A stretch of DNA of 64,000 nt from Paenibacillus endoradicis. GTDB taxonomy: Bacteria > Bacillota > Bacilli > Paenibacillales > Paenibacillaceae. Shown here one piece after another: positions 1 through 64,000 of the stretch. Position numbers and translations under genes: made by a program. The stretch is taken from assembly GCF_024721975.1 (NCBI RefSeq), contig NZ_JANQBB010000007.1:310001-374000 (forward strand). Reading direction: 5' to 3'. The notes below the pieces were generated by a model. It searched no databases. It was not told where the DNA came from and saw nothing but the letters and a program-made list of their open reading frames with translations. Position 1 is the stretch's first letter. The number at the start of each line of letters is the position of its first letter.

Positions 1-2067
1 AATGATAATGGGAATAGTGATAAACAGTTAAGAAGTTTAATAGATATGAAGAATGCTTTTGACGCAGCATCTATTATTGCGGTTACAGATGCAAGTGGTG
101 TTATTACATATGTTAATGATATGTTCTGTCATATTTCTAAATACAGTAGACATGAATTAGTCGGGAAAACGCATAGAGTAATCAATTCCAAACATCATCC
201 CAAACAATTTTTTGCAGATATGTGGAATACAATCATGCAAGGTATAGTATGGCGTGGAGAAGTTGAAAATCGCGCGAAGGATGGCAGCTACTATTGGATG
301 AATACAACGATCGTTCCTTTTCTAGACGATCAAGGTAAACCATATCAGTATGTCTCCATACGATCTGATATCTCAGATCGAGTGATAGCTGAAACTAAGT
401 TAGCTAAAGTGTTGCAACATGATTTTCGTCGTACGATCAAAAACTTGCAAAATTGTATTTTCAAACTAACCCGCGATCTAGATCAGAGAATTATTTTTAC
501 ATTAAGTGAAGGAAGAATAGCTGAACTACTCGACATTACAACGGAACAAGTTGAGAATATTTGGATTAAAGAAGTTTGGAAAGAACAGTTTCATCATGTG
601 GAACAATATTTTGAAGAGGCTTTCCAGGGGGAAAGTCATCAATTCGAGATGCAGTATGGTAATAAATATTACTACATTTCGTTATCCCCAGTAATAGAGC
701 AAGAGATTGTCATCGAAGTAGTTGGATCAATGATTGATATAACAGAGCGTAAAGAAGCAGAAGAAACGATTCATGTGATGGCTCATTTTGATTCATTAAC
801 GAATCTTCCCAATCGAACATCATTCAATAGAGCACTTACTGATGTGATTCATATTGCTCAAGAAAAAGGTAGTAAGGTTGCTGTATTGTTTATGGATTTG
901 GATCGATTCAAAACGGTCAATGATACAATGGGACATTCCGCTGGAGATAAGTTGCTCCAAAGTGTTGCTTTGAGATTGTTAGGCAAGCTAACGGGCGTAG
1001 GCTATGTTTCCCGTCAAGGTGGAGATGAATTCACGATGTATCTTGAAAATGCTAATCGCGCTCAAGTAGAGTGGTTGGCCGAACAAATCATCGAAGATAT
1101 GGCCGATCCATTTATCGTTAATGGAACGGAAGTATATATTTCACCAAGTATTGGTATTAGTATGTATCCGCAAGATGGGTCAACGATTGATCAATTATTA
1201 CGGAATGCGGATGCAGCGATGTATGTAGCAAAAGAAAAGGGGAAGAACAATTATCAATTCTTCACCTTACAATTACATCATGCAATCTCTACTCGACTTG
1301 AACTTGAGAGAGATTTACGTCGAGCGATTGAAAAAGAAGAATTGGAATTATGGTATCAGCCTAAAGTTAATTTGAGTAGTAATCAACTCATTGGAATGGA
1401 AGCTTTATTAAGATGGAATCATCCAAGCCAAGGGATGATTGCTCCTGAACGTTTCATTCAAATTGCAGAAGAGACTAATCTCATTGTACCTATCGGAGAA
1501 TGGGTATTACGTGAAGCATGTAGCCGGATGAAAAATTGGTATGATCAAGGGATTATAGATATTAATGTAGCTGTAAATATTAGTTTGAAACAATTCATGC
1601 ATGATGATTTCCCGGCATTAATATCAGAAATTTTATTAGATAGTGGGCTTGCTCCACAATATTTAGAACTTGAAATAACAGAAAGTGTTGCCCAAAATGC
1701 ACAATATTCTATTAAAGTTTTGAACAAAATCAAACAACTTGGAGTAAGTATGAGCATAGATGATTTTGGAACGGGTTATAGCTCACTTAGTTATCTTAGT
1801 CAGTTCCCTATTGATCGATTGAAAATTGATCAATCATTTGTCAGAAACTTAAATGACAATAATAAAGTTATTATTCGTACGATTCTAGATATTGCCAATC
1901 ACATGGGTATTTCGGTTATTGCCGAAGGGGTAGAGACCATTGACCAAGTAGAGTTTTTGAAGCATTTGAACTGCCAAGAAGCACAAGGGTATTATTATAG
2001 TAAGCCGTTAGCAATAATTGATGCGAATAAATTTATTAGTGCACATAAGAAAATAACGATTTCTTAA
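1..2067 (+). CDS. PAS-PAS-GGDEF-EAL cyclic-di-GMP protein, 5' end outside window
   Basis: This is a cytoplasmic bifunctional cyclic-di-GMP protein, cut by the left edge. The frame is open from base 1. The ATG at 46 has no ribosome-binding site in front and sits just before the first PAS fold, so it is probably internal. Numbered from that Met, a PAS domain covers about residues 6-115, a second divergent PAS about 130-243, GGDEF about 245-405 (motif intact at 325-329) and EAL about 430-665. The EAL motif is at 452-454, the metal-binding pair D572-D573 (DDFGTGYS) is intact, and AEGVET and QGYY follow. Both diguanylate cyclase and phosphodiesterase activities are therefore plausible, tuned by whatever the PAS domains bind. 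No membrane segment is visible in the part present. A hairpin follows the stop. Confidence 0.93.
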   Translation, partial: NDNGNSDKQLRSLIDMKNAFDAASIIAVTDASGVITYVNDMFCHISKYSRHELVGKTHRVINSKHHPKQFFADMWNTIMQGIVWRGEVENRAKDGSYYWMNTTIVPFLDDQGKPYQYVSIRSDISDRVIAETKLAKVLQHDFRRTIKNLQNCIFKLTRDLDQRIIFTLSEGRIAELLDITTEQVENIWIKEVWKEQFHHVEQYFEEAFQGESHQFEMQYGNKYYYISLSPVIEQEIVIEVVGSMIDITERKEAEETIHVMAHFDSLTNLPNRTSFNRALTDVIHIAQEKGSKVAVLFMDLDRFKTVNDTMGHSAGDKLLQSVALRLLGKLTGVGYVSRQGGDEFTMYLENANRAQVEWLAEQIIEDMADPFIVNGTEVYISPSIGISMYPQDGSTIDQLLRNADAAMYVAKEKGKNNYQFFTLQLHHAISTRLELERDLRRAIEKEELELWYQPKVNLSSNQLIGMEALLRWNHPSQGMIAPERFIQIAEETNLIVPIGEWVLREACSRMKNWYDQGIIDINVAVNISLKQFMHDDFPALISEILLDSGLAPQYLELEITESVAQNAQYSIKVLNKIKQLGVSMSIDDFGTGYSSLSYLSQFPIDRLKIDQSFVRNLNDNNKVIIRTILDIANHMGISVIAEGVETIDQVEFLKHLNCQEAQGYYYSKPLAIIDANKFISAHKKITIS

Positions 2068-2073
2068 TTGAAA

Positions 2074-2134
2074 TAACGTATAGCTTCTGACGATTGGTAG
2101 TAAAATATAACCAATTAGCAGAAGCTATCGTTAT
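2074..2134 (+). terminator. Hairpin after the GGDEF-EAL gene
   Basis: The arms ATAGCTTCTG (2080-2089) and CAGAAGCTAT (2119-2128) pair perfectly. They are extended outside by ATAACG/CGTTAT and inside by ATTGGT/ACCAAT. The downstream tract is only moderately T-rich, so this is a likely but not textbook terminator. Confidence 0.6.
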
Positions 2135-2274
2135 ATTTCACTAATGGATATAGAAGATGTACAATAAAGAAGAACAGAGCATTACACATCGTGATGTTAT
2201 TTCATCTTGTCTATGTGGTTTTTAATTCTACACTTACATCTATCAATAAAATAAAGTTTTGAGGAGTACTGATT

Positions 2275-3495
2275 ATGAAAGAACAATTACTAAGACGATT
2301 CATCTCATATGTAAAAGTGGGAACACAAGCGGATCCTAATGTCGCAACATGTCCATCTACCGGAGGACAACTAATGTTAGCCAAACAACTTGCAGAAGAA
2401 TTACAGGAGCTTGGACTATCAGATGTTACTTTAGATGACAATGGATATGTAATGGCAACTTTGCCTGCAAATTCAGATGTGCCAACACCGACTATTGGTT
2501 TCATTGCTCATATGGATACGGCAACTGAACTAACGGGTTTTAATGTAAACCCACAAATCGTAGAAAATTATGATGGTACAGATATTGTGTTGAATTACTC
2601 ACAACAAATTGTATTATCACCAAAACAATTTCCTGAGTTATTGAAATATAGTGGTCAAACATTAATTACTACGGATGGTAATACATTGCTTGGTGCTGAC
2701 GATAAAGCAGGTATTGCAGAGATTGTAACTGCAATGGCTTATTTATTAGAGCATCCGGAAATTAAGCATGGAACAATAAAAATCGGCTTTACACCTGATG
2801 AAGAAATCGGTAGAGGCGCAGATTTGTTCGATGTGGAAGCTTTTGGTGCAGAGTATGCCTATACGATGGATGGCGGTCCACTTGGGGAATTGCAGTATGA
2901 AAACTTTAATGCTGCAAGTGCTAAAGTAACATGTTTTGGACGTAGTGTTCATCCAGGTACTGCTAAAGGGAAGATGATTAATGCTACACGTATTGCACAT
3001 GCATTTCAAACAGCAATGCCTGAATACGAAACGCCAGAACATACTGATGGTTATGAAGGATTTTATCATCTAAGTCAAATAGAAGGTGGCGTTGAAGAGA
3101 CGACACTACAATATATTATTAGAGAATTTGATCAAGATACATTTGAAGAGCGCAAGCAATTTGTAGCAGATGTCGGCAAACAAATTGAACAGAAATATGG
3201 CGAGGGAAGTGTGAAAATTGAAATTACGGATAGTTATTACAATATGCGTAATCAGATTGAACCTCGTATGGAAATTGTAGATCGTGCTTTTGAAGCTATG
3301 ACTAAAGTTGGTATCACACCAATCGTTGAGCCAATCCGTGGAGGAACTGACGGATCACGCTTATCGTATATGGGCTTGCCTACACCGAATATTTTTGCAG
3401 GTGGAGAGAATTTCCATGGGAAATATGAATTTGTATCCATTGATACGATGCAAAAAGCGGTAGAAGTTATTGTTGAAATAGCAAAATGCGAGTAG
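2275..3495 (+). CDS. pepT: Peptidase T (tripeptide aminopeptidase)
   Basis: A cytosolic zinc metallopeptidase of family M20B that removes the N-terminal residue of tripeptides. At 406 aa it has the normal length for PepT. The metal and catalytic residues are visible: H79 and D81 in HMDT, D142 in GADDKAG, E176-E177 in [11 protein letters not shown]199 in the TMDGG segment, and a late histidine in [10 protein letters not shown]. The [10 protein letters not shown] segment near residue 355 is also typical. GAGGAG at 2261-2266 lies 8 bases before the ATG, which fixes the start. It is a single gene between a hairpin and the Gfo/Idh/MocA gene and probably serves peptide salvage. It could be confused with other M20 peptidases, but the full-length pattern fits PepT well. 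Confidence 0.93.
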
Positions 3496-3567
3496 AGTAT
3501 AGTTATAATAAGGATGTAATGTGATAATTCTTATTAAATTGATTCTTGTGTAGTGGGGGAGCATAAC

Positions 3568-4653
3568 GTGCAAAAGGTAAGAGTGGGGATTATTGGTTGC
3601 GGTAATATAAGTGATGCCTATCTAGTAAATTGTGTTCATTATGAAGAACTTGAAATCGTTGCCTTAGCAGATTTGAATGGGGAATTAGCACAAACGAAAG
3701 CTGATAAATATAATGTTGAAAAAGTATTAACAACAGAACAACTATTAGCTGATCCCGATATTGATATTGTATTGAATTTAACAATACCACAAGTACATGC
3801 AACGGTTAGTCTTGCTGCGCTTGATGCAGGAAAGCATGTGTATTCTGAGAAACCTCTAGCTGTTACTGTTGAAGATGGTCAACGAATTGTTGCTAAGGCT
3901 AGAGAGCTTGGGCTTCGCGTTGGTGTAGCACCTGATACTGTATTAGGTGCTGGCATTCAAACATGTCGAAAACTTATTGATGATGGTGCAATTGGTCAAC
4001 CTATTGCAGCAAATGCCTTTATGTTATCGGGTGGACCAGAAAGCTGGCATCCTAACCCATCGTTCTTATATGCAAAGGGAGCGGGTCCGATGTTCGATAT
4101 GGGACCTTATTACTTATCAGCATTTATAACGTTACTTGGACCGATCACGCGTGTAACTGGATCAGCAGTAATCTCTTACCCAGAGCGTAAAATTACTAGT
4201 GAGCCACAATATGGTGAAATGATTCAAGTAGAAACGCCAACACATATTAACGGCATTATCGATTTTGAAAGCGGAGCAACGGCAACACTCGTTACGAGTT
4301 TTGATGTTAAAGGTGGAAGTTCGTTGCCTAATATCGAAATTTACGGTAGTGAAGGATCGATTATAGTCCCTGATCCAAACACATTCAGTGGACCAGTTAA
4401 GCTACGTAAGGCAGGTAGTGAACAATTTGAAGAAGTTGAGTTGACGCATCCATATGGCGGTAATGATCGTGGTATCGGCTTACTAGATATGGCGAAAGCA
4501 ATTCAAGAGAATCGTCCTCATCGCGCGAGTGGGGAACTAGCACTACAAGTACTTGAAATTATGCACGGTTTCCATATCGCTTCTGCTGAGAGTCGTCATT
4601 ATAAAGTAGAATATAACTGTGAGAGACCTACTGCAATGTTAAGTAATAATTAA
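3568..4653 (+). CDS. Gfo/Idh/MocA family oxidoreductase
   Basis: An NAD(P)-dependent sugar or inositol-type dehydrogenase; the substrate cannot be read from sequence. The N-terminal Rossmann fold starts RVGIIGCGNISDAY, followed by the EKP motif (YSEKPLAV) near residue 95, where the lysine normally takes part in catalysis, and then the alpha/beta C-terminal domain. The frame is open from a GTG at 3553, but GGGGGA at 3555-3560 sits at the right distance from the GTG at 3568. I chose that start, giving a 361-aa protein beginning VQKVRVGIIG. It lies 70 bp after pepT and before the xylo-oligosaccharide-type cluster. Genes of this family often accompany sugar uptake systems, but a hairpin separates this one from the regulators. 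Confidence 0.85.
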   Translation: MQKVRVGIIGCGNISDAYLVNCVHYEELEIVALADLNGELAQTKADKYNVEKVLTTEQLLADPDIDIVLNLTIPQVHATVSLAALDAGKHVYSEKPLAVTVEDGQRIVAKARELGLRVGVAPDTVLGAGIQTCRKLIDDGAIGQPIAANAFMLSGGPESWHPNPSFLYAKGAGPMFDMGPYYLSAFITLLGPITRVTGSAVISYPERKITSEPQYGEMIQVETPTHINGIIDFESGATATLVTSFDVKGGSSLPNIEIYGSEGSIIVPDPNTFSGPVKLRKAGSEQFEEVELTHPYGGNDRGIGLLDMAKAIQENRPHRASGELALQVLEIMHGFHIASAESRHYKVEYNCERPTAMLSNN

Positions 4654-4679
4654 GTTCAATTATATAGTATAATTCGGAT

Positions 4680-4733
4680 AGAGTCGGTAAGTTAGTTAAG
4701 GAAATCCTTAATTTTCGTATCGACTCTTTCTTT
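4680..4733 (+). terminator. Terminator after the Gfo/Idh/MocA gene
   Basis: An outer stem AGAGTCG/CGACTCT (4680-4686 and 4721-4727) encloses an inner hairpin TTAAGG-AAAT-CCTTAA (4696-4711), followed by TTCTTT. It separates the oxidoreductase from the two-component genes. Confidence 0.55.
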
Positions 4734-4785
4734 ATTGTTGGCAATAATACCATATTATAGTAGTCTAATGTTGGAGGTGAGGCGC

Positions 4786-6360
4786 TTGTATCGTATTTTA
4801 TTAGTTGATGATGAATTATTTTTTCGGCAAGGTTTAAGAGCGATAATAGATTGGGAGTCATGTGGATACGAAGTAATAGGCGAACAAGATAATGGTGAAG
4901 ATGCATTCCATTATATCGTTGAGCACCAACCCGATGTCGTCATTACAGATATTAGGATGCCTGAATGTGATGGGCTACAATTGATACATAAAGTTGTGCA
5001 CGAAGCAAAGCTGCCAACAAAATTCATAATTGTAAGCGGTTACGATGAGTTCAAATATGCTCAGCAAGCAGTGAAATATGGCGTATGTGACTTTTTATTA
5101 AAACCAATTGATGAGCAAATCCTTGAGAATAGTCTATTAGATATAGCAGCGAAATTGCAAAGTGAAAAGAAACAATCGCGACATTCACTTATGCATCATC
5201 ACGAAGAATTGATCAAAATCATCTTACAAGAACAACCAACTAACGCTCAGTTAATTAATTATTATTCAAGTTTGAAATTACAAGTAACGGAGCAATATTA
5301 TTTCGTGTTTGTAGAAAATAATCATTATCCCGTAATTAAAAGTAGAGATTTGCATCATATCGACCAGCTTCAGAAATACCTTGAACTATTAACTGAACTT
5401 CTACCTCAGTTTGAATCCCAATATTTATACCCACAACAAGGAAAGTTAGGCTTCATTATTAAGAGATCTTGGCTAAAAGAGTATTCTTCGATTTCTTCGT
5501 TAATGAAACAATTACATCGAAAGTTATCTTTACTAGAGCAAGGTACTATTCATCTGTATTATAGTCAACTCTGTGAAGGGATTAATTTTCTGAAGGAAGC
5601 TTATGAAGCTGCTGAATACGTACAGCAATTCAAATACTACGATAACAGACAATTATATGATTACAACGATTTTACTAGTTTTACGCTAAGACATATTATG
5701 CTGCCAGCAGATCATTATAAGCAGTTACTTCAGGAGATGGAGGAGAATGACAAGCATCGTATTACGAAGGAGTTAGATTTGTTATTTTTGCGTTTTAGTG
5801 CTGAGTATTGCTCTATCGAGGCAATTAAAGCTAGTCTGCACAAGCTAGTGGCAGATTGTTTGCAAATTTTGCATGAGATGGAAATAGACAAAAAACGATT
5901 ATCTAAGCTTCATGCGGTACTGACTTGGGATCACTACAATATTGAATTGTTAAACTTGAAAAGTTTAATATTAACGTTTTTATTGGAATGTGGTTCATCA
6001 ATTGCTGAAGAACGCAAAGAAATGTCAAAGGGTGGTATACAACGTATTAAGAAATATATTGATCAACATTATGCAGAGCAAGTAAGTTTGAAAACGATAG
6101 CATCAAAGTTTTATATTAATCCCGTTTATTTGGGTCAATTATTCAAAAAAACATATGATATCTATTTCAATGATTACTTATTGCAAATTAGAATTAATGA
6201 GGCAAAGAAGTTATTACGTCAAACGGATTTGAGGATCTATGAAATCGCTGAAAAAGTGGGTTTCAATCATCCAGAGTATTTTGTCGCGCAATTTGAAAAA
6301 ATAGAGAAATTATCTCCTACGGCATATCGCCAAACGTTTCATAGTACAGTAGGTGAATAG
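4786..6360 (+). CDS. YesN-type response regulator with AraC DNA-binding domain
   Basis: A transcription activator of the type that controls oligosaccharide uptake operons. The receiver domain covers residues 1-120, with phospho-acceptor D55 (VVITDIRMPE), the acidic pair D8-D9 and K106 in LLKPID. A divergent middle region follows, and two AraC-type helix-turn-helix motifs occupy about the last 100 residues (ending in YFVAQFEKIEKLSPTAYRQ). The reading frame is open further upstream, but GGAGGTGA at 4773-4780 points to the TTG at 4786 and gives a protein starting directly at the receiver fold (LYRILLVDD). The protein is 524 aa. It is followed after 2 bp by its sensor kinase, and the likely target is the promoter before the binding-protein gene at 8263. 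Confidence 0.92.
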   Translation: MYRILLVDDELFFRQGLRAIIDWESCGYEVIGEQDNGEDAFHYIVEHQPDVVITDIRMPECDGLQLIHKVVHEAKLPTKFIIVSGYDEFKYAQQAVKYGVCDFLLKPIDEQILENSLLDIAAKLQSEKKQSRHSLMHHHEELIKIILQEQPTNAQLINYYSSLKLQVTEQYYFVFVENNHYPVIKSRDLHHIDQLQKYLELLTELLPQFESQYLYPQQGKLGFIIKRSWLKEYSSISSLMKQLHRKLSLLEQGTIHLYYSQLCEGINFLKEAYEAAEYVQQFKYYDNRQLYDYNDFTSFTLRHIMLPADHYKQLLQEMEENDKHRITKELDLLFLRFSAEYCSIEAIKASLHKLVADCLQILHEMEIDKKRLSKLHAVLTWDHYNIELLNLKSLILTFLLECGSSIAEERKEMSKGGIQRIKKYIDQHYAEQVSLKTIASKFYINPVYLGQLFKKTYDIYFNDYLLQIRINEAKKLLRQTDLRIYEIAEKVGFNHPEYFVAQFEKIEKLSPTAYRQTFHSTVGE

Positions 6361-6362
6361 AA

Positions 6363-8159
6363 ATGAGATTATTAAAAAAAGAAAAACTATTTCCGCGTCT
6401 AGATGATATGCGATTGCGTAACAAGTTTCTTATGCTCTATATCTGTTGCGTATTTTTACCGATTATTTTAACGAACGTTATTTTCTATACTACAATGAGC
6501 AGTAATGTTCGTGAACAACGTATGGAGGATATCGATATTAGTTTGCAGCAAGTACAAAATCAGTTTTGGATGCAAATAGAAGCTGCCGTAAGTGTCTCCT
6601 ATATTTTCTATACGGATATTAACTTATATACTCTATTAGATGAACAGTACAGTAATCCAGCTGATTTCGTAGGGGCGTATGATAATTACATGCGTCGAAT
6701 GATAAACAGTTATACACCAGTATATACTTCGGTGCAAAACATCAAAATCTATGTTAATAACCCAATGGTGCTTCATTCTGGCGGTATTGCATACTTGTCT
6801 GACGATGTAAGAGCAAAGCATTGGTTTCGTGCACTAGATCAGCGTACTTCGAGTGAACCTGTATTTGTACGTTCACCGAGAGAAGATAGTATTCGTTCCG
6901 GTAGAATGGAAGAAGAGAGTGATAGCTTCAGTATTCTTCGTGTCATGGACTATTATGACTCTTACAGTACATGGGATAAAGTATTGAAAATTGAATTGAA
7001 AACGAATTCGATTGCATCCACGTTATCGAATCTAAATGTACCGGGCTATACTTATCTTGTTGACCCACAAGGAGTTATACAATTTACTAACGATCCAGAT
7101 ATTGATTGGATTTCTGAAAGAATCTCGATAGATAATCTATCGAAAAATAGTGAACTGTACAGGTTTGAAAATGACAGCTATGATGCAGATCCATTATTAG
7201 GTTGGCGGCTAGTTGCCTTAGTGCCAAAGAGCGAAATATTACAAGAGGTTCAAACCTCACGTCATTTTGTACTGTGGATAGCAGTAGTTAATATCATCGT
7301 CGCTAGTAGTATTATTATTATCATTTCACGTTCGATTACAACCCGTCTAGGTTTTATTCTGAAATATATGAAACGTGTGAAAAACCAACATTTTGATGTC
7401 ATTACGAAGCGCGAATCTAGAGATGAGATCGGGCAATTGACGAGTGAATTTAATCGAATGTCATTGCAAATTGGTAGTTTAATTAACGATGTATATGTAG
7501 CAGATATTAAAGAGAAAGATATGGAGCTGGAGCAACGCTATGCTCAGCTTAATGCCCTTCAAAGTCAAATCAATCCTCATTTTCTATTTAATGCACTAGA
7601 AACGATTCGAATGAGAAGTATTATGAAAAAGGAAATAGAAACAGCCAAAATCATTCATAATATGGCGAAATTATTCCGGAGCTCATTAACTTGGAGAAGA
7701 GATAAAGTTTCATTGAAAGAAGAAGTTGAATTTATTTCTTGTTTCCTTGAAATTCAACATTATCGCTTCGCTGATCGATTAGAATACAATATTCACGTTG
7801 ATCCTACTGCTGAAAAATGCGTTGTGCCCAAATTAATATACTTACCCTTTGTAGAAAATGCTTGTATTCATGGTATTGAAAAAGTAAAGAAAGGCGGAAT
7901 AGTAAATATCTCGATCGAAGTACTGAATGATGAATTACATTTCCGTATTGATGATAATGGAGCGGGTATGTCCGATGAACAGCGAATGAAAATATATACC
8001 TATTTAACGGAAAATGCTGATCTTGGTGAACGTATTGGCGTGCAAAATGTACTTTACCGCTTAAAACTTATATACGGTAAACAATTTCATTTTGAGATTA
8101 GTAGTGCCAACGGTATAGGCACATCTATTCATATTATCCTACCGGCAGAGTATAAATAA
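6363..8159 (+). CDS. YesM-type membrane sensor histidine kinase
   Basis: The membrane sensor partner of the preceding regulator, 598 aa. A first membrane helix lies at about residues 22-44 and an extracellular sensing region follows to about 298. The second helix is at about 300-322 and a HAMP region (RDEIGQLTSEFNRM) comes next. The His_kinase domain has the phospho-acceptor in QINPHFLFNALE, and a C-terminal HATPase has the N box in FVENACIHG and G box DDNGAGM. The short NPHF form of the histidine box is characteristic of the YesM/LytS group. It presumably detects the oligosaccharide, directly or through the binding lipoprotein encoded next. Confidence 0.93.
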   Translation: MRLLKKEKLFPRLDDMRLRNKFLMLYICCVFLPIILTNVIFYTTMSSNVREQRMEDIDISLQQVQNQFWMQIEAAVSVSYIFYTDINLYTLLDEQYSNPADFVGAYDNYMRRMINSYTPVYTSVQNIKIYVNNPMVLHSGGIAYLSDDVRAKHWFRALDQRTSSEPVFVRSPREDSIRSGRMEEESDSFSILRVMDYYDSYSTWDKVLKIELKTNSIASTLSNLNVPGYTYLVDPQGVIQFTNDPDIDWISERISIDNLSKNSELYRFENDSYDADPLLGWRLVALVPKSEILQEVQTSRHFVLWIAVVNIIVASSIIIIISRSITTRLGFILKYMKRVKNQHFDVITKRESRDEIGQLTSEFNRMSLQIGSLINDVYVADIKEKDMELEQRYAQLNALQSQINPHFLFNALETIRMRSIMKKEIETAKIIHNMAKLFRSSLTWRRDKVSLKEEVEFISCFLEIQHYRFADRLEYNIHVDPTAEKCVVPKLIYLPFVENACIHGIEKVKKGGIVNISIEVLNDELHFRIDDNGAGMSDEQRMKIYTYLTENADLGERIGVQNVLYRLKLIYGKQFHFEISSANGIGTSIHIILPAEYK

Positions 8160-8218
8160 CTTAAATTTTTATATTAGAATCTATAGTTACTACACTGATT
8201 TCAGCAACCTTAGCAAGC

Positions 8219-8237
8219 TATAATGAAAGTGCTTACA
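8219..8237 (+). promoter_or_regulatory. -10 box overlapped by a cre-like site before the binding-protein gene
   Basis: TATAAT at 8219-8224 is a perfect -10 box, but no good -35 box lies 16-18 bases upstream, as expected for an activator-dependent promoter. TGAAAGTGCTTACA at 8224-8237 matches the catabolite-responsive element consensus TGWAARCGYTWNCA with one mismatch and would cover the transcription start. The second sugar cluster has the same arrangement at 49394-49414. CcpA repression is inferred. Confidence 0.6.
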
Positions 8238-8262
8238 AAATAATTAAAGGGGCTGAATTAAT

Positions 8263-9981
8263 ATGAAAAAGAGATCATCGTTACGTATTGCGATACTTCT
8301 TTTACTAGCAATTATGCTGGTGGTTACAGGATGTGGAAGCAAAAGCGGTGGAGAAAAAGGTAATAACTCTAATAATGGCGGCTCAAAAGGAACTGTAGAA
8401 ACGAATGGAAATGACAAACCAGAACCAGTATTAGAAAAAGTAACGTTTACTTACTTCAATGGTGGTGGCGCAGCTAAAGATATTAATACGAATGAGACAA
8501 CGATTGGTAAAGCGTTAGAAGATCAAACAGGCGTTAACTTTAAGATCGAAAATCTTGTGGGAGACTTGAACACTAAGGTTGGTACAATGATCGCTTCCAA
8601 GAAATATCCTGATGTACTTATCCCTGATGCAGCGATTGATGAAGTGTTAGGTGCAGGTGGATTTATCGACTTAACAAAACTTATAGAAGAATATGGTCCT
8701 AATATTAAACGTGTGTATGGCCCTTACTTCGACTTAATGACAGCAGAAGATGGTGGTATCTACTTCTTACCATTCTCTAACGTTGTTGGTGAATATATTC
8801 CAGATCCTAATATAGGTCAAGGTGCTTTCTGGGTTCAGCGTGGCGTATTGAAAGAAGCGGGCTACCCGAAAATTAAAACGATTGATGAATACTTCCAATT
8901 AATTCGTGATTATGAGAAAAAACATGAAAGCGAAGATTTAACAGGCTTTATTTCACTAACACATGACTGGAGATTCTTTGCTACTACTAACCCTCCAATG
9001 CATCTAGCTGGCTATCCTAATGATGGCGAAGTAACGGTTGATATGACGACATTTGAAGCGAAAGTTTATTCTAATAATGATGACACAAAACGCTATATGA
9101 AGTTACTGAATGAGTTGAATGCAGAAGGATTATTTGATAAGGCTTCATTCATTGATAATTATGATCAATATTTAGCGAAATTAACTTCTGGTAAAGTACT
9201 TGGTTTCTTTGATTACGGCTGGCAAATTGGGAATGCTCAAAACGTATTAAAAGATGCGGCGAAAGCTGATCCTACGCAAGATGATCTAGTATACTTCCCA
9301 CTACCAGTTACATTTGACGGCAATAAAGATCAATATCTTGATCCACCTGCTTTCGTTAAAAACCGTGGTATGGGTATTACAGTAAGTGCGAAAAACCCTG
9401 AGCGTATTATTCAATATATCGATAACCTGCTTAAAGAAGAAAATCAAATTCTAAAAAGCTGGGGAATTAAAGGCGAAACATATGAAATCAACGAAGAAGG
9501 ACGTTACTACCGTACAGAAGAGCAAATCAAGAAAATTGATGAACCATTCCGTGAAAGCTTTGGATTCAAATATTATGACTGGAACTGGCCACAATATGGA
9601 ACTAACTCTACACTTGCAGATGGTAATGCTTTAGCTCCTGGATTACAACCTGAAGTATTCCAAATGAGTTTGACAGCAGAAGATAAAACGATTCTAGATG
9701 CTTACGGCGTTCAAACGTATGCTGAAATGTTTGCTGCTCCTGATGATCGTCCATGGTTCCCTGCTTGGGGTATTGCGAAAGAACAAGGATCTGCTGAGCA
9801 AATCTATGAAACGAAAAAGACAGAATTAACTCGTAAATATTTCCCGAAATTAGTACTTGACCCTCCTAGCAAATATGAAAGTAACTGGGCAGAATTCACT
9901 GCAGAATTCAATAAGCTTGATACTGCGGGCTATGAAAGCTTTGTAACTGGCGAGATCAAGAAGATTATTGATGGTAACTAA
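8263..9981 (+). CDS. Extracellular sugar-binding lipoprotein, LplA type
   Basis: The solute receptor of a CUT1-family ABC importer, anchored outside the membrane. The signal peptide ends in lipobox VTGC with the lipidated C24, followed by a Gly/Asn/Ser-rich linker to about residue 45. The mature part is a large family-1 solute-binding protein; the total of 572 aa is usual for LplA-like proteins and longer than MalE-like ones. AAAGGGG at 8246-8252 precedes the ATG. Its own promoter region lies upstream. The two permeases follow after an interval filled by a repeat element. With the GH8 exo-oligoxylanase downstream, the ligand is probably a xylo-oligosaccharide or aldouronate; this rests on neighbours, not on the binding site. 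Confidence 0.9.
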   Translation: MKKRSSLRIAILLLLAIMLVVTGCGSKSGGEKGNNSNNGGSKGTVETNGNDKPEPVLEKVTFTYFNGGGAAKDINTNETTIGKALEDQTGVNFKIENLVGDLNTKVGTMIASKKYPDVLIPDAAIDEVLGAGGFIDLTKLIEEYGPNIKRVYGPYFDLMTAEDGGIYFLPFSNVVGEYIPDPNIGQGAFWVQRGVLKEAGYPKIKTIDEYFQLIRDYEKKHESEDLTGFISLTHDWRFFATTNPPMHLAGYPNDGEVTVDMTTFEAKVYSNNDDTKRYMKLLNELNAEGLFDKASFIDNYDQYLAKLTSGKVLGFFDYGWQIGNAQNVLKDAAKADPTQDDLVYFPLPVTFDGNKDQYLDPPAFVKNRGMGITVSAKNPERIIQYIDNLLKEENQILKSWGIKGETYEINEEGRYYRTEEQIKKIDEPFRESFGFKYYDWNWPQYGTNSTLADGNALAPGLQPEVFQMSLTAEDKTILDAYGVQTYAEMFAAPDDRPWFPAWGIAKEQGSAEQIYETKKTELTRKYFPKLVLDPPSKYESNWAEFTAEFNKLDTAGYESFVTGEIKKIIDGN

Positions 9982-9987
9982 CTAGTC

Positions 9988-10200
9988 GTTAAAGTCTTTT
10001 TGAATTACCTCTTACAATGAAGGCTCAAAAAGCGGGCTTTAGGAACCAAGAAGATGGAGCGCTACTTGAGGGAGGAGGAAACGCAAGTGTACGTAATTGG
10101 TACACGCGTACCGGACTTCCCAAGTTCGTTACATCTTCGATGTCGAATAAGCTAAGAAGCCATTCAACGTTATCAAAGTCTGCTTTTTGAATTACCTCTA
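9988..10200 (-). repeat. Inverted-repeat element, one full reverse copy plus an end fragment
   Basis: This fills the 311-bp gap between binding protein and permease. A full copy at 10025-10190 has terminal inverted repeats (TCAAAAAGCGGGCTTT against AAAGTCTGCTTTTTGA). Read on the minus strand it begins AGAGGTAATTCAAAA, as the other copies do. A fragment of a second copy at about 9988-10012 repeats TTTTTGAATTACCTCT 187 bp upstream. The apex reads GTGTAC-CAATTAC-GTACAC. It belongs to the family also found near 22.9, 26.3, 30.3 and 37.8 kb, but is the only copy in reverse orientation to the gene it follows. Confidence 0.8.
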
Positions 10201-10292
10201 GTAAGTGAATTGTGGGACCATGCGATGAGTAGTAACTTCATCGCTACGGTCCCTTCTTTCAACCTGAGCAATCATAGTGAGGAGTGACGGGA

Positions 10293-11249
10293 ATGAGTGA
10301 ACTAGAAATAGTAGAGAGCCGTCCAAAGCCAATGGGAAAAATTCAGCTCTTTTTTAAACGCTGTACTCAACAGCATGCCTTATTAGTAATGACGATACCA
10401 TTTCTAATATGGTTATTTATATTCAAATACTTACCCATTTGGGGTTGGACGATAGCATTTCAAAATTTTAAGCCTTCCAAAAGCTTTGGAGAACAAGAAT
10501 GGGTAGGCTTTCAGCATTTTAAGTTTTTATTTGAGGATGAACGCTTCTTGCGTGTGTTACGCAATACATTAGCAATGAGTGGTATTAATCTTATCTTAGG
10601 ATTTGTTACTGCCATTATATTAGCATTATTACTTAATGAGATAAGAATTATTGCTTTCAAACGTCTTGTACAGACAATTAGCTATTTACCTCACTTTATA
10701 TCTTGGGTAGTTGCAGCTGGAATAGTTCAAACTACTTTGTCACCTGATGGAATTATTAATGATCTCTTAATGCGCTTTGGATTAATTAAAGAGGATATAT
10801 TATTTCTCGGTATAGGGGAATACTTCTGGGGTATATTCGGTTCGGCGACCGTATGGAAAGATGTGGGTTGGAATACGATTGTTTATTTGGCGGCAATGAC
10901 GATGATTGATCCTGCACAATATGAAGCAGCTGAAATTGATGGGGCAGGCAGATTTCATAGAATGTGGAATATTACTTTACCAGGTATTAAATCGGTCATA
11001 GTTGTCCTATTAATAATGAATATTGGCTACCTAATGGAGTCAGGATTTGAACCGCAATATTTATTAGGTAATGGTATGAATGTCGATTATTCAGAAAATA
11101 TAGACATATTCGTCTTAAAATATGGGATAGCACAAGGAAATTTCTCGCTATCAATTGCAGCGGGAATGTTTAAGACAGTTGTAAGCTTTATATTGCTATT
11201 TACGGCTAACAATATTGCTAAGAGACTGGGAGAAGCAAGACTTTACTAG
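10293..11249 (+). CDS. CUT1 sugar ABC permease, LplB type
   Basis: The first transmembrane subunit of the importer. It has about six membrane helices, beginning with one at about residues 32-52 (LVMTIPFLIWLFIFKYLPIW). The EAA loop that docks the ATPase reads EAAEIDGAGRFHRMWNITLP. The start is set by GTGAGGAG (10277-10284) 8 bases before the ATG; an in-frame GTG at 10284 overlaps that site and is unlikely. The protein is 318 aa, normal for LplB. The next permease starts 13 bp after the stop. No ATPase gene is present, which is usual for this group and implies a shared MsmX-like ATPase elsewhere. Confidence 0.92.
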   Translation: MSELEIVESRPKPMGKIQLFFKRCTQQHALLVMTIPFLIWLFIFKYLPIWGWTIAFQNFKPSKSFGEQEWVGFQHFKFLFEDERFLRVLRNTLAMSGINLILGFVTAIILALLLNEIRIIAFKRLVQTISYLPHFISWVVAAGIVQTTLSPDGIINDLLMRFGLIKEDILFLGIGEYFWGIFGSATVWKDVGWNTIVYLAAMTMIDPAQYEAAEIDGAGRFHRMWNITLPGIKSVIVVLLIMNIGYLMESGFEPQYLLGNGMNVDYSENIDIFVLKYGIAQGNFSLSIAAGMFKTVVSFILLFTANNIAKRLGEARLY

Positions 11250-11262
11250 AAGGTAGGTGATT

Positions 11263-12162
11263 ATGATGCGAACAAATTTTTCTAAAGGTGATAAAATTTT
11301 TGATTATGTCAATTATACATTATTAACATTGTTAATGATCGTAACGTTATATCCCTTCATTAATACGTTGGCAGTTTCATTTAATGATGCTAAAGATTCT
11401 ATTCGAGGTGGAATATACTTATTACCCCGCTTGTTTACGCTAGATAACTATAAGTATGTATTATCCGAAGATAGTATCTTTAACGCTACATTAATCTCAG
11501 CATTGCGCACAATTATTGGTACAGTGACAACAGTATTTTGCTCTGCAATTGTCGCATATGCGATTAGTAGGCAAGAATTTGTATTGCGTAAATTTGTGAC
11601 GTTAGCCTTTATACTAACGATGTATATTAATGGGGGGCTTATCCCGAACTTTTTACTTATTCGAGATTTAAACTTGCTAGATTCATTCTGGGTATATATA
11701 TTCCCAGGGATCATAGGTGTGTTCAACCTTATTATTATTCGCTCATTTATTGAAGGATTACCTGATAGTATATTAGAATCTGCAAGAATAGATGGAGCAG
11801 GCGACTATCGTAACTTCTTCAGTATTGTCTTGCCGCTATGTGTTCCTGTTCTTGCTACTGTGGCTCTGTTCAGTGGGGTGTATCAATGGAACTCTTGGTT
11901 TGATGTATTCCTATATAATTCTTCGACGATAGAACTAAGTACATTACAATATGAGCTGCAAAAAATATTACAAAATTCCAACGCATCCATGACATCAACA
12001 TCAGTTGATTTCATCGGAGCTGGTCAAAACTCAGGTAGAGTTACACCAACAGCGATTCGTGCCACCATGACAATAGTTGCATCGGTTCCTATTATTATGG
12101 TTTATCCATTCCTGCAAAAGTACTTTGTTAAAGGAATGATGGTAGGCGGCGTAAAAGGTTGA
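11263..12162 (+). CDS. CUT1 sugar ABC permease, LplC type
   Basis: The second transmembrane subunit, about six helices. The EAA loop reads ESARIDGAGDYRNFFSIVLP and the tail MMVGGVKG is characteristic of LplC/YtcP proteins. AAGGTAGGTGAT lies just upstream; ATG codons at 11263 and 11266 are both possible, giving 299 or 298 aa. It forms the membrane channel with the preceding permease. It ends 120 bp before the GH8 gene; I see no terminator between them, so cotranscription is likely. Confidence 0.92.
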   Translation: MMRTNFSKGDKIFDYVNYTLLTLLMIVTLYPFINTLAVSFNDAKDSIRGGIYLLPRLFTLDNYKYVLSEDSIFNATLISALRTIIGTVTTVFCSAIVAYAISRQEFVLRKFVTLAFILTMYINGGLIPNFLLIRDLNLLDSFWVYIFPGIIGVFNLIIIRSFIEGLPDSILESARIDGAGDYRNFFSIVLPLCVPVLATVALFSGVYQWNSWFDVFLYNSSTIELSTLQYELQKILQNSNASMTSTSVDFIGAGQNSGRVTPTAIRATMTIVASVPIIMVYPFLQKYFVKGMMVGGVKG

Positions 12163-12282
12163 ATTTAATTAGTAAGATATAAAGTTTTCACTGTAAAACA
12201 TAAGCTTTACTCCGTTATGTTATGGATCAACGTTTAATATAATGAGTGAAACAACTTATAAAGTAGAAATGGATGATGACTG

Positions 12283-13419
12283 ATGACAACTGTAAATAAA
12301 CAAGCAGCATATGAAAGTAATCAGTATCGCAATGTTTTTGCAGAATACGGTTATACCGAAGAGGCGATTAACGAAAGGGTACAATCAACATGGGACGCAT
12401 TGTTTGGTGAAGACGAAGCTACGAAAATATATTATGAATTAGGCGACGATAAAGGTTATTTATTAGATACAGGTAATAATGATGTTCGCTCGGAAGGCAT
12501 GTCCTATGGGATGATGATGGCGGTTCAATATAATCAACAACATATTTTTGATCGTCTTTGGAATTGGACGTTTAACTATATGTACATGACTGAAGGTTTG
12601 CATCAAGGGTATTTTGCATGGTCCTGTCAACCAGATGGCACGCGTAATGCACAAGGTCCTGCTCCGGATGGTGAAGAGTTTTTTGCGATGGCATTATTCT
12701 TTGCTTCTCATCGATGGGGTGACCGAGAAGCCCCATATAATTATAGCGAGCAAGCACGAAATATATTACACACTTGTTTACACCAACAACAACCAGGGTT
12801 TACGATGTGGAATTTGGAGAACAAGCTAATTAAGTTCGTACCTGAAGTTGAATTCTCTGATCCTTCTTATCATTTACCGCATTTCTATGAGCTATTTGCA
12901 CTATGGGCCAATGAAGAGGATAGAGTCTTCTGGAAGGAAGCTGCCAGGGCTAGCCGTGATTATATTCATATTAGTTCTCATCCTGTCACAGGATTAGCAG
13001 CAGAATATGCTTTCTACGATGGAACACCTAATCATATTCGCGGGTATGGACATTTCTTTAGTGATTCTTACCGAGTAGCGGCAAATATCGGATTAGATTA
13101 TTTATGGTACGGAGTAGATGAACGTCAAGTTGATATTGCTAATCGAATTCAAGCTTTCTTTGCTAATAAAACACCTGATGATTACCGTAGATATTCTATC
13201 GAAGGTAAAGCATTTGAAGAGAAATCATTACATCCAGTCGGATTGTTAGCGACTAATGCTGTTGCTTCGATTGCTGCAAGTGGAGAGCATGCTAAGGCGG
13301 CAGTGGAACTGCTATGGAATACACCAGTACGTACTGGAGATCGTCGCTATTATGATAACTGTATTTACATTTTTGCGATACTTGCTTTAAGCGGAAACTA
13401 TCGTATATGGAAACCGTAG
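12283..13419 (+). CDS. GH8 reducing-end xylose-releasing exo-oligoxylanase
   Basis: This enzyme removes xylose from the reducing end of xylo-oligosaccharides (EC 3.2.1.156). The whole 378-aa sequence follows the Rex proteins of Bacillus halodurans and Paenibacillus as I remember them, including EGMSYGMMMA, GYFAWSCQPDGT, PEVEFSDPSYHLPHFYE and GHFFSDSYRVAANIG. By that alignment the proton donor is E71 and the catalytic base D261. There is no signal peptide, so it acts in the cytoplasm on sugar brought in by the preceding importer. The ribosome-binding site is weak. A strong terminator follows. The family call is firm; the exact specificity is inferred from similarity to Rex. Confidence 0.9.
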   Translation: MTTVNKQAAYESNQYRNVFAEYGYTEEAINERVQSTWDALFGEDEATKIYYELGDDKGYLLDTGNNDVRSEGMSYGMMMAVQYNQQHIFDRLWNWTFNYMYMTEGLHQGYFAWSCQPDGTRNAQGPAPDGEEFFAMALFFASHRWGDREAPYNYSEQARNILHTCLHQQQPGFTMWNLENKLIKFVPEVEFSDPSYHLPHFYELFALWANEEDRVFWKEAARASRDYIHISSHPVTGLAAEYAFYDGTPNHIRGYGHFFSDSYRVAANIGLDYLWYGVDERQVDIANRIQAFFANKTPDDYRRYSIEGKAFEEKSLHPVGLLATNAVASIAASGEHAKAAVELLWNTPVRTGDRRYYDNCIYIFAILALSGNYRIWKP

Positions 13420-13479
13420 CACAGGTGAAAAGTTAGTTATATCGTTAATTGTTGCTATTATTAATTGTTAATCCGCTAA

Positions 13480-13526
13480 ACAACTTAGGTTCACGAGAAA
13501 ATCGTGAATCTAAGTTGTTTTTTGTT
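13480..13526 (+). terminator. Strong terminator between the GH8 gene and glpP
   Basis: AACAACTTAG and CTAAGTTGTT form the outer stem and TCACGA/TCGTGA the inner stem, followed by a run of T. It most simply ends the oligosaccharide operon. Because it also lies ahead of glpP, control of glpPK by antitermination here is a less likely alternative. Confidence 0.85.
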
Positions 13527-13621
13527 ACTTTAGATTAACACTGTAGACTATACGAATAGATGTGGAGCAATATATAATGTTGCTAAGTAGGAAAACAGAT
13601 GATGGAAGAGGAGGTAACAAC

Positions 13622-14173
13622 TTGTCACTGGAACTCAATCAATCTGTATTACCAGCAGTCCACAAACTGAAAGACGTCGAAGAGGTGCTAGCATCATCAC
13701 ACATATATATGGTGCTATTAGGTGGGCATATTGGTCAACTACAAAGTACGGTAGAACTTATCAAACAGCATGGAAAAAAGATATTTCTTCATGCTGATCT
13801 TATTGATGGTTTGAAAAATGATGAGTATGCCGCTGATTTTTTATGTCAAAGTATTAGACCGACAGGTATTATATCTACAAGAGCAAACGTAGTAATGAGA
13901 GTGAAGCAAAGGGGCTTAGTTGCTATTCAACGAATGTTTTTACTTGATTCTGATGCGCTAGAACGTGGGTATAGGCTGCTAGAGAAAACACAACCAGATT
14001 TCATTGAAGTACTTCCAGGTATTATGCCTGAGATTATTAGTGAAGTGAAGCAACGTACAGGAATTCCTGTTATAGCTGGTGGTCTTATCCGTACATCGGA
14101 ACATGTCAATGAAGCTTTACAAGCAGGTGCAACTGCGATAACGACTTCAAGGAAAGATCTTTGGATGAGATGA
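13622..14173 (+). CDS. glpP: GlpP glycerol operon antiterminator
   Basis: An RNA-binding regulator that, with glycerol-3-phosphate, prevents termination in glp leader transcripts. It is a TIM-barrel-like protein; the segments GIISTRANVV, QRMFLLDSDALE, QPDFIEVLPGIMPEII and IPVIAGGLIRT match Bacillus subtilis GlpP closely. The frame opens further upstream, but AGAGGAGGT (13607-13615) is 6 bases before the TTG at 13622, giving a 183-aa protein that aligns with the known N-terminus (LSLELNQSVLPAVHKL). It is followed by glpK after 45 bp. Its expected target here is the long hairpin in front of glpD. Confidence 0.93.
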   Translation: MSLELNQSVLPAVHKLKDVEEVLASSHIYMVLLGGHIGQLQSTVELIKQHGKKIFLHADLIDGLKNDEYAADFLCQSIRPTGIISTRANVVMRVKQRGLVAIQRMFLLDSDALERGYRLLEKTQPDFIEVLPGIMPEIISEVKQRTGIPVIAGGLIRTSEHVNEALQAGATAITTSRKDLWMR

Positions 14174-14194
14174 AGTAAGCACTTTAATATATAA

Positions 14195-15709
<1,515 letters not shown>

Positions 15710-15751
15710 TGATGATATACTAACGACAAGTTAATAATGGTTGGAGATATG

Positions 15752-15829
15752 GAGAAACCGCGAATGCCGTTCATAAATGGGCTTTAATGCCCTTTATGGA
15801 ACGGCTTCTGAGGTTTCTCTTTTTTTTTT
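15752..15829 (+). promoter_or_regulatory. glpD leader terminator, probable GlpP target
   Basis: A 68-base hairpin: GAGAAACC (15752-15759) pairs with GGTTTCTC (15812-15819). An internal loop leads to a long upper stem in which GCCGTTC...GGGC pairs with GCCC...GAACGGC, and a run of ten T follows. It lies 41 bp before glpD. In B. subtilis the glpD leader carries a terminator that GlpP with glycerol-3-phosphate overrides; with glpP two genes upstream the same control is likely. It also ends the glpPK transcript. Confidence 0.8.
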
Positions 15830-15870
15830 ACTTATGGGAACGGACAGATTGATGAATTAGAGGAGATAAG

Positions 15871-17559
15871 ATGATGAACAGACAGACAACTAATGAACAA
15901 TTTAGCGTGTTTAATCGAGCACAAAGCTTAGAGGAAATGGCAGCTCAAAAACTAGATATTCTAGTTATCGGTGGCGGAATTACAGGAGCGGGAATTGCAT
16001 TAGATGCAGCAACACGTGGATTGAGCTTGGGTCTTATCGAGATGCAGGACTTTGCAGGAGGAACATCGAGTCGTTCTACAAAGTTAGTTCATGGTGGTTT
16101 ACGTTATTTGAAGAACCTCGAAATTGCTGTTGTTGCGGAAGTGGGCAAAGAACGTGAAATCGTATATGAGAATGGACCTCATGTAACAACTCCAGAATGG
16201 ATGCTATTGCCCCTTTATGCTGGTGGATCTATGGGGAAATTTACGACATCGATAGGACTAAGATTGTATGATTTCCTAGCAGGTGTGAAAAAAACGGAAC
16301 GTCGTAAAATGCTTAATGTCGAGCAAACACTAGCAAAAGAACCACTATTGAAAAGCGAAGGTATGAAAGGTGGCGGTTATTATGTTGAGTACCGTACCGA
16401 TGACGCTCGTTTAACGATTGAAGTAATGAAAAAAGCTAGAGAACTTGGATCTATAGCTGTTAATTATACGAAAGCTGAAAGTCTAATTTATGATGCGCAG
16501 AAGAAAGTAATTGGGGTTACTGTTCGTGACTTATTATCAGAAAAAATTTATGAGTTATATGCCAATAAAATAATTAATGCAACCGGTCCTTGGGTAGATG
16601 AGTTACGGGAACAGGATGGTTCCAAAAAGGGAAAAACTCTTCGATTAACTAAAGGTGTCCATCTTGTATTTGACGGATCACGGTTCCCATTGCGACAAGC
16701 CGTATATTTTGATACATCGGATGGTCGTATGGTATTTGCGATTCCACGTGAAGGTAAAACTTACTTTGGTACAACAGACACGAATTATACAAGTGATACA
16801 GCCAATCCTGTAACAACAGAGGGTGATCGTAAATATTTGATAGCAGCAGCCAATGACATTTTCCCAAAATTGAAGCTAACTGATAAAGATGTTGAGTCTA
16901 GCTGGGCAGGATTAAGACCGTTAATTCAACAAGAAGGTAAATCCCCATCTGAAATTTCTCGTCGTGATGAAATCTTCGTATCAGAATCAGGATTAATCTC
17001 TATTGCAGGAGGTAAATTAACTGGGTACCGTAAAATGGCAGAAGATGTTGTTAATAAGACTGTAGAACTTATGAAACAAGATGGTATGAAGGAAATAAAG
17101 AATGCTACTTCTACTCGCTACATTCCAATTTCAGGTGGCGATTTTGGTGGCTCTAATAAAATGGAAGCGTATGTTCAGACTCAAGTTGCAGTTGGTGTGA
17201 AACAGGGGCTATCTAAGAAAGATGCAACATTACTTGCTAATCGTTTTGGTACTAACGTTCCAATAGTGTTGGAACTAGCTAAAGAGGCAGTCGCTTGGGG
17301 CAAACCTTTTGGACTTACAGCACTCCCAGCCATTATGTTGCAATATGCAATGAGATATGAGATGGCAGCCAAACCGGTAGACTACTTTATCCGTAGAACA
17401 GGTGATATGTTCTTCCGTATTAATGATGTTATTACATGGCGTGAGCCCGTATTACTAGCCATGAATGCTGCACTTGGATGGACGGATGAGCAATTGGCCG
17501 AGTATACTGCTGAACTAGATCGTAAGATAGATGAAGCAAAAAACTCAAACAAGGAATAG
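15871..17559 (+). CDS. glpD: Aerobic glycerol-3-phosphate dehydrogenase
   Basis: Oxidises sn-glycerol-3-phosphate to dihydroxyacetone phosphate, feeding electrons to menaquinone; a peripheral membrane flavoprotein. The FAD-binding motif GGGITGAGIALDAATRG lies at about residues 35-51, GGTSSRSTKLVHGGLRYL follows, and FGTTDTNY and AGGKLTGYRKMA are typical of GlpD. At 562 aa it is full length. GAGGAG upstream suits ATG 15871 or the adjacent ATG 15874. It completes the glycerol pathway with glpK and is preceded by the long terminator-like leader, which probably makes it dependent on GlpP. Confidence 0.95.
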   Translation: MMNRQTTNEQFSVFNRAQSLEEMAAQKLDILVIGGGITGAGIALDAATRGLSLGLIEMQDFAGGTSSRSTKLVHGGLRYLKNLEIAVVAEVGKEREIVYENGPHVTTPEWMLLPLYAGGSMGKFTTSIGLRLYDFLAGVKKTERRKMLNVEQTLAKEPLLKSEGMKGGGYYVEYRTDDARLTIEVMKKARELGSIAVNYTKAESLIYDAQKKVIGVTVRDLLSEKIYELYANKIINATGPWVDELREQDGSKKGKTLRLTKGVHLVFDGSRFPLRQAVYFDTSDGRMVFAIPREGKTYFGTTDTNYTSDTANPVTTEGDRKYLIAAANDIFPKLKLTDKDVESSWAGLRPLIQQEGKSPSEISRRDEIFVSESGLISIAGGKLTGYRKMAEDVVNKTVELMKQDGMKEIKNATSTRYIPISGGDFGGSNKMEAYVQTQVAVGVKQGLSKKDATLLANRFGTNVPIVLELAKEAVAWGKPFGLTALPAIMLQYAMRYEMAAKPVDYFIRRTGDMFFRINDVITWREPVLLAMNAALGWTDEQLAEYTAELDRKIDEAKNSNKE

Positions 17560-17789
17560 TAAGTTATCAGATTTGATTGTTTAAGCAAATCAAGTTTTAG
17601 CGCATGATCCCGCGAAGGATTTCATATATGTAGCAGTATCTCTGCATGTTATGAAAGGTTATAATATAATTAATAACTTATCTTAATGTAGTTATAGAGC
17701 TAATGAAAAATTTTAGAGAATGCTTCCGATGTAACTTTCATTGCGAAGTAGTATCTCAAGAACCTATGAAGAGTTTGGGAGGGATTATT

Positions 17790-18686
17790 TTGAAGTATAG
17801 AAGACTGGGTAGTACGGAATTGAATGTTTCTGTTATTGGACTTGGAACTTGGCAATTCGGTGGAGAATGGGGAATTGATTATACGCAACCAGAGGTGGAT
17901 CAGATTCTTGATCAAGCACATGATCTAGGTATCAATCTAATTGATACTGCCGAATGTTATGGTGATCATCTTTCCGAACAATTCATCGGAAATTATATAA
18001 GTCGTCGCAATCGTGAGGATTGGATTATTGCTACTAAATTCGGACATGAGTTCCATTCTATCTTTTCACGTACCGATCGTTATGATGAACAAAGTGTACT
18101 TAAGCAGTTAGATGCTTCATTGAAAGCATTGCAAGTTAATTATATTGATCTCTATCAATTCCATTCTGGACCAGATGCTGCTTTTGATAATGATCAGTTA
18201 TGGACGACACTTGATAAACAGATTCAAGCAGGGAAAATTCGTCATCTTGGACTGTCTATTGGTAAAAATAATAATATGCATCAAGTGGAAAATGCGACAA
18301 AGGTAGGTGCACAAACGATACAAGCAGTATATAATCGTCTTGATCGTGCTCCTGAACTAGAGGTGTTTCCATCTTGTAAATCACAAGATCTTGGCATGTT
18401 AGCACGGGTACCTCTAGCAAGTGGTTACTTAAGTGGTAAGTACAAGCCAGGTGCAAGTTTCAGTACTAATGATGTTCGTCATCGTCATGATCCTGAGCAA
18501 ACAGCACTTCGCTTGTTTGAAGTGGAAAAAATAGCTCAAGAAGAAGTACCAGCTGGCATCGATATGGCGAGCTGGGCATTAGCATGGTGCCTGAAAAATG
18601 AAGCCGTTACTGCTGTAATTCCAGGTTGTAAAAATAAAGAGCAAGTGATTTCCAACGCACAAGCCGTAACATTATTGAATGAATAG
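17790..18686 (+). CDS. Aldo/keto reductase
   Basis: An NADPH-dependent oxidoreductase with the (beta/alpha)8 fold; the substrate is unknown. The catalytic tetrad is visible: Asp and Tyr in LIDTAECYGDH, Lys in ATKFGHEF and His in YQFHSG; the cofactor loop is VIPGCKNKEQV. The frame opens at 17703, but TGGGAGGG (17776-17783) precedes the TTG at 17790 and gives a protein that starts KYRRLGSTELNVSVIGLGTW, the standard family N-terminus; length 298 aa. It sits between glpD and an RbsB-like importer and is followed by a strong terminator, so it is probably a single-gene unit. Confidence 0.9.
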   Translation: MKYRRLGSTELNVSVIGLGTWQFGGEWGIDYTQPEVDQILDQAHDLGINLIDTAECYGDHLSEQFIGNYISRRNREDWIIATKFGHEFHSIFSRTDRYDEQSVLKQLDASLKALQVNYIDLYQFHSGPDAAFDNDQLWTTLDKQIQAGKIRHLGLSIGKNNNMHQVENATKVGAQTIQAVYNRLDRAPELEVFPSCKSQDLGMLARVPLASGYLSGKYKPGASFSTNDVRHRHDPEQTALRLFEVEKIAQEEVPAGIDMASWALAWCLKNEAVTAVIPGCKNKEQVISNAQAVTLLNE

Positions 18687-18746
18687 TAATTAATGAATAA
18701 TGTATAATCAACAGCAAAAACCGAACGATAGACGAAAAAATTAATA

Positions 18747-18784
18747 AAACAAGCGAAAAACTATATGTTTTTCGCTTGTTTTTT
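18747..18784 (+). terminator. Terminator after the aldo/keto reductase
   Basis: AAACAAGCGAAAAAC and GTTTTTCGCTTGTTT form a perfect stem around TATAT, followed by T-rich sequence. The remaining gap to 19128 holds the promoter at 19054-19082 and a loose inverted pair TCTAGT/ACTAGA (18927-18956), which I cannot assign. Confidence 0.85.
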
Positions 18785-19053
18785 ATTTTAAACTACAAAA
18801 ATGTACGGAGTTAGATTATAATACAATAGTCATAAGTATTAGAATAATAAAGGATAATAAGAAATGTAAGTGTTTTTATATGGAGTAAGAATAGAAACAG
18901 AGAATTCTATAATCTGACCATTAAAGTCTAGTTTGTACTGTCTAATAAATACTAGATTGATAGATCACGCATTCTTTTTGTCGAACATGAACGAATAATA
19001 TATGTCTCCTACTCTATAAACGAAAAAAATGTCATATAATAGCATAAATAGTA

Positions 19054-19082
19054 TTGACTTAATTGAACAAATCCGATAGGAT
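19054..19082 (+). promoter_or_regulatory. Sigma-A-type promoter of the RbsB-like importer
   Basis: TTGACT (19054-19059) and TAGGAT (19077-19082) are 17 bases apart, 46 bases before the ATG of the binding protein. The match to the housekeeping consensus is good at -35 and fair at -10. Confidence 0.6.
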
Positions 19083-19128
19083 TACTAAGTATTAGATGGT
19101 ATTCATTACATACAAAGGGGAGATATAC

Positions 19129-20241
19129 ATGAAACTTAGAAAATTCTATTCATCAATTGTATTATTATTAGTTGTTGCATTGGTGGTTACTGCATGTGGC
19201 GAAGGAAATAACAGCGCTACTACTGGTACTGGTAAGCAACAAGTTGAAAACCTTCCTGCTGCTTTGGTAGACAAGGGAGATATTAAAATTAAAGTTATCC
19301 GTAAAATCGGTGGTGACGATCATACTGCTCAGTTTTTAGCGGGCGCTAAGCAAGAAGGAGAATCTCTGGGATTTAAAGTAGATGTATTCTCAGCTCAAGG
19401 AGATACATTAAAATTCCACGAAGCACTTGAGCAAGCTGCTAATGAAGATATTGATGCAGTTATTATCTCACATGGTGATGATGAAGCAACGGTTGAAGAA
19501 GTACAAGCATTACGTGATAAAGGCATTGAAGTAGTTGCATTTGATTCTATTGAAGGACTAACAACTATTGAAGGTGTAACTTCTACTTCACAAAATGATG
19601 AATCATTAGCAACGTTCGCACTTGAGCATCTAGTAGCCGAAACTGGTGGCGAAGCAAAGATCCTATATTTATGGGTAGATGGTTTTCCACCAATGGTTCG
19701 TCGTAATGCAGTTTATCAAGAAGTTCTTGCTGCTAATCCCGGTATTGTTGAGTTAGATCGCTTTGGCGTTGCTAACGATAATACTTCTGTCGATACACAA
19801 AATGCAGTAGCTACACTACTTTCCAAATACCCTAAAGGTGAACTTGATGCGATCTTTGCAACTTGGGATGCGTTCGCAATTGGCGCACACCGTGCATTAG
19901 TAGAAGCTGGTCGTACAGAAGTGAAAATCTTCGGTATTGATGTTTCTAATCCTGATCTTGAAGCTATTCAAGAAGAGAACAGCCCATGGGTTTCAACTGC
20001 AGCTGTAGATCCTAAGTTAATTGGAGCTATTACTGTTCGTCTTGCAGCTAAAAAGTTAGCAGGAGAAGAAACTCCAGCGACGTATAATTTAGATGCAAAT
20101 ATCATTAAACAGTCTGATCTAAAAGCAGCCGCTGAACCTGTGAAAATGGATACTCTTGGTGATGTAATTTCTGGATGGGGTACTAGTGATGCTTTCCTTG
20201 AGGATTGGATGAATGATCTGAAAGAAGCTAATAAGAAGTAA
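19129..20241 (+). CDS. RbsB-like sugar-binding lipoprotein
   Basis: The substrate receptor of a CUT2-type ABC importer, tethered outside the membrane. The signal peptide ends in VTAC with lipidated C23. The rest is a type-1 periplasmic-binding fold (IKVIRKIGGDDHTAQFLAGAK near the start of the mature part). The frame opens at 19096, but AAAGGGGAG sits in front of the ATG at 19129; length 370 aa. It is encoded before its ATPase and permease, separated by a hairpin. At 370 aa it is longer than ribose-binding proteins. The sugar cannot be assigned from sequence; ribose, galactose, allose or another ligand are all possible. Confidence 0.88.
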   Translation: MKLRKFYSSIVLLLVVALVVTACGEGNNSATTGTGKQQVENLPAALVDKGDIKIKVIRKIGGDDHTAQFLAGAKQEGESLGFKVDVFSAQGDTLKFHEALEQAANEDIDAVIISHGDDEATVEEVQALRDKGIEVVAFDSIEGLTTIEGVTSTSQNDESLATFALEHLVAETGGEAKILYLWVDGFPPMVRRNAVYQEVLAANPGIVELDRFGVANDNTSVDTQNAVATLLSKYPKGELDAIFATWDAFAIGAHRALVEAGRTEVKIFGIDVSNPDLEAIQEENSPWVSTAAVDPKLIGAITVRLAAKKLAGEETPATYNLDANIIKQSDLKAAAEPVKMDTLGDVISGWGTSDAFLEDWMNDLKEANKK

Positions 20242-20294
20242 GGATGTTCAAATCATCCACTCGTGTTTATGATGTAATCTTATAAAATAAACTA

Positions 20295-20333
20295 AGAGCG
20301 CCGCACTCTATCATGCATAGAGAGTGGCGCTCT
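20295..20333 (+). promoter_or_regulatory. Hairpin between binding-protein and ATPase genes
   Basis: AGAGCGCC-GCACTCT pairs with AGAGAGT-GGCGCTCT around a short loop, a GC-rich stem of about 15 pairs. No T-run follows (TATATCCTATTATT), so complete termination is unlikely. Such hairpins after binding-protein genes often protect the upstream message from 3' decay or attenuate the downstream genes, giving more binding protein than transporter. Confidence 0.65.
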
Positions 20334-20363
20334 ATATCCTATTATTAAGGTAGGTGGAATAAG

Positions 20364-21878
20364 TTGGCGTCAGACGATCAAGTAAAGCTAGAAATGAATG
20401 AAATATCGATTGCCTTCCCTGGTGTACAAGCACTATCAGCTGTAAACTTTGCCATGAACTCAGGGACTTCACATGCTCTGATAGGTGCGAACGGTGCGGG
20501 AAAATCTACTCTAATGAAAGTATTAGCAGGAGCTTATAGTCACTACACTGGCTCAATTAAGTTAGCTGGAGAAGCAGTTAATATTCGTAACCCAAAAGAC
20601 GCTAAAGATAACGGGATTCAAATCGTATACCAAGAAGTTGATACGTTATTAATTCCTAATTTGAGCGTTGGTGAAAATATTATGCTAGAGAAGCTAGTTC
20701 ATGATTCTAAAGGCAAGCAATTTGTGAATTGGAAACAACTGCACAAAGATGCCTCTGTCATTATGAAGCGACTTCAGCTAGATATATCTACGAAAAAGCT
20801 CGTCCAGGAACTTACTCTAGCAGAAAAACAGCTTGTTCTTATTGCTAGAGCTATTACGATGGAATGTAAGTTTCTTATTCTAGATGAGCCTACAGCGCCG
20901 CTAAGTGATAGTGAGACATCTCGATTATTTGAGTTAGTGAATCGATTGAAACAAGAAGGAGTCGGCATTATATTCATTTCTCATCGTCTACCTGAATTAT
21001 TCCAAATTTGCGATGATATTACGATATTAAGAGATGGTCAATTTGTATTATCTGCTCCGATCCAGACATTGGATCAAGCTGGTGTTGCTCAACATATGTT
21101 AGGCTCTCAACTTGGTGGTCAATTTCCTGAACGAGTTAGTAAGATAGGTGAAATTGCATTTGAAGTTGAAAATGTTGCGGATGACGATAAAGTGCATGGT
21201 GTATCGCTAACAGTACGAAAAGGAGAAGTCGTTGGCTTAGCGGGGTTAGTTGGAGCAGGTAAAACGGAACTATGTCGAATATTGTTTGGTGCAGCTCCGA
21301 AAAAACGTGGTGTCATTAAAGTTAATGGTAAAGTTTTGAGGGCTCAATCACCATATGAAGCTGTGAAAATGGGCTTGGCGATGATACCAGAGGAAAGACG
21401 TCGTGAAGGTATTTTTGTTGAGGATAATGTCGCTGTGAATTTAACGATTTCTCATCTGAAACCTCATATTACTATGAATACTTGGTTAAGTAAGGCGAAA
21501 GAAAAGATAGCAGCCAATAAAATGATCGAGAAGCTAGCGATTAAAACGCCGAATGAGAGTGCGCTTGTTGGTAATTTATCAGGTGGTAATCAACAAAAAA
21601 TTGCAATAGGTAAATGGTTGCTAGCAGATGCGGATGTATATATTTTTGACGAACCTACTAAAGGTGTAGATGTTGGAGCAAAACGAGATATTTACTATCT
21701 TATAGCTGAGCTTTCTACACAAGGGAAAAGTGTTATTTTTGCCTCAAGCGAAATGAACGAAATGATCGGAATTACAGATCGGATGTATGTAATGTACGAT
21801 GGAGAAGTCGCCAAAGAGCTTAATACAGCGGATACTTCAGAAGAAGAGATTATGTTTTATAGTACAGGAGGGCAATAG
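20364..21878 (+). CDS. RbsA/MglA-type sugar ABC ATPase (duplicated cassette)
   Basis: The energising subunit of the CUT2 importer: two fused ATP-binding cassettes in 504 aa. The first has Walker A GANGAGKST, an atypical signature region (VQELTLAEKQ) and Walker B FLILDEPTAPL. The second has a degenerate Walker A, GLVGAGKTE, a signature LSGGNQQKIAIGKWL and Walker B DVYIFDEPTKGVD. This asymmetry is normal for RbsA. Translation starts at a TTG, with GGTAGGTGG ahead. The permease follows after 2 bp, so the two are translationally coupled or nearly so. Confidence 0.93.
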   Translation: MASDDQVKLEMNEISIAFPGVQALSAVNFAMNSGTSHALIGANGAGKSTLMKVLAGAYSHYTGSIKLAGEAVNIRNPKDAKDNGIQIVYQEVDTLLIPNLSVGENIMLEKLVHDSKGKQFVNWKQLHKDASVIMKRLQLDISTKKLVQELTLAEKQLVLIARAITMECKFLILDEPTAPLSDSETSRLFELVNRLKQEGVGIIFISHRLPELFQICDDITILRDGQFVLSAPIQTLDQAGVAQHMLGSQLGGQFPERVSKIGEIAFEVENVADDDKVHGVSLTVRKGEVVGLAGLVGAGKTELCRILFGAAPKKRGVIKVNGKVLRAQSPYEAVKMGLAMIPEERRREGIFVEDNVAVNLTISHLKPHITMNTWLSKAKEKIAANKMIEKLAIKTPNESALVGNLSGGNQQKIAIGKWLLADADVYIFDEPTKGVDVGAKRDIYYLIAELSTQGKSVIFASSEMNEMIGITDRMYVMYDGEVAKELNTADTSEEEIMFYSTGGQ

Positions 21879-21880
21879 CA

Positions 21881-22867
21881 ATGAGTACAGTTGGGGCAAA
21901 AAAGAAAAGTTTTCAGTGGTTCGATTTTCTATATAAATACGGAACATTAATTACAATTGCCGTATTAATTATATTTTTCGGTCTAGCTACTGACAATTTT
22001 TTCACATCTACAAACATTACTAACATATTACGATCGATCTCGATTGTAACAATTATTGCGGTTGGATTGACGGTATCGTTATCCGTAGGGGGATTCGATC
22101 TATCGGTGGGCTCAACTGCTTCATTAGCTAATGCCGTCGTTATTTCAATGTTCGTATGGCATAGTCAAAATATTGGCGTCAGCATTATTGTTGCGCTTGT
22201 AGTTTGTATTATTATTGGACTATTAAACGCCTTTCTCGTTACTAGCTTTAAAATACAAGATATGCTAATGACATTAGCGACGATGTTTGTTATTCAAGGT
22301 ATTGCATTAACTTATACACGTGGTGCGACAATCTCCAAAAATATGATTATGCCTAGTGGTGATTATGCACCAGGTTCTATACCGAAAGTTTTCGGACAAC
22401 TAGGGAAGGTGCCTTGGATCATTATTATTATGTTTGTCGTTGTAATACTTGTACACATTTTCCTAACGTATACAAAGCATGGACGTTATATGTATATGAT
22501 AGGAGGTAATCCGGAGGCAGCTAAGCTATCAGGAATCCCTGTACGTAAATATCGTTATCTTGCATATGGGTTAGCTGCTATTTTTGCAGGTATTGGTGGT
22601 ATTATTCTAGGAGCTCGTGTTATGACAGCAGAAGTTAATGCGGGTGCACCGTACTTAATGGATGCAGTAGCAGCAGCATTTATCGGGTATTCTGTACTAG
22701 GTTCAGGAAAGCCAAATGCATTCGGAACCTTTATCGGGGCAGTATTGATAGGAATCTTATCTAGTGGATTAATTATGCTCTCTGTTCCTTACTATGCGAT
22801 GGATATTGTGAAGGGGTCGGTGTTGGCGCTAGCGTTGGGCATCACATACTACAAACGCAAGCACTAG
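21881..22867 (+). CDS. RbsC-type sugar ABC permease
   Basis: The membrane channel of the CUT2 importer, 328 aa with eight to ten hydrophobic helices. The family region VGGFDLSVGSTASLANAVV follows the second helix, and RYMYMIGGNPEAAKLSGIPV is the conserved cytoplasmic loop. It starts 2 bp after the ATPase stop with AGGAGGG overlapping the end of that gene. It is the last gene of the operon: the stop is followed within 10 bp by an inverted-repeat element and then by a bidirectional terminator shared with hflX. Confidence 0.93.
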   Translation: MSTVGAKKKSFQWFDFLYKYGTLITIAVLIIFFGLATDNFFTSTNITNILRSISIVTIIAVGLTVSLSVGGFDLSVGSTASLANAVVISMFVWHSQNIGVSIIVALVVCIIIGLLNAFLVTSFKIQDMLMTLATMFVIQGIALTYTRGATISKNMIMPSGDYAPGSIPKVFGQLGKVPWIIIIMFVVVILVHIFLTYTKHGRYMYMIGGNPEAAKLSGIPVRKYRYLAYGLAAIFAGIGGIILGARVMTAEVNAGAPYLMDAVAAAFIGYSVLGSGKPNAFGTFIGAVLIGILSSGLIMLSVPYYAMDIVKGSVLALALGITYYKRKH

Positions 22868-23180
22868 AGAGGTAAGGCAAAAAGTTCGCTTGTGATTACG
22901 AAGAGTATCCTAACGTAGCAAACTCGATGGCGAATATGTCCTCCATCGAAAGCCTGCGTGTGCTCACGTACACAATACGTACGCTGTGCTACTCGTTTCC
23001 GCTGTAGGTCATCTTCTTGGTACTGACAAGTGAACTTTTTGCCCTTGATCAGAAGAGGTAAGGCAAAAATTTCGCTTGTGATTACGAAGTGTAATTTAAC
23101 GTAACATACTCGACGGCGAATATGTCATCCATCGAAATCTTTCGTGTGCTCACGTACACAATACGTACGCTTCGTAGCAT
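22868..23180 (+). repeat. Inverted-repeat element, one full copy plus the left half of a second
   Basis: The full copy at 22876-23043 is bounded by GGCAAAAAGTTCGCTTGT and ACAAGTGAACTTTTTGCC, which are inverted repeats matching at 17 of 18 positions. The second copy starts at 23062, exactly 186 bp after the first, but ends near 23180 after the apical hairpin. Inside are a hairpin TCGATGG...CCATCGA and the apex CACGTAC-ACAATAC-GTACG. Both copies carry AGAGGTAAGG just before the left end. It fills the gap between the permease and the terminator before hflX. Confidence 0.85.
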
Positions 23181-23183
23181 AAT

Positions 23184-23219
23184 AAAAAGTCATCCCCAGC
23201 CTAATGGGGATGACTTTTT
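23184..23219. terminator. Bidirectional terminator between the sugar permease and hflX
   Basis: AAAAAGTCATCCCC and GGGGATGACTTTTT form a perfect 14-base stem. A-run and T-run on the two sides let it act for the plus-strand permease and the minus-strand hflX, whose stop codon adjoins it. Confidence 0.9.
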
Positions 23220-23220
23220 G

Positions 23221-24510
23221 TTATAACTGAGCTTCTTCTAAGTAAAACTCTTTGTAGCGATCATAATCAGCAACACTACATTCCATCTCAATTCGAGTAC
23301 CTTGCTCTTCGTATTCCGTTGCAAAGATTTGCGCATGTTCATTGAAGTAAGATACAATACGGCCTTGATCGTATGGAATAAGCACAGAGCATTTCACATA
23401 ATGACTGAATAGCTGCTGACGAATACATCCGATTAGCTCATCGATTCCTTTAGCTTCACGAACGGACATATAAATACTTTTACCTTGAACTTCTGGGTAT
23501 GGATGATCAGTTAGATCGCATTTATTATAGGCATAGACCATCTCTATTCCTTTAGTTCCTAGATCTTCAAGTGTTGCATTGGTTACATCAATTAATTTCT
23601 GATAATCTTCATGAGCGTAATCAACGACATGAATAAGTAGATCTGCCTCTGCCACCTCTTCTAATGTGGAGCGGAATGCTTTGACCAGATGATGGGGAAG
23701 TTGGCTAACGAAGCCGACTGTATCTGTTAGTAAGAAGCTCTTGTTGTCGCTAAGTTCAATTTGTCGCACTGATGTTTCAAGTGTCGCAAATAGCATATCC
23801 TTAACGAAAACTTCTTTGCTTGTTTCTGGATCTGTATGACGAAGTAAAGCATTCATCAGACTCGATTTGCCTGTATTCGTATAACCAACTAGACATACTA
23901 CAGGAACTTCATTCTTCTTACGTTTCATTCGCTGCGTCTGACGAGTAGCAACTAGCTTCTCAAGCTCTTGTTGTAACATCGAGATACGTTCCTCAATACG
24001 ACGACGATCGAGTTCAAGCTTCGTTTCTCCCGTACCTTTATTACGTAAACCTGCGCCACCGCCGCCTCCTTGACGACCAAGTGATGCACGTAAACCGACT
24101 AATCTCGGAAGCATATATTGCAGACGAGCAACTTCAACTTGAAGTTGTGCTTCTCTAGTTTGAGCACGTTCAGCAAAAATATCGAGAATCAAAATGGTAC
24201 GATCGATAACTTTACGATCAAGTTCAGCTTCAAGATTTCGAATCTGAGAAGGAGACAGTTCATCGTTGAAAATAACGGTTTCTGCTTCATGAGCTTCTGC
24301 TAGTAGACGTAACTCTTCTACTTTACCAGTTCCAAGGTAATGTGAAGATGTGACGCGTTGTGCCTTTTGCGTAAGTTGATCTACTACTGTAATATGACAA
24401 GCATCTGCAAGAGAGGCAAGTTCTTGCATTGAATAATCAAAGTCTGCCTGTAGTCGTTGACTGAGGTGTAGACCAACAATAATTGCACGTTCCAAAGGTT
24501 TTTCCATCAT
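23221..24510 (-). CDS. hflX: HflX GTPase
   Basis: A ribosome-associated GTPase that splits stalled or heat-damaged ribosomes. The N-terminal HflX domain carries YLGTGKVEEL and the Gly-rich LGRQGGGGGAGLRNKGTGE linker, followed by a helical segment. The GTPase domain has G1 GYTNTGKSSL, G3 DTVGFV and G4 NKCD. GGAGG lies 9 bases ahead of the ATG at 24510 (a second ATG follows directly), so the further upstream start is not needed; length 429 aa. It is a single gene facing the sugar operon, with which it shares a terminator. Confidence 0.95.
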   Translation of the reverse strand: MMEKPLERAIIVGLHLSQRLQADFDYSMQELASLADACHITVVDQLTQKAQRVTSSHYLGTGKVEELRLLAEAHEAETVIFNDELSPSQIRNLEAELDRKVIDRTILILDIFAERAQTREAQLQVEVARLQYMLPRLVGLRASLGRQGGGGGAGLRNKGTGETKLELDRRRIEERISMLQQELEKLVATRQTQRMKRKKNEVPVVCLVGYTNTGKSSLMNALLRHTDPETSKEVFVKDMLFATLETSVRQIELSDNKSFLLTDTVGFVSQLPHHLVKAFRSTLEEVAEADLLIHVVDYAHEDYQKLIDVTNATLEDLGTKGIEMVYAYNKCDLTDHPYPEVQGKSIYMSVREAKGIDELIGCIRQQLFSHYVKCSVLIPYDQGRIVSYFNEHAQIFATEYEEQGTRIEMECSVADYDRYKEFYLEEAQL

Positions 24511-24670
24511 AATTATTAACCTCCAACTGAGTTGGGAACAGTGTAGCATATGGCACGTAGTCTTTCAAGAAATTACCTTTAATCAATGTCATAAATACTA
24601 TGAATATACAAGATCTCATGCTATTCTAAAAGATAACATCAACAGAAACGATTGGAGTTAGGAGAACAAC

Positions 24671-25531
24671 ATGAAAAAGATATTACGTATGAACAAGCTA
24701 ACCGTATTATGTGCAATACTGCTATTGATTATGTCGATAGTAGCAGGATGCGCAACAAACAGTAATCAAGTTAATGAAATTAACCATTCTAATGAAGATG
24801 TATCATCAGTACAACCAACTGGTGAAACGAAAGGAATTCTTGTATCTGCTGCTGCCAGTTTAAGTGTAGTGATGGATGATATTATTGCACAATTCGAAGC
24901 TGAGCATTCTGATATTGTAGTTGAAGTTAATTATGGATCTTCAGGTGCATTACAGAAGCAAATCGAGCAAGGAGCGCCAGCTGATTTATTCGTATCTGCA
25001 GGAATGAAGCAGATGAAAGCTTTAGAAGACCAGGGGTTACTTGAAAAGTCTACTCCTCTATTGAAAAATGAAATGGTTATTGTTGCGAATAGAGAAATCG
25101 TGGAGATAGCACTTGTTGATAATGTACCTTTAAAACAGTTGTTAAACGAAGTAAAACCAACATTTATTGCCATAGGTGAGCCAGATACTGTTCCTGCTGG
25201 TCAATACGCGAAACAAGTGCTGCAGCATGAACAATTATGGGATGTTTGGAATGAGCAGTATGTGTATGCGAAAGATGTTAGACAAGTGCTTACCTATGTG
25301 GAACAAGGTAATGCTGAACTTGGTTTTGTCTATTTGTCAGATGCTGTTTCTTCAGATAAGGTCGATATCATTCACCATATTGATACTGCAACACATGATC
25401 CAATAACTTATCCTGTGGCCACATTGAAAAGTAGTAAACAAACTGAAGCAGCACAACTATTTTTCGATTATTTATTAAGTGAAGAATTAAACGTTCTTTA
25501 CGAGCAAAATGGCTTTAAGCGAGCTGAATAG
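24671..25531 (+). CDS. modA: Molybdate-binding lipoprotein ModA
   Basis: The receptor of a molybdate (or tungstate) ABC importer, attached outside the membrane by lipidated C27 (VAGC). The mature domain starts ILVSAAASLSVVMDDI and contains NYGSSGALQKQIEQGAPADL, both typical of ModA. At 286 aa it has the family length. GTTAGGAG precedes the ATG. The permease ModB begins 2 bp after the stop. No ModC ATPase gene is adjacent; B. subtilis yvgL-yvgM has the same two-gene layout, so the ATPase may be supplied in trans. Confidence 0.92.
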   Translation: MKKILRMNKLTVLCAILLLIMSIVAGCATNSNQVNEINHSNEDVSSVQPTGETKGILVSAAASLSVVMDDIIAQFEAEHSDIVVEVNYGSSGALQKQIEQGAPADLFVSAGMKQMKALEDQGLLEKSTPLLKNEMVIVANREIVEIALVDNVPLKQLLNEVKPTFIAIGEPDTVPAGQYAKQVLQHEQLWDVWNEQYVYAKDVRQVLTYVEQGNAELGFVYLSDAVSSDKVDIIHHIDTATHDPITYPVATLKSSKQTEAAQLFFDYLLSEELNVLYEQNGFKRAE

Positions 25532-25533
25532 TT

Positions 25534-26205
25534 ATGAATGAATTTGATTGGGGAGCATTTATAGAACCGATCTTAATTTCCATTAAAATAACAATAGTTG
25601 CGAGTATTATTGTTTTTATATTAGCGATTATAGTGTCACGTCATATGAGTAGAGCGAAATTTCGCTGTAAATTAATTTTAGATACTTTCTTCATGATTCC
25701 ATTAGTATTACCTCCGACGGTAATTGGGTTCATTTTGCTATTTGCATTTGGTAAGAAAGGTTTTCTTGGTCAGTTGTCCGAGATTGTGTTCGGACAATCA
25801 CTTGTATTTACATGGTGGGCAGGAGTTATTGCTGCTATAGTTGTAGCATTCCCTCTTGTGTATCAGACGATGAAGGCTGGATTTGATTCGATTGATTCTG
25901 ATCTAGAGGCTGTTGCACGTTCACTAGGTGCTACAGAATGGCAAGTATTTCGCTACGTTGCACTGCCGCTGAATAAACGTATGTTAGTAGTAGCCTTTAC
26001 TCTAGGATTTGCAAGATCTTTAGGTGAATTTGGAGCAACGCTAATGCTTGCAGGTAATATTCCTGGACGAACACAGACGGTTGCAACTGCAATCTATGTA
26101 GCCATTGATGCTGATCGGACGCTACTTGCTTTAGCGTGGGTTGCTATACTAATCATTTTCTCATTCATTATAATGTATTTTGTGCGCCAACCAGCTAAGT
26201 CATAG
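25534..26205 (+). CDS. modB: Molybdate ABC permease ModB
   Basis: The membrane channel for molybdate, 223 aa with about five helices. Typical segments are FFMIPLVLPPTVIGFILL and the ATPase-docking loop EAVARSLGATEWQVFRYVALPL, followed by the ModB sequence SLGEFGATLMLAGNIPGRTQT. It is coupled to modA (2-bp gap). The stop is followed by a degenerate copy of the inverted-repeat element rather than by modC. Confidence 0.93.
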   Translation: MNEFDWGAFIEPILISIKITIVASIIVFILAIIVSRHMSRAKFRCKLILDTFFMIPLVLPPTVIGFILLFAFGKKGFLGQLSEIVFGQSLVFTWWAGVIAAIVVAFPLVYQTMKAGFDSIDSDLEAVARSLGATEWQVFRYVALPLNKRMLVVAFTLGFARSLGEFGATLMLAGNIPGRTQTVATAIYVAIDADRTLLALAWVAILIIFSFIIMYFVRQPAKS

Positions 26206-26278
26206 CTACCGACAATACGGTAATAGTTGTTATTGCTTCAATGGTTATACCATATTATACTTAACTATTAACTTCACC

Positions 26279-26362
26279 GAGGATGATCAAAAGGCTCGCT
26301 CGTGATCGCGATGTATTACTTCATAGTTGTTTCGGCGGAGAATAGGGCATTCAGCAGAAGTT
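26279..26362 (+). repeat. Degenerate left half of the inverted-repeat element
   Basis: GAGGATGATCAAAAGG and TGATCGCGATG align with the left end of the copies after potD (GAGGTAGTTCAAAA and TGATCGCGATGAG). Weaker similarity continues to about 26362 (GCATTCAGC against GCCATTCATC). The apical hairpin and the right end are missing. It lies 73 bp after the modB stop. Confidence 0.6.
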
Positions 26363-26394
26363 GAGAGATCATTCAAGAGAAATGGGGAGACGAA

Positions 26395-27174
26395 ATGAGC
26401 TACAAAATTGCTTTCTTTGATATTGATGGAACGTTAGTAAATGAGGAAAAAGTTATTCCACAAGATACGATTGATGCTATTGCTGAGATGAAAGAAAAAG
26501 GGATAGAGCCAGTTATTGCGACAGGACGTGCACCATATTTCTTACAATCTTTGCTAGAGGCTGTAGGTATTGAATCTTATGTTTGCTTGAATGGAGCTCT
26601 TGCTGTATATAAAGGAGAAGTAATTTACCGTAATCCAATTGCACCTTCAACATTAGCGACATTAGTTGAACAATCTAAACTTCATGGACATGCTCTATGT
26701 TTTGAAGGGGAGTCACAATACTATACAGATCATGATGGGCATGAATATATGCTAGAATCAGTAGGTTCATTAAAAGTAGAATTGCCTAAAGTTAATGCTG
26801 ATTTTTGGAAAGAAGAGCCAATCTATCAAATGTTCTTGCACACTTTAGCAGAGGATGAGCATTTGTATACATCTTTAGAAGATTCCGTTACATTCATTAG
26901 ATGGCATGATAAAGCATTGGATGTGCTACCAATTGGTGGTTCCAAAGCTAAAGGAATTGAAGCTATGCTGAACCAGCTTAACTTAACGGCAGAAGATGCA
27001 ATCGCTTTTGGTGATAATTTGAATGATAAAGAAATGCTTGAATATGTCGGGTTTGGTGTTGCAATGGGAAATTCGCATCCTGATGTTATTCCATATGCTA
27101 ACTTTGTAACGACGCATGTGGATGAAAAGGGGATTCGTAATGGACTTATTAAAGCAGGTATACTAAATAAATAA
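26395..27174 (+). CDS. Cof-type HAD-superfamily sugar phosphatase
   Basis: A Mg-dependent hydrolase of the HAD type IIB (Cof) group, 259 aa, cytoplasmic. The catalytic motif I is FFDIDGTLV (nucleophile and acid Asp), motif II is VIATGRAP and motif IV is AFGDNLNDKEML. The middle cap domain of about 100 residues sets the substrate, generally a phosphosugar or FMN-like molecule, which cannot be read here. GGGGAG precedes the ATG. It sits alone between modB and tgl. Confidence 0.92.
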   Translation: MSYKIAFFDIDGTLVNEEKVIPQDTIDAIAEMKEKGIEPVIATGRAPYFLQSLLEAVGIESYVCLNGALAVYKGEVIYRNPIAPSTLATLVEQSKLHGHALCFEGESQYYTDHDGHEYMLESVGSLKVELPKVNADFWKEEPIYQMFLHTLAEDEHLYTSLEDSVTFIRWHDKALDVLPIGGSKAKGIEAMLNQLNLTAEDAIAFGDNLNDKEMLEYVGFGVAMGNSHPDVIPYANFVTTHVDEKGIRNGLIKAGILNK

Positions 27175-27260
27175 AACAAAAATAATAGGCAAACGTTCAC
27201 CAATAAGTAAGTGCGGGCGTACAATAACCTAACGATGCATAGACGTAGGAGGTTATGAAT

Positions 27261-28070
27261 GTGATCGTACTTACAACGGGCTCGATGGATGAGCTAAATA
27301 TTGAGAATTTGCCTTTAATTGAGCAAAATATTGTTCGATGGAAGATTGCAAGTAGAATGAATTATGAATACTCATCATTAGATGCTTTGTTATTTGAGTT
27401 AAAAATGAGGAGATATACTGTTGAAGCATCACATGCAATGTATGAGAGTGGAGCGCAATTTGCCGTGTTTTCGAATTCAAGATGTAATCCGCGCTATTGG
27501 AACAGAACACCTAACGGTGGATTTTTATTGCGAAGTGATGTAACTCCTGCTGATGCAATTCGAGATATATTTACTAATGGTGAACTATATGCGTTCGAAT
27601 GCTCAGGAGCGATTATTATTTTGTATTACAAGGCTGTACTTGAAACAATTGGTGATCCTACTTTCAATTACTACTTCCAAGACTTGTTTTTACGGGAATG
27701 GCAGAAAGATTATGATCTTCGTCTAGTATCAAGCTATGATCTTAATGATGTGTATCCAGGAGATGTATGTTATTTCCGTAATCCAGATTTTCATCCTCGT
27801 CATCCAGAATGGCAAGGGGAGAATGCTGTAATGTTGGATAAAAATCTATACTTTGGTCATGGAGTAGGAATTCAAACGGGTCAAGGTATTATTGAAAATT
27901 TGAATCGTGCACGTCGACCATTTGCACGCCGTTCTGCATATCAAGAAAACCTTATTGTTCGACCTGATTTTGAAATGCTTCGTGACTTAATTATTCATGA
28001 GCAACGTATAGCAATTGCAACAGGTCAGTTAGTGCTTGTGGACGTAAGAGAACTGCAAACCGCTCAATAA
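27261..28070 (+). CDS. tgl: Protein-glutamine gamma-glutamyltransferase (spore coat transglutaminase)
   Basis: Cross-links proteins through Gln-Lys isopeptide bonds (EC 2.3.2.13); in B. subtilis it acts on GerQ during spore coat assembly. The active-site Cys lies in NGELYAFECSGAIIILYY, and GDVCYFRNPDFHP, WQGENAVML and KNLYFGHGVGIQ match Tgl from end to end. AGGAGG at 27247-27252 is only 2 bases from the ATG at 27255 but 8 from the GTG at 27261, so I prefer the GTG (269 aa; active Cys then C114). The protein is a little longer at both ends than B. subtilis Tgl. This is good evidence for an endospore former. Confidence 0.93.
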   Translation: MIVLTTGSMDELNIENLPLIEQNIVRWKIASRMNYEYSSLDALLFELKMRRYTVEASHAMYESGAQFAVFSNSRCNPRYWNRTPNGGFLLRSDVTPADAIRDIFTNGELYAFECSGAIIILYYKAVLETIGDPTFNYYFQDLFLREWQKDYDLRLVSSYDLNDVYPGDVCYFRNPDFHPRHPEWQGENAVMLDKNLYFGHGVGIQTGQGIIENLNRARRPFARRSAYQENLIVRPDFEMLRDLIIHEQRIAIATGQLVLVDVRELQTAQ

Positions 28071-28100
28071 CGAATGATAATAAAAGTGTTAACAACAATA

Positions 28101-28136
28101 AACGAGTCATCCGACTAGGGATGACTCGTTTTGTTT
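28101..28136. terminator. Terminator between tgl and the DUF4395 gene
   Basis: AACGAGTCATCC and GGATGACTCGTT form a perfect 12-base stem, with TTGTTTG after it on the plus strand. The two flanking genes converge, so it may serve both. Confidence 0.85.
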
Positions 28137-28217
28137 GTATCCAAACTTAATTGTATACCCACATACCATTAATTATGAATAGAAGGATTATATAACCGTT
28201 CATTCGATAAGCACATA

Positions 28218-28646
28218 CTATTGTGACTTGATGTTTTTACGCAGTGCTTGATATTTCTTGTATTGGTAATAGATTGTGCAACCAATGCAATAACCCATTA
28301 GTGCGCTAAGTGCCGCTAATCCCATCAAACCTGCGACAATGTAAGAAGCTGTTATCCAGTTTAGCGAAAGACATATTAGTGATATTGATAGAAATGTAAT
28401 ACCTAATGAAAGATTAAATTTCTGTAACTCAGCTGCTTCCGTTTCTTTTTTTCCATAAATCTTTTGGGCAATAGGTTCCAATATAATAACGAACGTATTA
28501 GCACCTGAACCGAGTAATCTCGTCATAACTTGAATAAGCCATACGATCGCGATTAGCCAAGGCATTTGTGCAATGATCGCGATTAACAATGTGATGACAA
28601 TTCCGATCTGATTGCTTCTTACTTTAGCAATAGGCACTTCATTCAT
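28218..28646 (-). CDS. DUF4395 family membrane protein
   Basis: A 142-aa integral membrane protein of unknown function. It has an N-terminal segment with two hydrophobic stretches (about residues 15-42), a hydrophilic middle, and two further helices (about 75-125) ending in GYCIGCTIYYQYKKY, where the paired cysteines are characteristic of DUF4395. It follows a lipoprotein cyclophilin gene by 19 bp and is probably cotranscribed with it. In this family the CxxC-like pair has suggested a redox role, but nothing here shows it. Confidence 0.8.
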   Translation of the reverse strand: MNEVPIAKVRSNQIGIVITLLIAIIAQMPWLIAIVWLIQVMTRLLGSGANTFVIILEPIAQKIYGKKETEAAELQKFNLSLGITFLSISLICLSLNWITASYIVAGLMGLAALSALMGYCIGCTIYYQYKKYQALRKNIKSQ

Positions 28647-28665
28647 ACCGGTAATCTCCTCTCAT

Positions 28666-29349
28666 CTACATTTTTTCTGGTTCTGCTAGATCTAACCCCT
28701 TCGTATCAACTGTTACTTTAGTCATTACTAGCGGTTCTAGAGGTAGATCACTTTTATCACGTTTTTGCGATACAATCTCATCAACTACATCTAAGCCCTC
28801 TGTTACCATGCCAAAAGTAGCGTATAGACCATCAAGACTTGTTACATTCGCATTATCTGCGTGAACGATGAAAAACTGAGAACCTGCACTATCCATGCTG
28901 TGTCCACCGCGTGCCATGGAAATGACACCACGTGTATGTTTTAAGTTATTCTCAAAACCATTTTTAGTAAATTCGCCTTTAATACTGTATCCTGGATTAC
29001 CCATCCCAGTACCTAGTGGATCCCCACCTTGAATCATAAATCCTGGAATGACACGGTGGAATATAAGTCCATCGTAAAAACCTTGTTGCACTAGAGAAAC
29101 AAAGTTGTTTACAGTATTTGGAGCAATTTCAGGGTATAGTTCGAGCTTAATAATTCCGCCGTTACTCATTTCGATCGTAACTTCAGGATGTTGACTTGAA
29201 TCCAAGAGCTCAAGTTTAGGTGTAGGAGTAGGTGTAGCAGTATTAGAACCGGTGCTTCCTTGGTTATTACTGTTGTTAGTCGTTTGCTCCCCACATGCAC
29301 TAAGAACAAGTAACATTACTAGTAATACAGTTATACTTTTGAATTTCAT
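28666..29349 (-). CDS. Cyclophilin-type peptidyl-prolyl isomerase lipoprotein
   Basis: Catalyses proline isomerisation in proteins outside the membrane. A signal peptide ends in LSAC with lipidated C19, followed by a Ser/Thr/Asn/Pro-rich linker to about residue 45. The cyclophilin fold carries FHRVIPGFMIQGGDP and GVISMARGGHSMDSAGSQFF. An open frame runs further upstream, but AAGGAGA in front of the ATG at 29349 and the signal peptide decide the start; length 227 aa. It is encoded with the downstream DUF4395 gene. The Arg of FHRV and the QFF motif are intact, so activity is expected. Confidence 0.93.
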   Translation of the reverse strand: MKFKSITVLLVMLLVLSACGEQTTNNSNNQGSTGSNTATPTPTPKLELLDSSQHPEVTIEMSNGGIIKLELYPEIAPNTVNNFVSLVQQGFYDGLIFHRVIPGFMIQGGDPLGTGMGNPGYSIKGEFTKNGFENNLKHTRGVISMARGGHSMDSAGSQFFIVHADNANVTSLDGLYATFGMVTEGLDVVDEIVSQKRDKSDLPLEPLVMTKVTVDTKGLDLAEPEKM

Positions 29350-29504
29350 TGAGTATTCTCCTTTATGTATATGCTTAACTAGTATTTTAACACATATTAG
29401 TATTCCGTTCCTAATGCAGTTATATGACCATGGCGAAACTTGTTTCATTCTCATATCTTATTATGAAGCATTATGAAGCTAATGTGAAAGGAGACGGGTC
29501 GCCT

Positions 29505-30296
29505 ATGTTTAATTTTCATTGGGGAAGGCAAATGCGAATAACTGCTAAACGGCGTGGTCGGAAGGCAGATAAAATGATCAAAACTAGAATTTTGTTGAGT
29601 AATAGTTATATAAGGAGTCATATCCCTGTAACGAAGACTTATTCTCATTCAACGTTAAAATTAATGCTATTAAAATATGGGATGGTATATATAAAACCCA
29701 AAAACGGTTCACTTGGTAGAGGAGTTATTCGAGTAACGAGAAAAAATGGCAGATATATTAGCCATTCAGGTATGACCATATCTTCATATGCAACTTTTGA
29801 GGGATTGTCGCATGCACTGTCACGTCAAATAAAAGGTGAAATATATATCGTACAGAAAGGGATACATTCTCTTCGTCATCAAGGCAGATTATTCGACTTT
29901 CGTGTAGTTGTACAGCGTAGTCCTAATGGGGGATTTGAAGTAACAGGAATAGCGGGTCGTATCTCGCAACGTGGTCGTGTCGTAAGTAATGGAGGTGGTG
30001 GAGGAGCTGTAGGTACAATAGATAGCTTATTGTCACCAAGACAACTGAGCATTGTCATCCCAAAAATTGAGAAGTTAAGTTTAGCAGTCATGCATCAAGT
30101 TCGTAAACATTTCAGAGGACAAAATGAGATTGGAATTGATATCGCAATTGATCAACATCTTCGTCCTTGGATTGTCGAGTTTAATACTCATCCAGATCAT
30201 CGGATGTTCGTTATAATGCGTGATCGAGTGGTATTAGCGAGGATTATTCATTATGGGGCTAGATATGGGAAACGCTACAGGCTAAATCTTTACTGA
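29505..30296 (+). CDS. YheC/YheD-like ATP-grasp protein
   Basis: A protein of the group called endospore coat-associated YheC/YheD, 263 aa and shorter than B. subtilis YheC. The ATP-grasp core is visible: MVYIKPKNGSLGRGVIRV (nucleotide-binding lysine and Gly-rich loop), RLFDFRVVVQR and a C-terminal metal site WIVEFNTHPDH. A glycine run GGGGGAVGT lies near residue 170. AAAGGAG at 29487-29493 favours the ATG at 29505, although the spacing is long (11); an upstream in-frame start at 29424 would overlap the promoter region of the divergent cyclophilin gene. The ligated substrate is unknown. Confidence 0.82.
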   Translation: MFNFHWGRQMRITAKRRGRKADKMIKTRILLSNSYIRSHIPVTKTYSHSTLKLMLLKYGMVYIKPKNGSLGRGVIRVTRKNGRYISHSGMTISSYATFEGLSHALSRQIKGEIYIVQKGIHSLRHQGRLFDFRVVVQRSPNGGFEVTGIAGRISQRGRVVSNGGGGGAVGTIDSLLSPRQLSIVIPKIEKLSLAVMHQVRKHFRGQNEIGIDIAIDQHLRPWIVEFNTHPDHRMFVIMRDRVVLARIIHYGARYGKRYRLNLY

Positions 30297-30297
30297 T

Positions 30298-30345
30298 AGA
30301 GGAAGTTCAGTAAGCAGACTTTGATAACGATGAGTATGGTTAGGT
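30298..30345 (+). repeat. Fragment of the inverted-repeat element
   Basis: AGAGGAAGTTCAGTAAGC and AGACTTTGATAACGATGA match the left end of the copy near 10.2 kb read on its minus strand (AGAGGTAATTCAAAAAGC, AGACTTTGATAACGTTGA). Only the first 40 to 50 bases remain. It starts 2 bp after the stop codon of the YheC-like gene. Confidence 0.65.
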
Positions 30346-30373
30346 AGCGTAATTGATATCAAAGTGAAAGAAA

Positions 30374-30424
30374 AATACGCCAACTGATGATGAGGGAAGT
30401 TATCCTCTTATTAGTTGGCGTATT
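30374..30424. terminator. Bidirectional terminator between the YheC-like gene and brxC
   Basis: AATACGCCAACT and AGTTGGCGTATT form a perfect stem with an inner GAGG/CCTC pairing, between two convergent genes. A-rich and T-rich flanks are moderate. Confidence 0.75.
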
Positions 30425-30440
30425 ATATGTTAGTACGTAA

Positions 30441-30779
30441 TTAATCTAGTACTGCAGCGATATGTGCTTTCGTTACAGACCAATGAGTAGCACTCCATAC
30501 TTTTTCTTTCTTATCAAGCATCATAACTTGAGGTGATTCATGCTTGATGCCTGTATCTTCTGCAATTTGTAGAGAAATTGGACGAGATTCAATAACTTTT
30601 ACCATTAGATATTCTACGTCCTCACGAGGTTTGTCGGACAAATATTTGTTGAATTCATCATGAGCATTAGCACTTACAGGACATGTTGTACTATGTTTTA
30701 GTATGACGATTGGGTGGTCATTTGAACGCTCAAATGCTTCTTCCCATTGTTGTTGTGATGTGATTTCATTGTATGTCAT
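30441..30779 (-). CDS. brxC: BrxC/YtxJ bacillithiol-system monothiol protein
   Basis: A small thioredoxin-fold protein (112 aa) implicated in removing bacillithiol from proteins after oxidative stress. The active motif is TCPVS (single cysteine near residue 33), where the family usually has TCPIS. ESPQVMMLDKKEKVW corresponds to the cis-proline region of the fold. GGAGAGA lies before the ATG. It is a lone gene on the minus strand, divergent from the TetR gene across a 270-bp region with repeated operator-like motifs. It implies that the organism makes bacillithiol, as most Bacilli do. Confidence 0.85.
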   Translation of the reverse strand: MTYNEITSQQQWEEAFERSNDHPIVILKHSTTCPVSANAHDEFNKYLSDKPREDVEYLMVKVIESRPISLQIAEDTGIKHESPQVMMLDKKEKVWSATHWSVTKAHIAAVLD

Positions 30780-30910
30780 TATATTCTCTCCTTTAATGTG
30801 AAATAGTATATGTACATTATATCTCTATTCATTCGCAAGCGCCAACGTTCGACGAATATAAAAAACTTGATAACAGGTATTGCAAAAAACAAATGATAGC
30901 TTTATAATAA

Positions 30911-30992
30911 GACCAGTTGACCGATAATGGATTTTGGTCACAAGGTCAACTAGTCAACTAGTCATAAAGTCAGATAGTCACTTAGTCATTAG
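30911..30992. promoter_or_regulatory. TGACC-N13-GGTCA operator joined to a seven-copy 8-bp GTCA array
   Basis: TGACC...GGTCA at 30918-30940 is an inverted repeat with a 13-base spacer; the same pair recurs at 31652-31674. From 30937 the motif GTCA recurs at 30937, 30945, 30953, 30961, 30969, 30977 and 30985, exactly every 8 bases. On the other side GACC occurs at 30911 and 30919, also 8 apart and inverted. This lies between brxC and the TetR gene and is probably an autoregulatory operator with expanded half-sites. Confidence 0.75.
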
Positions 30993-31050
30993 AGTTCAAG
31001 ACAAATATATAAACTCTTGAAATCATAGTTCAGTAAGTGGAGGTGATAAC

Positions 31051-31626
31051 GTGTCCATTGATAGACGATCATTAATTGTAGATGCCGCTTCAAAGTCATT
31101 CTCTTTATTTGGATATAAAGGAACGACAATGGAACAAGTAGCCAAAATAGCTAATGTTGGTAAAGGTACAATCTATACGTTTTTTGCTAACAAAGAAGAA
31201 TTATTTCAAGAGGTAATGAACAAATTATTGTTAGAGATGAAGTATGTTGCTGAAAGAGTAATAAGTGATGAGCGTTCATTTTTTGATAATTTAACTGAAG
31301 CATTGAATGAGCTTCTCGAATTCCGCAAAGATCATGAATTAGCACTGAAATTAACTCAAGAAGTAAGAGAAATTGGTACACCTATGGCGAATGAGGCATT
31401 AGTACAGATGGAGCAGGTAATCATTGAGCATATTGCAAGCAAAATAGAGCATGCTATTAATCGTAATGAGATTAAAGCCTGTGATACTCAAATGACCGCA
31501 TTTGTCATGTTTCGATTATATACTGCCCTTGCTGTAGAGTGGAGTGCAAAGCACGAAACATTGCAAAAGCAGGAAATCGCACAACGATTACGGTTTTACT
31601 TGGAGAAGGGCTTGGCTATCTCATAG
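31051..31626 (+). CDS. TetR family transcriptional regulator
   Basis: A dimeric repressor of 191 aa. The N-terminal helix-turn-helix covers about residues 8-55 (KGTTMEQVAKIANVGKGTIYTFFANKEELF); the rest is the ligand-binding helical domain, which gives no clue to the effector. It starts at a GTG with GGAGGTGATAAC ahead. Upstream is a TGACC-N13-GGTCA operator and GTCA array, and the same operator stands before the following yhgE gene, so the protein very likely represses both itself and the YhgE-type gene. The pairing resembles yhgD-yhgE of B. subtilis. Confidence 0.9.
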   Translation: MSIDRRSLIVDAASKSFSLFGYKGTTMEQVAKIANVGKGTIYTFFANKEELFQEVMNKLLLEMKYVAERVISDERSFFDNLTEALNELLEFRKDHELALKLTQEVREIGTPMANEALVQMEQVIIEHIASKIEHAINRNEIKACDTQMTAFVMFRLYTALAVEWSAKHETLQKQEIAQRLRFYLEKGLAIS

Positions 31627-31651
31627 AGAGGCCTTTTCTTTTCAAATAAAA

Positions 31652-31674
31652 TGACCAATTGAGGAAAATGGTCA
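31652..31674. promoter_or_regulatory. Second TGACC-N13-GGTCA operator, before the yhgE-like gene
   Basis: TGACC (31652-31656) and GGTCA (31670-31674) form an inverted repeat with the same 13-base spacer as the site in front of the TetR gene; the spacer sequences differ, so the arms are what is kept. It lies 31 bases before the ATG of the YhgE-type gene. Confidence 0.8.
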
Positions 31675-31705
31675 GTTAGACAATAAATTTAGAGGTGAAT
31701 GAAGA

Positions 31706-33706
31706 ATGTCGAGAAATAGTCAAATCGGTTCTGAATTTAGCAGTATCGTTCGGAACAAAAAAGTTGTAATACCAGTCATAGCAGTAATGTTAATTCCTCT
31801 GCTATATTCTGCATTATTTTTAGGAGCATTTTGGGATCCATATGCTAAGTTAGACAAAATTCCAGTAGCGATTGTTAACGAAGATGCTGGAGCAGAGTTA
31901 AACGGAGAGCAAATGAAAATTGGTGACGAGTTTGTCGATCAATTGAAAGAGTCGGGAGACTTCAATTATGAGTTTGTAACTAAGCAAGAAGCAGTAGCGG
32001 GACTTAAAGATAATTATTATTATATAATGATTCAAATTCCTCAAAAATTTTCTGAGCAAGCAATTTCCTTAGTGGGTGATAATCCCGAGCAGGCAGAATT
32101 GATTTATACGCCTAATGAAGGATATAACTTCTTAGCAGGTCAGATTGGCGGTACTGCCGCAGCCCAGATGACAACATTGCTTAATCAACAAATATCAAAA
32201 ACATATGTTACTTCTATATATGAACAAATAGGGGTAGCGCTTGAAGGTATCGAAGCAGCAAGTGAAGGGGCTCACAAAATAGCTGATGGTACGGATTCAG
32301 CTAAGGCAGGTGCAACTAAGTTACTTGCAGGCCAACAAACGTTAGCAGATGGTTTAATTGAATTACAGACTGGTGCTACTCAATTAAATACTGCTGGTAC
32401 GCAATTATCTAGCGGACTTGGTACTTTGCAAACTGGTGGTAAAAATCTAAGTAGCGGGATGTCCCAATTAACTGAAGGAGCACAAACCTTGAATGGTGGT
32501 ATTTCTCAGTTAGCAAAACAATATGCAAGCTTAGATACTGGTCTTAACGATATTAGTGAAGGTACAACAGCATTGAAGCAAGGTGCAATGCAATTACAAG
32601 CAGGTTTACAGCAATTAGCAAGTCAGAGTAGTGACTTGGCAGGTAGTGCCTCATTCCAACAATTATTAGCTGGTAGTGAACAATTGGTTAATGGCTTGTT
32701 GGCGCAAGAACAAGGTGAGAATCAATTAATAGCTGGTTCCTCGCAAGTAGTTAATGGATTGAGTGGCTTGTCAACGGGATCAAATCAATTAGTTACGAAA
32801 CTAACTGAAGCTAAGCAAGGTGCTAATCAATTGGCAACAGGGATTACTTCTGCAAAAGAGGGATCTACTCAATTAGCAGCAGGTCTACAGTCACTTAAAG
32901 GTTCTAGTGATAAATTCGTATCAGGTAGTAAGGAATTGGTTGCCGGAAATAAGGAATTAGTTACAGGTTTAACAACGCTTGATGAAGGAGCGAATGAACT
33001 TGCAACAAAATTAGGTGACGCTAATGGAGAATCACTTAATCTTACATTAACTGAGCAGATGAAGGATCAATTCGTTGAACCAGTCGTATTAACGACAAGT
33101 TCTTATTCTAATGTACCTAACTACGGTACAGGATTTGCTCCTTACTTTATTTCACTGGGATTATATGTAGGATGTATGTTGCTTACTGTTGTATATTCTA
33201 TGAGAGAACCATCATTGAAACCACATAGTGGTAGAAGTTGGTATACTGGTAAAACAGCTGTTGTTGGTTTAATCGCTATTCTTCAAGCATTAATCCTTGG
33301 TGCATCTATTTTACCAATTCTTGATCTGGAAGTAGTGAATCTTGGAGCATTCTTCTTATTCGCAATTATTACGAGTTTGACTTATATGATGTTAATTCAA
33401 TTGTTATGTGTGACAATGGACAATGTTGGTAGATTTATTGCAATTGTGTTGCTAATTCTTCAACTAACTAGTTCAGCTGGAACATTCCCAATTGAACTTG
33501 TACCAAATTGGTTACAAGCGATTAATCCTTTCTTACCGATGACGTATACGGTGACAGGATTCAAACAAGCTATTTCTAGTGGTGATATGGATATGTTCTG
33601 GAGTAGTGTATGGCCATTGTTAGCGTTAATGATTGGATGTTCAATTTTAAGCTACATTTACATGAATGTAAGTTTCAAAAAGAAGTTTCAAAACGTAACA
33701 GAATAG
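31706..33706 (+). CDS. YhgE/Pip-type membrane protein
   Basis: A 666-aa protein of the YhgE/Pip family, which includes phage-receptor-like and ABC-2-related membrane proteins. One helix at about residues 20-40 is followed by a long extracellular region and five C-terminal helices (from about 470). Between residues 180 and 440 the sequence is a run of short repeats of the form G-x-x-x-L-x-x-G (for example QLTEGAQTLNGGISQL, QLAAGLQSLKG), suggesting an extended coiled or helical rod. GAGGTGAATGA precedes the ATG. It is adjacent to the TetR gene and carries its operator. The role, export or surface function, is not shown by sequence. Confidence 0.9.
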   Translation: MSRNSQIGSEFSSIVRNKKVVIPVIAVMLIPLLYSALFLGAFWDPYAKLDKIPVAIVNEDAGAELNGEQMKIGDEFVDQLKESGDFNYEFVTKQEAVAGLKDNYYYIMIQIPQKFSEQAISLVGDNPEQAELIYTPNEGYNFLAGQIGGTAAAQMTTLLNQQISKTYVTSIYEQIGVALEGIEAASEGAHKIADGTDSAKAGATKLLAGQQTLADGLIELQTGATQLNTAGTQLSSGLGTLQTGGKNLSSGMSQLTEGAQTLNGGISQLAKQYASLDTGLNDISEGTTALKQGAMQLQAGLQQLASQSSDLAGSASFQQLLAGSEQLVNGLLAQEQGENQLIAGSSQVVNGLSGLSTGSNQLVTKLTEAKQGANQLATGITSAKEGSTQLAAGLQSLKGSSDKFVSGSKELVAGNKELVTGLTTLDEGANELATKLGDANGESLNLTLTEQMKDQFVEPVVLTTSSYSNVPNYGTGFAPYFISLGLYVGCMLLTVVYSMREPSLKPHSGRSWYTGKTAVVGLIAILQALILGASILPILDLEVVNLGAFFLFAIITSLTYMMLIQLLCVTMDNVGRFIAIVLLILQLTSSAGTFPIELVPNWLQAINPFLPMTYTVTGFKQAISSGDMDMFWSSVWPLLALMIGCSILSYIYMNVSFKKKFQNVTE

Positions 33707-33719
33707 ATTATTGAGAATT

Positions 33720-33760
33720 CTCATCTCGGGTAGTGCATACTGCTCGAGATGAGTTTTTTT
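33720..33760 (+). terminator. Terminator after the yhgE-like gene
   Basis: CTCATCTCG and CGAGATGAG form a perfect stem with a T7 run after it. The following 174 bases to the potA start hold nothing I can assign. Confidence 0.9.
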
Positions 33761-33934
33761 GTGGGAAATAGTATTAATATGAAAAAATGGATGGCATTTT
33801 ATAGATACGATACATGGTTTTGATGATTTATGTAGAAATTAAGTAAATATAGATGGTAGATGTCTAATAATGAACACAAAAAGATGATAATCATGTATAA
33901 TCACCTTAATTGTAAAGTTAAAGGAGTCAAAGAA

Positions 33935-35083
33935 ATGGAACAAACGATTATTCGTTTTGAAGGTGTTTCAAAACAATACGATGAGCGTGACCCAGCCGTT
34001 CTGAAAAATGTCAGCTTTGAGATAGAGCGTGGTAAATTTTATACGTTGCTAGGTCCTTCGGGCTGTGGTAAAACGACGATTCTTCGTCTAATTGCGGGAT
34101 TCACAGCGCCAAGCCAAGGGAATATTTATTTCAATGGAAAAGTGATAAATAATTTACCTGCCAATGAGCGCCAAGTGAATACGGTGTTTCAAGATTATGC
34201 TTTATTTCCACATCTTAATGTATTTGAGAATGTTGCCTTTGGTCTACGTATCAAAAAGATGAAGGAAGCAGTTATTAAAGAAAAAGTGGCAGAGGCATTA
34301 AAGTTTGTTAACTTAGTAGGTTACGAAAATCGTGAAATTACGGAAATGTCTGGTGGTCAGCGCCAACGTGTTGCAATTGCGCGAGCTATAGTAAATGAGC
34401 CGCAAATATTGTTGTTAGATGAACCTTTATCTGCATTAGATCTTAAGTTAAGAACTGAGATGCAATACGAGTTGAGGGAACTACAACGCAGACTGGGCAT
34501 TACTTTTATATTTGTCACACATGACCAAGAAGAGGCATTAGCGATGTCTGATGAAATCTTCGTATTAAATGGTGGTATTATTCAACAGTCGGGTACACCT
34601 ATCGATATTTACGATGAACCAATAAACCGTTTTGTTGCTGATTTTATCGGGGAATCAAATATTGTAAAGGGTAAGATGATTAAAGATTTTGAAGTGGAAA
34701 TTTCAGGGACAGTAGTTCCATGTGTCGATCAAGGCTTAAATGTCAATGAGACCGTGGATATTGTTATTCGTCCTGAAGATATTGAAATTGTTGGCTTGGA
34801 TCGTAGTCAACTTCATGCTCGAGTAGACTCACAATTGTTCCGAGGCGTACATTATGAAATTTGTTGTTATGATGATAATGATAATGAATGGCTAGTACAT
34901 AGTACTCGTAAAGCGACAGTGGGGGAACGTATTGCTCTATACTTTGAGCCTGAAGCCATTCACGTTATGCGACTTGGTGAGACAGAAGAAGAATTTGATA
35001 AACGACTGGAATCTTATGAAGACAGTGAAGTTGATCATAAGGAGTTAGCATCTCCAACTAAGGAGATGAATCATGGAAACTAA
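33935..35083 (+). CDS. potA: Spermidine/putrescine importer ATPase
   Basis: The energising subunit of the polyamine ABC importer, on the inner face of the membrane. Walker [10 protein letters not shown] lies at about residues 38-46, the Q loop in [11 protein letters not shown], signature [14 protein letters not shown], Walker [13 protein letters not shown] and the switch His in FVTHDQEEA; the C-terminal part is the TOBE regulatory domain. An upstream in-frame start exists, but AAAGGAG in front of the ATG at 33935 gives the typical N-terminus ([14 protein letters not shown]) and 382 aa. Its last 11 bases overlap potB. The four genes form one tightly packed operon. Confidence 0.95.
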
Positions 35084-35888
35084 AACACGCAATATATATT
35101 TGGTTCCTTATATTTTATGGATCGTTTTATTCGTAATTGCACCGATTATTCTTATTGTGTATTACTCTTTCTTCAATGTTGAAGGAGCATTCACGTTTGA
35201 AAATTACCAGAAATTTTTCACACCAGTCTATATGAAAATGACGTTAAGCTCATTTTGGTATGCATTGCTTATTACAATATTTTCTTTGGCAATCGCGTAT
35301 CCTACGGCGTATTTATTGACGAAAACGAAGCATAAGTCATTATGGTTATTATTAATCATATTACCTAGCTGGATTAACCTATTGCTAAAAGCATACGCGT
35401 TTATCGGTATATTTGGCACGTATGGTATTGTGAATGCGTTACTTGAAACGGTCGGCATTGGAAACCGTCAAATTTTATTTACCGATTTCAGTTTTATTTT
35501 TGTATCGGTATATATCTTTATTCCGTTTATGATATTACCGATCTACAATGCATTAGAGAAAATGAATCCCTCTCTTATCTATGCTGCAAGAGATTTAGGT
35601 GCGTCCTCGTGGGGGACATTCCGAAAAGTAATTTTCCCACTAACGCTGGACGGTGTTAAGGCGGGTTGTATTGCAGTATTTATTCCCGCGCTGTCATTGT
35701 TTATGCTTACTCGTTTAATTGCCGGGAATCGAGTGATTACGCTTGGTACCGCTATTGAACAGCATTTCCTTGTAACTCAAGACTGGGGAATGGGGGCAAC
35801 AATTGCCGTATTCTTAATTATAATAATGGTCGTTGTCATGATGCTCATGGGCCTGAGAAAGCGAGGGCTAGATTTTGTTAAACGATAA
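35073..35888 (+). CDS. potB: Spermidine/putrescine permease PotB
   Basis: The first membrane subunit, 271 aa, six helices, beginning [20 protein letters not shown]. The ATPase-docking loop reads [31 protein letters not shown] lies inside the end of potA before the ATG, and the last 14 bases overlap potC, so translation of the operon is coupled. Partner of PotC in forming the channel. Confidence 0.94.
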
Positions 35889-36678
35889 ATTAAAGTACTC
35901 TCGTATATATCTCATTGCAGTATTCATCGTGCTATATGCTCCGATTGTATATCTAATGGTGTATTCCTTTAACAGCGGTGGAACAATGACAGGTTTTGAA
36001 GGGTTCACATTTGATCATTACAAAGAAGTGATGCAAGATACTCGTCTGTTAATTATTGTGCTTAATACATTCGTTATTGCGCTATTGTCAGCAGCGATAT
36101 CAACAATTATTGGTGTATTTGGTGCCATTGCGATTCATTTTATGCGTAGCAAATCTAAGCAAACTTTGCTTACACTTAACAATGTCTTGATTGTTAGTCC
36201 GGATGTTATTATTGGTGCATCGTTTTTAATTCTGTTTACTATTGTGGGCGTGAAACTTGGATTTGTATCGGTATTGCTATCTCATATTGCATTCAGCATT
36301 CCGATTGTTGTTATTATGGTATTGCCTAAGCTTCAAGAGATGAACAATTCATTGATTGATGCTGCGCGTGACCTAGGAGCGAGTACATGGCATGTTATCG
36401 CACGTGTTGTAATGCCGTTCATTAAGTCAGGTATTTTTGCAGGATTCTTTATGGCATTAACTTATTCCTTGGATGATTTTGCAGTTACATTCTTCGTAAC
36501 GGGTAATGGCTATTCTACATTAGCAGTAGAAATCTATTCTCGCGCTAGACAAGGGGTATCTCTTTCCATTAACGCTCTTTCAACACTTATATTCTTATTT
36601 ACGGTATTACTGGTTATTGGATATTACTTCATTAACCAACGTAATAGTCGATTAGAAGATAAGGGGGCAAAACAATGA
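35875..36678 (+). CDS. potC: Spermidine/putrescine permease PotC
   Basis: The second membrane subunit, 267 aa, six helices, with YAPIVYLMVYSFNSGGTMTG after the first helix and docking loop [20 protein letters not shown]. It begins at a TTG that overlaps the end of potB and ends in ATGA shared with the start of potD. No other start fits, because the frame is tied to coupling with potB. Confidence 0.93.
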   Translation: MLNDKLKYSRIYLIAVFIVLYAPIVYLMVYSFNSGGTMTGFEGFTFDHYKEVMQDTRLLIIVLNTFVIALLSAAISTIIGVFGAIAIHFMRSKSKQTLLTLNNVLIVSPDVIIGASFLILFTIVGVKLGFVSVLLSHIAFSIPIVVIMVLPKLQEMNNSLIDAARDLGASTWHVIARVVMPFIKSGIFAGFFMALTYSLDDFAVTFFVTGNGYSTLAVEIYSRARQGVSLSINALSTLIFLFTVLLVIGYYFINQRNSRLEDKGAKQ

Positions 36679-37748
36679 AACAAATAACAAGAATGTTTAT
36701 TCTCGTTTTTGTTGTCTGCTTCGGCTTAATTTATCTCGTTGATTATATGAATAAGAGTGAAGGATACTCTGGAGATAATACATTAACGATATATAATTGG
36801 GGAGATTACATCGATCCTGAGTTGATTAAACGCTTTGAATCAGAAACAGGCATTAAAGTTATCTACCAAACCTTCGATTCGAATGAAGCAATGATGACGA
36901 AAATCAAGCAAGGTGGTACAACCTTTGATATAAGTATTCCATCGGAATATGCCATTGATAAGATGAAGGCAGAAGGATTATTACTGCCAATTGATCATAA
37001 TAAATTACCTAATTTGAAAAATATAGATCCTAATTTTCTCGGTCTAGCCTTTGACCCTGATAATAAATATTCTATTCCTTATTTCTGGGGGACCGTAGGT
37101 ATCGTCTATAATCCAGATTTAGTAGGTGATCTTACATTCGAAAGCTGGAATGATCTTTGGGATGAGCAGTTAAAAAACAATGTGTTTCTGCTTGATGGCG
37201 CCCGTGAAGTTATTGGTATGGGCTTGAATTCGTTAGGTTATTCCTTGAATGACACCAATGAAGAACATTTACAAGAAGCACTTAAGAAGTTATCGCTACT
37301 TACGCCTAATGTAAAAGCGATTGTCGGTGATGAGATCAAGATGTTAATGGCTAATGAAGAAGCCGCAGCAGCATTAGTATGGTCTGGAGATGCTCGAGAA
37401 ATAATGGATGAAAATGAAGATCTCGATTATATTGTTCCGAGTGAGGGTTCTAACCTATGGTTCGATAACATCGTTATTCCTTCAACTGCCCGTAATATTG
37501 AAGGTGCACATCAATTCATTAATTTCATGCTTGATCCAGAAGTAGCGGCGCAAAATGCAGATTATGTAGGGTATTCTACTCCAAACGATGCCGCACTTGA
37601 GTTATTAGATGAGGAAGTTTCAGGTGATGAGCGCTTCTATCCAGATGAAGAACTGACTTCTCGATTGGAGGTCTATAAAAATCTTGGACCGAGAATGTTG
37701 AGTCATTATAATGAGTTGTTCCTGGAGTTCAAGATGCACCGCAAGTAG
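36675..37748 (+). CDS. potD: Spermidine/putrescine-binding protein PotD
   Basis: The polyamine receptor, 357 aa, outside the membrane. The mature domain starts NTLTIYNWGDYIDPELIKRF and contains PYFWGTVGIVYNP and DNIVIPSTARNIEGAHQFINF, all typical of PotD. The N-terminal hydrophobic stretch (about residues 7-24) contains FVVC but no standard lipobox, so it may be a membrane anchor rather than a lipoprotein signal; that is unusual for a Gram-positive binding protein. The ATG overlaps the potC stop. The gene is followed after 6 bp by the three-copy repeat array. Confidence 0.93.
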   Translation: MKQITRMFILVFVVCFGLIYLVDYMNKSEGYSGDNTLTIYNWGDYIDPELIKRFESETGIKVIYQTFDSNEAMMTKIKQGGTTFDISIPSEYAIDKMKAEGLLLPIDHNKLPNLKNIDPNFLGLAFDPDNKYSIPYFWGTVGIVYNPDLVGDLTFESWNDLWDEQLKNNVFLLDGAREVIGMGLNSLGYSLNDTNEEHLQEALKKLSLLTPNVKAIVGDEIKMLMANEEAAAALVWSGDAREIMDENEDLDYIVPSEGSNLWFDNIVIPSTARNIEGAHQFINFMLDPEVAAQNADYVGYSTPNDAALELLDEEVSGDERFYPDEELTSRLEVYKNLGPRMLSHYNELFLEFKMHRK

Positions 37749-38297
37749 AGCGGTAGTTCAAAACAATCACTTGTGATCGCGATGAGTAGCTTCGTAGCAA
37801 AGTCGACGTCGAAGTTGCCATTCATCGGTTGTTTCAGTGCTCACGTACCAATAACGTACGTTGTGCGCTTCACTTCCCTAGCTTCATGGCATCTTCTTGG
37901 CGCTGACAAGCAACTGTTATGAACTTTTATTGGAAGAGGTAGTTCAAAACAGTCACTTGTGATCGCGATGAGTAGCTTCGTAGCATAGTCGATGTCGAAG
38001 TTGCCATTCATCGGTTGTTTCAGTGCTCACGTACCAATAAGGTACGTTGTGCGCTTCACTTCCCTAGCTTCATGGCATCTACTTGGCGCTGACAAGCAAC
38101 TGTTATGAACTTTTATAGGAAGAGGTAGTTCAAAACAGTCACTTGTGATCGCGATGAGTAGCTTCGTAGCAAAGTCGACGTCGAAGTTGCCATTCATCGG
38201 TTGTTTCAGTGCTCACGTACCAATAACGTACGTTGTGCGCTTCACTTCCCTAGCTTCATGGCATCTACTTGGCGCTGACAAGCAACTGTTTTGAACT
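37749..38297 (+). repeat. Three tandem inverted-repeat elements, 186-bp period
   Basis: Three full units of 171 bp lie at 37755-37925, 37941-38111 and 38127-38297, joined by 15-base spacers ending in AGAGGT. Each begins AGTTCAAAACARTCACTTGT and ends ACAAGCAACTGTTWTGAACT, which are imperfect inverted repeats, and each has an apical hairpin CGTAC-CAATAA-CGTACG (one base differs in copy 2, GGTACG). Copies differ at only a few positions, for example GTCGACGTCGA in 1 and 3 against GTCGATGTCGA in 2. There is no open reading frame in the array. It begins directly after potD. Confidence 0.92.
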
Positions 38298-38549
38298 TTT
38301 ATTTAAGTAGAAAAATGCAAATTTGAAAAGAGTGCTTTTCCAACATTAGTTAACCGCTAATAAGGAAAGTGCTTTTTTTATATGAAAAATATTGAATTTA
38401 ATAAATTTGCACTTTTTGTACAGTGCTTTTTGATGGCTCTTGAATGTGAATAAATTGTGAACAATATGATCGTAAGTCGAGATGTAAATGGCACTATTGT
38501 ATATAAAGTATCGATAGGTTTAGCATGAAAGGTAGTCCAACAATCTAAA

Positions 38550-38563
38550 AACTAACGTTAGTT
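38550..38563. promoter_or_regulatory. Perfect 14-bp palindrome upstream of the glutamate dehydrogenase gene
   Basis: AACTAACGTTAGTT is a perfect palindrome and looks like an operator, 283 bases before the gene. The remaining gap (38298-38845) holds a weak hairpin near 38324-38380 with a T7 run (TTTCC...GGAAA, inner TTAG/CTAA), probably ending the pot operon, and long AT-rich sequence in which I find no convincing -35/-10 pair. Confidence 0.4.
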
Positions 38564-38845
38564 GATATTTAATTTTATAAATACCTGCCATTAATTCAAA
38601 TGAAAAAGTAATAATAATGAAAGTTTAATATGAAAACCATTACTTAATTGGCTTATGTGAAGTAATCTGTTGTAAGTCATAAACTTTAATTACACCATAA
38701 TGTAAGGTAAGTTAACAATGTAATATTATCAAAAAAGTTTGCACTATATGCACACATTATTCTTCCCAAAATATAAATATAGGAGTATGATGTAACAAAC
38801 GACACAATCAGGTGGTCGAATTCTATTATAAGGGGCAGATCTATT

Positions 38846-40105
38846 ATGACAGTATCAGTTATTCAGGAAACTCTAAATCCATATGAGATTGCACAACAAC
38901 AAGTTGATGCAGCGGCAGCATTACTTAATTTGCCGGAGCATATTTCGAATGTATTGAAACGCCCTATGCGTGTTCTTACAGTTAACTTCCCAATTAAAAT
39001 GGATGATGGTTCTGTTCGTGTGTTTGAAGGATACCGTTCTCAACATAATGATGCAATTGGTCCTACTAAAGGTGGAATTCGCTTCCATCCAGATGTGACT
39101 TTGGACGAAGTAAAAGCACTTTCTATGTGGATGAGCTTTAAATGTGGTGTAGTTGGCCTTCCTTACGGTGGTGGTAAAGGTGGAGTTATTTGTAACCCAC
39201 GTGAGCATAGTAAAGGTGAACTAGAAAGAATTAGCCGTGGTTTCATGGAAGCAATTGCTGCTTTCGTTGGCCCACATAAAGATATCCCTGCTCCAGACGT
39301 TTACACTAACGCTCAAACTATGGGCTGGATGATGGATACTTACAGCAAACTTGCTGGTGTAAACTCTCCTGGTGTAATTACTGGTAAACCGCTTATTCTT
39401 GGTGGTTCTAAAGGTCGTAATGAAGCAACTGCTCAAGGTTGTGTATATACAATTCTTGCATCTCTTGAAGATATGGGTAAAACTGCTAGTGAAGCTACAG
39501 TTGCTATTCAAGGTTTCGGTAATGCTGGTCGTATTGCAGCTCGTCTTCTTGATGAAGCTGGTTGTAAAGTAGTAGCAGTAAGTGACTCTAAAGGTGGTAT
39601 CTACGATCCTAATGGACTAGATCTTGCTAAAGTTGGAGAACTTAAAGATAATGCTTCTATTCTAGATTATGGTAAAGAATTCCATATTTCTAATGAAGCT
39701 TTGCTTGAACTTGATGTAACTGTTCTTATCCCTGCAGCTCTTGAAAATGTAATTACTTCTGCAAATGCAGCAGCTATTAAAGCAACAATTGTAGCTGAAG
39801 CAGCTAATGGACCTACTACTCCTGAAGCAGACCGTGTTCTTACAGAAAAAGGAATTATTGTTATTCCTGACGTGCTTGCTAATGCAGGTGGCGTAACTGT
39901 TTCTTACTTCGAGTGGGTACAAAACTTGATGAATTATTACTGGAGCGAAGAAGAAGTACTTGAAAAACTAGAAGTAATTATGATTAACTCATATAAGGAA
40001 GTACGCGATCTAGCGAAAGAGTACAATGTAAACCTTCGTAAAGCTGCATACATGATCGCAATTAAACGCATCTCTGCTGCAATGGAAGCAAGAGGCTGGG
40101 TTTAA
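38846..40105 (+). CDS. NAD-dependent glutamate dehydrogenase (RocG/GudB type)
   Basis: Converts glutamate to 2-oxoglutarate and ammonia in the cytoplasm. 419 aa, the usual size of the hexameric small enzyme. The active-site region reads GPTKGGIRFHP and LPYGGGKGG, with the catalytic Asp in PAPDVYTNAQTM; the NAD fold carries VAIQGFGNAGRIAARLL. AAGGGGCAG precedes the ATG by a short spacer. I cannot separate RocG from GudB by sequence. It is followed after 44 bp by the diaminopimelate dehydrogenase gene, another amino-acid dehydrogenase. Confidence 0.95.
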   Translation: MTVSVIQETLNPYEIAQQQVDAAAALLNLPEHISNVLKRPMRVLTVNFPIKMDDGSVRVFEGYRSQHNDAIGPTKGGIRFHPDVTLDEVKALSMWMSFKCGVVGLPYGGGKGGVICNPREHSKGELERISRGFMEAIAAFVGPHKDIPAPDVYTNAQTMGWMMDTYSKLAGVNSPGVITGKPLILGGSKGRNEATAQGCVYTILASLEDMGKTASEATVAIQGFGNAGRIAARLLDEAGCKVVAVSDSKGGIYDPNGLDLAKVGELKDNASILDYGKEFHISNEALLELDVTVLIPAALENVITSANAAAIKATIVAEAANGPTTPEADRVLTEKGIIVIPDVLANAGGVTVSYFEWVQNLMNYYWSEEEVLEKLEVIMINSYKEVRDLAKEYNVNLRKAAYMIAIKRISAAMEARGWV

Positions 40106-40149
40106 GCTTCTAGAATCAAACTTTAAATTAAGAAAGGTGAGTTTTCAAT

Positions 40150-41127
40150 ATGACTAAGCGGATTCGCGTTGGAATCGTAGGATACGGCAATCTTGGCCGT
40201 GGAGTTGAATTATCCATCGCGCAAAATCCGGATATGCAAGTGGATGCAATTTTCACTCGAAGAGATCCTGCAACTATTTCTTCTAACACAAAAGCATATT
40301 CGATCGAGGATGCAACAAACTTTGTAAATGACATTGATGTCATGATTCTATGTGGAGGTTCTGCTACAGATCTTCCTGAACAAGGACCGCAATTTGCGAA
40401 AATGTTCAACGTAGTTGACAGCTTTGACACTCATGCTAAAATTCCAGCTTACTTCGATGAAGTAAATGCTTCTGCTATTGAAGGTGGTAAAGTAGCCGTT
40501 ATTTCAACAGGCTGGGACCCAGGTCTATTCTCTTTGAACAGATTATTGTTTGAATCCATCTTACCTGTAGGTAATGGATATACTTTCTGGGGTAAAGGGG
40601 TAAGCCAAGGTCACTCTGATGCGATTCGTCGTGTTGCTGGCGTGAAAAACGGTAAACAATACACTATTCCAGTTGAAGATGCGGTACAACGTGTACGTAA
40701 CGGGGAAAACCCTGAGTTTTCCACTCGTGAAAAACATCTTCGTGAATGCTATGTAGTGGCTGAAGAAGGTGCGGATCTTGAGCGCATCAGAGAAGAAATA
40801 GTTTCTATGCCTAACTACTTCTCAGATTATGATACAATCGTTAACTTTATCTCTGAAGAAGAATTAGAAGCTAATCACTCTGCTATGCCTCATGGTGGAC
40901 TTGTACTGAGAAGTGGTACAACTGGTGAAAATACTACGCAAATTATGGAGTTTGGTTTGAATTTGGAGAGTAATCCAGAATTCACTTCAAGCGTTCTAGT
41001 TGCTTACGCACGTGCAGCTTACAAGCTTGCAAATGAAGGACAAAAAGGTGCTAAGACAGTATTCGATATTCCTTTCGGTTACTTGTCTCCGAAATCAGCT
41101 GCCGAACTTCGTAAAGAATTATTGTAA
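40150..41127 (+). CDS. ddh: meso-Diaminopimelate D-dehydrogenase
   Basis: NADPH-dependent reductive amination of tetrahydrodipicolinate directly to meso-diaminopimelate (EC 1.4.1.16), a one-step branch to lysine and peptidoglycan. 325 aa. The Rossmann start is RVGIVGYGNLGRGVELSI; CGGSATDLPEQGPQ, STGWDPGLFSLNRLL and GKGVSQGHSDAIRRVAGVK are diagnostic of Ddh. AGAAAGGTGAG lies before the ATG. It directly follows the glutamate dehydrogenase gene and probably shares its transcript. A terminator follows. Confidence 0.95.
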   Translation: MTKRIRVGIVGYGNLGRGVELSIAQNPDMQVDAIFTRRDPATISSNTKAYSIEDATNFVNDIDVMILCGGSATDLPEQGPQFAKMFNVVDSFDTHAKIPAYFDEVNASAIEGGKVAVISTGWDPGLFSLNRLLFESILPVGNGYTFWGKGVSQGHSDAIRRVAGVKNGKQYTIPVEDAVQRVRNGENPEFSTREKHLRECYVVAEEGADLERIREEIVSMPNYFSDYDTIVNFISEEELEANHSAMPHGGLVLRSGTTGENTTQIMEFGLNLESNPEFTSSVLVAYARAAYKLANEGQKGAKTVFDIPFGYLSPKSAAELRKELL

Positions 41128-41133
41128 TGAGAC

Positions 41134-41172
41134 TGGTCATGATACTGCAGGGTAATCATGACCATGTTTTTA
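41134..41172 (+). terminator. Terminator after ddh
   Basis: TGGTCATGAT and ATCATGACCA form a perfect 10-base stem, followed by TGTTTTT. The rest of the gap to deoC shows no clear element. Confidence 0.8.
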
Positions 41173-41331
41173 CAGAGGGTTTGTACTATCTGTATAGTTA
41201 TTTGCATTCGCTTATGTCGTATTGAGAATTAATCTTATAAAGTTATATAAATAATACTTCTGGAATAGCTATTTCATTTCATTAACGTTACAATAATGGC
41301 TATGAAATATCGATGACAGGAGTGGCTAACG

Positions 41332-42012
41332 ATGAACGGAAATCAACTAGCATCTTATATTGATCATACATTGCTCAAAGCTGATGCTACTGAGCAAAAT
41401 ATAATTCAATTATGTACAGAAGCGAAACAATATCATTTTGCAACAGTATGTATACATCCCTGCTGGGTAAAGCTTGCAGCAGAGCAATTACAAGATGAAC
41501 GTGATGTAGGTATTACAACGGTAATAGGATTTCCACTGGGAGCAAATGCATCATCAATTAAGGCGTTAGAAGCACAGCAGGCTGTAGCGGATGGCGCGAC
41601 TGAAGTTGATATGGTACTCAATGTCGGTTACTTAAAAAGTAGGTTTTTAAGTGCAGTCAAATCGGATATTGAGGCAGTTGTAAATGCCTCGGGTACTTCT
41701 GCAATTGTGAAGGTAATTCTAGAAACGAGTTTGCTTACGAATGAAGAAATTGTGATTGCATGTCAGCTTGCTGTAGAAGCAGGTGCGCAATATGTGAAGA
41801 CTTCTACTGGTTTCAGCTCAGGAGGTGCAACGACGGAGCATATTGCTCTAATGAGGCATACTGTAGGTGAGCGGGTAGGGGTAAAAGCTTCAGGTGGTAT
41901 TCGTGATTACGATACAACAGTAGCAATGATAAAAGCAGGAGCATCTCGAATTGGTGCTAGTGCAGGCATAACTATTGTGAACAAAGCGGAATCTGCTGCT
42001 AGTGATTACTAG
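41332..42012 (+). CDS. deoC: Deoxyribose-phosphate aldolase
   Basis: Cleaves 2-deoxyribose-5-phosphate into glyceraldehyde-3-phosphate and acetaldehyde. A class I aldolase of 226 aa. The Schiff-base Lys is K156 in [14 protein letters not shown], the proton-relay Lys is K185 in [11 protein letters not shown], and [10 protein letters not shown] is the family start. ACAGGAGTGG lies before the ATG. It stands alone, not with other deoxynucleoside genes, and is followed by a strong bidirectional terminator. Confidence 0.96.
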
Positions 42013-42020
42013 TGTAAATG

Positions 42021-42072
42021 AAAAGGCTAATCCCTTAATTATCTTACGATAACTAAGGGATTAGCCTTTTTT
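42021..42072. terminator. Bidirectional terminator between deoC and the GH2 gene
   Basis: AAAAGGCTAATCCCTTA and TAAGGGATTAGCCTTTT form a 17-base stem with T-runs on both strands, between two convergent genes. Confidence 0.92.
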
Positions 42073-42082
42073 GTGTTTATAT

Positions 42083-44842
42083 TTACTTAGTCCTGATCGA
42101 TACAGCCCCATTTACACCTGGACTGTACATTTCTTTGTTGATAGCTAGTAATACTGTAATAGTAATCGTCTCATTGTCTAAAGGTAAACGAAGTGGTACT
42201 TCCAAATCCATTGACCATGGGAAATCTTGTTTAAGGACAAGTTTTTCATTGATATAGATTTCGGCGTTCCCACAGATAGAATGGAACCATAAATAAGGAT
42301 CTTGCTCATGTTGAACAAAGGACATTGGAATACGATTGCGATAAATAACATAGCCGTCTATTCCTTTTAATGTTTCTCTTGCCCCGAAGCTTACATCAAC
42401 CTTTTCCCAGCTGTTCATATCAGTACTCTCTATTTCCATGTTAGGGTCAGGACGGTGCGCATATGGTGTTTGAGAGACGGTCCATTCGTTAATATATCGT
42501 TCACTTACGGATGGTATATGAGAATACTCATCAGTAGCAACGATAGGAATAGGAAGCAGTAATGTTTCTAATCCATCACTTTCAAATTGTAATGAAATTG
42601 GTGTAGTGCCAGCTGTGCTTTGAACAATTAATTGCATACAACCGTTAAACAGATAACGCTCATTACTAATATCGGATTCGTGACTGTTTGGATTACCATT
42701 ACCTGAGCCTAATATTTTGCCATCACCTTGAATAGAGAAGGAGAGTAGACGATTGTCAGTTGGAACGAAATTATTGTCTTTATCTACCGCATAAATATTA
42801 ACGACTGTAGCGTCTTTACCATTGCTAAGGAGCTCTTGCTTTTGTAGCTCGGCTTTAAGAGTTACAGCTTCCCCTGTAGTTTTCACTTCAGTTACTTTAA
42901 CAACCTGCTGATTGCGATATCCCTCGGCCCTTAGAACGCCTGGTTCATAAGGAACTTCCCACATCAATTGTTCGTAAATATCTACCGCTTGACGGCTTAC
43001 TAATTTACCATTGATATATAGAGCAACCTCATCGCAATTAGTATGAGCCATTACTTCTATCGGTTGTCCTTCTTTACCTTGCCAGTTCCAATGAGGGAGA
43101 ATATGCAAAATTGGCTCGTCTAACCAAAATGCTTGATACAAGTAATAGGCATCTTTAGGGAAGCCGCAAGTATCCATAATACCAAAGTGTGTACTTACGC
43201 TTGGCCATTCATAAGGAGTTGGTTCTCCGCGATAATCGAAGCCAGTCCAGACGAAAGTACCCATAACGTAATCTCTGGTATTGATCGTTTTCCAAGATTC
43301 GCGGACAGTGTTACCCCAGTTTGCTCGTTCACGATCATAGCTGTCAAACTCTTGCTTTGAAGTATCACTTTCATAGCAGTTACGAGTTGAAAAGGCACTA
43401 ACCGTTTCTGAACCGATCATTGGTTGCTTCGGATGCTTCTCTTTGAATTTATCGTAAGCGCCATTCATATAGTTAAAGCCTGTAATATCTGAAATATCTG
43501 CTACGCCATGATCCTCCATTACACCGCCATGCATAGCTCCTAGTACAGGACGAGTTGGATCTAATTGTTGTACAGCTTTCTTCATGCGCTGGAACATTTT
43601 TCTACCGATAGGTGTTCCTTGAAGCGGCTCCTCATTAAATAAACTATAGAAAATAACGGATGGATGGTTACGATCTCTAGTAACCATATTTTCGACTTGT
43701 AGTATTCCTTCACGAGAACTATCAAAATTTCTATTCTCATCCATTACGAGCATTCCTAAGCGGTCACAAACCTCTAATAATTCTGGAGTTGGATTGTGAT
43801 GTGCACAACGATATGCATTACTACCCATATCCTTTAAGCGCTTAATACGATACTCCTGAAGAGCATCTGGTAAAGCTACTCCAACCCCAGCATGATCCTG
43901 ATGATTGCAAGTTCCTTTTAACTTTAGCTGGCGTTCATTGAGATAGAAGCCCTTATCTGGACAAATGCGAATCGTACGATAACCAAAAGTCGTCTTTACA
44001 CGATCGATAATCTGACCATTATATTCGATAATTGAGTGTAGTTCGTATAAATGTGGAGCATCTACATCCCAAAGTGCAGGAACTTGAACAGGGATTTGTG
44101 TATTAATAGATTTTGCTTCTCCAGCTTCTAGTATATCTGAATAGCTATCCTCAGCTACTAACAGCTTTTTATCATTATAGATTTGAGAAATAAGCTTGTA
44201 TTCTTTACGCCCCGTAGCCTCGTTACTGAGCTTTGTCTCAATATGTGTATGCCACTGCTTTTCGTCTTGTTTTTCTGGGCGAACCCATACACCACGATGA
44301 TCAATATGTAATGGAGCTGTTTTCGTTAGCCACACATGGCGATAAATACCTGCACCCTCATACCACCAGCCTTCTGAAATAGAAGCATCCACTTTCACAA
44401 CTAGTAGGTTCGGACGATCACCATAGAAAGCTCGATCAGTAATATCTACCGCGAAACTTGTATATCCACAGTAGTTTCTTTCTAATATACTACCATTCAA
44501 GTAAATCGTAGCATGAGTAGCAATACCATCAAATTCGAGTAAAAGCTGTTTTCCTTCATCTTCAGTTGAAAGTTTGAATTTTTTACGATACCAGCCTGTA
44601 CCTCTTTGCTTATATCCAAAGTCAGCAATACCGTGCTCACGGTCAAAGGGCAATTGATAGGACCAATCATGAGGTAGTTGCACAGTATCCCATGCATTAT
44701 CATTCCATTCAATGCTAGCTGCACCTTTTAATCCACCTGCTTTTGCATTTCCATATATCGCATCATGAGATGTTTCATCATCACGTTGTAGTTCTCCTAA
44801 ATGGAAAAGCCAATCCTTATCCATACTTAATCTTTCACGCAT
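42083..44842 (-). CDS. GH2 glycoside hydrolase (beta-galactosidase-like)
   Basis: A retaining exo-glycosidase of 919 aa without a signal peptide, so cytoplasmic. Order: sugar-binding jelly-roll domain (about 10-180, with LPHDWSYQLPFDREHG), immunoglobulin-like domain, TIM barrel (about 285-590), then C-terminal Ig-like domains (DUF4982-like and later). The acid/base is E404 in SLFNEEP and the nucleophile E479 in MIGSETVSAF. The start at 44842 is set by GAGAGG upstream; in-frame ATGs further out are less well placed. It diverges from an AraC regulator and belongs to the second sugar cluster. GH2 also includes beta-glucuronidases and beta-mannosidases; galactosidase is only the most frequent option. 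Confidence 0.88.
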   Translation of the reverse strand: MRERLSMDKDWLFHLGELQRDDETSHDAIYGNAKAGGLKGAASIEWNDNAWDTVQLPHDWSYQLPFDREHGIADFGYKQRGTGWYRKKFKLSTEDEGKQLLLEFDGIATHATIYLNGSILERNYCGYTSFAVDITDRAFYGDRPNLLVVKVDASISEGWWYEGAGIYRHVWLTKTAPLHIDHRGVWVRPEKQDEKQWHTHIETKLSNEATGRKEYKLISQIYNDKKLLVAEDSYSDILEAGEAKSINTQIPVQVPALWDVDAPHLYELHSIIEYNGQIIDRVKTTFGYRTIRICPDKGFYLNERQLKLKGTCNHQDHAGVGVALPDALQEYRIKRLKDMGSNAYRCAHHNPTPELLEVCDRLGMLVMDENRNFDSSREGILQVENMVTRDRNHPSVIFYSLFNEEPLQGTPIGRKMFQRMKKAVQQLDPTRPVLGAMHGGVMEDHGVADISDITGFNYMNGAYDKFKEKHPKQPMIGSETVSAFSTRNCYESDTSKQEFDSYDRERANWGNTVRESWKTINTRDYVMGTFVWTGFDYRGEPTPYEWPSVSTHFGIMDTCGFPKDAYYLYQAFWLDEPILHILPHWNWQGKEGQPIEVMAHTNCDEVALYINGKLVSRQAVDIYEQLMWEVPYEPGVLRAEGYRNQQVVKVTEVKTTGEAVTLKAELQKQELLSNGKDATVVNIYAVDKDNNFVPTDNRLLSFSIQGDGKILGSGNGNPNSHESDISNERYLFNGCMQLIVQSTAGTTPISLQFESDGLETLLLPIPIVATDEYSHIPSVSERYINEWTVSQTPYAHRPDPNMEIESTDMNSWEKVDVSFGARETLKGIDGYVIYRNRIPMSFVQHEQDPYLWFHSICGNAEIYINEKLVLKQDFPWSMDLEVPLRLPLDNETITITVLLAINKEMYSPGVNGAVSIRTK

Positions 44843-44890
44843 AACAATCATCCTCTCAAAAAAATATAGTTTCATTGTAAGAAAAATAAA

Positions 44891-44907
44891 GTGTTAATCG
44901 TTAGCAC
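44891..44907. promoter_or_regulatory. Palindromic operator upstream of the GH2 gene
   Basis: GTGTTAATCGTTAGCAC (minus strand GTGCTAACGATTAACAC) has 7-base arms matching at 6 positions around a 3-base centre, 49 bases before the GH2 start. The shape resembles a LacI-family operator. A second inverted pair AATAATAAT/ATTATTATT lies at 44986-45007 in the same divergent region, but is simple AT sequence. Confidence 0.5.
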
Positions 44908-45092
44908 AAAAGCGGATATAAAATAGTACAAAATGAATATGGTGAGTAAAAATGAGTTGCGATGAAGCAGTATATCAACAATATTAATAATAATTCCTAT
45001 TATTATTAGGCTGTTCAATAGATGACTCAATGTATATGCTATAAATATAAATAAGTATAATCATATAAAATGAAGATTTAAGGAGAATAGCT

Positions 45093-45947
45093 ATGCTTCC
45101 TTTTCGTTTGTTTCAGAATCATTCCAATCAGAGTTATCCTTTATCTTTATACAGTTGTGGGTTACATGAGCAAACTTATCAGAATCGTCCTATTGGTTAT
45201 CCGACGCTACAATGCTTTATAAATTATGAAGGAGCAGGTGTATTTCATTTTGCTGGACAACAAAGTGTTGTTTTGGAGGCGGGGCAAGCTTTACTTGTTC
45301 CAGGAAAGCTAGCTCATGAGTATTACCCTGAGCAGGATAGCACATGGATAGTAGGGTATATGGGTATAAATGGATATTTAGTGGAGTCAATAATTAGTTC
45401 TAGTGGGATTCCGATACTATCACCAATACTAATGGACAATAATCAATTACAAGAATCAAGTAATATACTTTACAAAATGTGGCATAGTCATTATGATGAT
45501 GAACAGAATGCTAATCGTTATATTTCTGTACAGCTGTACGAATATCTCATTGTACTGTCTAATATTGTTGCAAAGAAAGAGAACTCCTCTTCTATCGTTC
45601 ATTCAACACCATCAACACATGCCTTACAACGAGCAGTTCATCTAATGCAGCAGCATTACAATGAAAACATAAGAATTGCAAATATTGCTTATGCTGTTGG
45701 GTATTCAGTGCAACACTTTCAACGTCTCTTTAGAGAAATGTATGGTGTAAATCCACTTACTTATTTGCAAAGATTACGATTGGAGCAGGCCATATTATTA
45801 CTCGAATCGAAGGAGAATAATCATTTAACGATTCAAGAAATTTCAAATCTAGTAGGTATGGATACTAATTATTTTATACGTTTATTCAAGAGAGAGCACG
45901 GGATTACTCCAGCTCAATACAGACTGCGGTACCATCAATATAGCTAG
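45093..45947 (+). CDS. AraC family regulator with cupin sensor domain
   Basis: A one-component sugar-responsive activator, 284 aa. The N-terminal cupin-like AraC-binding domain covers about residues 20-140 (VVLEAGQALLVPGKLAHEYYP), and two helix-turn-helix motifs lie at the C-terminus from about 185 (IRIANIAYAVGYSVQHFQRLF and IQEISNLVGMDTNYFIRLF). AAGGAGAATAGCT precedes the ATG. It is divergent from the GH2 gene and upstream of a sensor kinase/regulator pair, so the cluster has two layers of control; the GH2 gene is its most likely target. Confidence 0.92.
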   Translation: MLPFRLFQNHSNQSYPLSLYSCGLHEQTYQNRPIGYPTLQCFINYEGAGVFHFAGQQSVVLEAGQALLVPGKLAHEYYPEQDSTWIVGYMGINGYLVESIISSSGIPILSPILMDNNQLQESSNILYKMWHSHYDDEQNANRYISVQLYEYLIVLSNIVAKKENSSSIVHSTPSTHALQRAVHLMQQHYNENIRIANIAYAVGYSVQHFQRLFREMYGVNPLTYLQRLRLEQAILLLESKENNHLTIQEISNLVGMDTNYFIRLFKREHGITPAQYRLRYHQYS

Positions 45948-46002
45948 ATGATACAAATGTTAAGTGATAAGATGCTAATAACTTAGGTGAGGGTGCAGCA
46001 GG

Positions 46003-47763
46003 ATGAGGCAAAAGTTTGGGCTGAATAGTATCATCGTGAAGATGATTGTTATTTATTCAATTCCTTTTATTCTATTTTCATTAGTATTAATTCGACTGAA
46101 TCATAATTCGACGGAACGAATACAGAATGAATTTATTACACAGATGGAGTTTACCTTTAATCAGGCTAGCGATGAATTAGAAACCAAGTTAGCTGTTCCT
46201 TATGACTTGAATGATGTGGTCGTGAAAAATATTAAGTTACTAGAATTTATGGATGATCCGTACCTTGACGATCAATCTGAATTTTTAAGTTATTATTTGG
46301 ACGGGATCGTACCTATTGTAAAATATGCTACAGCATTTACCGAATCGGATGACTACACGATAAGAGTGTTTATGAAAAATGAAAATATACCTGAGTCATG
46401 GCCTTACTTTCTTCATCTTAGGCAGCAGGAACAACATCCTAGTATACAAAGTTTTTTGAACGATGAGACAAAGTCTTACATATGGCTAGCTCCAGATGAA
46501 GTTCCCAATTCACCAAGTCAGTTGAGCATGAATCGTAATGTCTACACGCTAGTTAGCAAATTATATTCATCTACCAGAAACCTATTAGGAATTGTGACGA
46601 TAATGATTGCGGAAGATTATTTACTTCAATCTAATGATCATGTGAATGAAAATGAAAACGTTCAGTTTTTATTAAACGATACAGGCATCATTCATGCAAC
46701 GACAAGCGTGAATAATGAAGAGCAATTTTCTATTATAGCGCCGCATCTGAAAGATGAACAAGGACATTTTATTGATGATCAGCATCTATATTTTTATAAG
46801 CAATTGAAAGAGCTCGATCAATATTTTGTGTTAAAGTCATCACTTCATCAGTTGAACACTTCGACTAAAAATAGTGTTGTGAATCAAGTACTGATTATGC
46901 TCGCAAGCTTAATATTGTTAATTATAACTTGCTTAGTTATGGTTAAGATGATTTTCTTAAGACTTAATCGGATGATCTCTGTTATGAAAAAGGTAATGTC
47001 TGGAGATATTAATAGGCGCATTCCCGATACAAATCGTGATGAATTAGGTCAGATCGCACAAGATTTTAATAACTTAATCGATATGAATAATGAACTTATA
47101 CATAATGTAGTTATGAAGGAACGTCTAAGAAAAGAAGCGCAAATTCAAGCATTGCAGTATCAAATCAATCCTCATTTTATATACAATACACTTGATATTT
47201 TTCGAATGCGCTTTATTAAAGAGAAAATGTTCGACATTGCTGATTCGCTTGCAGATTTCGGGAAAATATTGAGATATAACTTAAGTGAGCAAACGCATCA
47301 ATCTACATTAGGTGAAGAGATTGAGCTTATTAAAAAATATATGAGTTTGCAAAAAATTAGTACAAGCCAACGTATTTCACTGCAGGTAAAGATGGACGAT
47401 ACATTGAAGACCTACCCAGTAATCAAGTTTCTATTACAGCCAATTGTTGAGAATAGTATTAAGTATGGCAAGCTTAAGGCTCAAGAACAATTGGAAGTAA
47501 ATATTACAATAGAGATTCAAAAACATGAGTTATGGATTCAAGTTGAGGATAATGGTAATGGGATGTCAGAGCAAAAACTAGAGGCGCTGAACCAACAATT
47601 CCAATTACCACTTCAGCCAGAAGGTGTTAAGAGAAGTAGTTCTATTGGATTGCAAAATATTAATAGTCGCCTACGTCTTTATTATGGGGATGTCTATTAT
47701 TTGACAGTACAGAGCAAACAGCATGAGTATACGAAGATATTAATAAAAATTCCCTACGAGTGA
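46003..47763 (+). CDS. YesM-type membrane sensor histidine kinase
   Basis: The membrane sensor of the second sugar cluster, 586 aa. Helix 1 lies at about residues 10-30, the extracellular sensor to about 290, helix 2 at about 298-322, HAMP (RDELGQIAQDFNNL) next, then the His box QINPHFIYNTLDIFRM and an ATPase domain with VENSIKYG and EDNGNGM. It is a paralogue in layout of the kinase at 6363. The start ATG has GGTGAGGGTG upstream. The regulator follows immediately, 14 bp after the stop. Confidence 0.92.
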   Translation: MRQKFGLNSIIVKMIVIYSIPFILFSLVLIRLNHNSTERIQNEFITQMEFTFNQASDELETKLAVPYDLNDVVVKNIKLLEFMDDPYLDDQSEFLSYYLDGIVPIVKYATAFTESDDYTIRVFMKNENIPESWPYFLHLRQQEQHPSIQSFLNDETKSYIWLAPDEVPNSPSQLSMNRNVYTLVSKLYSSTRNLLGIVTIMIAEDYLLQSNDHVNENENVQFLLNDTGIIHATTSVNNEEQFSIIAPHLKDEQGHFIDDQHLYFYKQLKELDQYFVLKSSLHQLNTSTKNSVVNQVLIMLASLILLIITCLVMVKMIFLRLNRMISVMKKVMSGDINRRIPDTNRDELGQIAQDFNNLIDMNNELIHNVVMKERLRKEAQIQALQYQINPHFIYNTLDIFRMRFIKEKMFDIADSLADFGKILRYNLSEQTHQSTLGEEIELIKKYMSLQKISTSQRISLQVKMDDTLKTYPVIKFLLQPIVENSIKYGKLKAQEQLEVNITIEIQKHELWIQVEDNGNGMSEQKLEALNQQFQLPLQPEGVKRSSSIGLQNINSRLRLYYGDVYYLTVQSKQHEYTKILIKIPYE

Positions 47764-47777
47764 AAGGAATTACAACA

Positions 47778-49310
47778 ATGTATAAACTATTAATCGTAGA
47801 TGACGAGGAAGTTGTTAGAGAGGGACTTAAAGATATTATATTGTACCTGAATTTGGAGCAGATTAGTGAAATTGAAACTGCAAATGATGGAATCGATGCA
47901 ATAGAGATACTGCAAAGTTATGAGCCTCACATTATTTTAACAGATCTTAACATGCCGCATTTGGGTGGGATATCATTTATTGAAAAGCTTATGGCGTTAG
48001 AACTAGGCTGTAAATTAGTAGTCATTAGTGGATACGATGAGTTTCATCTTGTTAAAGAAAGCTTTAAGTTAGGGGTTACCGATTATTTATTAAAGCCAGT
48101 TCATACGGATGAGCTACGAGAGGCATTATGTAAAATGATGGCTAGTCTTGAGTACGAGCTAGAACAGCAGAATCAAGGATCGACTGAGAAAAATCTTTCT
48201 TGGATCGATAAAATTAGTCGAGAAATAAATAGTGTGATAGGCAATGTAGAGGCAACAGCGACAACATATGAAGAAGTATTTGTAAGATTACAACTTCCTC
48301 TACCACATAGCCAGACATGTGTAGCCATTATTACCTCAACGGAGGGGCAATCTACAATTTCATCTTGGACTTCGATGCTCGCACAATATTTTCTTGCTGA
48401 ATACGGAGAGGAAGAGAGTATCAATATCTATCCTTTCTACAATTGGCAAAACGATCTTGCCCTTTGGATTAATGCTGATTCGTCCTATACAACTAGTAAA
48501 GTCGATAAGTTATTGGAAGAGACGATAACTATTTTCTCAGATATTCCTATGATTATATCGCGTGGTGAACTTATTTCATCAACTGTGTCGCTTAAAGATG
48601 CTTATAGCAGTTCTTATGAATGCTGGAAATATAAACTTACTGTTCGTCCACATACTATGATTGATGAGAGAGTGCTTCAAGGGAAAAAGGAAGCTGTCTT
48701 TGAAGCTGATGATGTGAAAAAACTGATTGAAATGATTGATATGTCCAATAAAAATAATGTCATCCCATTTATTCAGCGCTATTTTGGTGATGAGCAGCTC
48801 AAACAATATAGTATGGATAGCTTAAAGCAAATTTATGATAGCATACTACAAATTATTAGTTGGCATCCGAATGAAAAAAGAGACTTTTATTTATTTTCTC
48901 AAGGTGAAAAGCTTCGGATATATTTAAAAACATGCATGTTTCAAACGATCGATGCTCGGGAACATTTATTTAAGAGTTATAATGTTATCGAGATTGCAAA
49001 GCGATATGTACAGGAGCATTTACTAGATGAAATTAATATGGCTATTGTAGCTAACTATTGTAATGTGAGTTATCATTATTTCAGTAAAATGTTTAAAGAA
49101 AACACAGGAACTACGTTTCAAGATTATGTAACAAAGACTAGGATGGAATATGCCAAAAATGCGCTAAGTGGTGTCAATGTTAAAATTAATGAGGTAGCAG
49201 TAGCGCTAGGGTATAGCAATCCTAAAAACTTCACGCGTGTATTTAAAAATTATTATGGTGTAGGACCGAAAAGTTATCAAACGACAATTTCAACGCCAAA
49301 AAATAAATAA
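47778..49310 (+). CDS. YesN-type response regulator with AraC DNA-binding domain
   Basis: The partner regulator, 510 aa. Receiver residues 1-120 with D8-D9, phospho-acceptor D56 (IILTDLNMP) and K in LLKPVH; a long middle domain; and two C-terminal AraC-type helix-turn-helix motifs (INMAIVANYCNVSYHYFSKMF; INEVAVALGYSNPKNFTRVF). A GTG at 47760 overlaps the kinase stop, but GAAAGGAAT precedes the ATG at 47778, which starts at the receiver fold (MYKLLIVDDEEVV). A terminator follows; the likely target is the promoter before the permease genes at 49371. Confidence 0.92.
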   Translation: MYKLLIVDDEEVVREGLKDIILYLNLEQISEIETANDGIDAIEILQSYEPHIILTDLNMPHLGGISFIEKLMALELGCKLVVISGYDEFHLVKESFKLGVTDYLLKPVHTDELREALCKMMASLEYELEQQNQGSTEKNLSWIDKISREINSVIGNVEATATTYEEVFVRLQLPLPHSQTCVAIITSTEGQSTISSWTSMLAQYFLAEYGEEESINIYPFYNWQNDLALWINADSSYTTSKVDKLLEETITIFSDIPMIISRGELISSTVSLKDAYSSSYECWKYKLTVRPHTMIDERVLQGKKEAVFEADDVKKLIEMIDMSNKNNVIPFIQRYFGDEQLKQYSMDSLKQIYDSILQIISWHPNEKRDFYLFSQGEKLRIYLKTCMFQTIDAREHLFKSYNVIEIAKRYVQEHLLDEINMAIVANYCNVSYHYFSKMFKENTGTTFQDYVTKTRMEYAKNALSGVNVKINEVAVALGYSNPKNFTRVFKNYYGVGPKSYQTTISTPKNK

Positions 49311-49312
49311 TG

Positions 49313-49353
49313 AAAAGCTAAGTGTCCATGATTTGGATACTTAGCTTTTTTTT
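49313..49353 (+). terminator. Terminator after the response regulator
   Basis: AAAAGCTAAGT and ACTTAGCTTTT form the stem, with TCCA/TGGA inside and T8 after it. It isolates the importer genes, which have their own promoter. Confidence 0.9.
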
Positions 49354-49370
49354 ATAAAAAATGATACCTT

Positions 49371-49414
49371 TTCACAAACTAGCATCCTGTTGCTATAAAT
49401 TAAGAGCGTTTACA
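49371..49414 (+). promoter_or_regulatory. Promoter with overlapping cre-like site before the importer genes
   Basis: TTCACA (49371-49376) and TATAAA (49394-49399) are 17 bases apart and each match the sigma-A consensus at five of six positions. TAAGAGCGTTTACA at 49401-49414 resembles a catabolite-responsive element with two mismatches and lies on the transcription start, as in the first sugar cluster. The terminator just upstream means this promoter must drive the importer. Confidence 0.65.
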
Positions 49415-49446
49415 ATTTAATAGTAGCATACAAGAGGGGAGCCTTG

Positions 49447-50409
49447 ATGATGAAGGAAACAGATGTGCCAGTAGCTGCTGGTCGAGGGAAACTGAAAAGT
49501 ATACTAGGAGATCGTGATCAGTTGTCTTTACAATCTATGATTGTTCCAGGTATTCTTTTTATTTTAATATTCACTTTTATCCCTCTTTACGGGATTTTAG
49601 TTGCGTTTAAGGACTACAACATTGTTACAGGAATAAAAGGTATTTTCGAAGCCGAGTGGGTTGGTCTTGCGAATTTTAAAGAGTTCGTGACTGATATGAA
49701 TTTTTGGAATATGCTCCGTAATACACTAGGCATAAATCTTCTTGGGTTATTGATTACATTTCCAGTTACGATTATTTTTGCAGTGATGTTGAATGAAATT
49801 ACTTCATCACGCTTCAAAAAACTAACACAAACGGTAACATACTTGCCGCATTTTATTTCATGGAGTATTTTCGGTGGCCTAGTAATCAGTATTTTATCGC
49901 CAAGTACAGGTGTAGTGAATCATGTATTAACATCACTTGGTGTAATTGATAGTCCGATCCATTTTCTTGGAGAGAAAGATTACTTTTGGTTGTTAGCAGT
50001 ACTAACTAATTTATTTAAAGAGCTTGGATGGGGTGCAATCTTATATTTAGCCGCAATCGCAGGTATTGATCAAGAAATGTATGAGGCTGCTTATATGGAT
50101 GGAGCTTCACGCTTCCAAAGAATTTGGTACATCACGTTGCCTTCCATAACAGGTACGATTGTTATTTTACTAGTATTTGCTATCAGTAATATTTTGAATA
50201 GTGGCTTCGATCAGTTCTTTGTTCTACAAAATCCATTGAACATTGATGCTAGTGAAGTTATAGATACTTATGTATATAAAGTTGGCTTAAGAGAGTTCAG
50301 AATGGAGTATGCGACAGCGGTTGGTTTAATGAAAACAGTTATTGCCGTCTTCTTATTGTACCTAGCTAATTTTATTGCCAAGAAAATTTCAGGAAAAGGT
50401 ATCTTCTAG
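49447..50409 (+). CDS. CUT1 sugar ABC permease, LplB type
   Basis: The first membrane subunit of the second oligosaccharide importer, about 320 aa, six helices. Typical segments are MIVPGILFILIFTFIPLYGI, YLPHFISW and the docking loop YEAAYMDGASRFQRIWYITLP. AGGGGAG (49435-49441) is followed by ATG codons at 49447 and 49450; either may be used. It is the first gene of the importer unit, preceded by its own promoter and followed by the second permease after 10 bp. Confidence 0.92.
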   Translation: MMKETDVPVAAGRGKLKSILGDRDQLSLQSMIVPGILFILIFTFIPLYGILVAFKDYNIVTGIKGIFEAEWVGLANFKEFVTDMNFWNMLRNTLGINLLGLLITFPVTIIFAVMLNEITSSRFKKLTQTVTYLPHFISWSIFGGLVISILSPSTGVVNHVLTSLGVIDSPIHFLGEKDYFWLLAVLTNLFKELGWGAILYLAAIAGIDQEMYEAAYMDGASRFQRIWYITLPSITGTIVILLVFAISNILNSGFDQFFVLQNPLNIDASEVIDTYVYKVGLREFRMEYATAVGLMKTVIAVFLLYLANFIAKKISGKGIF

Positions 50410-50419
50410 GAGGTTTATC

Positions 50420-51310
50420 ATGGTAAAAGACAACTCATTGCCAGATCGTATATTTAACGTATTTAATGTCGTTTTCATGACTTGTTTAATCATTATTACG
50501 CTTTATCCATTTTGGTATTCCATCATTGGATCTTTTAATACTGGGCTAGATTATGCAAAGGGAGGTGTATATTTATGGACCCGATCCTTTACGCTCGATA
50601 ATTATAAGGCACTATTTAGTGACAATGCTCTAATTCAAGCATTTGGAGTAACCTTTGCGAGAACAATTATTGGTACAGTTACCCATATTCTTTTTACATC
50701 ATTATTTGCTTATGCATTTTCAAGAAAAACATTAAGATATAAAAATGTTTATGCTACTTTAGGATTAATGAGTATGTACTTAAGCGGAGGCTTAATTCCT
50801 TATTTTATTCTCTTAAATTCTTTAGGATTGTATAATAACTTCTTAGTCTATATTATTCCAACGTTATTTAGTTTCTGGAATGTTATTCTCTTCCGTTCTT
50901 ATTTTGCAGAACTACCTGATGCTTTAGTAGAATCCGCGAAAATAGACGGCGCAGGTGAATATCGTATATTTTTACAAATCATATTACCGTTATCCAAACC
51001 AGTAATAGCGGCGGTATCTTTGTTCACTGCTGTAGGTCACTGGAATGCTTATTATGATTCTATGATTTATACGATGGGTAGTGATCTGCAAACGGTACAG
51101 CTTTACATATTGAAACTAATCCAAAGTACTGAAGCAGCGTTATTACTAGCGAATATGTCAGGTAATTTGGGTGCAGCTCAAAGCTCTGTAACAACGACGA
51201 CTTTGCAGCTTGCTGCGATGGTAGCAGCTTCATTACCAATTGTTGCTGTGTATCCATTCGTCCAAAAGTTCTTTATTAAAGGGATGCTAATCGGGTCTGT
51301 AAAAGGATAA
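50420..51310 (+). CDS. CUT1 sugar ABC permease, LplC type
   Basis: The second membrane subunit, 296 aa, six helices, docking loop ESAKIDGAGEYRIFLQIILP and the family tail IKGMLIGSVKG. The frame is open into the preceding gene, but AGGAGGT (50408-50414) and the ATG at 50420 mark the start. It is followed after 46 bp by the binding lipoprotein gene. Its sequence is clearly related to the permease at 11263, showing that the two clusters are paralogous. Confidence 0.92.
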   Translation: MVKDNSLPDRIFNVFNVVFMTCLIIITLYPFWYSIIGSFNTGLDYAKGGVYLWTRSFTLDNYKALFSDNALIQAFGVTFARTIIGTVTHILFTSLFAYAFSRKTLRYKNVYATLGLMSMYLSGGLIPYFILLNSLGLYNNFLVYIIPTLFSFWNVILFRSYFAELPDALVESAKIDGAGEYRIFLQIILPLSKPVIAAVSLFTAVGHWNAYYDSMIYTMGSDLQTVQLYILKLIQSTEAALLLANMSGNLGAAQSSVTTTTLQLAAMVAASLPIVAVYPFVQKFFIKGMLIGSVKG

Positions 51311-51356
51311 AACAACTTAAATTATTACAAAAAAACTATACTACAGGGGGATCAAC

Positions 51357-53096
51357 ATGAAAAAACTATCTTTTAATCTAACAATTATGATTGTTATGCT
51401 GGCATTAATTATCTCAGGCTGTTCTAGTAATAACGGATCAGCAAATGGTAACGCTCAAAAGAATGAGGATACAAATGCAACTAGCGGTACAAATGCTGAT
51501 GAGCCAGCATGGAAAAGCGATACATCTCCGGTTAGCTTATCTTGGTACACAGGGGTAGCAGGCTACTCTAAAAAATGGGATGCAAAAAATAACTTTGTTG
51601 ATAAATTAATTACAGATGAGACTGGTGTCTCTGTTGATTTTCTTCATGCTGGTAATGATGTAAATGCTGAATTTAACGTTATGATGGCAACAGGAAATCT
51701 ACCAGATATTATTACACTTGATCGTTGGAATAGTACTTCTCTAGTTCAAACGTTAATCAATAGTGGCATGGTTGCGCCAATGAATGAATTAATCGAAGAA
51801 TATGATCCATACTTCTCTACAATATTGCCTCAATCGATGATCGATTGGTACACACAAAGTGACGGTAATTTTTATTCTATTCCGAACTTCTATGTATCTC
51901 CTGAAATGTTAGAGCAATATCCAGATGTTAAGCCTGATTTCAATGATCGTTCAAATGGTCAAATTCTAGTAAGAGCAGATATTATGGATCAACTTGGTAT
52001 TACAGTTGAAGAATTACAGCAAGAAGATACATTGATTGCAGCTTTGAAAAAAGTAAAAGATGCTAATATTCAATATAATGGAATGACAGTAGCACCGATC
52101 TACTTCGATGACAAAGATAAGTATATTGCGGATTCTTTAGGTATACTTGCAGGTTCATTTGGTGCAGTATCAGAAGCAGAGGATGGTTCATATGTGGATT
52201 CTCGTACAACTTCAGAATATAAACATATGCTACAGTTTGTAAATCGCTTATCAAGAGAGAATTTATTATCGCTTGAGAACTTTACAAGTGCACGAAATCA
52301 AATAGAAGAAAAGCTTACGCAAGGCGCAGTATTTATGAAGATTGGTAGTATTGCTGATTATTCGACTCCAGTTACTCAATTAGCTCAAACTGATTCAAAT
52401 GCTAAGTACATTGCAATTGATGCAATTAAGTCTAATGATGGATCACTTCCTCAATACGGAAGAGCACTTAATAAGGGTTGGACATTAACATTTATTAATA
52501 AGAAATCAGTGAACAAGGAACGTGCAATTGAGTTTATTGATTATATGTATAGTGAACATGGTCAAACCGTAAATCAATTCGGTAAAGAAGGCGAAACATT
52601 TACAATAACGCCAGAAGGTAAATATAAGCTTAATGACGATGTTCAAGCGGAAATTAATGCAGACTATAATGCTGCAGCGAAAAAATGGGGAATGGACTCC
52701 ATCTGGTGGTTCACTAATGATGTTTGGTTGAAAAATGTAAAAGAAAAGAACTTTACAGAATTGACTGAATATGTAGACACACTATATTATGGTTCATCTA
52801 AATATATGTTTAGCAATGACGAATTGGACTCTGGTAATCTATTTGACGCATATGAGCCAGGATCTAAGGAAGCGAATGCTGAGTCTAAAATAACGGTATT
52901 CTGGGCTCAAATTGTACCGAAATTGATGTTCTCCAAAACCGATGATGAATTCGAGAAACATTATAAAGAAGCGATGGATACAATGGACAAGCTAGGCTTA
53001 GAGTCTATTGAAGCTGCTAGAAATGTCAGAGTACAAGAGTTTAAGACAGCAACTGGCGTTTCATTGGTATCTCCTAAATATACAGGTCAATATTAA
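51357..53096 (+). CDS. Extracellular sugar-binding lipoprotein, LplA type
   Basis: The receptor of the second importer, 579 aa. The signal peptide ends in ISGC with lipidated C22, followed by an Asn/Ala/Thr-rich linker to about residue 48. The mature protein is a large family-1 solute-binding protein (VMMATGNLPDIITLDRW; YGRALNKGWTLTFINKKS). GGGGG lies before the ATG. Here the binding protein is last, whereas in the first cluster it precedes the permeases. The ligand is unknown; the divergent GH2 gene suggests a galactoside or related oligosaccharide. Confidence 0.9.
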   Translation: MKKLSFNLTIMIVMLALIISGCSSNNGSANGNAQKNEDTNATSGTNADEPAWKSDTSPVSLSWYTGVAGYSKKWDAKNNFVDKLITDETGVSVDFLHAGNDVNAEFNVMMATGNLPDIITLDRWNSTSLVQTLINSGMVAPMNELIEEYDPYFSTILPQSMIDWYTQSDGNFYSIPNFYVSPEMLEQYPDVKPDFNDRSNGQILVRADIMDQLGITVEELQQEDTLIAALKKVKDANIQYNGMTVAPIYFDDKDKYIADSLGILAGSFGAVSEAEDGSYVDSRTTSEYKHMLQFVNRLSRENLLSLENFTSARNQIEEKLTQGAVFMKIGSIADYSTPVTQLAQTDSNAKYIAIDAIKSNDGSLPQYGRALNKGWTLTFINKKSVNKERAIEFIDYMYSEHGQTVNQFGKEGETFTITPEGKYKLNDDVQAEINADYNAAAKKWGMDSIWWFTNDVWLKNVKEKNFTELTEYVDTLYYGSSKYMFSNDELDSGNLFDAYEPGSKEANAESKITVFWAQIVPKLMFSKTDDEFEKHYKEAMDTMDKLGLESIEAARNVRVQEFKTATGVSLVSPKYTGQY

Positions 53097-53110
53097 TAAT
53101 TCGTAGTATG

Positions 53111-53150
53111 AAAATGCCAGCAGGATCATTATGATCTTGCTGGCATTTTT
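53111..53150. terminator. Terminator between the binding-protein and MATE genes
   Basis: AAAATGCCAGCAGGATCAT and ATGATCTTGCTGGCATTTTT form a long stem with one mismatch. Its A- and T-rich flanks allow use by both convergent genes. Confidence 0.9.
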
Positions 53151-53205
53151 CATGAAGATATAAGTAATATATAATTATTAACGTAAAAAGTTATTTCAGC
53201 AATGG

Positions 53206-54600
53206 TCAGATCAATTTATGTTTATACCATTTATCGCCTTTAAATCTCCAAGTGAATATGAAGCCACGTACCGCCCATTCAGCGACCATTGCTATCCATA
53301 CCCCCATTAGTCCATATTGAAGTGTTACTCCTAATACGTACCCGAGTATAACACGGAATAACCACATCGTTAGTAGCGAAGTAATCGATGTATACTTGGA
53401 GTCTCCAGCAGCTCGTAATGCTGATGGCAGAATAAAACTTAATGACCAGACCAATGGCTGGGCAACAGATAATAGTAGAATAAGTCGGTAAATATCGGGA
53501 ACGATTGATGCTGGCGGTGTGTAAATATTTACGAGCATCGGGAACAACAGTAAGATAATGATCGTTATAAAGACAAAGAAAATACTAGATAAGCCAAGAA
53601 ATGATTTAATGAATTTCCGTGCATCAGTAATTTCTTTTCTTCCCATACATTGTCCTACAACAGTGACTACCGCTACACTTAATGCTGTACCACCTATTTG
53701 AAACAGCATAGATAGTGAATTACTAATAGCATTAACGGTTATAGCTAAAGTACCGAACTGCACAATAAATGTTTGAGTGAGTAGTTTGCCGCCATTAAAG
53801 AACAACTGTTCAGCTGCAAATGGTAAACCAATAAACATTATTTTTTTCAATATTGAAATATGAACCTTAAGCATGCTTCCAAGCTTAATGCGTAGTGTCT
53901 CGTTAAATCGAATTAAATAGATTAGTGATACGATGGCACCTAATACACGCGCGACAATTAATGAAATCACAAGTCCAAGTACGCCCATATCAAGTAACGT
54001 AATAAGAATGATATTTAGAATAAAGTAGGAAAGATTAAGGATTAATGATAGTGCCAAAGAAGCTTTTGTCTCACCGACGCCTCTTAATACGCCGACAATG
54101 GCTTGATAAATTCCGATAAAGGGATAAGAGATACAGCTGCCAATGAAAAATATTTTGGCATTTGCTAATACGTCTACATCTGCACTACCGAAAAGTACAT
54201 TTAGAATAGGCGAATGAAAAATAATAGCTAAAAGACTGATAACAATAGCAATAACGGTAACTGACGATATCGCCTGAGTAGCAGCACTAGACGCTTGCTT
54301 AAGATCCCTATTGCCCTTATATTGCGCAACAATAACTGTACCGCCTGTAGCTATAGCAATAAATACACTAATGATAAACATATTCAATGAATCTACAACA
54401 CTGACAGCACTAACAGCAGCAACACCAGAAGAACTAATCATCGCCGTATTTAAAATGCTAATTAATACGATGAAGGCTGAATCTACAAATATCGGAATAG
54501 TAATGCCAAAGATCTGTTTGTAGTTCATGGAATTTCCTGTGAAATATTTATTCAATAAGAATAAGGCATTTCTTTGTATATATGTATTTATTTTTAACAT
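53206..54600 (-). CDS. MATE family multidrug or toxin exporter
   Basis: A cation-coupled exporter with about 12 membrane helices in two related halves, 464 aa. Family features include FGITIPIFVDSAFIVLISILNT at the first helix and VVTVVGQCMGRKEITDARKF at the start of the second half. The N-terminus (NKYFTGNSMNYKQI) is typical, so the first ATG at 54600 is plausible although its ribosome-binding site is weak. It is a single gene on the minus strand; a -10 box and a 25-bp palindrome upstream suggest drug- or metabolite-responsive control. The substrate is unknown. Confidence 0.9.
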   Translation of the reverse strand: MLKINTYIQRNALFLLNKYFTGNSMNYKQIFGITIPIFVDSAFIVLISILNTAMISSSGVAAVSAVSVVDSLNMFIISVFIAIATGGTVIVAQYKGNRDLKQASSAATQAISSVTVIAIVISLLAIIFHSPILNVLFGSADVDVLANAKIFFIGSCISYPFIGIYQAIVGVLRGVGETKASLALSLILNLSYFILNIILITLLDMGVLGLVISLIVARVLGAIVSLIYLIRFNETLRIKLGSMLKVHISILKKIMFIGLPFAAEQLFFNGGKLLTQTFIVQFGTLAITVNAISNSLSMLFQIGGTALSVAVVTVVGQCMGRKEITDARKFIKSFLGLSSIFFVFITIIILLLFPMLVNIYTPPASIVPDIYRLILLLSVAQPLVWSLSFILPSALRAAGDSKYTSITSLLTMWLFRVILGYVLGVTLQYGLMGVWIAMVAEWAVRGFIFTWRFKGDKWYKHKLI

Positions 54601-54660
54601 AATATCATCTCGTTTCGGTCTTGCAGAAGTTATTACGATCAGATAAGTGATCTTTGATCA

Positions 54661-54729
54661 ATTATAGCACTGTAATTTATCGTAAACAGCCTTCTTTGAA
54701 ACTGTAATGATACTTATTTGGTATCATTA
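54661..54729 (-). promoter_or_regulatory. -10 box and 25-bp palindrome upstream of the MATE gene
   Basis: On the minus strand TATAAT lies at 54661-54666, 61 bases before the start, with no strong -35 box. Further upstream TAATGATAC-TTATTTG-GTATCATTA (54705-54729) has perfect 9-base arms and looks like a binding site for a dimeric regulator. The rest of the gap to 54910 contains only the terminator at 54806. Confidence 0.5.
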
Positions 54730-54805
54730 TGGCTATAAGCATATTATAACGTGATGAATGCACTAGCTTTAATTTCTATAATGTTTATGTCATATTGCAC
54801 AATAC

Positions 54806-54854
54806 AAAAAAATGTCAATACCGATGAATAGTTCTCATTAGCACTGACATTTAT
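54806..54854 (-). terminator. Terminator of the parvulin gene
   Basis: On the minus strand AAATGTCA and TGACATTTTTT form the outer stem with weaker inner pairing (ATGA/TCAT). It lies 57 bases after the parvulin stop at 54911. Confidence 0.6.
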
Positions 54855-54910
54855 CTTCTATTTATCAATCAGTAATGATTCTGAAACAGAACTGAAGTAG
54901 ATCACATTAC

Positions 54911-55945
54911 TTAGAAGTTAATAACTGGATTAGTAAAAGGGTCTACATCCTCATAATAATCTTCCTCATTATAATCAACAATACTCCACACATCAGATCG
55001 GAAGATAAGATCATCGATATAAGTACTATAGTCTGTGTAAATTTTATCATTAATTAACTTGATTTCGATTCCTCGCTGTACATCAGAGAATTGAGCTGGA
55101 ATAGCACTGATATTCTCTGTCTTTAGAATAATAGAATATCCGTAATAGGTTGTCAGGACATCGCTTATTTCATTAATTTCTAATGCAAAAGCTACTTCAG
55201 ATATTTCTTCATCCATCTTATCGTAGGTGAAGTACCCTAAATCTCCACCGTCTTCGGCACTGTAATCGGTGCTATACTGCTTAGCTAGTTTAATAAAGCT
55301 TGCACCGTTATTCAGCTCAGTATGAATTTGATTTGCTAATTCAAGATCATCTACAATAATTTGTGAAGCGCGAACGCGCTGGGGTGATTGACCAATTTTG
55401 TGTTTATTTTGTTCGAAGTAAGCAGAAATTTCTTCGTCCGTTATTGAAATCTTATGTTGCAATAGTAAGCGTGTGAGTGTAGGGAGTACTAGTGTCTTTT
55501 TATAATCATTTGTAGTCATTTCATAATAATTAAGATAATCTTGAAATTCCTCTTCTGTACCATAATCAACTTTTGAAGCTGCCAACTGATCAAGCAAATC
55601 TTGATCGGTGAGAGCAATCCCTTTTGCATTTGCTTCTTGATTAATAACTTCACGTTCAATTAGAAAATCAATTTCATCAATTAATAGATCGGGATAAGAA
55701 TCAATCAACGAATCTAATAACTGACTTTCAGAAATTTCAACCTGATTTACGATCGCTACAGAAGAATGGTCAGAACCAGATGTGGCCCATGATCTAACAA
55801 GTAATAGTATAATCGCAAAAATTGCTAAAATTAGAACGCAAGCTAAAATAATCGTAGCAATGATCCAACCATAAGGTGGAGATTTGGCAGGAGGTTGATA
55901 ATTGGGTGGACCATTAGAATAGAACGGTTCGTAATTGTTCATCAA
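54911..55945 (-). CDS. Membrane-anchored parvulin foldase (SurA/PrsA-like), copy B
   Basis: A peptidyl-prolyl isomerase and chaperone facing outside the cell, 344 aa. A Pro-rich cytoplasmic start is followed by one membrane helix (about residues 26-50), a SurA-N-like helical region (about 65-185) and a parvulin domain (about 190-290: VRASQIIVDDLELANQI, GGDLGYFTYDKM, YGYSIILKTENI). It has no lipobox, unlike PrsA. It is a clear paralogue of the gene at 57226 and lies on the other side of fabH. The tail is acidic and rich in Tyr and Asp. A start ATG pair is preceded by GGAG. Confidence 0.88.
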   Translation of the reverse strand: MMNNYEPFYSNGPPNYQPPAKSPPYGWIIATIILACVLILAIFAIILLLVRSWATSGSDHSSVAIVNQVEISESQLLDSLIDSYPDLLIDEIDFLIEREVINQEANAKGIALTDQDLLDQLAASKVDYGTEEEFQDYLNYYEMTTNDYKKTLVLPTLTRLLLQHKISITDEEISAYFEQNKHKIGQSPQRVRASQIIVDDLELANQIHTELNNGASFIKLAKQYSTDYSAEDGGDLGYFTYDKMDEEISEVAFALEINEISDVLTTYYGYSIILKTENISAIPAQFSDVQRGIEIKLINDKIYTDYSTYIDDLIFRSDVWSIVDYNEEDYYEDVDPFTNPVINF

Positions 55946-56059
55946 ACGGTGCTCCTTTCACGGCATATAATGAGTTATATTACCATATCAACCTCATGTT
56001 TAGAAGATAATTAGATAGTAATAATATTGAGGGTAATGGAAGAGAGATACTCAGTAGTA

Positions 56060-57043
56060 CTATATCGCCCATTTGATGATGATTCCAGCTTGAGTAAGCC
56101 CACCACCGAATCCATAAAGTACTAAATGATCATCTTTTTTTATTCTATCTTCTTTTACAGCGAGATCAATAGCTAAAGGAATTGTAGCAGAAGATGTATT
56201 TCCGTAGTTCACAAGACTATATAATGTATGATCAATTGGGAATTTAGTACGCTCACAGATTGATTCTATCATTCTAAGATTGGCACTATGGGGCACGAAC
56301 CAGTCAATTTGATCAAGTGTCATATTTGCATTTTGAAGTAGAGTATTCAGTCCTTTAGGTACAGAGCTTACTGCCCATTTATATACCTCGCGTCCATTTT
56401 GTACAATTTTTTCAGTTGCTAGTAATTGCTCTTCATTCATAGAAGAAGAGAGACCAGAACAATATAAGTTATGACTTTTCTCACCTTCTGAATCTAGATG
56501 ATATGAAATGAAACTTGGGTGTTGCTCATCATATTCAACAAGCATTGCCCCGCCTCCATCACCGAACAGAATGCATGTGGAGCGGTCAGTGTAATCTGTA
56601 ACTTTGGATAACGTTTCTGCACCAATCACAAGAACTTTTTTGTGTAGGCCAGATGAGATCAAGGCGTTCGCCATATGCAAACCATAAGTAAAACCGGCAC
56701 ATGCTGCATTAAGATCAATAGCGCCAGATTGTTTAATTCCAAGTTTGGCCTGAATAAGATTAGCGGAACTAGGGGTCTTAAAATCTGGAGTGAATGTGCA
56801 TGTAATAATCATATCGACATCATCTACTGCTTTGTTATATCGTTGCATAAGATCTAGTACGGCGTTGTAACCAATATCGCTTGTAAATTCATGTTCACTA
56901 GCAATTCTACGTTCAACAATACCCGTACGACTAATGATCCATTCATCATTAGTATCTACAAGTTTCTCTAAATATTGATTGGTCATAATATGCTCTGGGA
57001 CATAAGAGCCAATTGCAGTAATTTTAGCTTTGGATTGATGCAT
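56060..57043 (-). CDS. fabH: Beta-ketoacyl-ACP synthase III (FabH)
   Basis: Starts fatty acid synthesis by condensing an acyl-CoA with malonyl-ACP. 327 aa, full length. The catalytic triad is C115 in NAACAGFTYG, H252 in VPHSANLRMIE and N282 in NYGNTSSATIP; GFGGGLTQAG lies at the C-terminus. GGAGGTG precedes the ATG. It stands alone between two parvulin foldase genes rather than in a fab operon, which suggests a second FabH of the FabHB kind. A FapR-like operator 43 bases upstream indicates control by malonyl-CoA level. Confidence 0.94.
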   Translation of the reverse strand: MHQSKAKITAIGSYVPEHIMTNQYLEKLVDTNDEWIISRTGIVERRIASEHEFTSDIGYNAVLDLMQRYNKAVDDVDMIITCTFTPDFKTPSSANLIQAKLGIKQSGAIDLNAACAGFTYGLHMANALISSGLHKKVLVIGAETLSKVTDYTDRSTCILFGDGGGAMLVEYDEQHPSFISYHLDSEGEKSHNLYCSGLSSSMNEEQLLATEKIVQNGREVYKWAVSSVPKGLNTLLQNANMTLDQIDWFVPHSANLRMIESICERTKFPIDHTLYSLVNYGNTSSATIPLAIDLAVKEDRIKKDDHLVLYGFGGGLTQAGIIIKWAI

Positions 57044-57085
57044 AGGAACACCTCCATAATTTGTTGGGCTTATTGTATCACATAA

Positions 57086-57115
57086 TTAGTACCAAGTACT
57101 AGTATCAAGTTCTAA
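57086..57115. promoter_or_regulatory. Tandem FapR-like operator upstream of fabH
   Basis: TTAGTACCAAGTACTAG (57086-57102) closely matches the FapR operator as I recall it (TTAGTACCTRGTACTAA). A second, weaker copy CTAGTATCAAGTTCTAA (57099-57115) overlaps it by four bases. Position just upstream of the fabH start fits repression by FapR, released by malonyl-CoA. Confidence 0.75.
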
Positions 57116-57156
57116 TATAATAAAGATGATACTATAGAATACCCATAAATAGACAA

Positions 57157-57214
57157 ATAAACTAGCAAGAGTAAGAAAGAAGTATGTACTTCATTCTTAT
57201 CTTGCTAGTTTATT
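57157..57214 (-). terminator. Terminator of the second parvulin gene
   Basis: AATAAACTAGCAAG and CTTGCTAGTTTATT form the outer stem, continued by GTAAGAA/TTCTTAT and GAAGTA/TACTTC; a T-rich tract follows on the minus strand. It separates the gene at 57226 from the fabH promoter. Confidence 0.85.
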
Positions 57215-57225
57215 GTTAAAGTAAA

Positions 57226-58296
57226 CTATTCAGTTACAGGAGCTTCAGCGTCAGGAGTAACTTCAGGAGTAACTTCAGGACTAGGTGTAGTTTTTGGAGC
57301 TAAAGAGTTAGTGATTTTAGCTTTAGCTTTTAGATCTTCTACATAAGTACTGTTGTTAGCATAGATGTCCTCATTGATCAATTTAACTTTGATTGCATCT
57401 TTCACAGTTTCAAATGCAATTTCAGTTGCTGGAGTGTAATCTGTTTTCTTAATGATGTGGTAACCATATTCTGTTTGAATAGGTTCGCTTATTTCATCCA
57501 CTTCAAGCGCGAATGCTGCTTCAGAGAATGCAGGGATCATTGCTTCACGAGTGAAGAAGCCTAGATCGCCACCAGTTGTAGCAGTAGAATCCGGGTTATT
57601 AGCTGCAGCAAGTTCTGCAAAGTCTGCACCGTCTTTTAATTGAGCTACAATATCATCAGCAACAGCTTTATCAGTTACAAGGATGTGAGAAGCACGAACT
57701 TGTTCTGCAGTACCACCCAAAGTAGCTTTGTTTTCATCGAAGTAAGCTTGTACTTGTTCATCCGTGATTGCTACATCAGATTGAAGTAACAAACGAACAA
57801 CAACAGAAAGTTTCAACTCATTTTTCAAATCATCTTCAGTCATGCCATATTGAGCAAGGAAGCTTTGGAAGTTTGCATCAGTACCATAATCTAATTTCAT
57901 AGCTGCAATTTCATCTGCAAGATCTTTATCTGTAATGGAAATGTTTTTAGCTTTAGCTTCTTGATTAACAACTTCTTCAGAGATCATACGATCTAGAATA
58001 CTTACAACGCTATCACCATAGTATTCCTGTAATGTAGTAAATAAGCTAGCTTCTGTAATTTTAGTTCCATTTACGGAAGCAAGAGTTTTGCTTTTTGCGT
58101 TAACTGGGAAAATGATAACGATTACTAATACGATAGCAAGTACAATTGCTGCAATCATCCAGATAGGGTTATTACCGCTTTTTACTGGTGCTACAGAAGT
58201 TAGTACTGCGGATGTTGAAGCATTAGATACTGCTCCATTTTCCACAACCTCTTGGTTACTATTTGCTCCTTGAGATTGCGTTTCTTTATTGTCCAT
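57226..58296 (-). CDS. Membrane-anchored parvulin foldase (SurA/PrsA-like), copy A
   Basis: The paralogue of the gene at 54911, 356 aa. A low-complexity Asn/Ser/Ala-rich start is followed by one membrane helix (about residues 46-66), a SurA-N-like region (LDRMISEEVVNQEAKAKNISITDKDL), and a parvulin domain at about 200-295 (QVRASHILVTDKAVADDI, GGDLGFFTREAM, YGYHIIKKTDY), where the His residues expected in active parvulins are present. A Pro/Glu/Thr repeat (SPEVTPEVTPD) closes the protein. In copy B the HILV-type His is Gln (SQIIV), so copy A looks the more canonical enzyme. No lipobox is present. Confidence 0.9.
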   Translation of the reverse strand: MDNKETQSQGANSNQEVVENGAVSNASTSAVLTSVAPVKSGNNPIWMIAAIVLAIVLVIVIIFPVNAKSKTLASVNGTKITEASLFTTLQEYYGDSVVSILDRMISEEVVNQEAKAKNISITDKDLADEIAAMKLDYGTDANFQSFLAQYGMTEDDLKNELKLSVVVRLLLQSDVAITDEQVQAYFDENKATLGGTAEQVRASHILVTDKAVADDIVAQLKDGADFAELAAANNPDSTATTGGDLGFFTREAMIPAFSEAAFALEVDEISEPIQTEYGYHIIKKTDYTPATEIAFETVKDAIKVKLINEDIYANNSTYVEDLKAKAKITNSLAPKTTPSPEVTPEVTPDAEAPVTE

Positions 58297-58566
58297 TACG
58301 TAAAGCCCCTCTCAATATATAAAAGATATGATATTACTATAACAAATTTTCCAATGAAAAACATTAATATAACATTAATTTCATCTGAATCTAAAATGAA
58401 CAGGTTCAGATAGATATATTGCTTACGATTAATATGATGTATAATTGTGGTAAGAAGCCTACTATGCAACGTTTTCTTTTATAGGTAGAATATTACATTT
58501 ATGATTCGTAGCCACAGATCAAATGTTATTGTAGGTTATTCAATGAGTTATATGTGGAGGTTTAAC

Positions 58567-60573
58567 GTGGTTGTTTTATTAGGGAGTTATAACGGTTGGA
58601 TTGTTGCGTTATCTTTTGCGATAGCATTTTTCACCTCCTATCAGGCATTAGGCTTATCCAAGAAAGTAACAAGTACTTCCGGATTTATTAATTGGGGATG
58701 GTTACTTGTTTCAGGTTTAGTTATGGGATGTGGAATTTGGACGATGCATTTTGTGGGCATGATCGCATTTCATTTGCCCATGAAAGTTGAATATAATTTC
58801 TTTAAATCATCAATATCTGTTATTGCAAGTATATTGGCATCTTTATTAGCTTTTTATGTTACGGGTACTAAAGTTTCTCATGTAAAGTTGATATTATCTA
58901 GTTTGTTAATGGCATCGGGAATTGTAACGATGCATTATGTTGGTATGTCTTCGATGAAAACAGATATTATGACGATTTCATACGATCCAATACTATGGAC
59001 AATTTCGGTACTTATAGCTGCCGTTGCCTCTTACGTATCTCTGCGATTGTTTGTTGAAATGAAGCGAAACTATAACAATATATTAATGAAGAGCGTGTCT
59101 GCTATTATGATGGCGGTAGCTGTGACGGGAATGCATTATGTAGGAATGGAAGCAAGTTCTTTTTGGTGCATTGACCCACAATTTATTACGTCTACGTCGA
59201 TTGAAAATGCACCTACGAACTTATTAATTATAGTTTCAGTTGTTATTGTGTTACTAGTTCTATTAACTTGGCTAGCACAATTTTGGGAGCAGGCCATGTT
59301 TCGGAAAATGGCGTATACCGATTCTTTAACAGGATTAAGTAATCGTCATGCAATGAATGAATTTTTCAGAAATACTCCACTTCAGCATCGTCGTATGGCA
59401 ATTCTCTTTATTGACTTGGATCAATTTAAGTACATAAATGATACGCTAGGACATGATTTTGGAGATGTTTTAATTCAAAATATGGGTGAACGATTACGTA
59501 AAAACTCTCTTGATAAAAACTTTGTGTTTCGAATTGGTGGCGACGAATTTATGCTCGTCATTACTTATGTGGATAAAAATGAAGTGATTACATTTGTAGA
59601 AGGATTACTAGCAGACATCCGAAAGCCATTCCTTATTAATAATCATAGATTGGAAGTAACGGGAAGTATCGGTATAAGTTATAGCAATGAACATGGCGAT
59701 ACAAAGGATAGCTTATTAAAAGCAGCAGACACAGCGATGTATTATGCGAAAAATTCAGGTAAAAACCAATTTAGAGAATATAACGATGATATGGCGATGA
59801 AAATTAGTCGGAGGATGGATATTGAGAAGGGGATGCGTGAAGCACTCATTCATAAAAACTTCGAATTAAATTATCAACCTAAATGGAATACAGCAACGAA
59901 TCGTCCTATCGGATTTGAAGCGTTGTTACGCTATACTCATCCGCAATTAGGAGTAATCACTCCGAATGAATTTATACCAATTGCCGAAGAAACAGGAATT
60001 ATTGTCGCGATGAGCGAGTGGGTACTAGAACGAGCTTGTCTAGATTGTGTGGAATGGAATAAAGAGAACCGGGCTGAGTATGTTGTTTCAGTGAATCTCT
60101 CCATCAAATTAATAGAGTCTAACATGTTACATGGCATTACAAAACGTGCTCTTGAAATTTCTGGTCTTAATCCTACTTTATTAGAACTTGAAATCACAGA
60201 ACAAATGATAATGAATTGTGGAGAAGATGTCAATCAACAGATTGCTCCTTTGCAACTTCTAGGTGTTAATCTATCAATGGATAATTTCGGATCAGGTTAT
60301 TCTTTTCTTGGATCAATAGATCAATTATCATTTCAAACGATTAAGATCGATAAAGAATATATAGAGAACTTTGAACTTCCAACCAAGCGAGCTATTTTAA
60401 ATACGATGATAAGTCTAGCAAACTCATTAAACATTCAGTTAATAGCTGAAGGTGTTGAAACTAAAAAACAAATAGATTTTTTGACGGAGGCAGGCTGTCA
60501 TCTAATGCAAGGTTACTATATTAAGAAACCAATGCCTTTTCATGAGGTAGATCCGTGGCTTAAAGAACTATAA
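58567..60573 (+). CDS. MHYT-GGDEF-EAL cyclic-di-GMP membrane protein with altered EAL site
   Basis: A 668-aa integral membrane sensor. The MHYT domain covers about residues 1-230, with the His motif repeated as MHFVGM, MHYVGM and MHYVGM; these may bind a metal and sense a gas. GGDEF lies at 324-328 and is intact. The EAL motif is at 451-453, but the metal pair reads D572-N573 (DNFGSGYS) in place of DDFGTGYS, so phosphodiesterase activity is doubtful; other EAL residues, AEGVET and QGYY, are kept. GGAGG (58556-58560) is 6 bases before the GTG at 58567, which gives the family N-terminus; the ATG at 58501 has no such site. An HD-GYP gene follows. Confidence 0.93.
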   Translation: MVVLLGSYNGWIVALSFAIAFFTSYQALGLSKKVTSTSGFINWGWLLVSGLVMGCGIWTMHFVGMIAFHLPMKVEYNFFKSSISVIASILASLLAFYVTGTKVSHVKLILSSLLMASGIVTMHYVGMSSMKTDIMTISYDPILWTISVLIAAVASYVSLRLFVEMKRNYNNILMKSVSAIMMAVAVTGMHYVGMEASSFWCIDPQFITSTSIENAPTNLLIIVSVVIVLLVLLTWLAQFWEQAMFRKMAYTDSLTGLSNRHAMNEFFRNTPLQHRRMAILFIDLDQFKYINDTLGHDFGDVLIQNMGERLRKNSLDKNFVFRIGGDEFMLVITYVDKNEVITFVEGLLADIRKPFLINNHRLEVTGSIGISYSNEHGDTKDSLLKAADTAMYYAKNSGKNQFREYNDDMAMKISRRMDIEKGMREALIHKNFELNYQPKWNTATNRPIGFEALLRYTHPQLGVITPNEFIPIAEETGIIVAMSEWVLERACLDCVEWNKENRAEYVVSVNLSIKLIESNMLHGITKRALEISGLNPTLLELEITEQMIMNCGEDVNQQIAPLQLLGVNLSMDNFGSGYSFLGSIDQLSFQTIKIDKEYIENFELPTKRAILNTMISLANSLNIQLIAEGVETKKQIDFLTEAGCHLMQGYYIKKPMPFHEVDPWLKEL

Positions 60574-60614
60574 ACAATAGAGATAGATATAACGGGGATG
60601 TGGGAGGAAATGTC

Positions 60615-62051
60615 GTGCGTTCAAGAAGGATTGTATTATTTACCTTAGGGATGTCAATGGCTATTCCTATACTATTTTATTTTTGGATAAGTCCACTACA
60701 ACTTACTAATCCATCGTCGGCTATCTCTTCATTAATAGTAGTTATCGCTATAGTAGCAATATTAGCTATCGTTATATCTGTAGCTATAGGGATAGTAGCT
60801 CAAAAAGTAAGGAATATAAAATTAATATTTGTGTCGCTGGCTTATGCATCATTGGCAGCAATGGTATTATTACATGGTCTTGCACTACCGGAGTTACTGA
60901 ATGAGAATCTGCAAAATAGTTATATTTATGCTCAGTTAAGTTTGGTTCTCTCCACGGTGTGGTTATGGCTTAGTGCATTATCAGCAGATCACCGTTTAGT
61001 GCGATGGCTTACAACGAAAAAATCATACTTATTGCCGACATGGTGTGCATTATTAGTATTGTTAGGCACACTAATTTGGGTCTTTCCAGACCAGCATTTT
61101 CTACATTTTATGTATAGTGAATTAGGTAAACGTCTACTTACATTGACGGTTCTATTATTCAATACTTGGGTGGTATATCGCCATCTGATTACATATATGG
61201 CTTCTCGATTTTCTATTCAATTAGCTATTGTCTATAGTACTGGTTGGATGAATACCGCTCAGATCGTATTGATTACAACATCACCGAGTAATTTGGGCTG
61301 GTGGGGGTATCATATCTTATTATTCCTTTCCGTAATTGCAGTAACATTGATGATAATTGGTGAATACAAGCATGCAGAATCATTATCGGTATCAGTAAAA
61401 CGTTTATATCGAGCAGATCCTGATAGTTGGATTCAGACGTATTTAACGCCAAGTGTGAAAGATTTAGTACTGAAAACAGAAACTAAAGACGCTTATACAG
61501 CAGGGCACAACTATCGAGTTACAGTATATGCATTAAAACTAGGAGAAGAATTAGGACTTTCTTCCTCGCAATTGAGATCAATTGCACAAGGTGGCCTCGT
61601 CCACGACGTAGGAAAATTACATATTCCTGATTATGTGCTGAATAAGCCAGGGAAACTAACAGATTCAGAAAGACAACTTATCGAGAAACATCCAGTGGAT
61701 GGTTATAATATGTGTAAGCAAGTAGGGTTTATGATTGAAGAACTAGCTATTATCCGATCTCATCATGAAAAATGGAATGGAACGGGATATCCTGATCATC
61801 TGGTTGGTGAAGATATCCCATTAGTTGCTAGAGTAACTGCAGTCGCAGACGTATATGACGCATTAACATCTTCTCGTTCTTATCGGAAAGCAATGTCTCA
61901 TGAAAAGGCAATGGTTATTTTAATAGAAGAAAGCGGAAGTCATTTTGACCCCGAATGTATTGAGGCTTGGAAGAAGGTCGTTGAAGAAGAGAAAGAGTTT
62001 TTTGATCAGATGCTCACTAATCCTATGGGGATGAAGAGAGTTTTAAGTTAG
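60615..62051 (+). CDS. HD-GYP phosphodiesterase with N-terminal membrane domain
   Basis: A probable cyclic-di-GMP phosphodiesterase of 478 aa. The first 260 residues form about seven membrane helices of unassigned type. The HD-GYP domain has all the key residues: H in TAGHNYR, H330-D331 in HDVGKLHIP, H in IEKHPVDGY, H383-H384 and GYP 391-393 (HHEKWNGTGYP), and D in VADVYDAL. GGGAGGA (60602-60608) sits 6 bases before the GTG at 60615. It follows the MHYT-GGDEF-EAL gene by 41 bp, and could supply the breakdown activity which that protein seems to lack. Confidence 0.93.
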   Translation: MRSRRIVLFTLGMSMAIPILFYFWISPLQLTNPSSAISSLIVVIAIVAILAIVISVAIGIVAQKVRNIKLIFVSLAYASLAAMVLLHGLALPELLNENLQNSYIYAQLSLVLSTVWLWLSALSADHRLVRWLTTKKSYLLPTWCALLVLLGTLIWVFPDQHFLHFMYSELGKRLLTLTVLLFNTWVVYRHLITYMASRFSIQLAIVYSTGWMNTAQIVLITTSPSNLGWWGYHILLFLSVIAVTLMIIGEYKHAESLSVSVKRLYRADPDSWIQTYLTPSVKDLVLKTETKDAYTAGHNYRVTVYALKLGEELGLSSSQLRSIAQGGLVHDVGKLHIPDYVLNKPGKLTDSERQLIEKHPVDGYNMCKQVGFMIEELAIIRSHHEKWNGTGYPDHLVGEDIPLVARVTAVADVYDALTSSRSYRKAMSHEKAMVILIEESGSHFDPECIEAWKKVVEEEKEFFDQMLTNPMGMKRVLS

Positions 62052-62127
62052 ATATGCTTCCGAAGCCACTTTTTATTTGGAAGAAGCACATCAAGTAGTT
62101 AATAAAAAGTTTTAGGAGGACCAGGAA

Positions 62128-64000
62128 ATGAATCGGTTATCTTTAAAAACTAAAGGTATTATTATTATCGTTATCATTTCACTAGTACCACTAATGATTG
62201 CTGGTCTTTATAATTATTATACAGTCAAGCAGGATATGATTCAGACGGAAATTGATAAAGTAATTTTGAAGCAAGAAAGTCGCTCGTTTGTTACGAATGC
62301 TTGGATTAATACTCGCATTGCAGAAGTGATGGTCATGAGTCGTAATGCCGCAATGCAATCAGCGAATCTCAATGATATCGTTGAATACTTATCTAACGAG
62401 CAACAAAAAAACCAATTCTACTATGATGAGATTGGTTTTTTTGATGTAAAAGGGAATGTTACAAGTGTCAATGACACACCCACATCGCTTCAATACAAAT
62501 CAACTTTTCTTCCAGTGCTTCGTGGAGAAGTTGTTATTACGGATCCATTACCTTCTGTCTTATCTAATGATCTGCAAAGTTACGTTTCTGTACCGGTATT
62601 CTCACAAAGTGGTGAGATTATAGGTGCAATTTATGTTTCTTATAAATTTCAATCTGCAAATTATGTGAAATCATTACTAGTCGACGATGGCAATTTATAT
62701 TTGTATAACAATGATGGTAATCTGCTAATTGCGAATGATTCAGGTACAATCAATCCAAGCACAATGGAAAAATTACAATTCAAGCTTCAGAATATAACAG
62801 TAAGTCAAAAAGCCAATACTTCAGGAAGTATGCATTATAAGCTAGATGGATATTCTTTCATATTATTCTATCAACATATTGAAGGTACAAATTGGATCAT
62901 TATTGAAGTAACAGACTCTTCAAGATTGCAAGAGATCGCTGCGCCAACATTGTGGAGAATAGTTGTATCTATTGCGTTAGCAGTCATTATTATCGCACTC
63001 CTTTTTTATGTTTATTTCGAGTCTATCATTACTCGATTACAAGATATATTGCGCGTGACGAAACTAGCTGCAGAAGGATCATTCGATGGTGAGCATCTTG
63101 ATGCATATAGTAGTGATGAAATTGGAAACTTAGCTAATTCTGTTAATGGTATGATGGGGCGATTACAAGTAATGTTTAATCGGCTAGATGCTGTTATTAA
63201 TCAGAACAAAAGTCCAGTACTAGTTATGGATGAGAAGTATTATATTACGTACCTTAATAAGGCTGCGGAAGAAATGCTAGGTTATACAAGTGAAGAAGTA
63301 GTAGGGAAAGTTACACCATTATTGTTTATGGATTTGGAAGAAGTGAAAGTAAGAGCGGAGCAAGTTTCTGAGCAATTAGGTAGAAAAATTCAACCAGGGA
63401 TAGAGCTTTTTATTGAGTTGCGTAAAAACTACCCTAGTTACGATTTTGAACTGTCCTTATTTAGAAAAGATGGAAAAAGAATTCCAGTCTACAATCGTTC
63501 TAGTAGTCTTACAGATAGAAAAGGAAAATTAACAGGGATTATTGCTATATTAACTGATTTGTCGGAACAAAGAGCGATTGAAAATGTTAGAAATCGTTTA
63601 CAACTTATTGTTGAATCTGCGATGGATTTAATTGCTTCCGTAGATCGCCATGCTCATTTAATTTATATTAACGAAGCAGGCAAAAAAATATTAGGGATTG
63701 AACATAACGAGTGGGAAATGCAACCTATATCACAATATTTACCAAGCCATCTATATCGGATATTAATTAAAGGTTGCATTAAAGCGAGAAAACACGGTTA
63801 TTTTGAAACGGATGCACAATTCCAGAACAGTAATGGAAAACATATTAATGTTTCAATTGTCATTGTAGCACATCGAGATTCATACAATGGTGATCTCATG
63901 TATTCCTGTATTTCTCGTGATATTACAGAACAAGTAGAAATTCAACAAAAACTTGTACAAGCAACGGAATCTGCAGAAGAAGCTAGTAGAGTTAAAAGTA
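62128..64000 (+). CDS. Membrane sensor protein, Cache-HAMP-PAS-PAS, cut by window end
   Basis: The first 624 residues of a large sensor, open to the last base. AGGAGGA (62114-62120) lies 7 bases before the ATG. A first helix (about residues 8-28) and a second (about 279-300) enclose an extracellular double-Cache-like domain; HAMP follows (about 300-350), then two PAS domains (about 355-480 and 490-605). The last visible residues, KLVQATESAEEASRVKS, are the coiled linker that usually precedes the histidine box of hybrid sensor kinases, so I expect a kinase and perhaps receiver domains beyond the edge. It lies 76 bp after the HD-GYP gene and may belong to the same unit. Confidence 0.88.
   Translation, partial: MNRLSLKTKGIIIIVIISLVPLMIAGLYNYYTVKQDMIQTEIDKVILKQESRSFVTNAWINTRIAEVMVMSRNAAMQSANLNDIVEYLSNEQQKNQFYYDEIGFFDVKGNVTSVNDTPTSLQYKSTFLPVLRGEVVITDPLPSVLSNDLQSYVSVPVFSQSGEIIGAIYVSYKFQSANYVKSLLVDDGNLYLYNNDGNLLIANDSGTINPSTMEKLQFKLQNITVSQKANTSGSMHYKLDGYSFILFYQHIEGTNWIIIEVTDSSRLQEIAAPTLWRIVVSIALAVIIIALLFYVYFESIITRLQDILRVTKLAAEGSFDGEHLDAYSSDEIGNLANSVNGMMGRLQVMFNRLDAVINQNKSPVLVMDEKYYITYLNKAAEEMLGYTSEEVVGKVTPLLFMDLEEVKVRAEQVSEQLGRKIQPGIELFIELRKNYPSYDFELSLFRKDGKRIPVYNRSSSLTDRKGKLTGIIAILTDLSEQRAIENVRNRLQLIVESAMDLIASVDRHAHLIYINEAGKKILGIEHNEWEMQPISQYLPSHLYRILIKGCIKARKHGYFETDAQFQNSNGKHINVSIVIVAHRDSYNGDLMYSCISRDITEQVEIQQKLVQATESAEEASRVKS

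Follow-up and report, generated by a model that had tools for sequence, protein, structure and literature searches.

Repeats of about 186 bp recur behind stop codons in this Paenibacillus DNA, which raises the question of what kind of element they represent and how they came to lie where genes end. The window, that is, the whole 64-kb stretch of DNA that was analysed, had been described in an initial annotation as carrying one element family at five intergenic loci; a copy search of the window located copies or partial copies at all five, plus a sixth locus at 20239-20275 that had been overlooked. The repeats probably form a new family of non-autonomous mobile elements, MITE-like in kind, in Paenibacillus-type bacteria; the nearest known families were compared by description. 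Counts were drawn from relatives, the closest being G003 (HflX 99% identical).

Copies in the window and structure of the unit

The copies and parts found in the window are listed below, with strand.

9983..10012, minus strand: stub, the left end of the following unit in the tandem, 187 bp from the left end of the full copy (inner end approximate)
10011..10200, minus strand: full copy of type 2 (ACTTTGATAACG) in antisense orientation relative to the solute-binding gene at 8263-9981; the G003 site is empty
20239..20275, plus strand: sixth locus; this left-end stub opens with the TAA stop of the ORF at 19096-20241 (inner end approximate)
22868..23053, plus strand: full copy directly 3' of the TAG stop of the permease ORF at 21881-22867
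23054..23174, plus strand: second tandem copy, right-truncated, 90% identical
26279..26360, plus strand: solo left part, 73 nt past the stop of the ORF at 25534-26205
30297..30363, plus strand: solo left part, type 2, directly 3' of the TGA stop of the ATP-grasp ORF at 29424-30296
37749..37934, plus strand: tandem unit 1, directly 3' of the TAG stop of the solute-binding ORF at 36675-37748
37935..38120, plus strand: tandem unit 2
38121..38306, plus strand: tandem unit 3

Copies or remnants had been proposed at 26279 and 30298, and both are present, as left parts only and with the second starting at 30297; the distance from stop to start, given earlier as 2-73 bp, in fact ranges from 0 to 73 (ORF ends 22867, 37748, 30296 and 26205). 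The tandem spacing was borne out, with a period of 186 at 37749-38306, where the three units are 96-98% identical, and left ends 187 bp apart at 9983-10200, and the division into sequence subfamilies was supported. The shared left end was recovered as the motif RGGNNGTTCAAAA, which at no more than one mismatch has 10 matches in the window compared to 2.5 expected, a number reached in 0 of 100 shuffles; seven of the ten lie inside element copies and three outside (33961, 45008, 63444). At the G003 ortholog of the 20239-20275 stub, a full unit precedes the same stub, and the solo left part at 26279-26360 also has its ortholog in that genome.

The unit (about 184-190 bp) is non-coding and quasi-palindromic, and none of the window copies contains an ORF of at least 100 aa. 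Its ends form imperfect terminal inverted repeats, evident as subterminal inverted repeats GTTCAAAA... and ...TTTTGAAC, with the outermost 5-8 bp not repeated; the tag adjoining the stem is degenerate (GTAG, GAAG, GTTG and others). Compensatory changes in two alignments support conservation of a predicted fold along the whole unit: in the A3 alignment of 27 copies, two-sided changes affected 29 pairs compared to 19.9 in shuffles (cells, 130 versus 49.5), and in the A5 alignment of 41 copies of G030 and G006 they affected 25 compared to 11.4 (cells, 88 versus 26.0). The evidence from G.T versus A.C pairs as to which strand is functional is mixed. On the sense strand, A.C exceeds G.T in the terminal helix, by 58 to 7 in 27 copies and by 133 to 34 in alignment A4, so that the wobble would fall on the other strand, whereas in the other helices of A4 G.T exceeds A.C by 185 to 94 (84 of 99 A4 rows used, others dropped for overlap). 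With RNA parameters the bottom strand gave the better fold in 13 of 27 copies, and with DNA parameters in 20 of 27.

Dispersal, mobility and the search for an enzyme

The suggestion of a high-copy dispersed family was supported in relatives: G003 and G001 each hold at least 150 scored candidates, with 150 of 150 matched in both. At the window's density of six loci in 64 kb, a 5-Mb genome would be expected to carry several hundred. The element is widespread: 130 of 295 genomes sampled from the bacterial family had matches, and at class level 44 of 398 did. Rfam 15 at the gathering threshold gave no match in the window, and its five weak matches on L115 were all below gathering and unrelated. 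Plasmid and phage records searched with one window copy gave no match, and in literature naming Paenibacillus or words of the element sequence the element was absent among the matches listed.

Occupied and empty orthologous sites were found for window 30297 against L001, window 10012 against G003, G026 L226 against G003 L137, and G003 L164 against G026 L213; in the 30297/L001, L226/L137 and L164/L213 pairs, both members have a stop codon at the same position. Among 64 single copies in other genomes, 12 carried a 7-bp flanking duplication, CTNNNAG, with at most one mismatch, compared to 1.5 expected; 0 of 5,000 permutations matched this count at a placement picked from the scan, duplication length and offsets having been selected after scanning a grid of placements. 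In G003, G001 and G026, which represent the clade of the window, this duplication was not detectable (best excess, 0.12); the right flank of copies in that clade is frequently a stub. Small size, dispersed copies, lack of an own gene, subterminal inverted repeats, target duplication and empty sites are together what is expected of a MITE-like element. A transposase supplied in trans would have moved it into AT-rich CT...AG heptamers, and this enzyme may since have been lost in G003, because no two sampled arrays there have first full units more than about 90% identical.

A transposase with matching ends, the check proposed initially, was not found in a partial search of the sequence examined. 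Element ends 0.5-3.5 kb apart formed 36 pairs (plus strands only), and among the 19 listed with a long ORF many were pairs of known copies; ORFs at L151, L033 and L281 resemble host genes as judged by eye, without a family search. When model pieces were paired on both strands, a single pair resulted, spaced 2.3 kb and enclosing an apparent host gene. Y1_Tnp had no match in G003, G026, G006, G030 and G033, and matched in 9 of 60 genomes, three of which belong to the 19 carriers (a fragment in G001, and G045 and G056). Y2_Tnp had no match in G003, G001, G026, G006 and G033, with matches in 10 of 60 genomes, of which 4 are carriers (G005, G014, G030 and G059). The reverse transcriptase profile RVT_1 matched in 33 of 60 genomes and 10 of 19 carriers, with no match in the other 9 carriers or in G003, a single 5.27-Mb contig; integron integrase above the cut-off was found in 0 of 60 genomes. 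We therefore rejected a REP/RAYT assignment (unit of about 184-190 bp versus 20-40 bp; Y1_Tnp absent in G003), an integron attC array (integrase in 0 of 60 genomes), a retroelement such as a group II intron, retron or DGR (reverse transcriptase absent in G003) and IS91/ISCR rolling circle transposition (Y2 transposase absent in G003).

Stop codons, orientation and array ends

A 1.56-Mb sample of G003 gave 73 scored arrays, of which 42 start between -30 and +12 nt from the stop of a co-oriented gene; as controls, the opposite end did so in 4 of 73 and random non-coding points in 140 of 4,000. Near-stop starts were also seen in G001 (20 of 30; opposite end, 2 of 30) and G026 (21 of 31; opposite end, 0 of 31). 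A null of target motif plus gene avoidance places 115 of 1,186 free YTWWWAG sites (9.7%) at such positions in G003, so that sense-stop arrays are about 6 times commoner than predicted. The proposed association with strand and stop thus exceeds both random and target-motif models in G003. The sense bias holds in G003, G001 and G026 and is weak in the more distant G030 and G006, where the right end lies at convergent stops in 13 of 41 cases, nearly as often as contact with a sense stop (16 of 41). The claim that copies always lie downstream of a stop stands for the window loci, the copy at 9988 being antisense, but fails for the family, as the 42 of 73 arrays in G003 indicate. The 42/73, 20/30 and 21/31 counts, the G030/G006 stop tests and the 39-array stub count below used a caller-free long-ORF test, and gene calls served to exclude coding sites for the YTWWWAG null, which also used that test, and for the random points; arrays near stretch ends were dropped, leaving 73 of 77 in G003.

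Array orientation is driven by genes and not by replication. Near-stop arrays in G003 divide into 33 leading and 7 lagging (genes, 1,048 and 234), and the remaining 37 of 77 into 19 leading and 18 lagging; replication-driven orientation was rejected because these 37 are balanced and the near-stop arrays follow the gene strand. The leading/lagging counts and some stop counts take genes from a simple codon-score caller and depend on it. Terminators lie behind 10 of 42 near-stop arrays compared to 172 of 626 genes.

Arrays are asymmetric as well: among the 145 that contain a full copy, 54 end in a right-truncated copy and 1 begins with a left-truncated one, detection power being near-equal for the two. 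The idea that gene protection by itself explains right-only truncation is weakened because arrays away from sense stops also trail stubs (14 trailing and 1 leading, n = 39). Within arrays of G003, the median unit identity was 94.7% (27 pairs) compared to 85.1% to the nearest other array, and in the window array it was 96% (3 pairs); the corresponding values were 0.83 and 0.85 in G026, and 0.70 (3 pairs) and 0.875 in G001, which argues that some arrays are mixed. Arrays of similar units may expand, chiefly by local tandem duplication in G003 and the window, and may shrink by inter-repeat recombination or by deletion from the right, which would leave left-end stubs.

Under the MITE-like reading, copies behind stops would be included in the mRNA 3' end, harmless there or perhaps shielding the message. 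A rival reading holds that the unit is a 3'-untranslated RNA element under selection, whose fold protects the upstream mRNA or tunes it, sense copies behind stops being mostly retained for that reason. It draws on the sense bias and stop-codon contact, the compensatory changes, the excess of G.T in the non-terminal helices and a nominally higher share of arrays with a full copy near stops (33 of 42 versus 18 of 31 elsewhere in G003). We nonetheless consider it unlikely, given that sites vary among close relatives, near-stop arrays with a full copy score no better (p = 0.28), the terminal helix favors A.C on the sense strand, and 37 of 77 G003 arrays lie elsewhere, evenly on both replication strands.

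Integration directed by some machine to stop codons or to terminating ribosomes or transcripts would account for the sixfold excess at sense stops and for the single stop followed by a type 1 array (full copy and stub) in G003 and, in the window (30297), by a type 2 left part. This appears decidedly improbable, as selection after insertion yields the same pattern, contacts at convergent stops in G030 and G006 are nearly as frequent, and a single old insertion altered by gene conversion could explain the shared site 30297. Spread by REP/RAYT, another single-strand (HUH) system or reverse transcription would explain the fixed and truncated array ends, and RVT_1 occurs in about half of the carriers; it is weakened to a very slight likelihood by the 7-bp duplications in other genomes and by the lack of Y1_Tnp, Y2_Tnp and RVT_1 in G003, with which a past enzyme is still compatible. 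We are also quite doubtful of a mechanism that, without HUH or reverse transcriptase enzymes, reads gene ends (a terminating ribosome, or the end of the mRNA or of transcription) and so places both sense insertions and one-end-truncated arrays. If stop-codon contact is selected, the family would offer a natural experiment on mRNA 3' ends; if targeted, it would point to an insertion system recognising gene ends.

Comparison with known systems

Integron attC sites are folded, lie directly behind a stop codon and follow gene orientation. The element shares these features; unlike attC, it sits behind ordinary chromosomal genes and without an integron integrase (0 of 60 genomes). EFAR has a modular make-up, and the YPALs of Yersinia lie close downstream of stop codons.

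By description, the Firmicute family EFAR/Efa-1 of Enterococcus faecalis, in which EFAR is named as a MITE (PMC3733652) and Efa-1 has 65 copies of 163 bp with two adjacent stem-loops (PMC2267715), resembles the element in host group and size. The bcr1 element of the Bacillus cereus group, ERIC, NEMIS and RUP are likewise small, non-autonomous, folded and intergenic (PMC2229807, PMC3733652); ERIC, NEMIS and RUP are described with 5'TA3' at their termini (PMC2229807), whereas the element has a 7-bp duplication. GTAG REPs, which are served by RAYT transposases, lie mostly behind genes, and their termini often supply a TAG stop (PMC3733652); the location, the stop-supplying termini and, in many copies, a GTAG-like tag adjoining the stem are common to the element, but these REPs measure 20-40 bp versus about 186 bp, the element's tag is degenerate, and G003 has no Y1 match. 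YPAL/RU-2 of Yersinia, of about 168 bp, is alike in size, palindromic form, mostly intergenic location, empty and filled sites and target duplication, and has been described as "co-translated" with genes upstream (PMC2229807). YPAL duplications span 3 to 26 bp, compared to 7 bp with CTNNNAG in the element. By description, the element differs from YPAL in its head-to-tail arrays, whose last copies are right-truncated, in the sense orientation seen in one clade and in its hosts, which are of Paenibacillus type.

Copies of the element and their predicted fold

By repeat search and sensitive BLAST, full units of the element in the window were found to be 186 bp long. Copies were present at the given coordinates of all five intergenic loci named in the initial annotation, which had overlooked a sixth, consisting of a stub, i.e., a right-truncated copy that keeps the left end.

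37749-38306: three units head to tail, 96-98% identical
from 22868: full unit, then a right-truncated unit
10200-10011, minus strand: full unit, then a stub 187 bp further on
from 26279: left part only
from 30297: left part only, after a TGA stop (type 2, one of two main subfamilies)
20239-20275: stub, the sixth locus; the relative G003 has a full unit ahead of the same stub

No Rfam family matched at the gathering threshold anywhere in the window, and no tRNA was detected there by ARAGORN. Alignment of 27 copies gave AGAGGTAGTTCAAAA as the left end and TTTTGAACCTTTATT as the right end, with a fold spanning the entire element. RNAalifold alone predicted 23 pairs from these copies, 10 of them with double change; in a larger structure set out from pair probabilities of the same copies, 85.1% of cells pair. 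Both-sided changes affected 29 pairs of this larger structure versus 19.9 in shuffles, and 130 cells versus 49.5, and the count of further pair types showed no excess over shuffles (124/500). Because the structure was derived from the 27 sequences scored, the count was repeated on 41 copies from two other relatives, G030 and G006, in an alignment that was fitted to the model and hence leans towards it; both-sided changes were seen in 25 pairs versus 11.4 and in 88 cells versus 26.0, and no shuffle reached either value. From the same 41-copy alignment, RNAalifold predicted 41 pairs, 13 with double change.

The proposed sequence subfamilies were also recovered, with two main ones, the CACTTGTGATCACG and ACTTTGATAACG types, in the window's clade and additional ones outside it. 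A further subfamily, in which TTCCCATTA (or AATA) replaces TTTGATCA, occurs in stretches L076, L094, L246 (G033) and L079, L098 (G020), where as many as six pieces were detected per array. Copies at L140:1607-1758, L140:3104-3255, L180:13400-13549, L185:3557-3704 and others match model positions of about 18-170 only and constitute a subfamily whose outer arms differ. Several type 2 arrays in G003 (L118, L164, L168, L180, L181, L185) are followed immediately on the right by a second recurring motif, roughly TTGACCGCTCGTGTACTCGTACCGTACACRTTGCTGGG, possibly a companion element or the product of a deletion.

Spread among relatives

The dispersed, high-copy family suggested by the initial annotation was evident in two relatives. 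One, G001, is represented by stretch L001 of Candidatus Paenibacillus intestinavium, which is colinear with window 28-38 kb and encodes an ATP-grasp protein 82% identical to the window's in a protein scan; the other, G003, is a single-contig genome related to G001, with an HflX 99% identical to the window's. A covariance model built from 27 element copies matched 150 of 150 scored candidates in each genome, i.e., at least 150 matches apiece, those of G001 being the best 150 of 2091 first-look candidates. With one window copy as query, at least 49 matches were obtained in G001 (best 40 of 200 candidates scored). Matches were found in at least 19 of 60 relatives' genomes, at least 130 of 295 genomes of the family and at least 44 of 398 of the class, several of the last being weak; these are lower bounds, as at most 43, 8, and 6 candidates per genome, respectively, were scored under stricter filters. 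Plasmid and phage collections gave no match to one window copy.

Position and orientation at stop codons

For G003, 78 stretches of 20 kb were sampled. Four cover the window's orthologous region, and the other 74 are spaced about 70 kb apart on a grid. The 124 non-overlapping nhmmer hits in this sample were grouped into 77 arrays, each of one or more copies at one locus. By our own gene calls, 53 arrays had a co-oriented upstream gene, 25 of them starting at -3 to +10 nt from its stop and 39 within -30 to +10. Arrays with both neighbours called lay in co-directional (41 sense, 19 antisense), convergent (10), and divergent (3) gaps; of the 940 gaps in the sample that measure 30 bp or more, 121 are divergent.

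In a caller-free test, contact was scored as a stop closing at least 100 open codons at -30 to +12 of the array left end. Sense-stop contact was found for 42/73 arrays in G003, 20/30 in G001, 21/31 in a third relative, G026, and 14/39 at loci of other genomes, and right ends met a convergent stop in 4/73, 2/30, 0/31, and 7/39, respectively; the G001, G026, and other loci, unlike the G003 grid, were picked for holding copies. Two of the window's four scored arrays lie at a sense stop. Since random non-coding G003 points passed the sense test in only 140 of 4000 cases, the stop-codon siting reported initially held against a random model, although not for all arrays and less strongly in G030 and G006 (sense, 7/20 and 9/21; convergent, 8/20 and 5/21; some arrays counted twice), where random positions, coding included, scored 282/4000 and 311/4000. 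Free sites of the target-like motif YTWWWAG in G003 met a sense stop in 115 and a convergent stop in 80 of 1186 cases; thus, sense contact is about six times commoner than motif and gene avoidance predict, and convergent contact about as predicted.

GC skew puts the G003 origin at about 1.67 Mb and the terminus at about 4.1 Mb. Near-stop arrays, 33 leading and 7 lagging, resemble genes (1048 and 234), and the remaining 37 split 19 to 18, indicating that array orientation goes with gene direction and not with replication; replication-driven orientation was therefore rejected. Full copies were present in 33/42 near-stop G003 arrays versus 18/31 others, with median best scores of 134 versus 109; among arrays holding a full copy, scores did not differ (P = 0.28). 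Either targeting or later selection may account for the sense-stop contact.

Truncation, mobility, and comparison with known repeats

A left-end stub trailed 54 of the 145 arrays that contain a full copy (window, 2/3; G003, 24/53; G001, 6/27; G026, 17/25; others, 5/37), and a right-end stub led one of the 145, in G026. Copy halves were detected nearly equally (60 nt: left 75/75, right 74/75; 85 nt: 75/75 both). In G003, G001, and G026 together, trailing stubs followed 33/66 near-stop and 14/39 other arrays, the single leading stub belonging to the latter; the right-end truncation polarity thus also applies away from sense stops. Units within a G003 array were a median 94.7% identical (27 pairs, 14 arrays), versus a median of 85.1% and a maximum of 90.4% between first full units of nearest arrays; in G026 and G001, within-array identity was no higher than that to the nearest other array.

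Occupied and empty sites were found. At the site of the window's type 2 left part (30297), L001 has nothing inserted behind the TGA stop, and G003 carries a type 1 unit plus stub. G026 stretch L226 is occupied and its G003 counterpart L137 empty, and G003 L164 is occupied and G026 L213 empty, with the stop at the same place. The 9988 copy is absent from the orthologous G003 site, and L001 lacks the 37749 units, where it may keep a short left stub. At 20239, where the window keeps just the stub and G003 has a full unit ahead of it, the difference is compatible with recombination loss and equally with gain. G003 carries a short tandem repeat behind a gene (C1, about 797100-797560); the corresponding position of the window, 17560, lacks it. 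Very short hairpins, little beyond two joined ends, occupy sites where a relative holds arrays (L161:17846-17948, G003; L001:9944-9969); they are possible excision or deletion footprints.

Some single full copies in other genomes are flanked by a 7-bp repeat, most commonly CTNNNAG. With at most one mismatch, it flanked 12/64 single copies versus 1.5 expected (reached in 0/5000 permutations), the length and offsets having been chosen after a grid scan whose best cells overlap the chosen one; no signal was detectable among 40 copies of G003, G001, and G026. Among the 60 relatives' genomes, Y1_Tnp occurred in 9, Y2_Tnp in 10, and RVT_1 in 33, none of them in G003, and no integron integrase exceeded the cut-off. 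A partial search revealed neither a partner element with the element's ends nor the transposase with matching terminal repeats raised in the initial annotation.

Literature searches on Paenibacillus repeats, the element's sequence words, YPAL, bcr1, and EFAR, with subscription papers mostly outside coverage, showed no such Paenibacillus element among the papers listed. Apart from a known partner transposase, the family shows the MITE features examined. The nearest described analogues found are YPAL and GTAG REPs (PMC2229807, PMC3733652; see also PMC2267715, PMC2847712); what is unusual here is the sense-stop contact in the window's clade together with the one-sided truncation.
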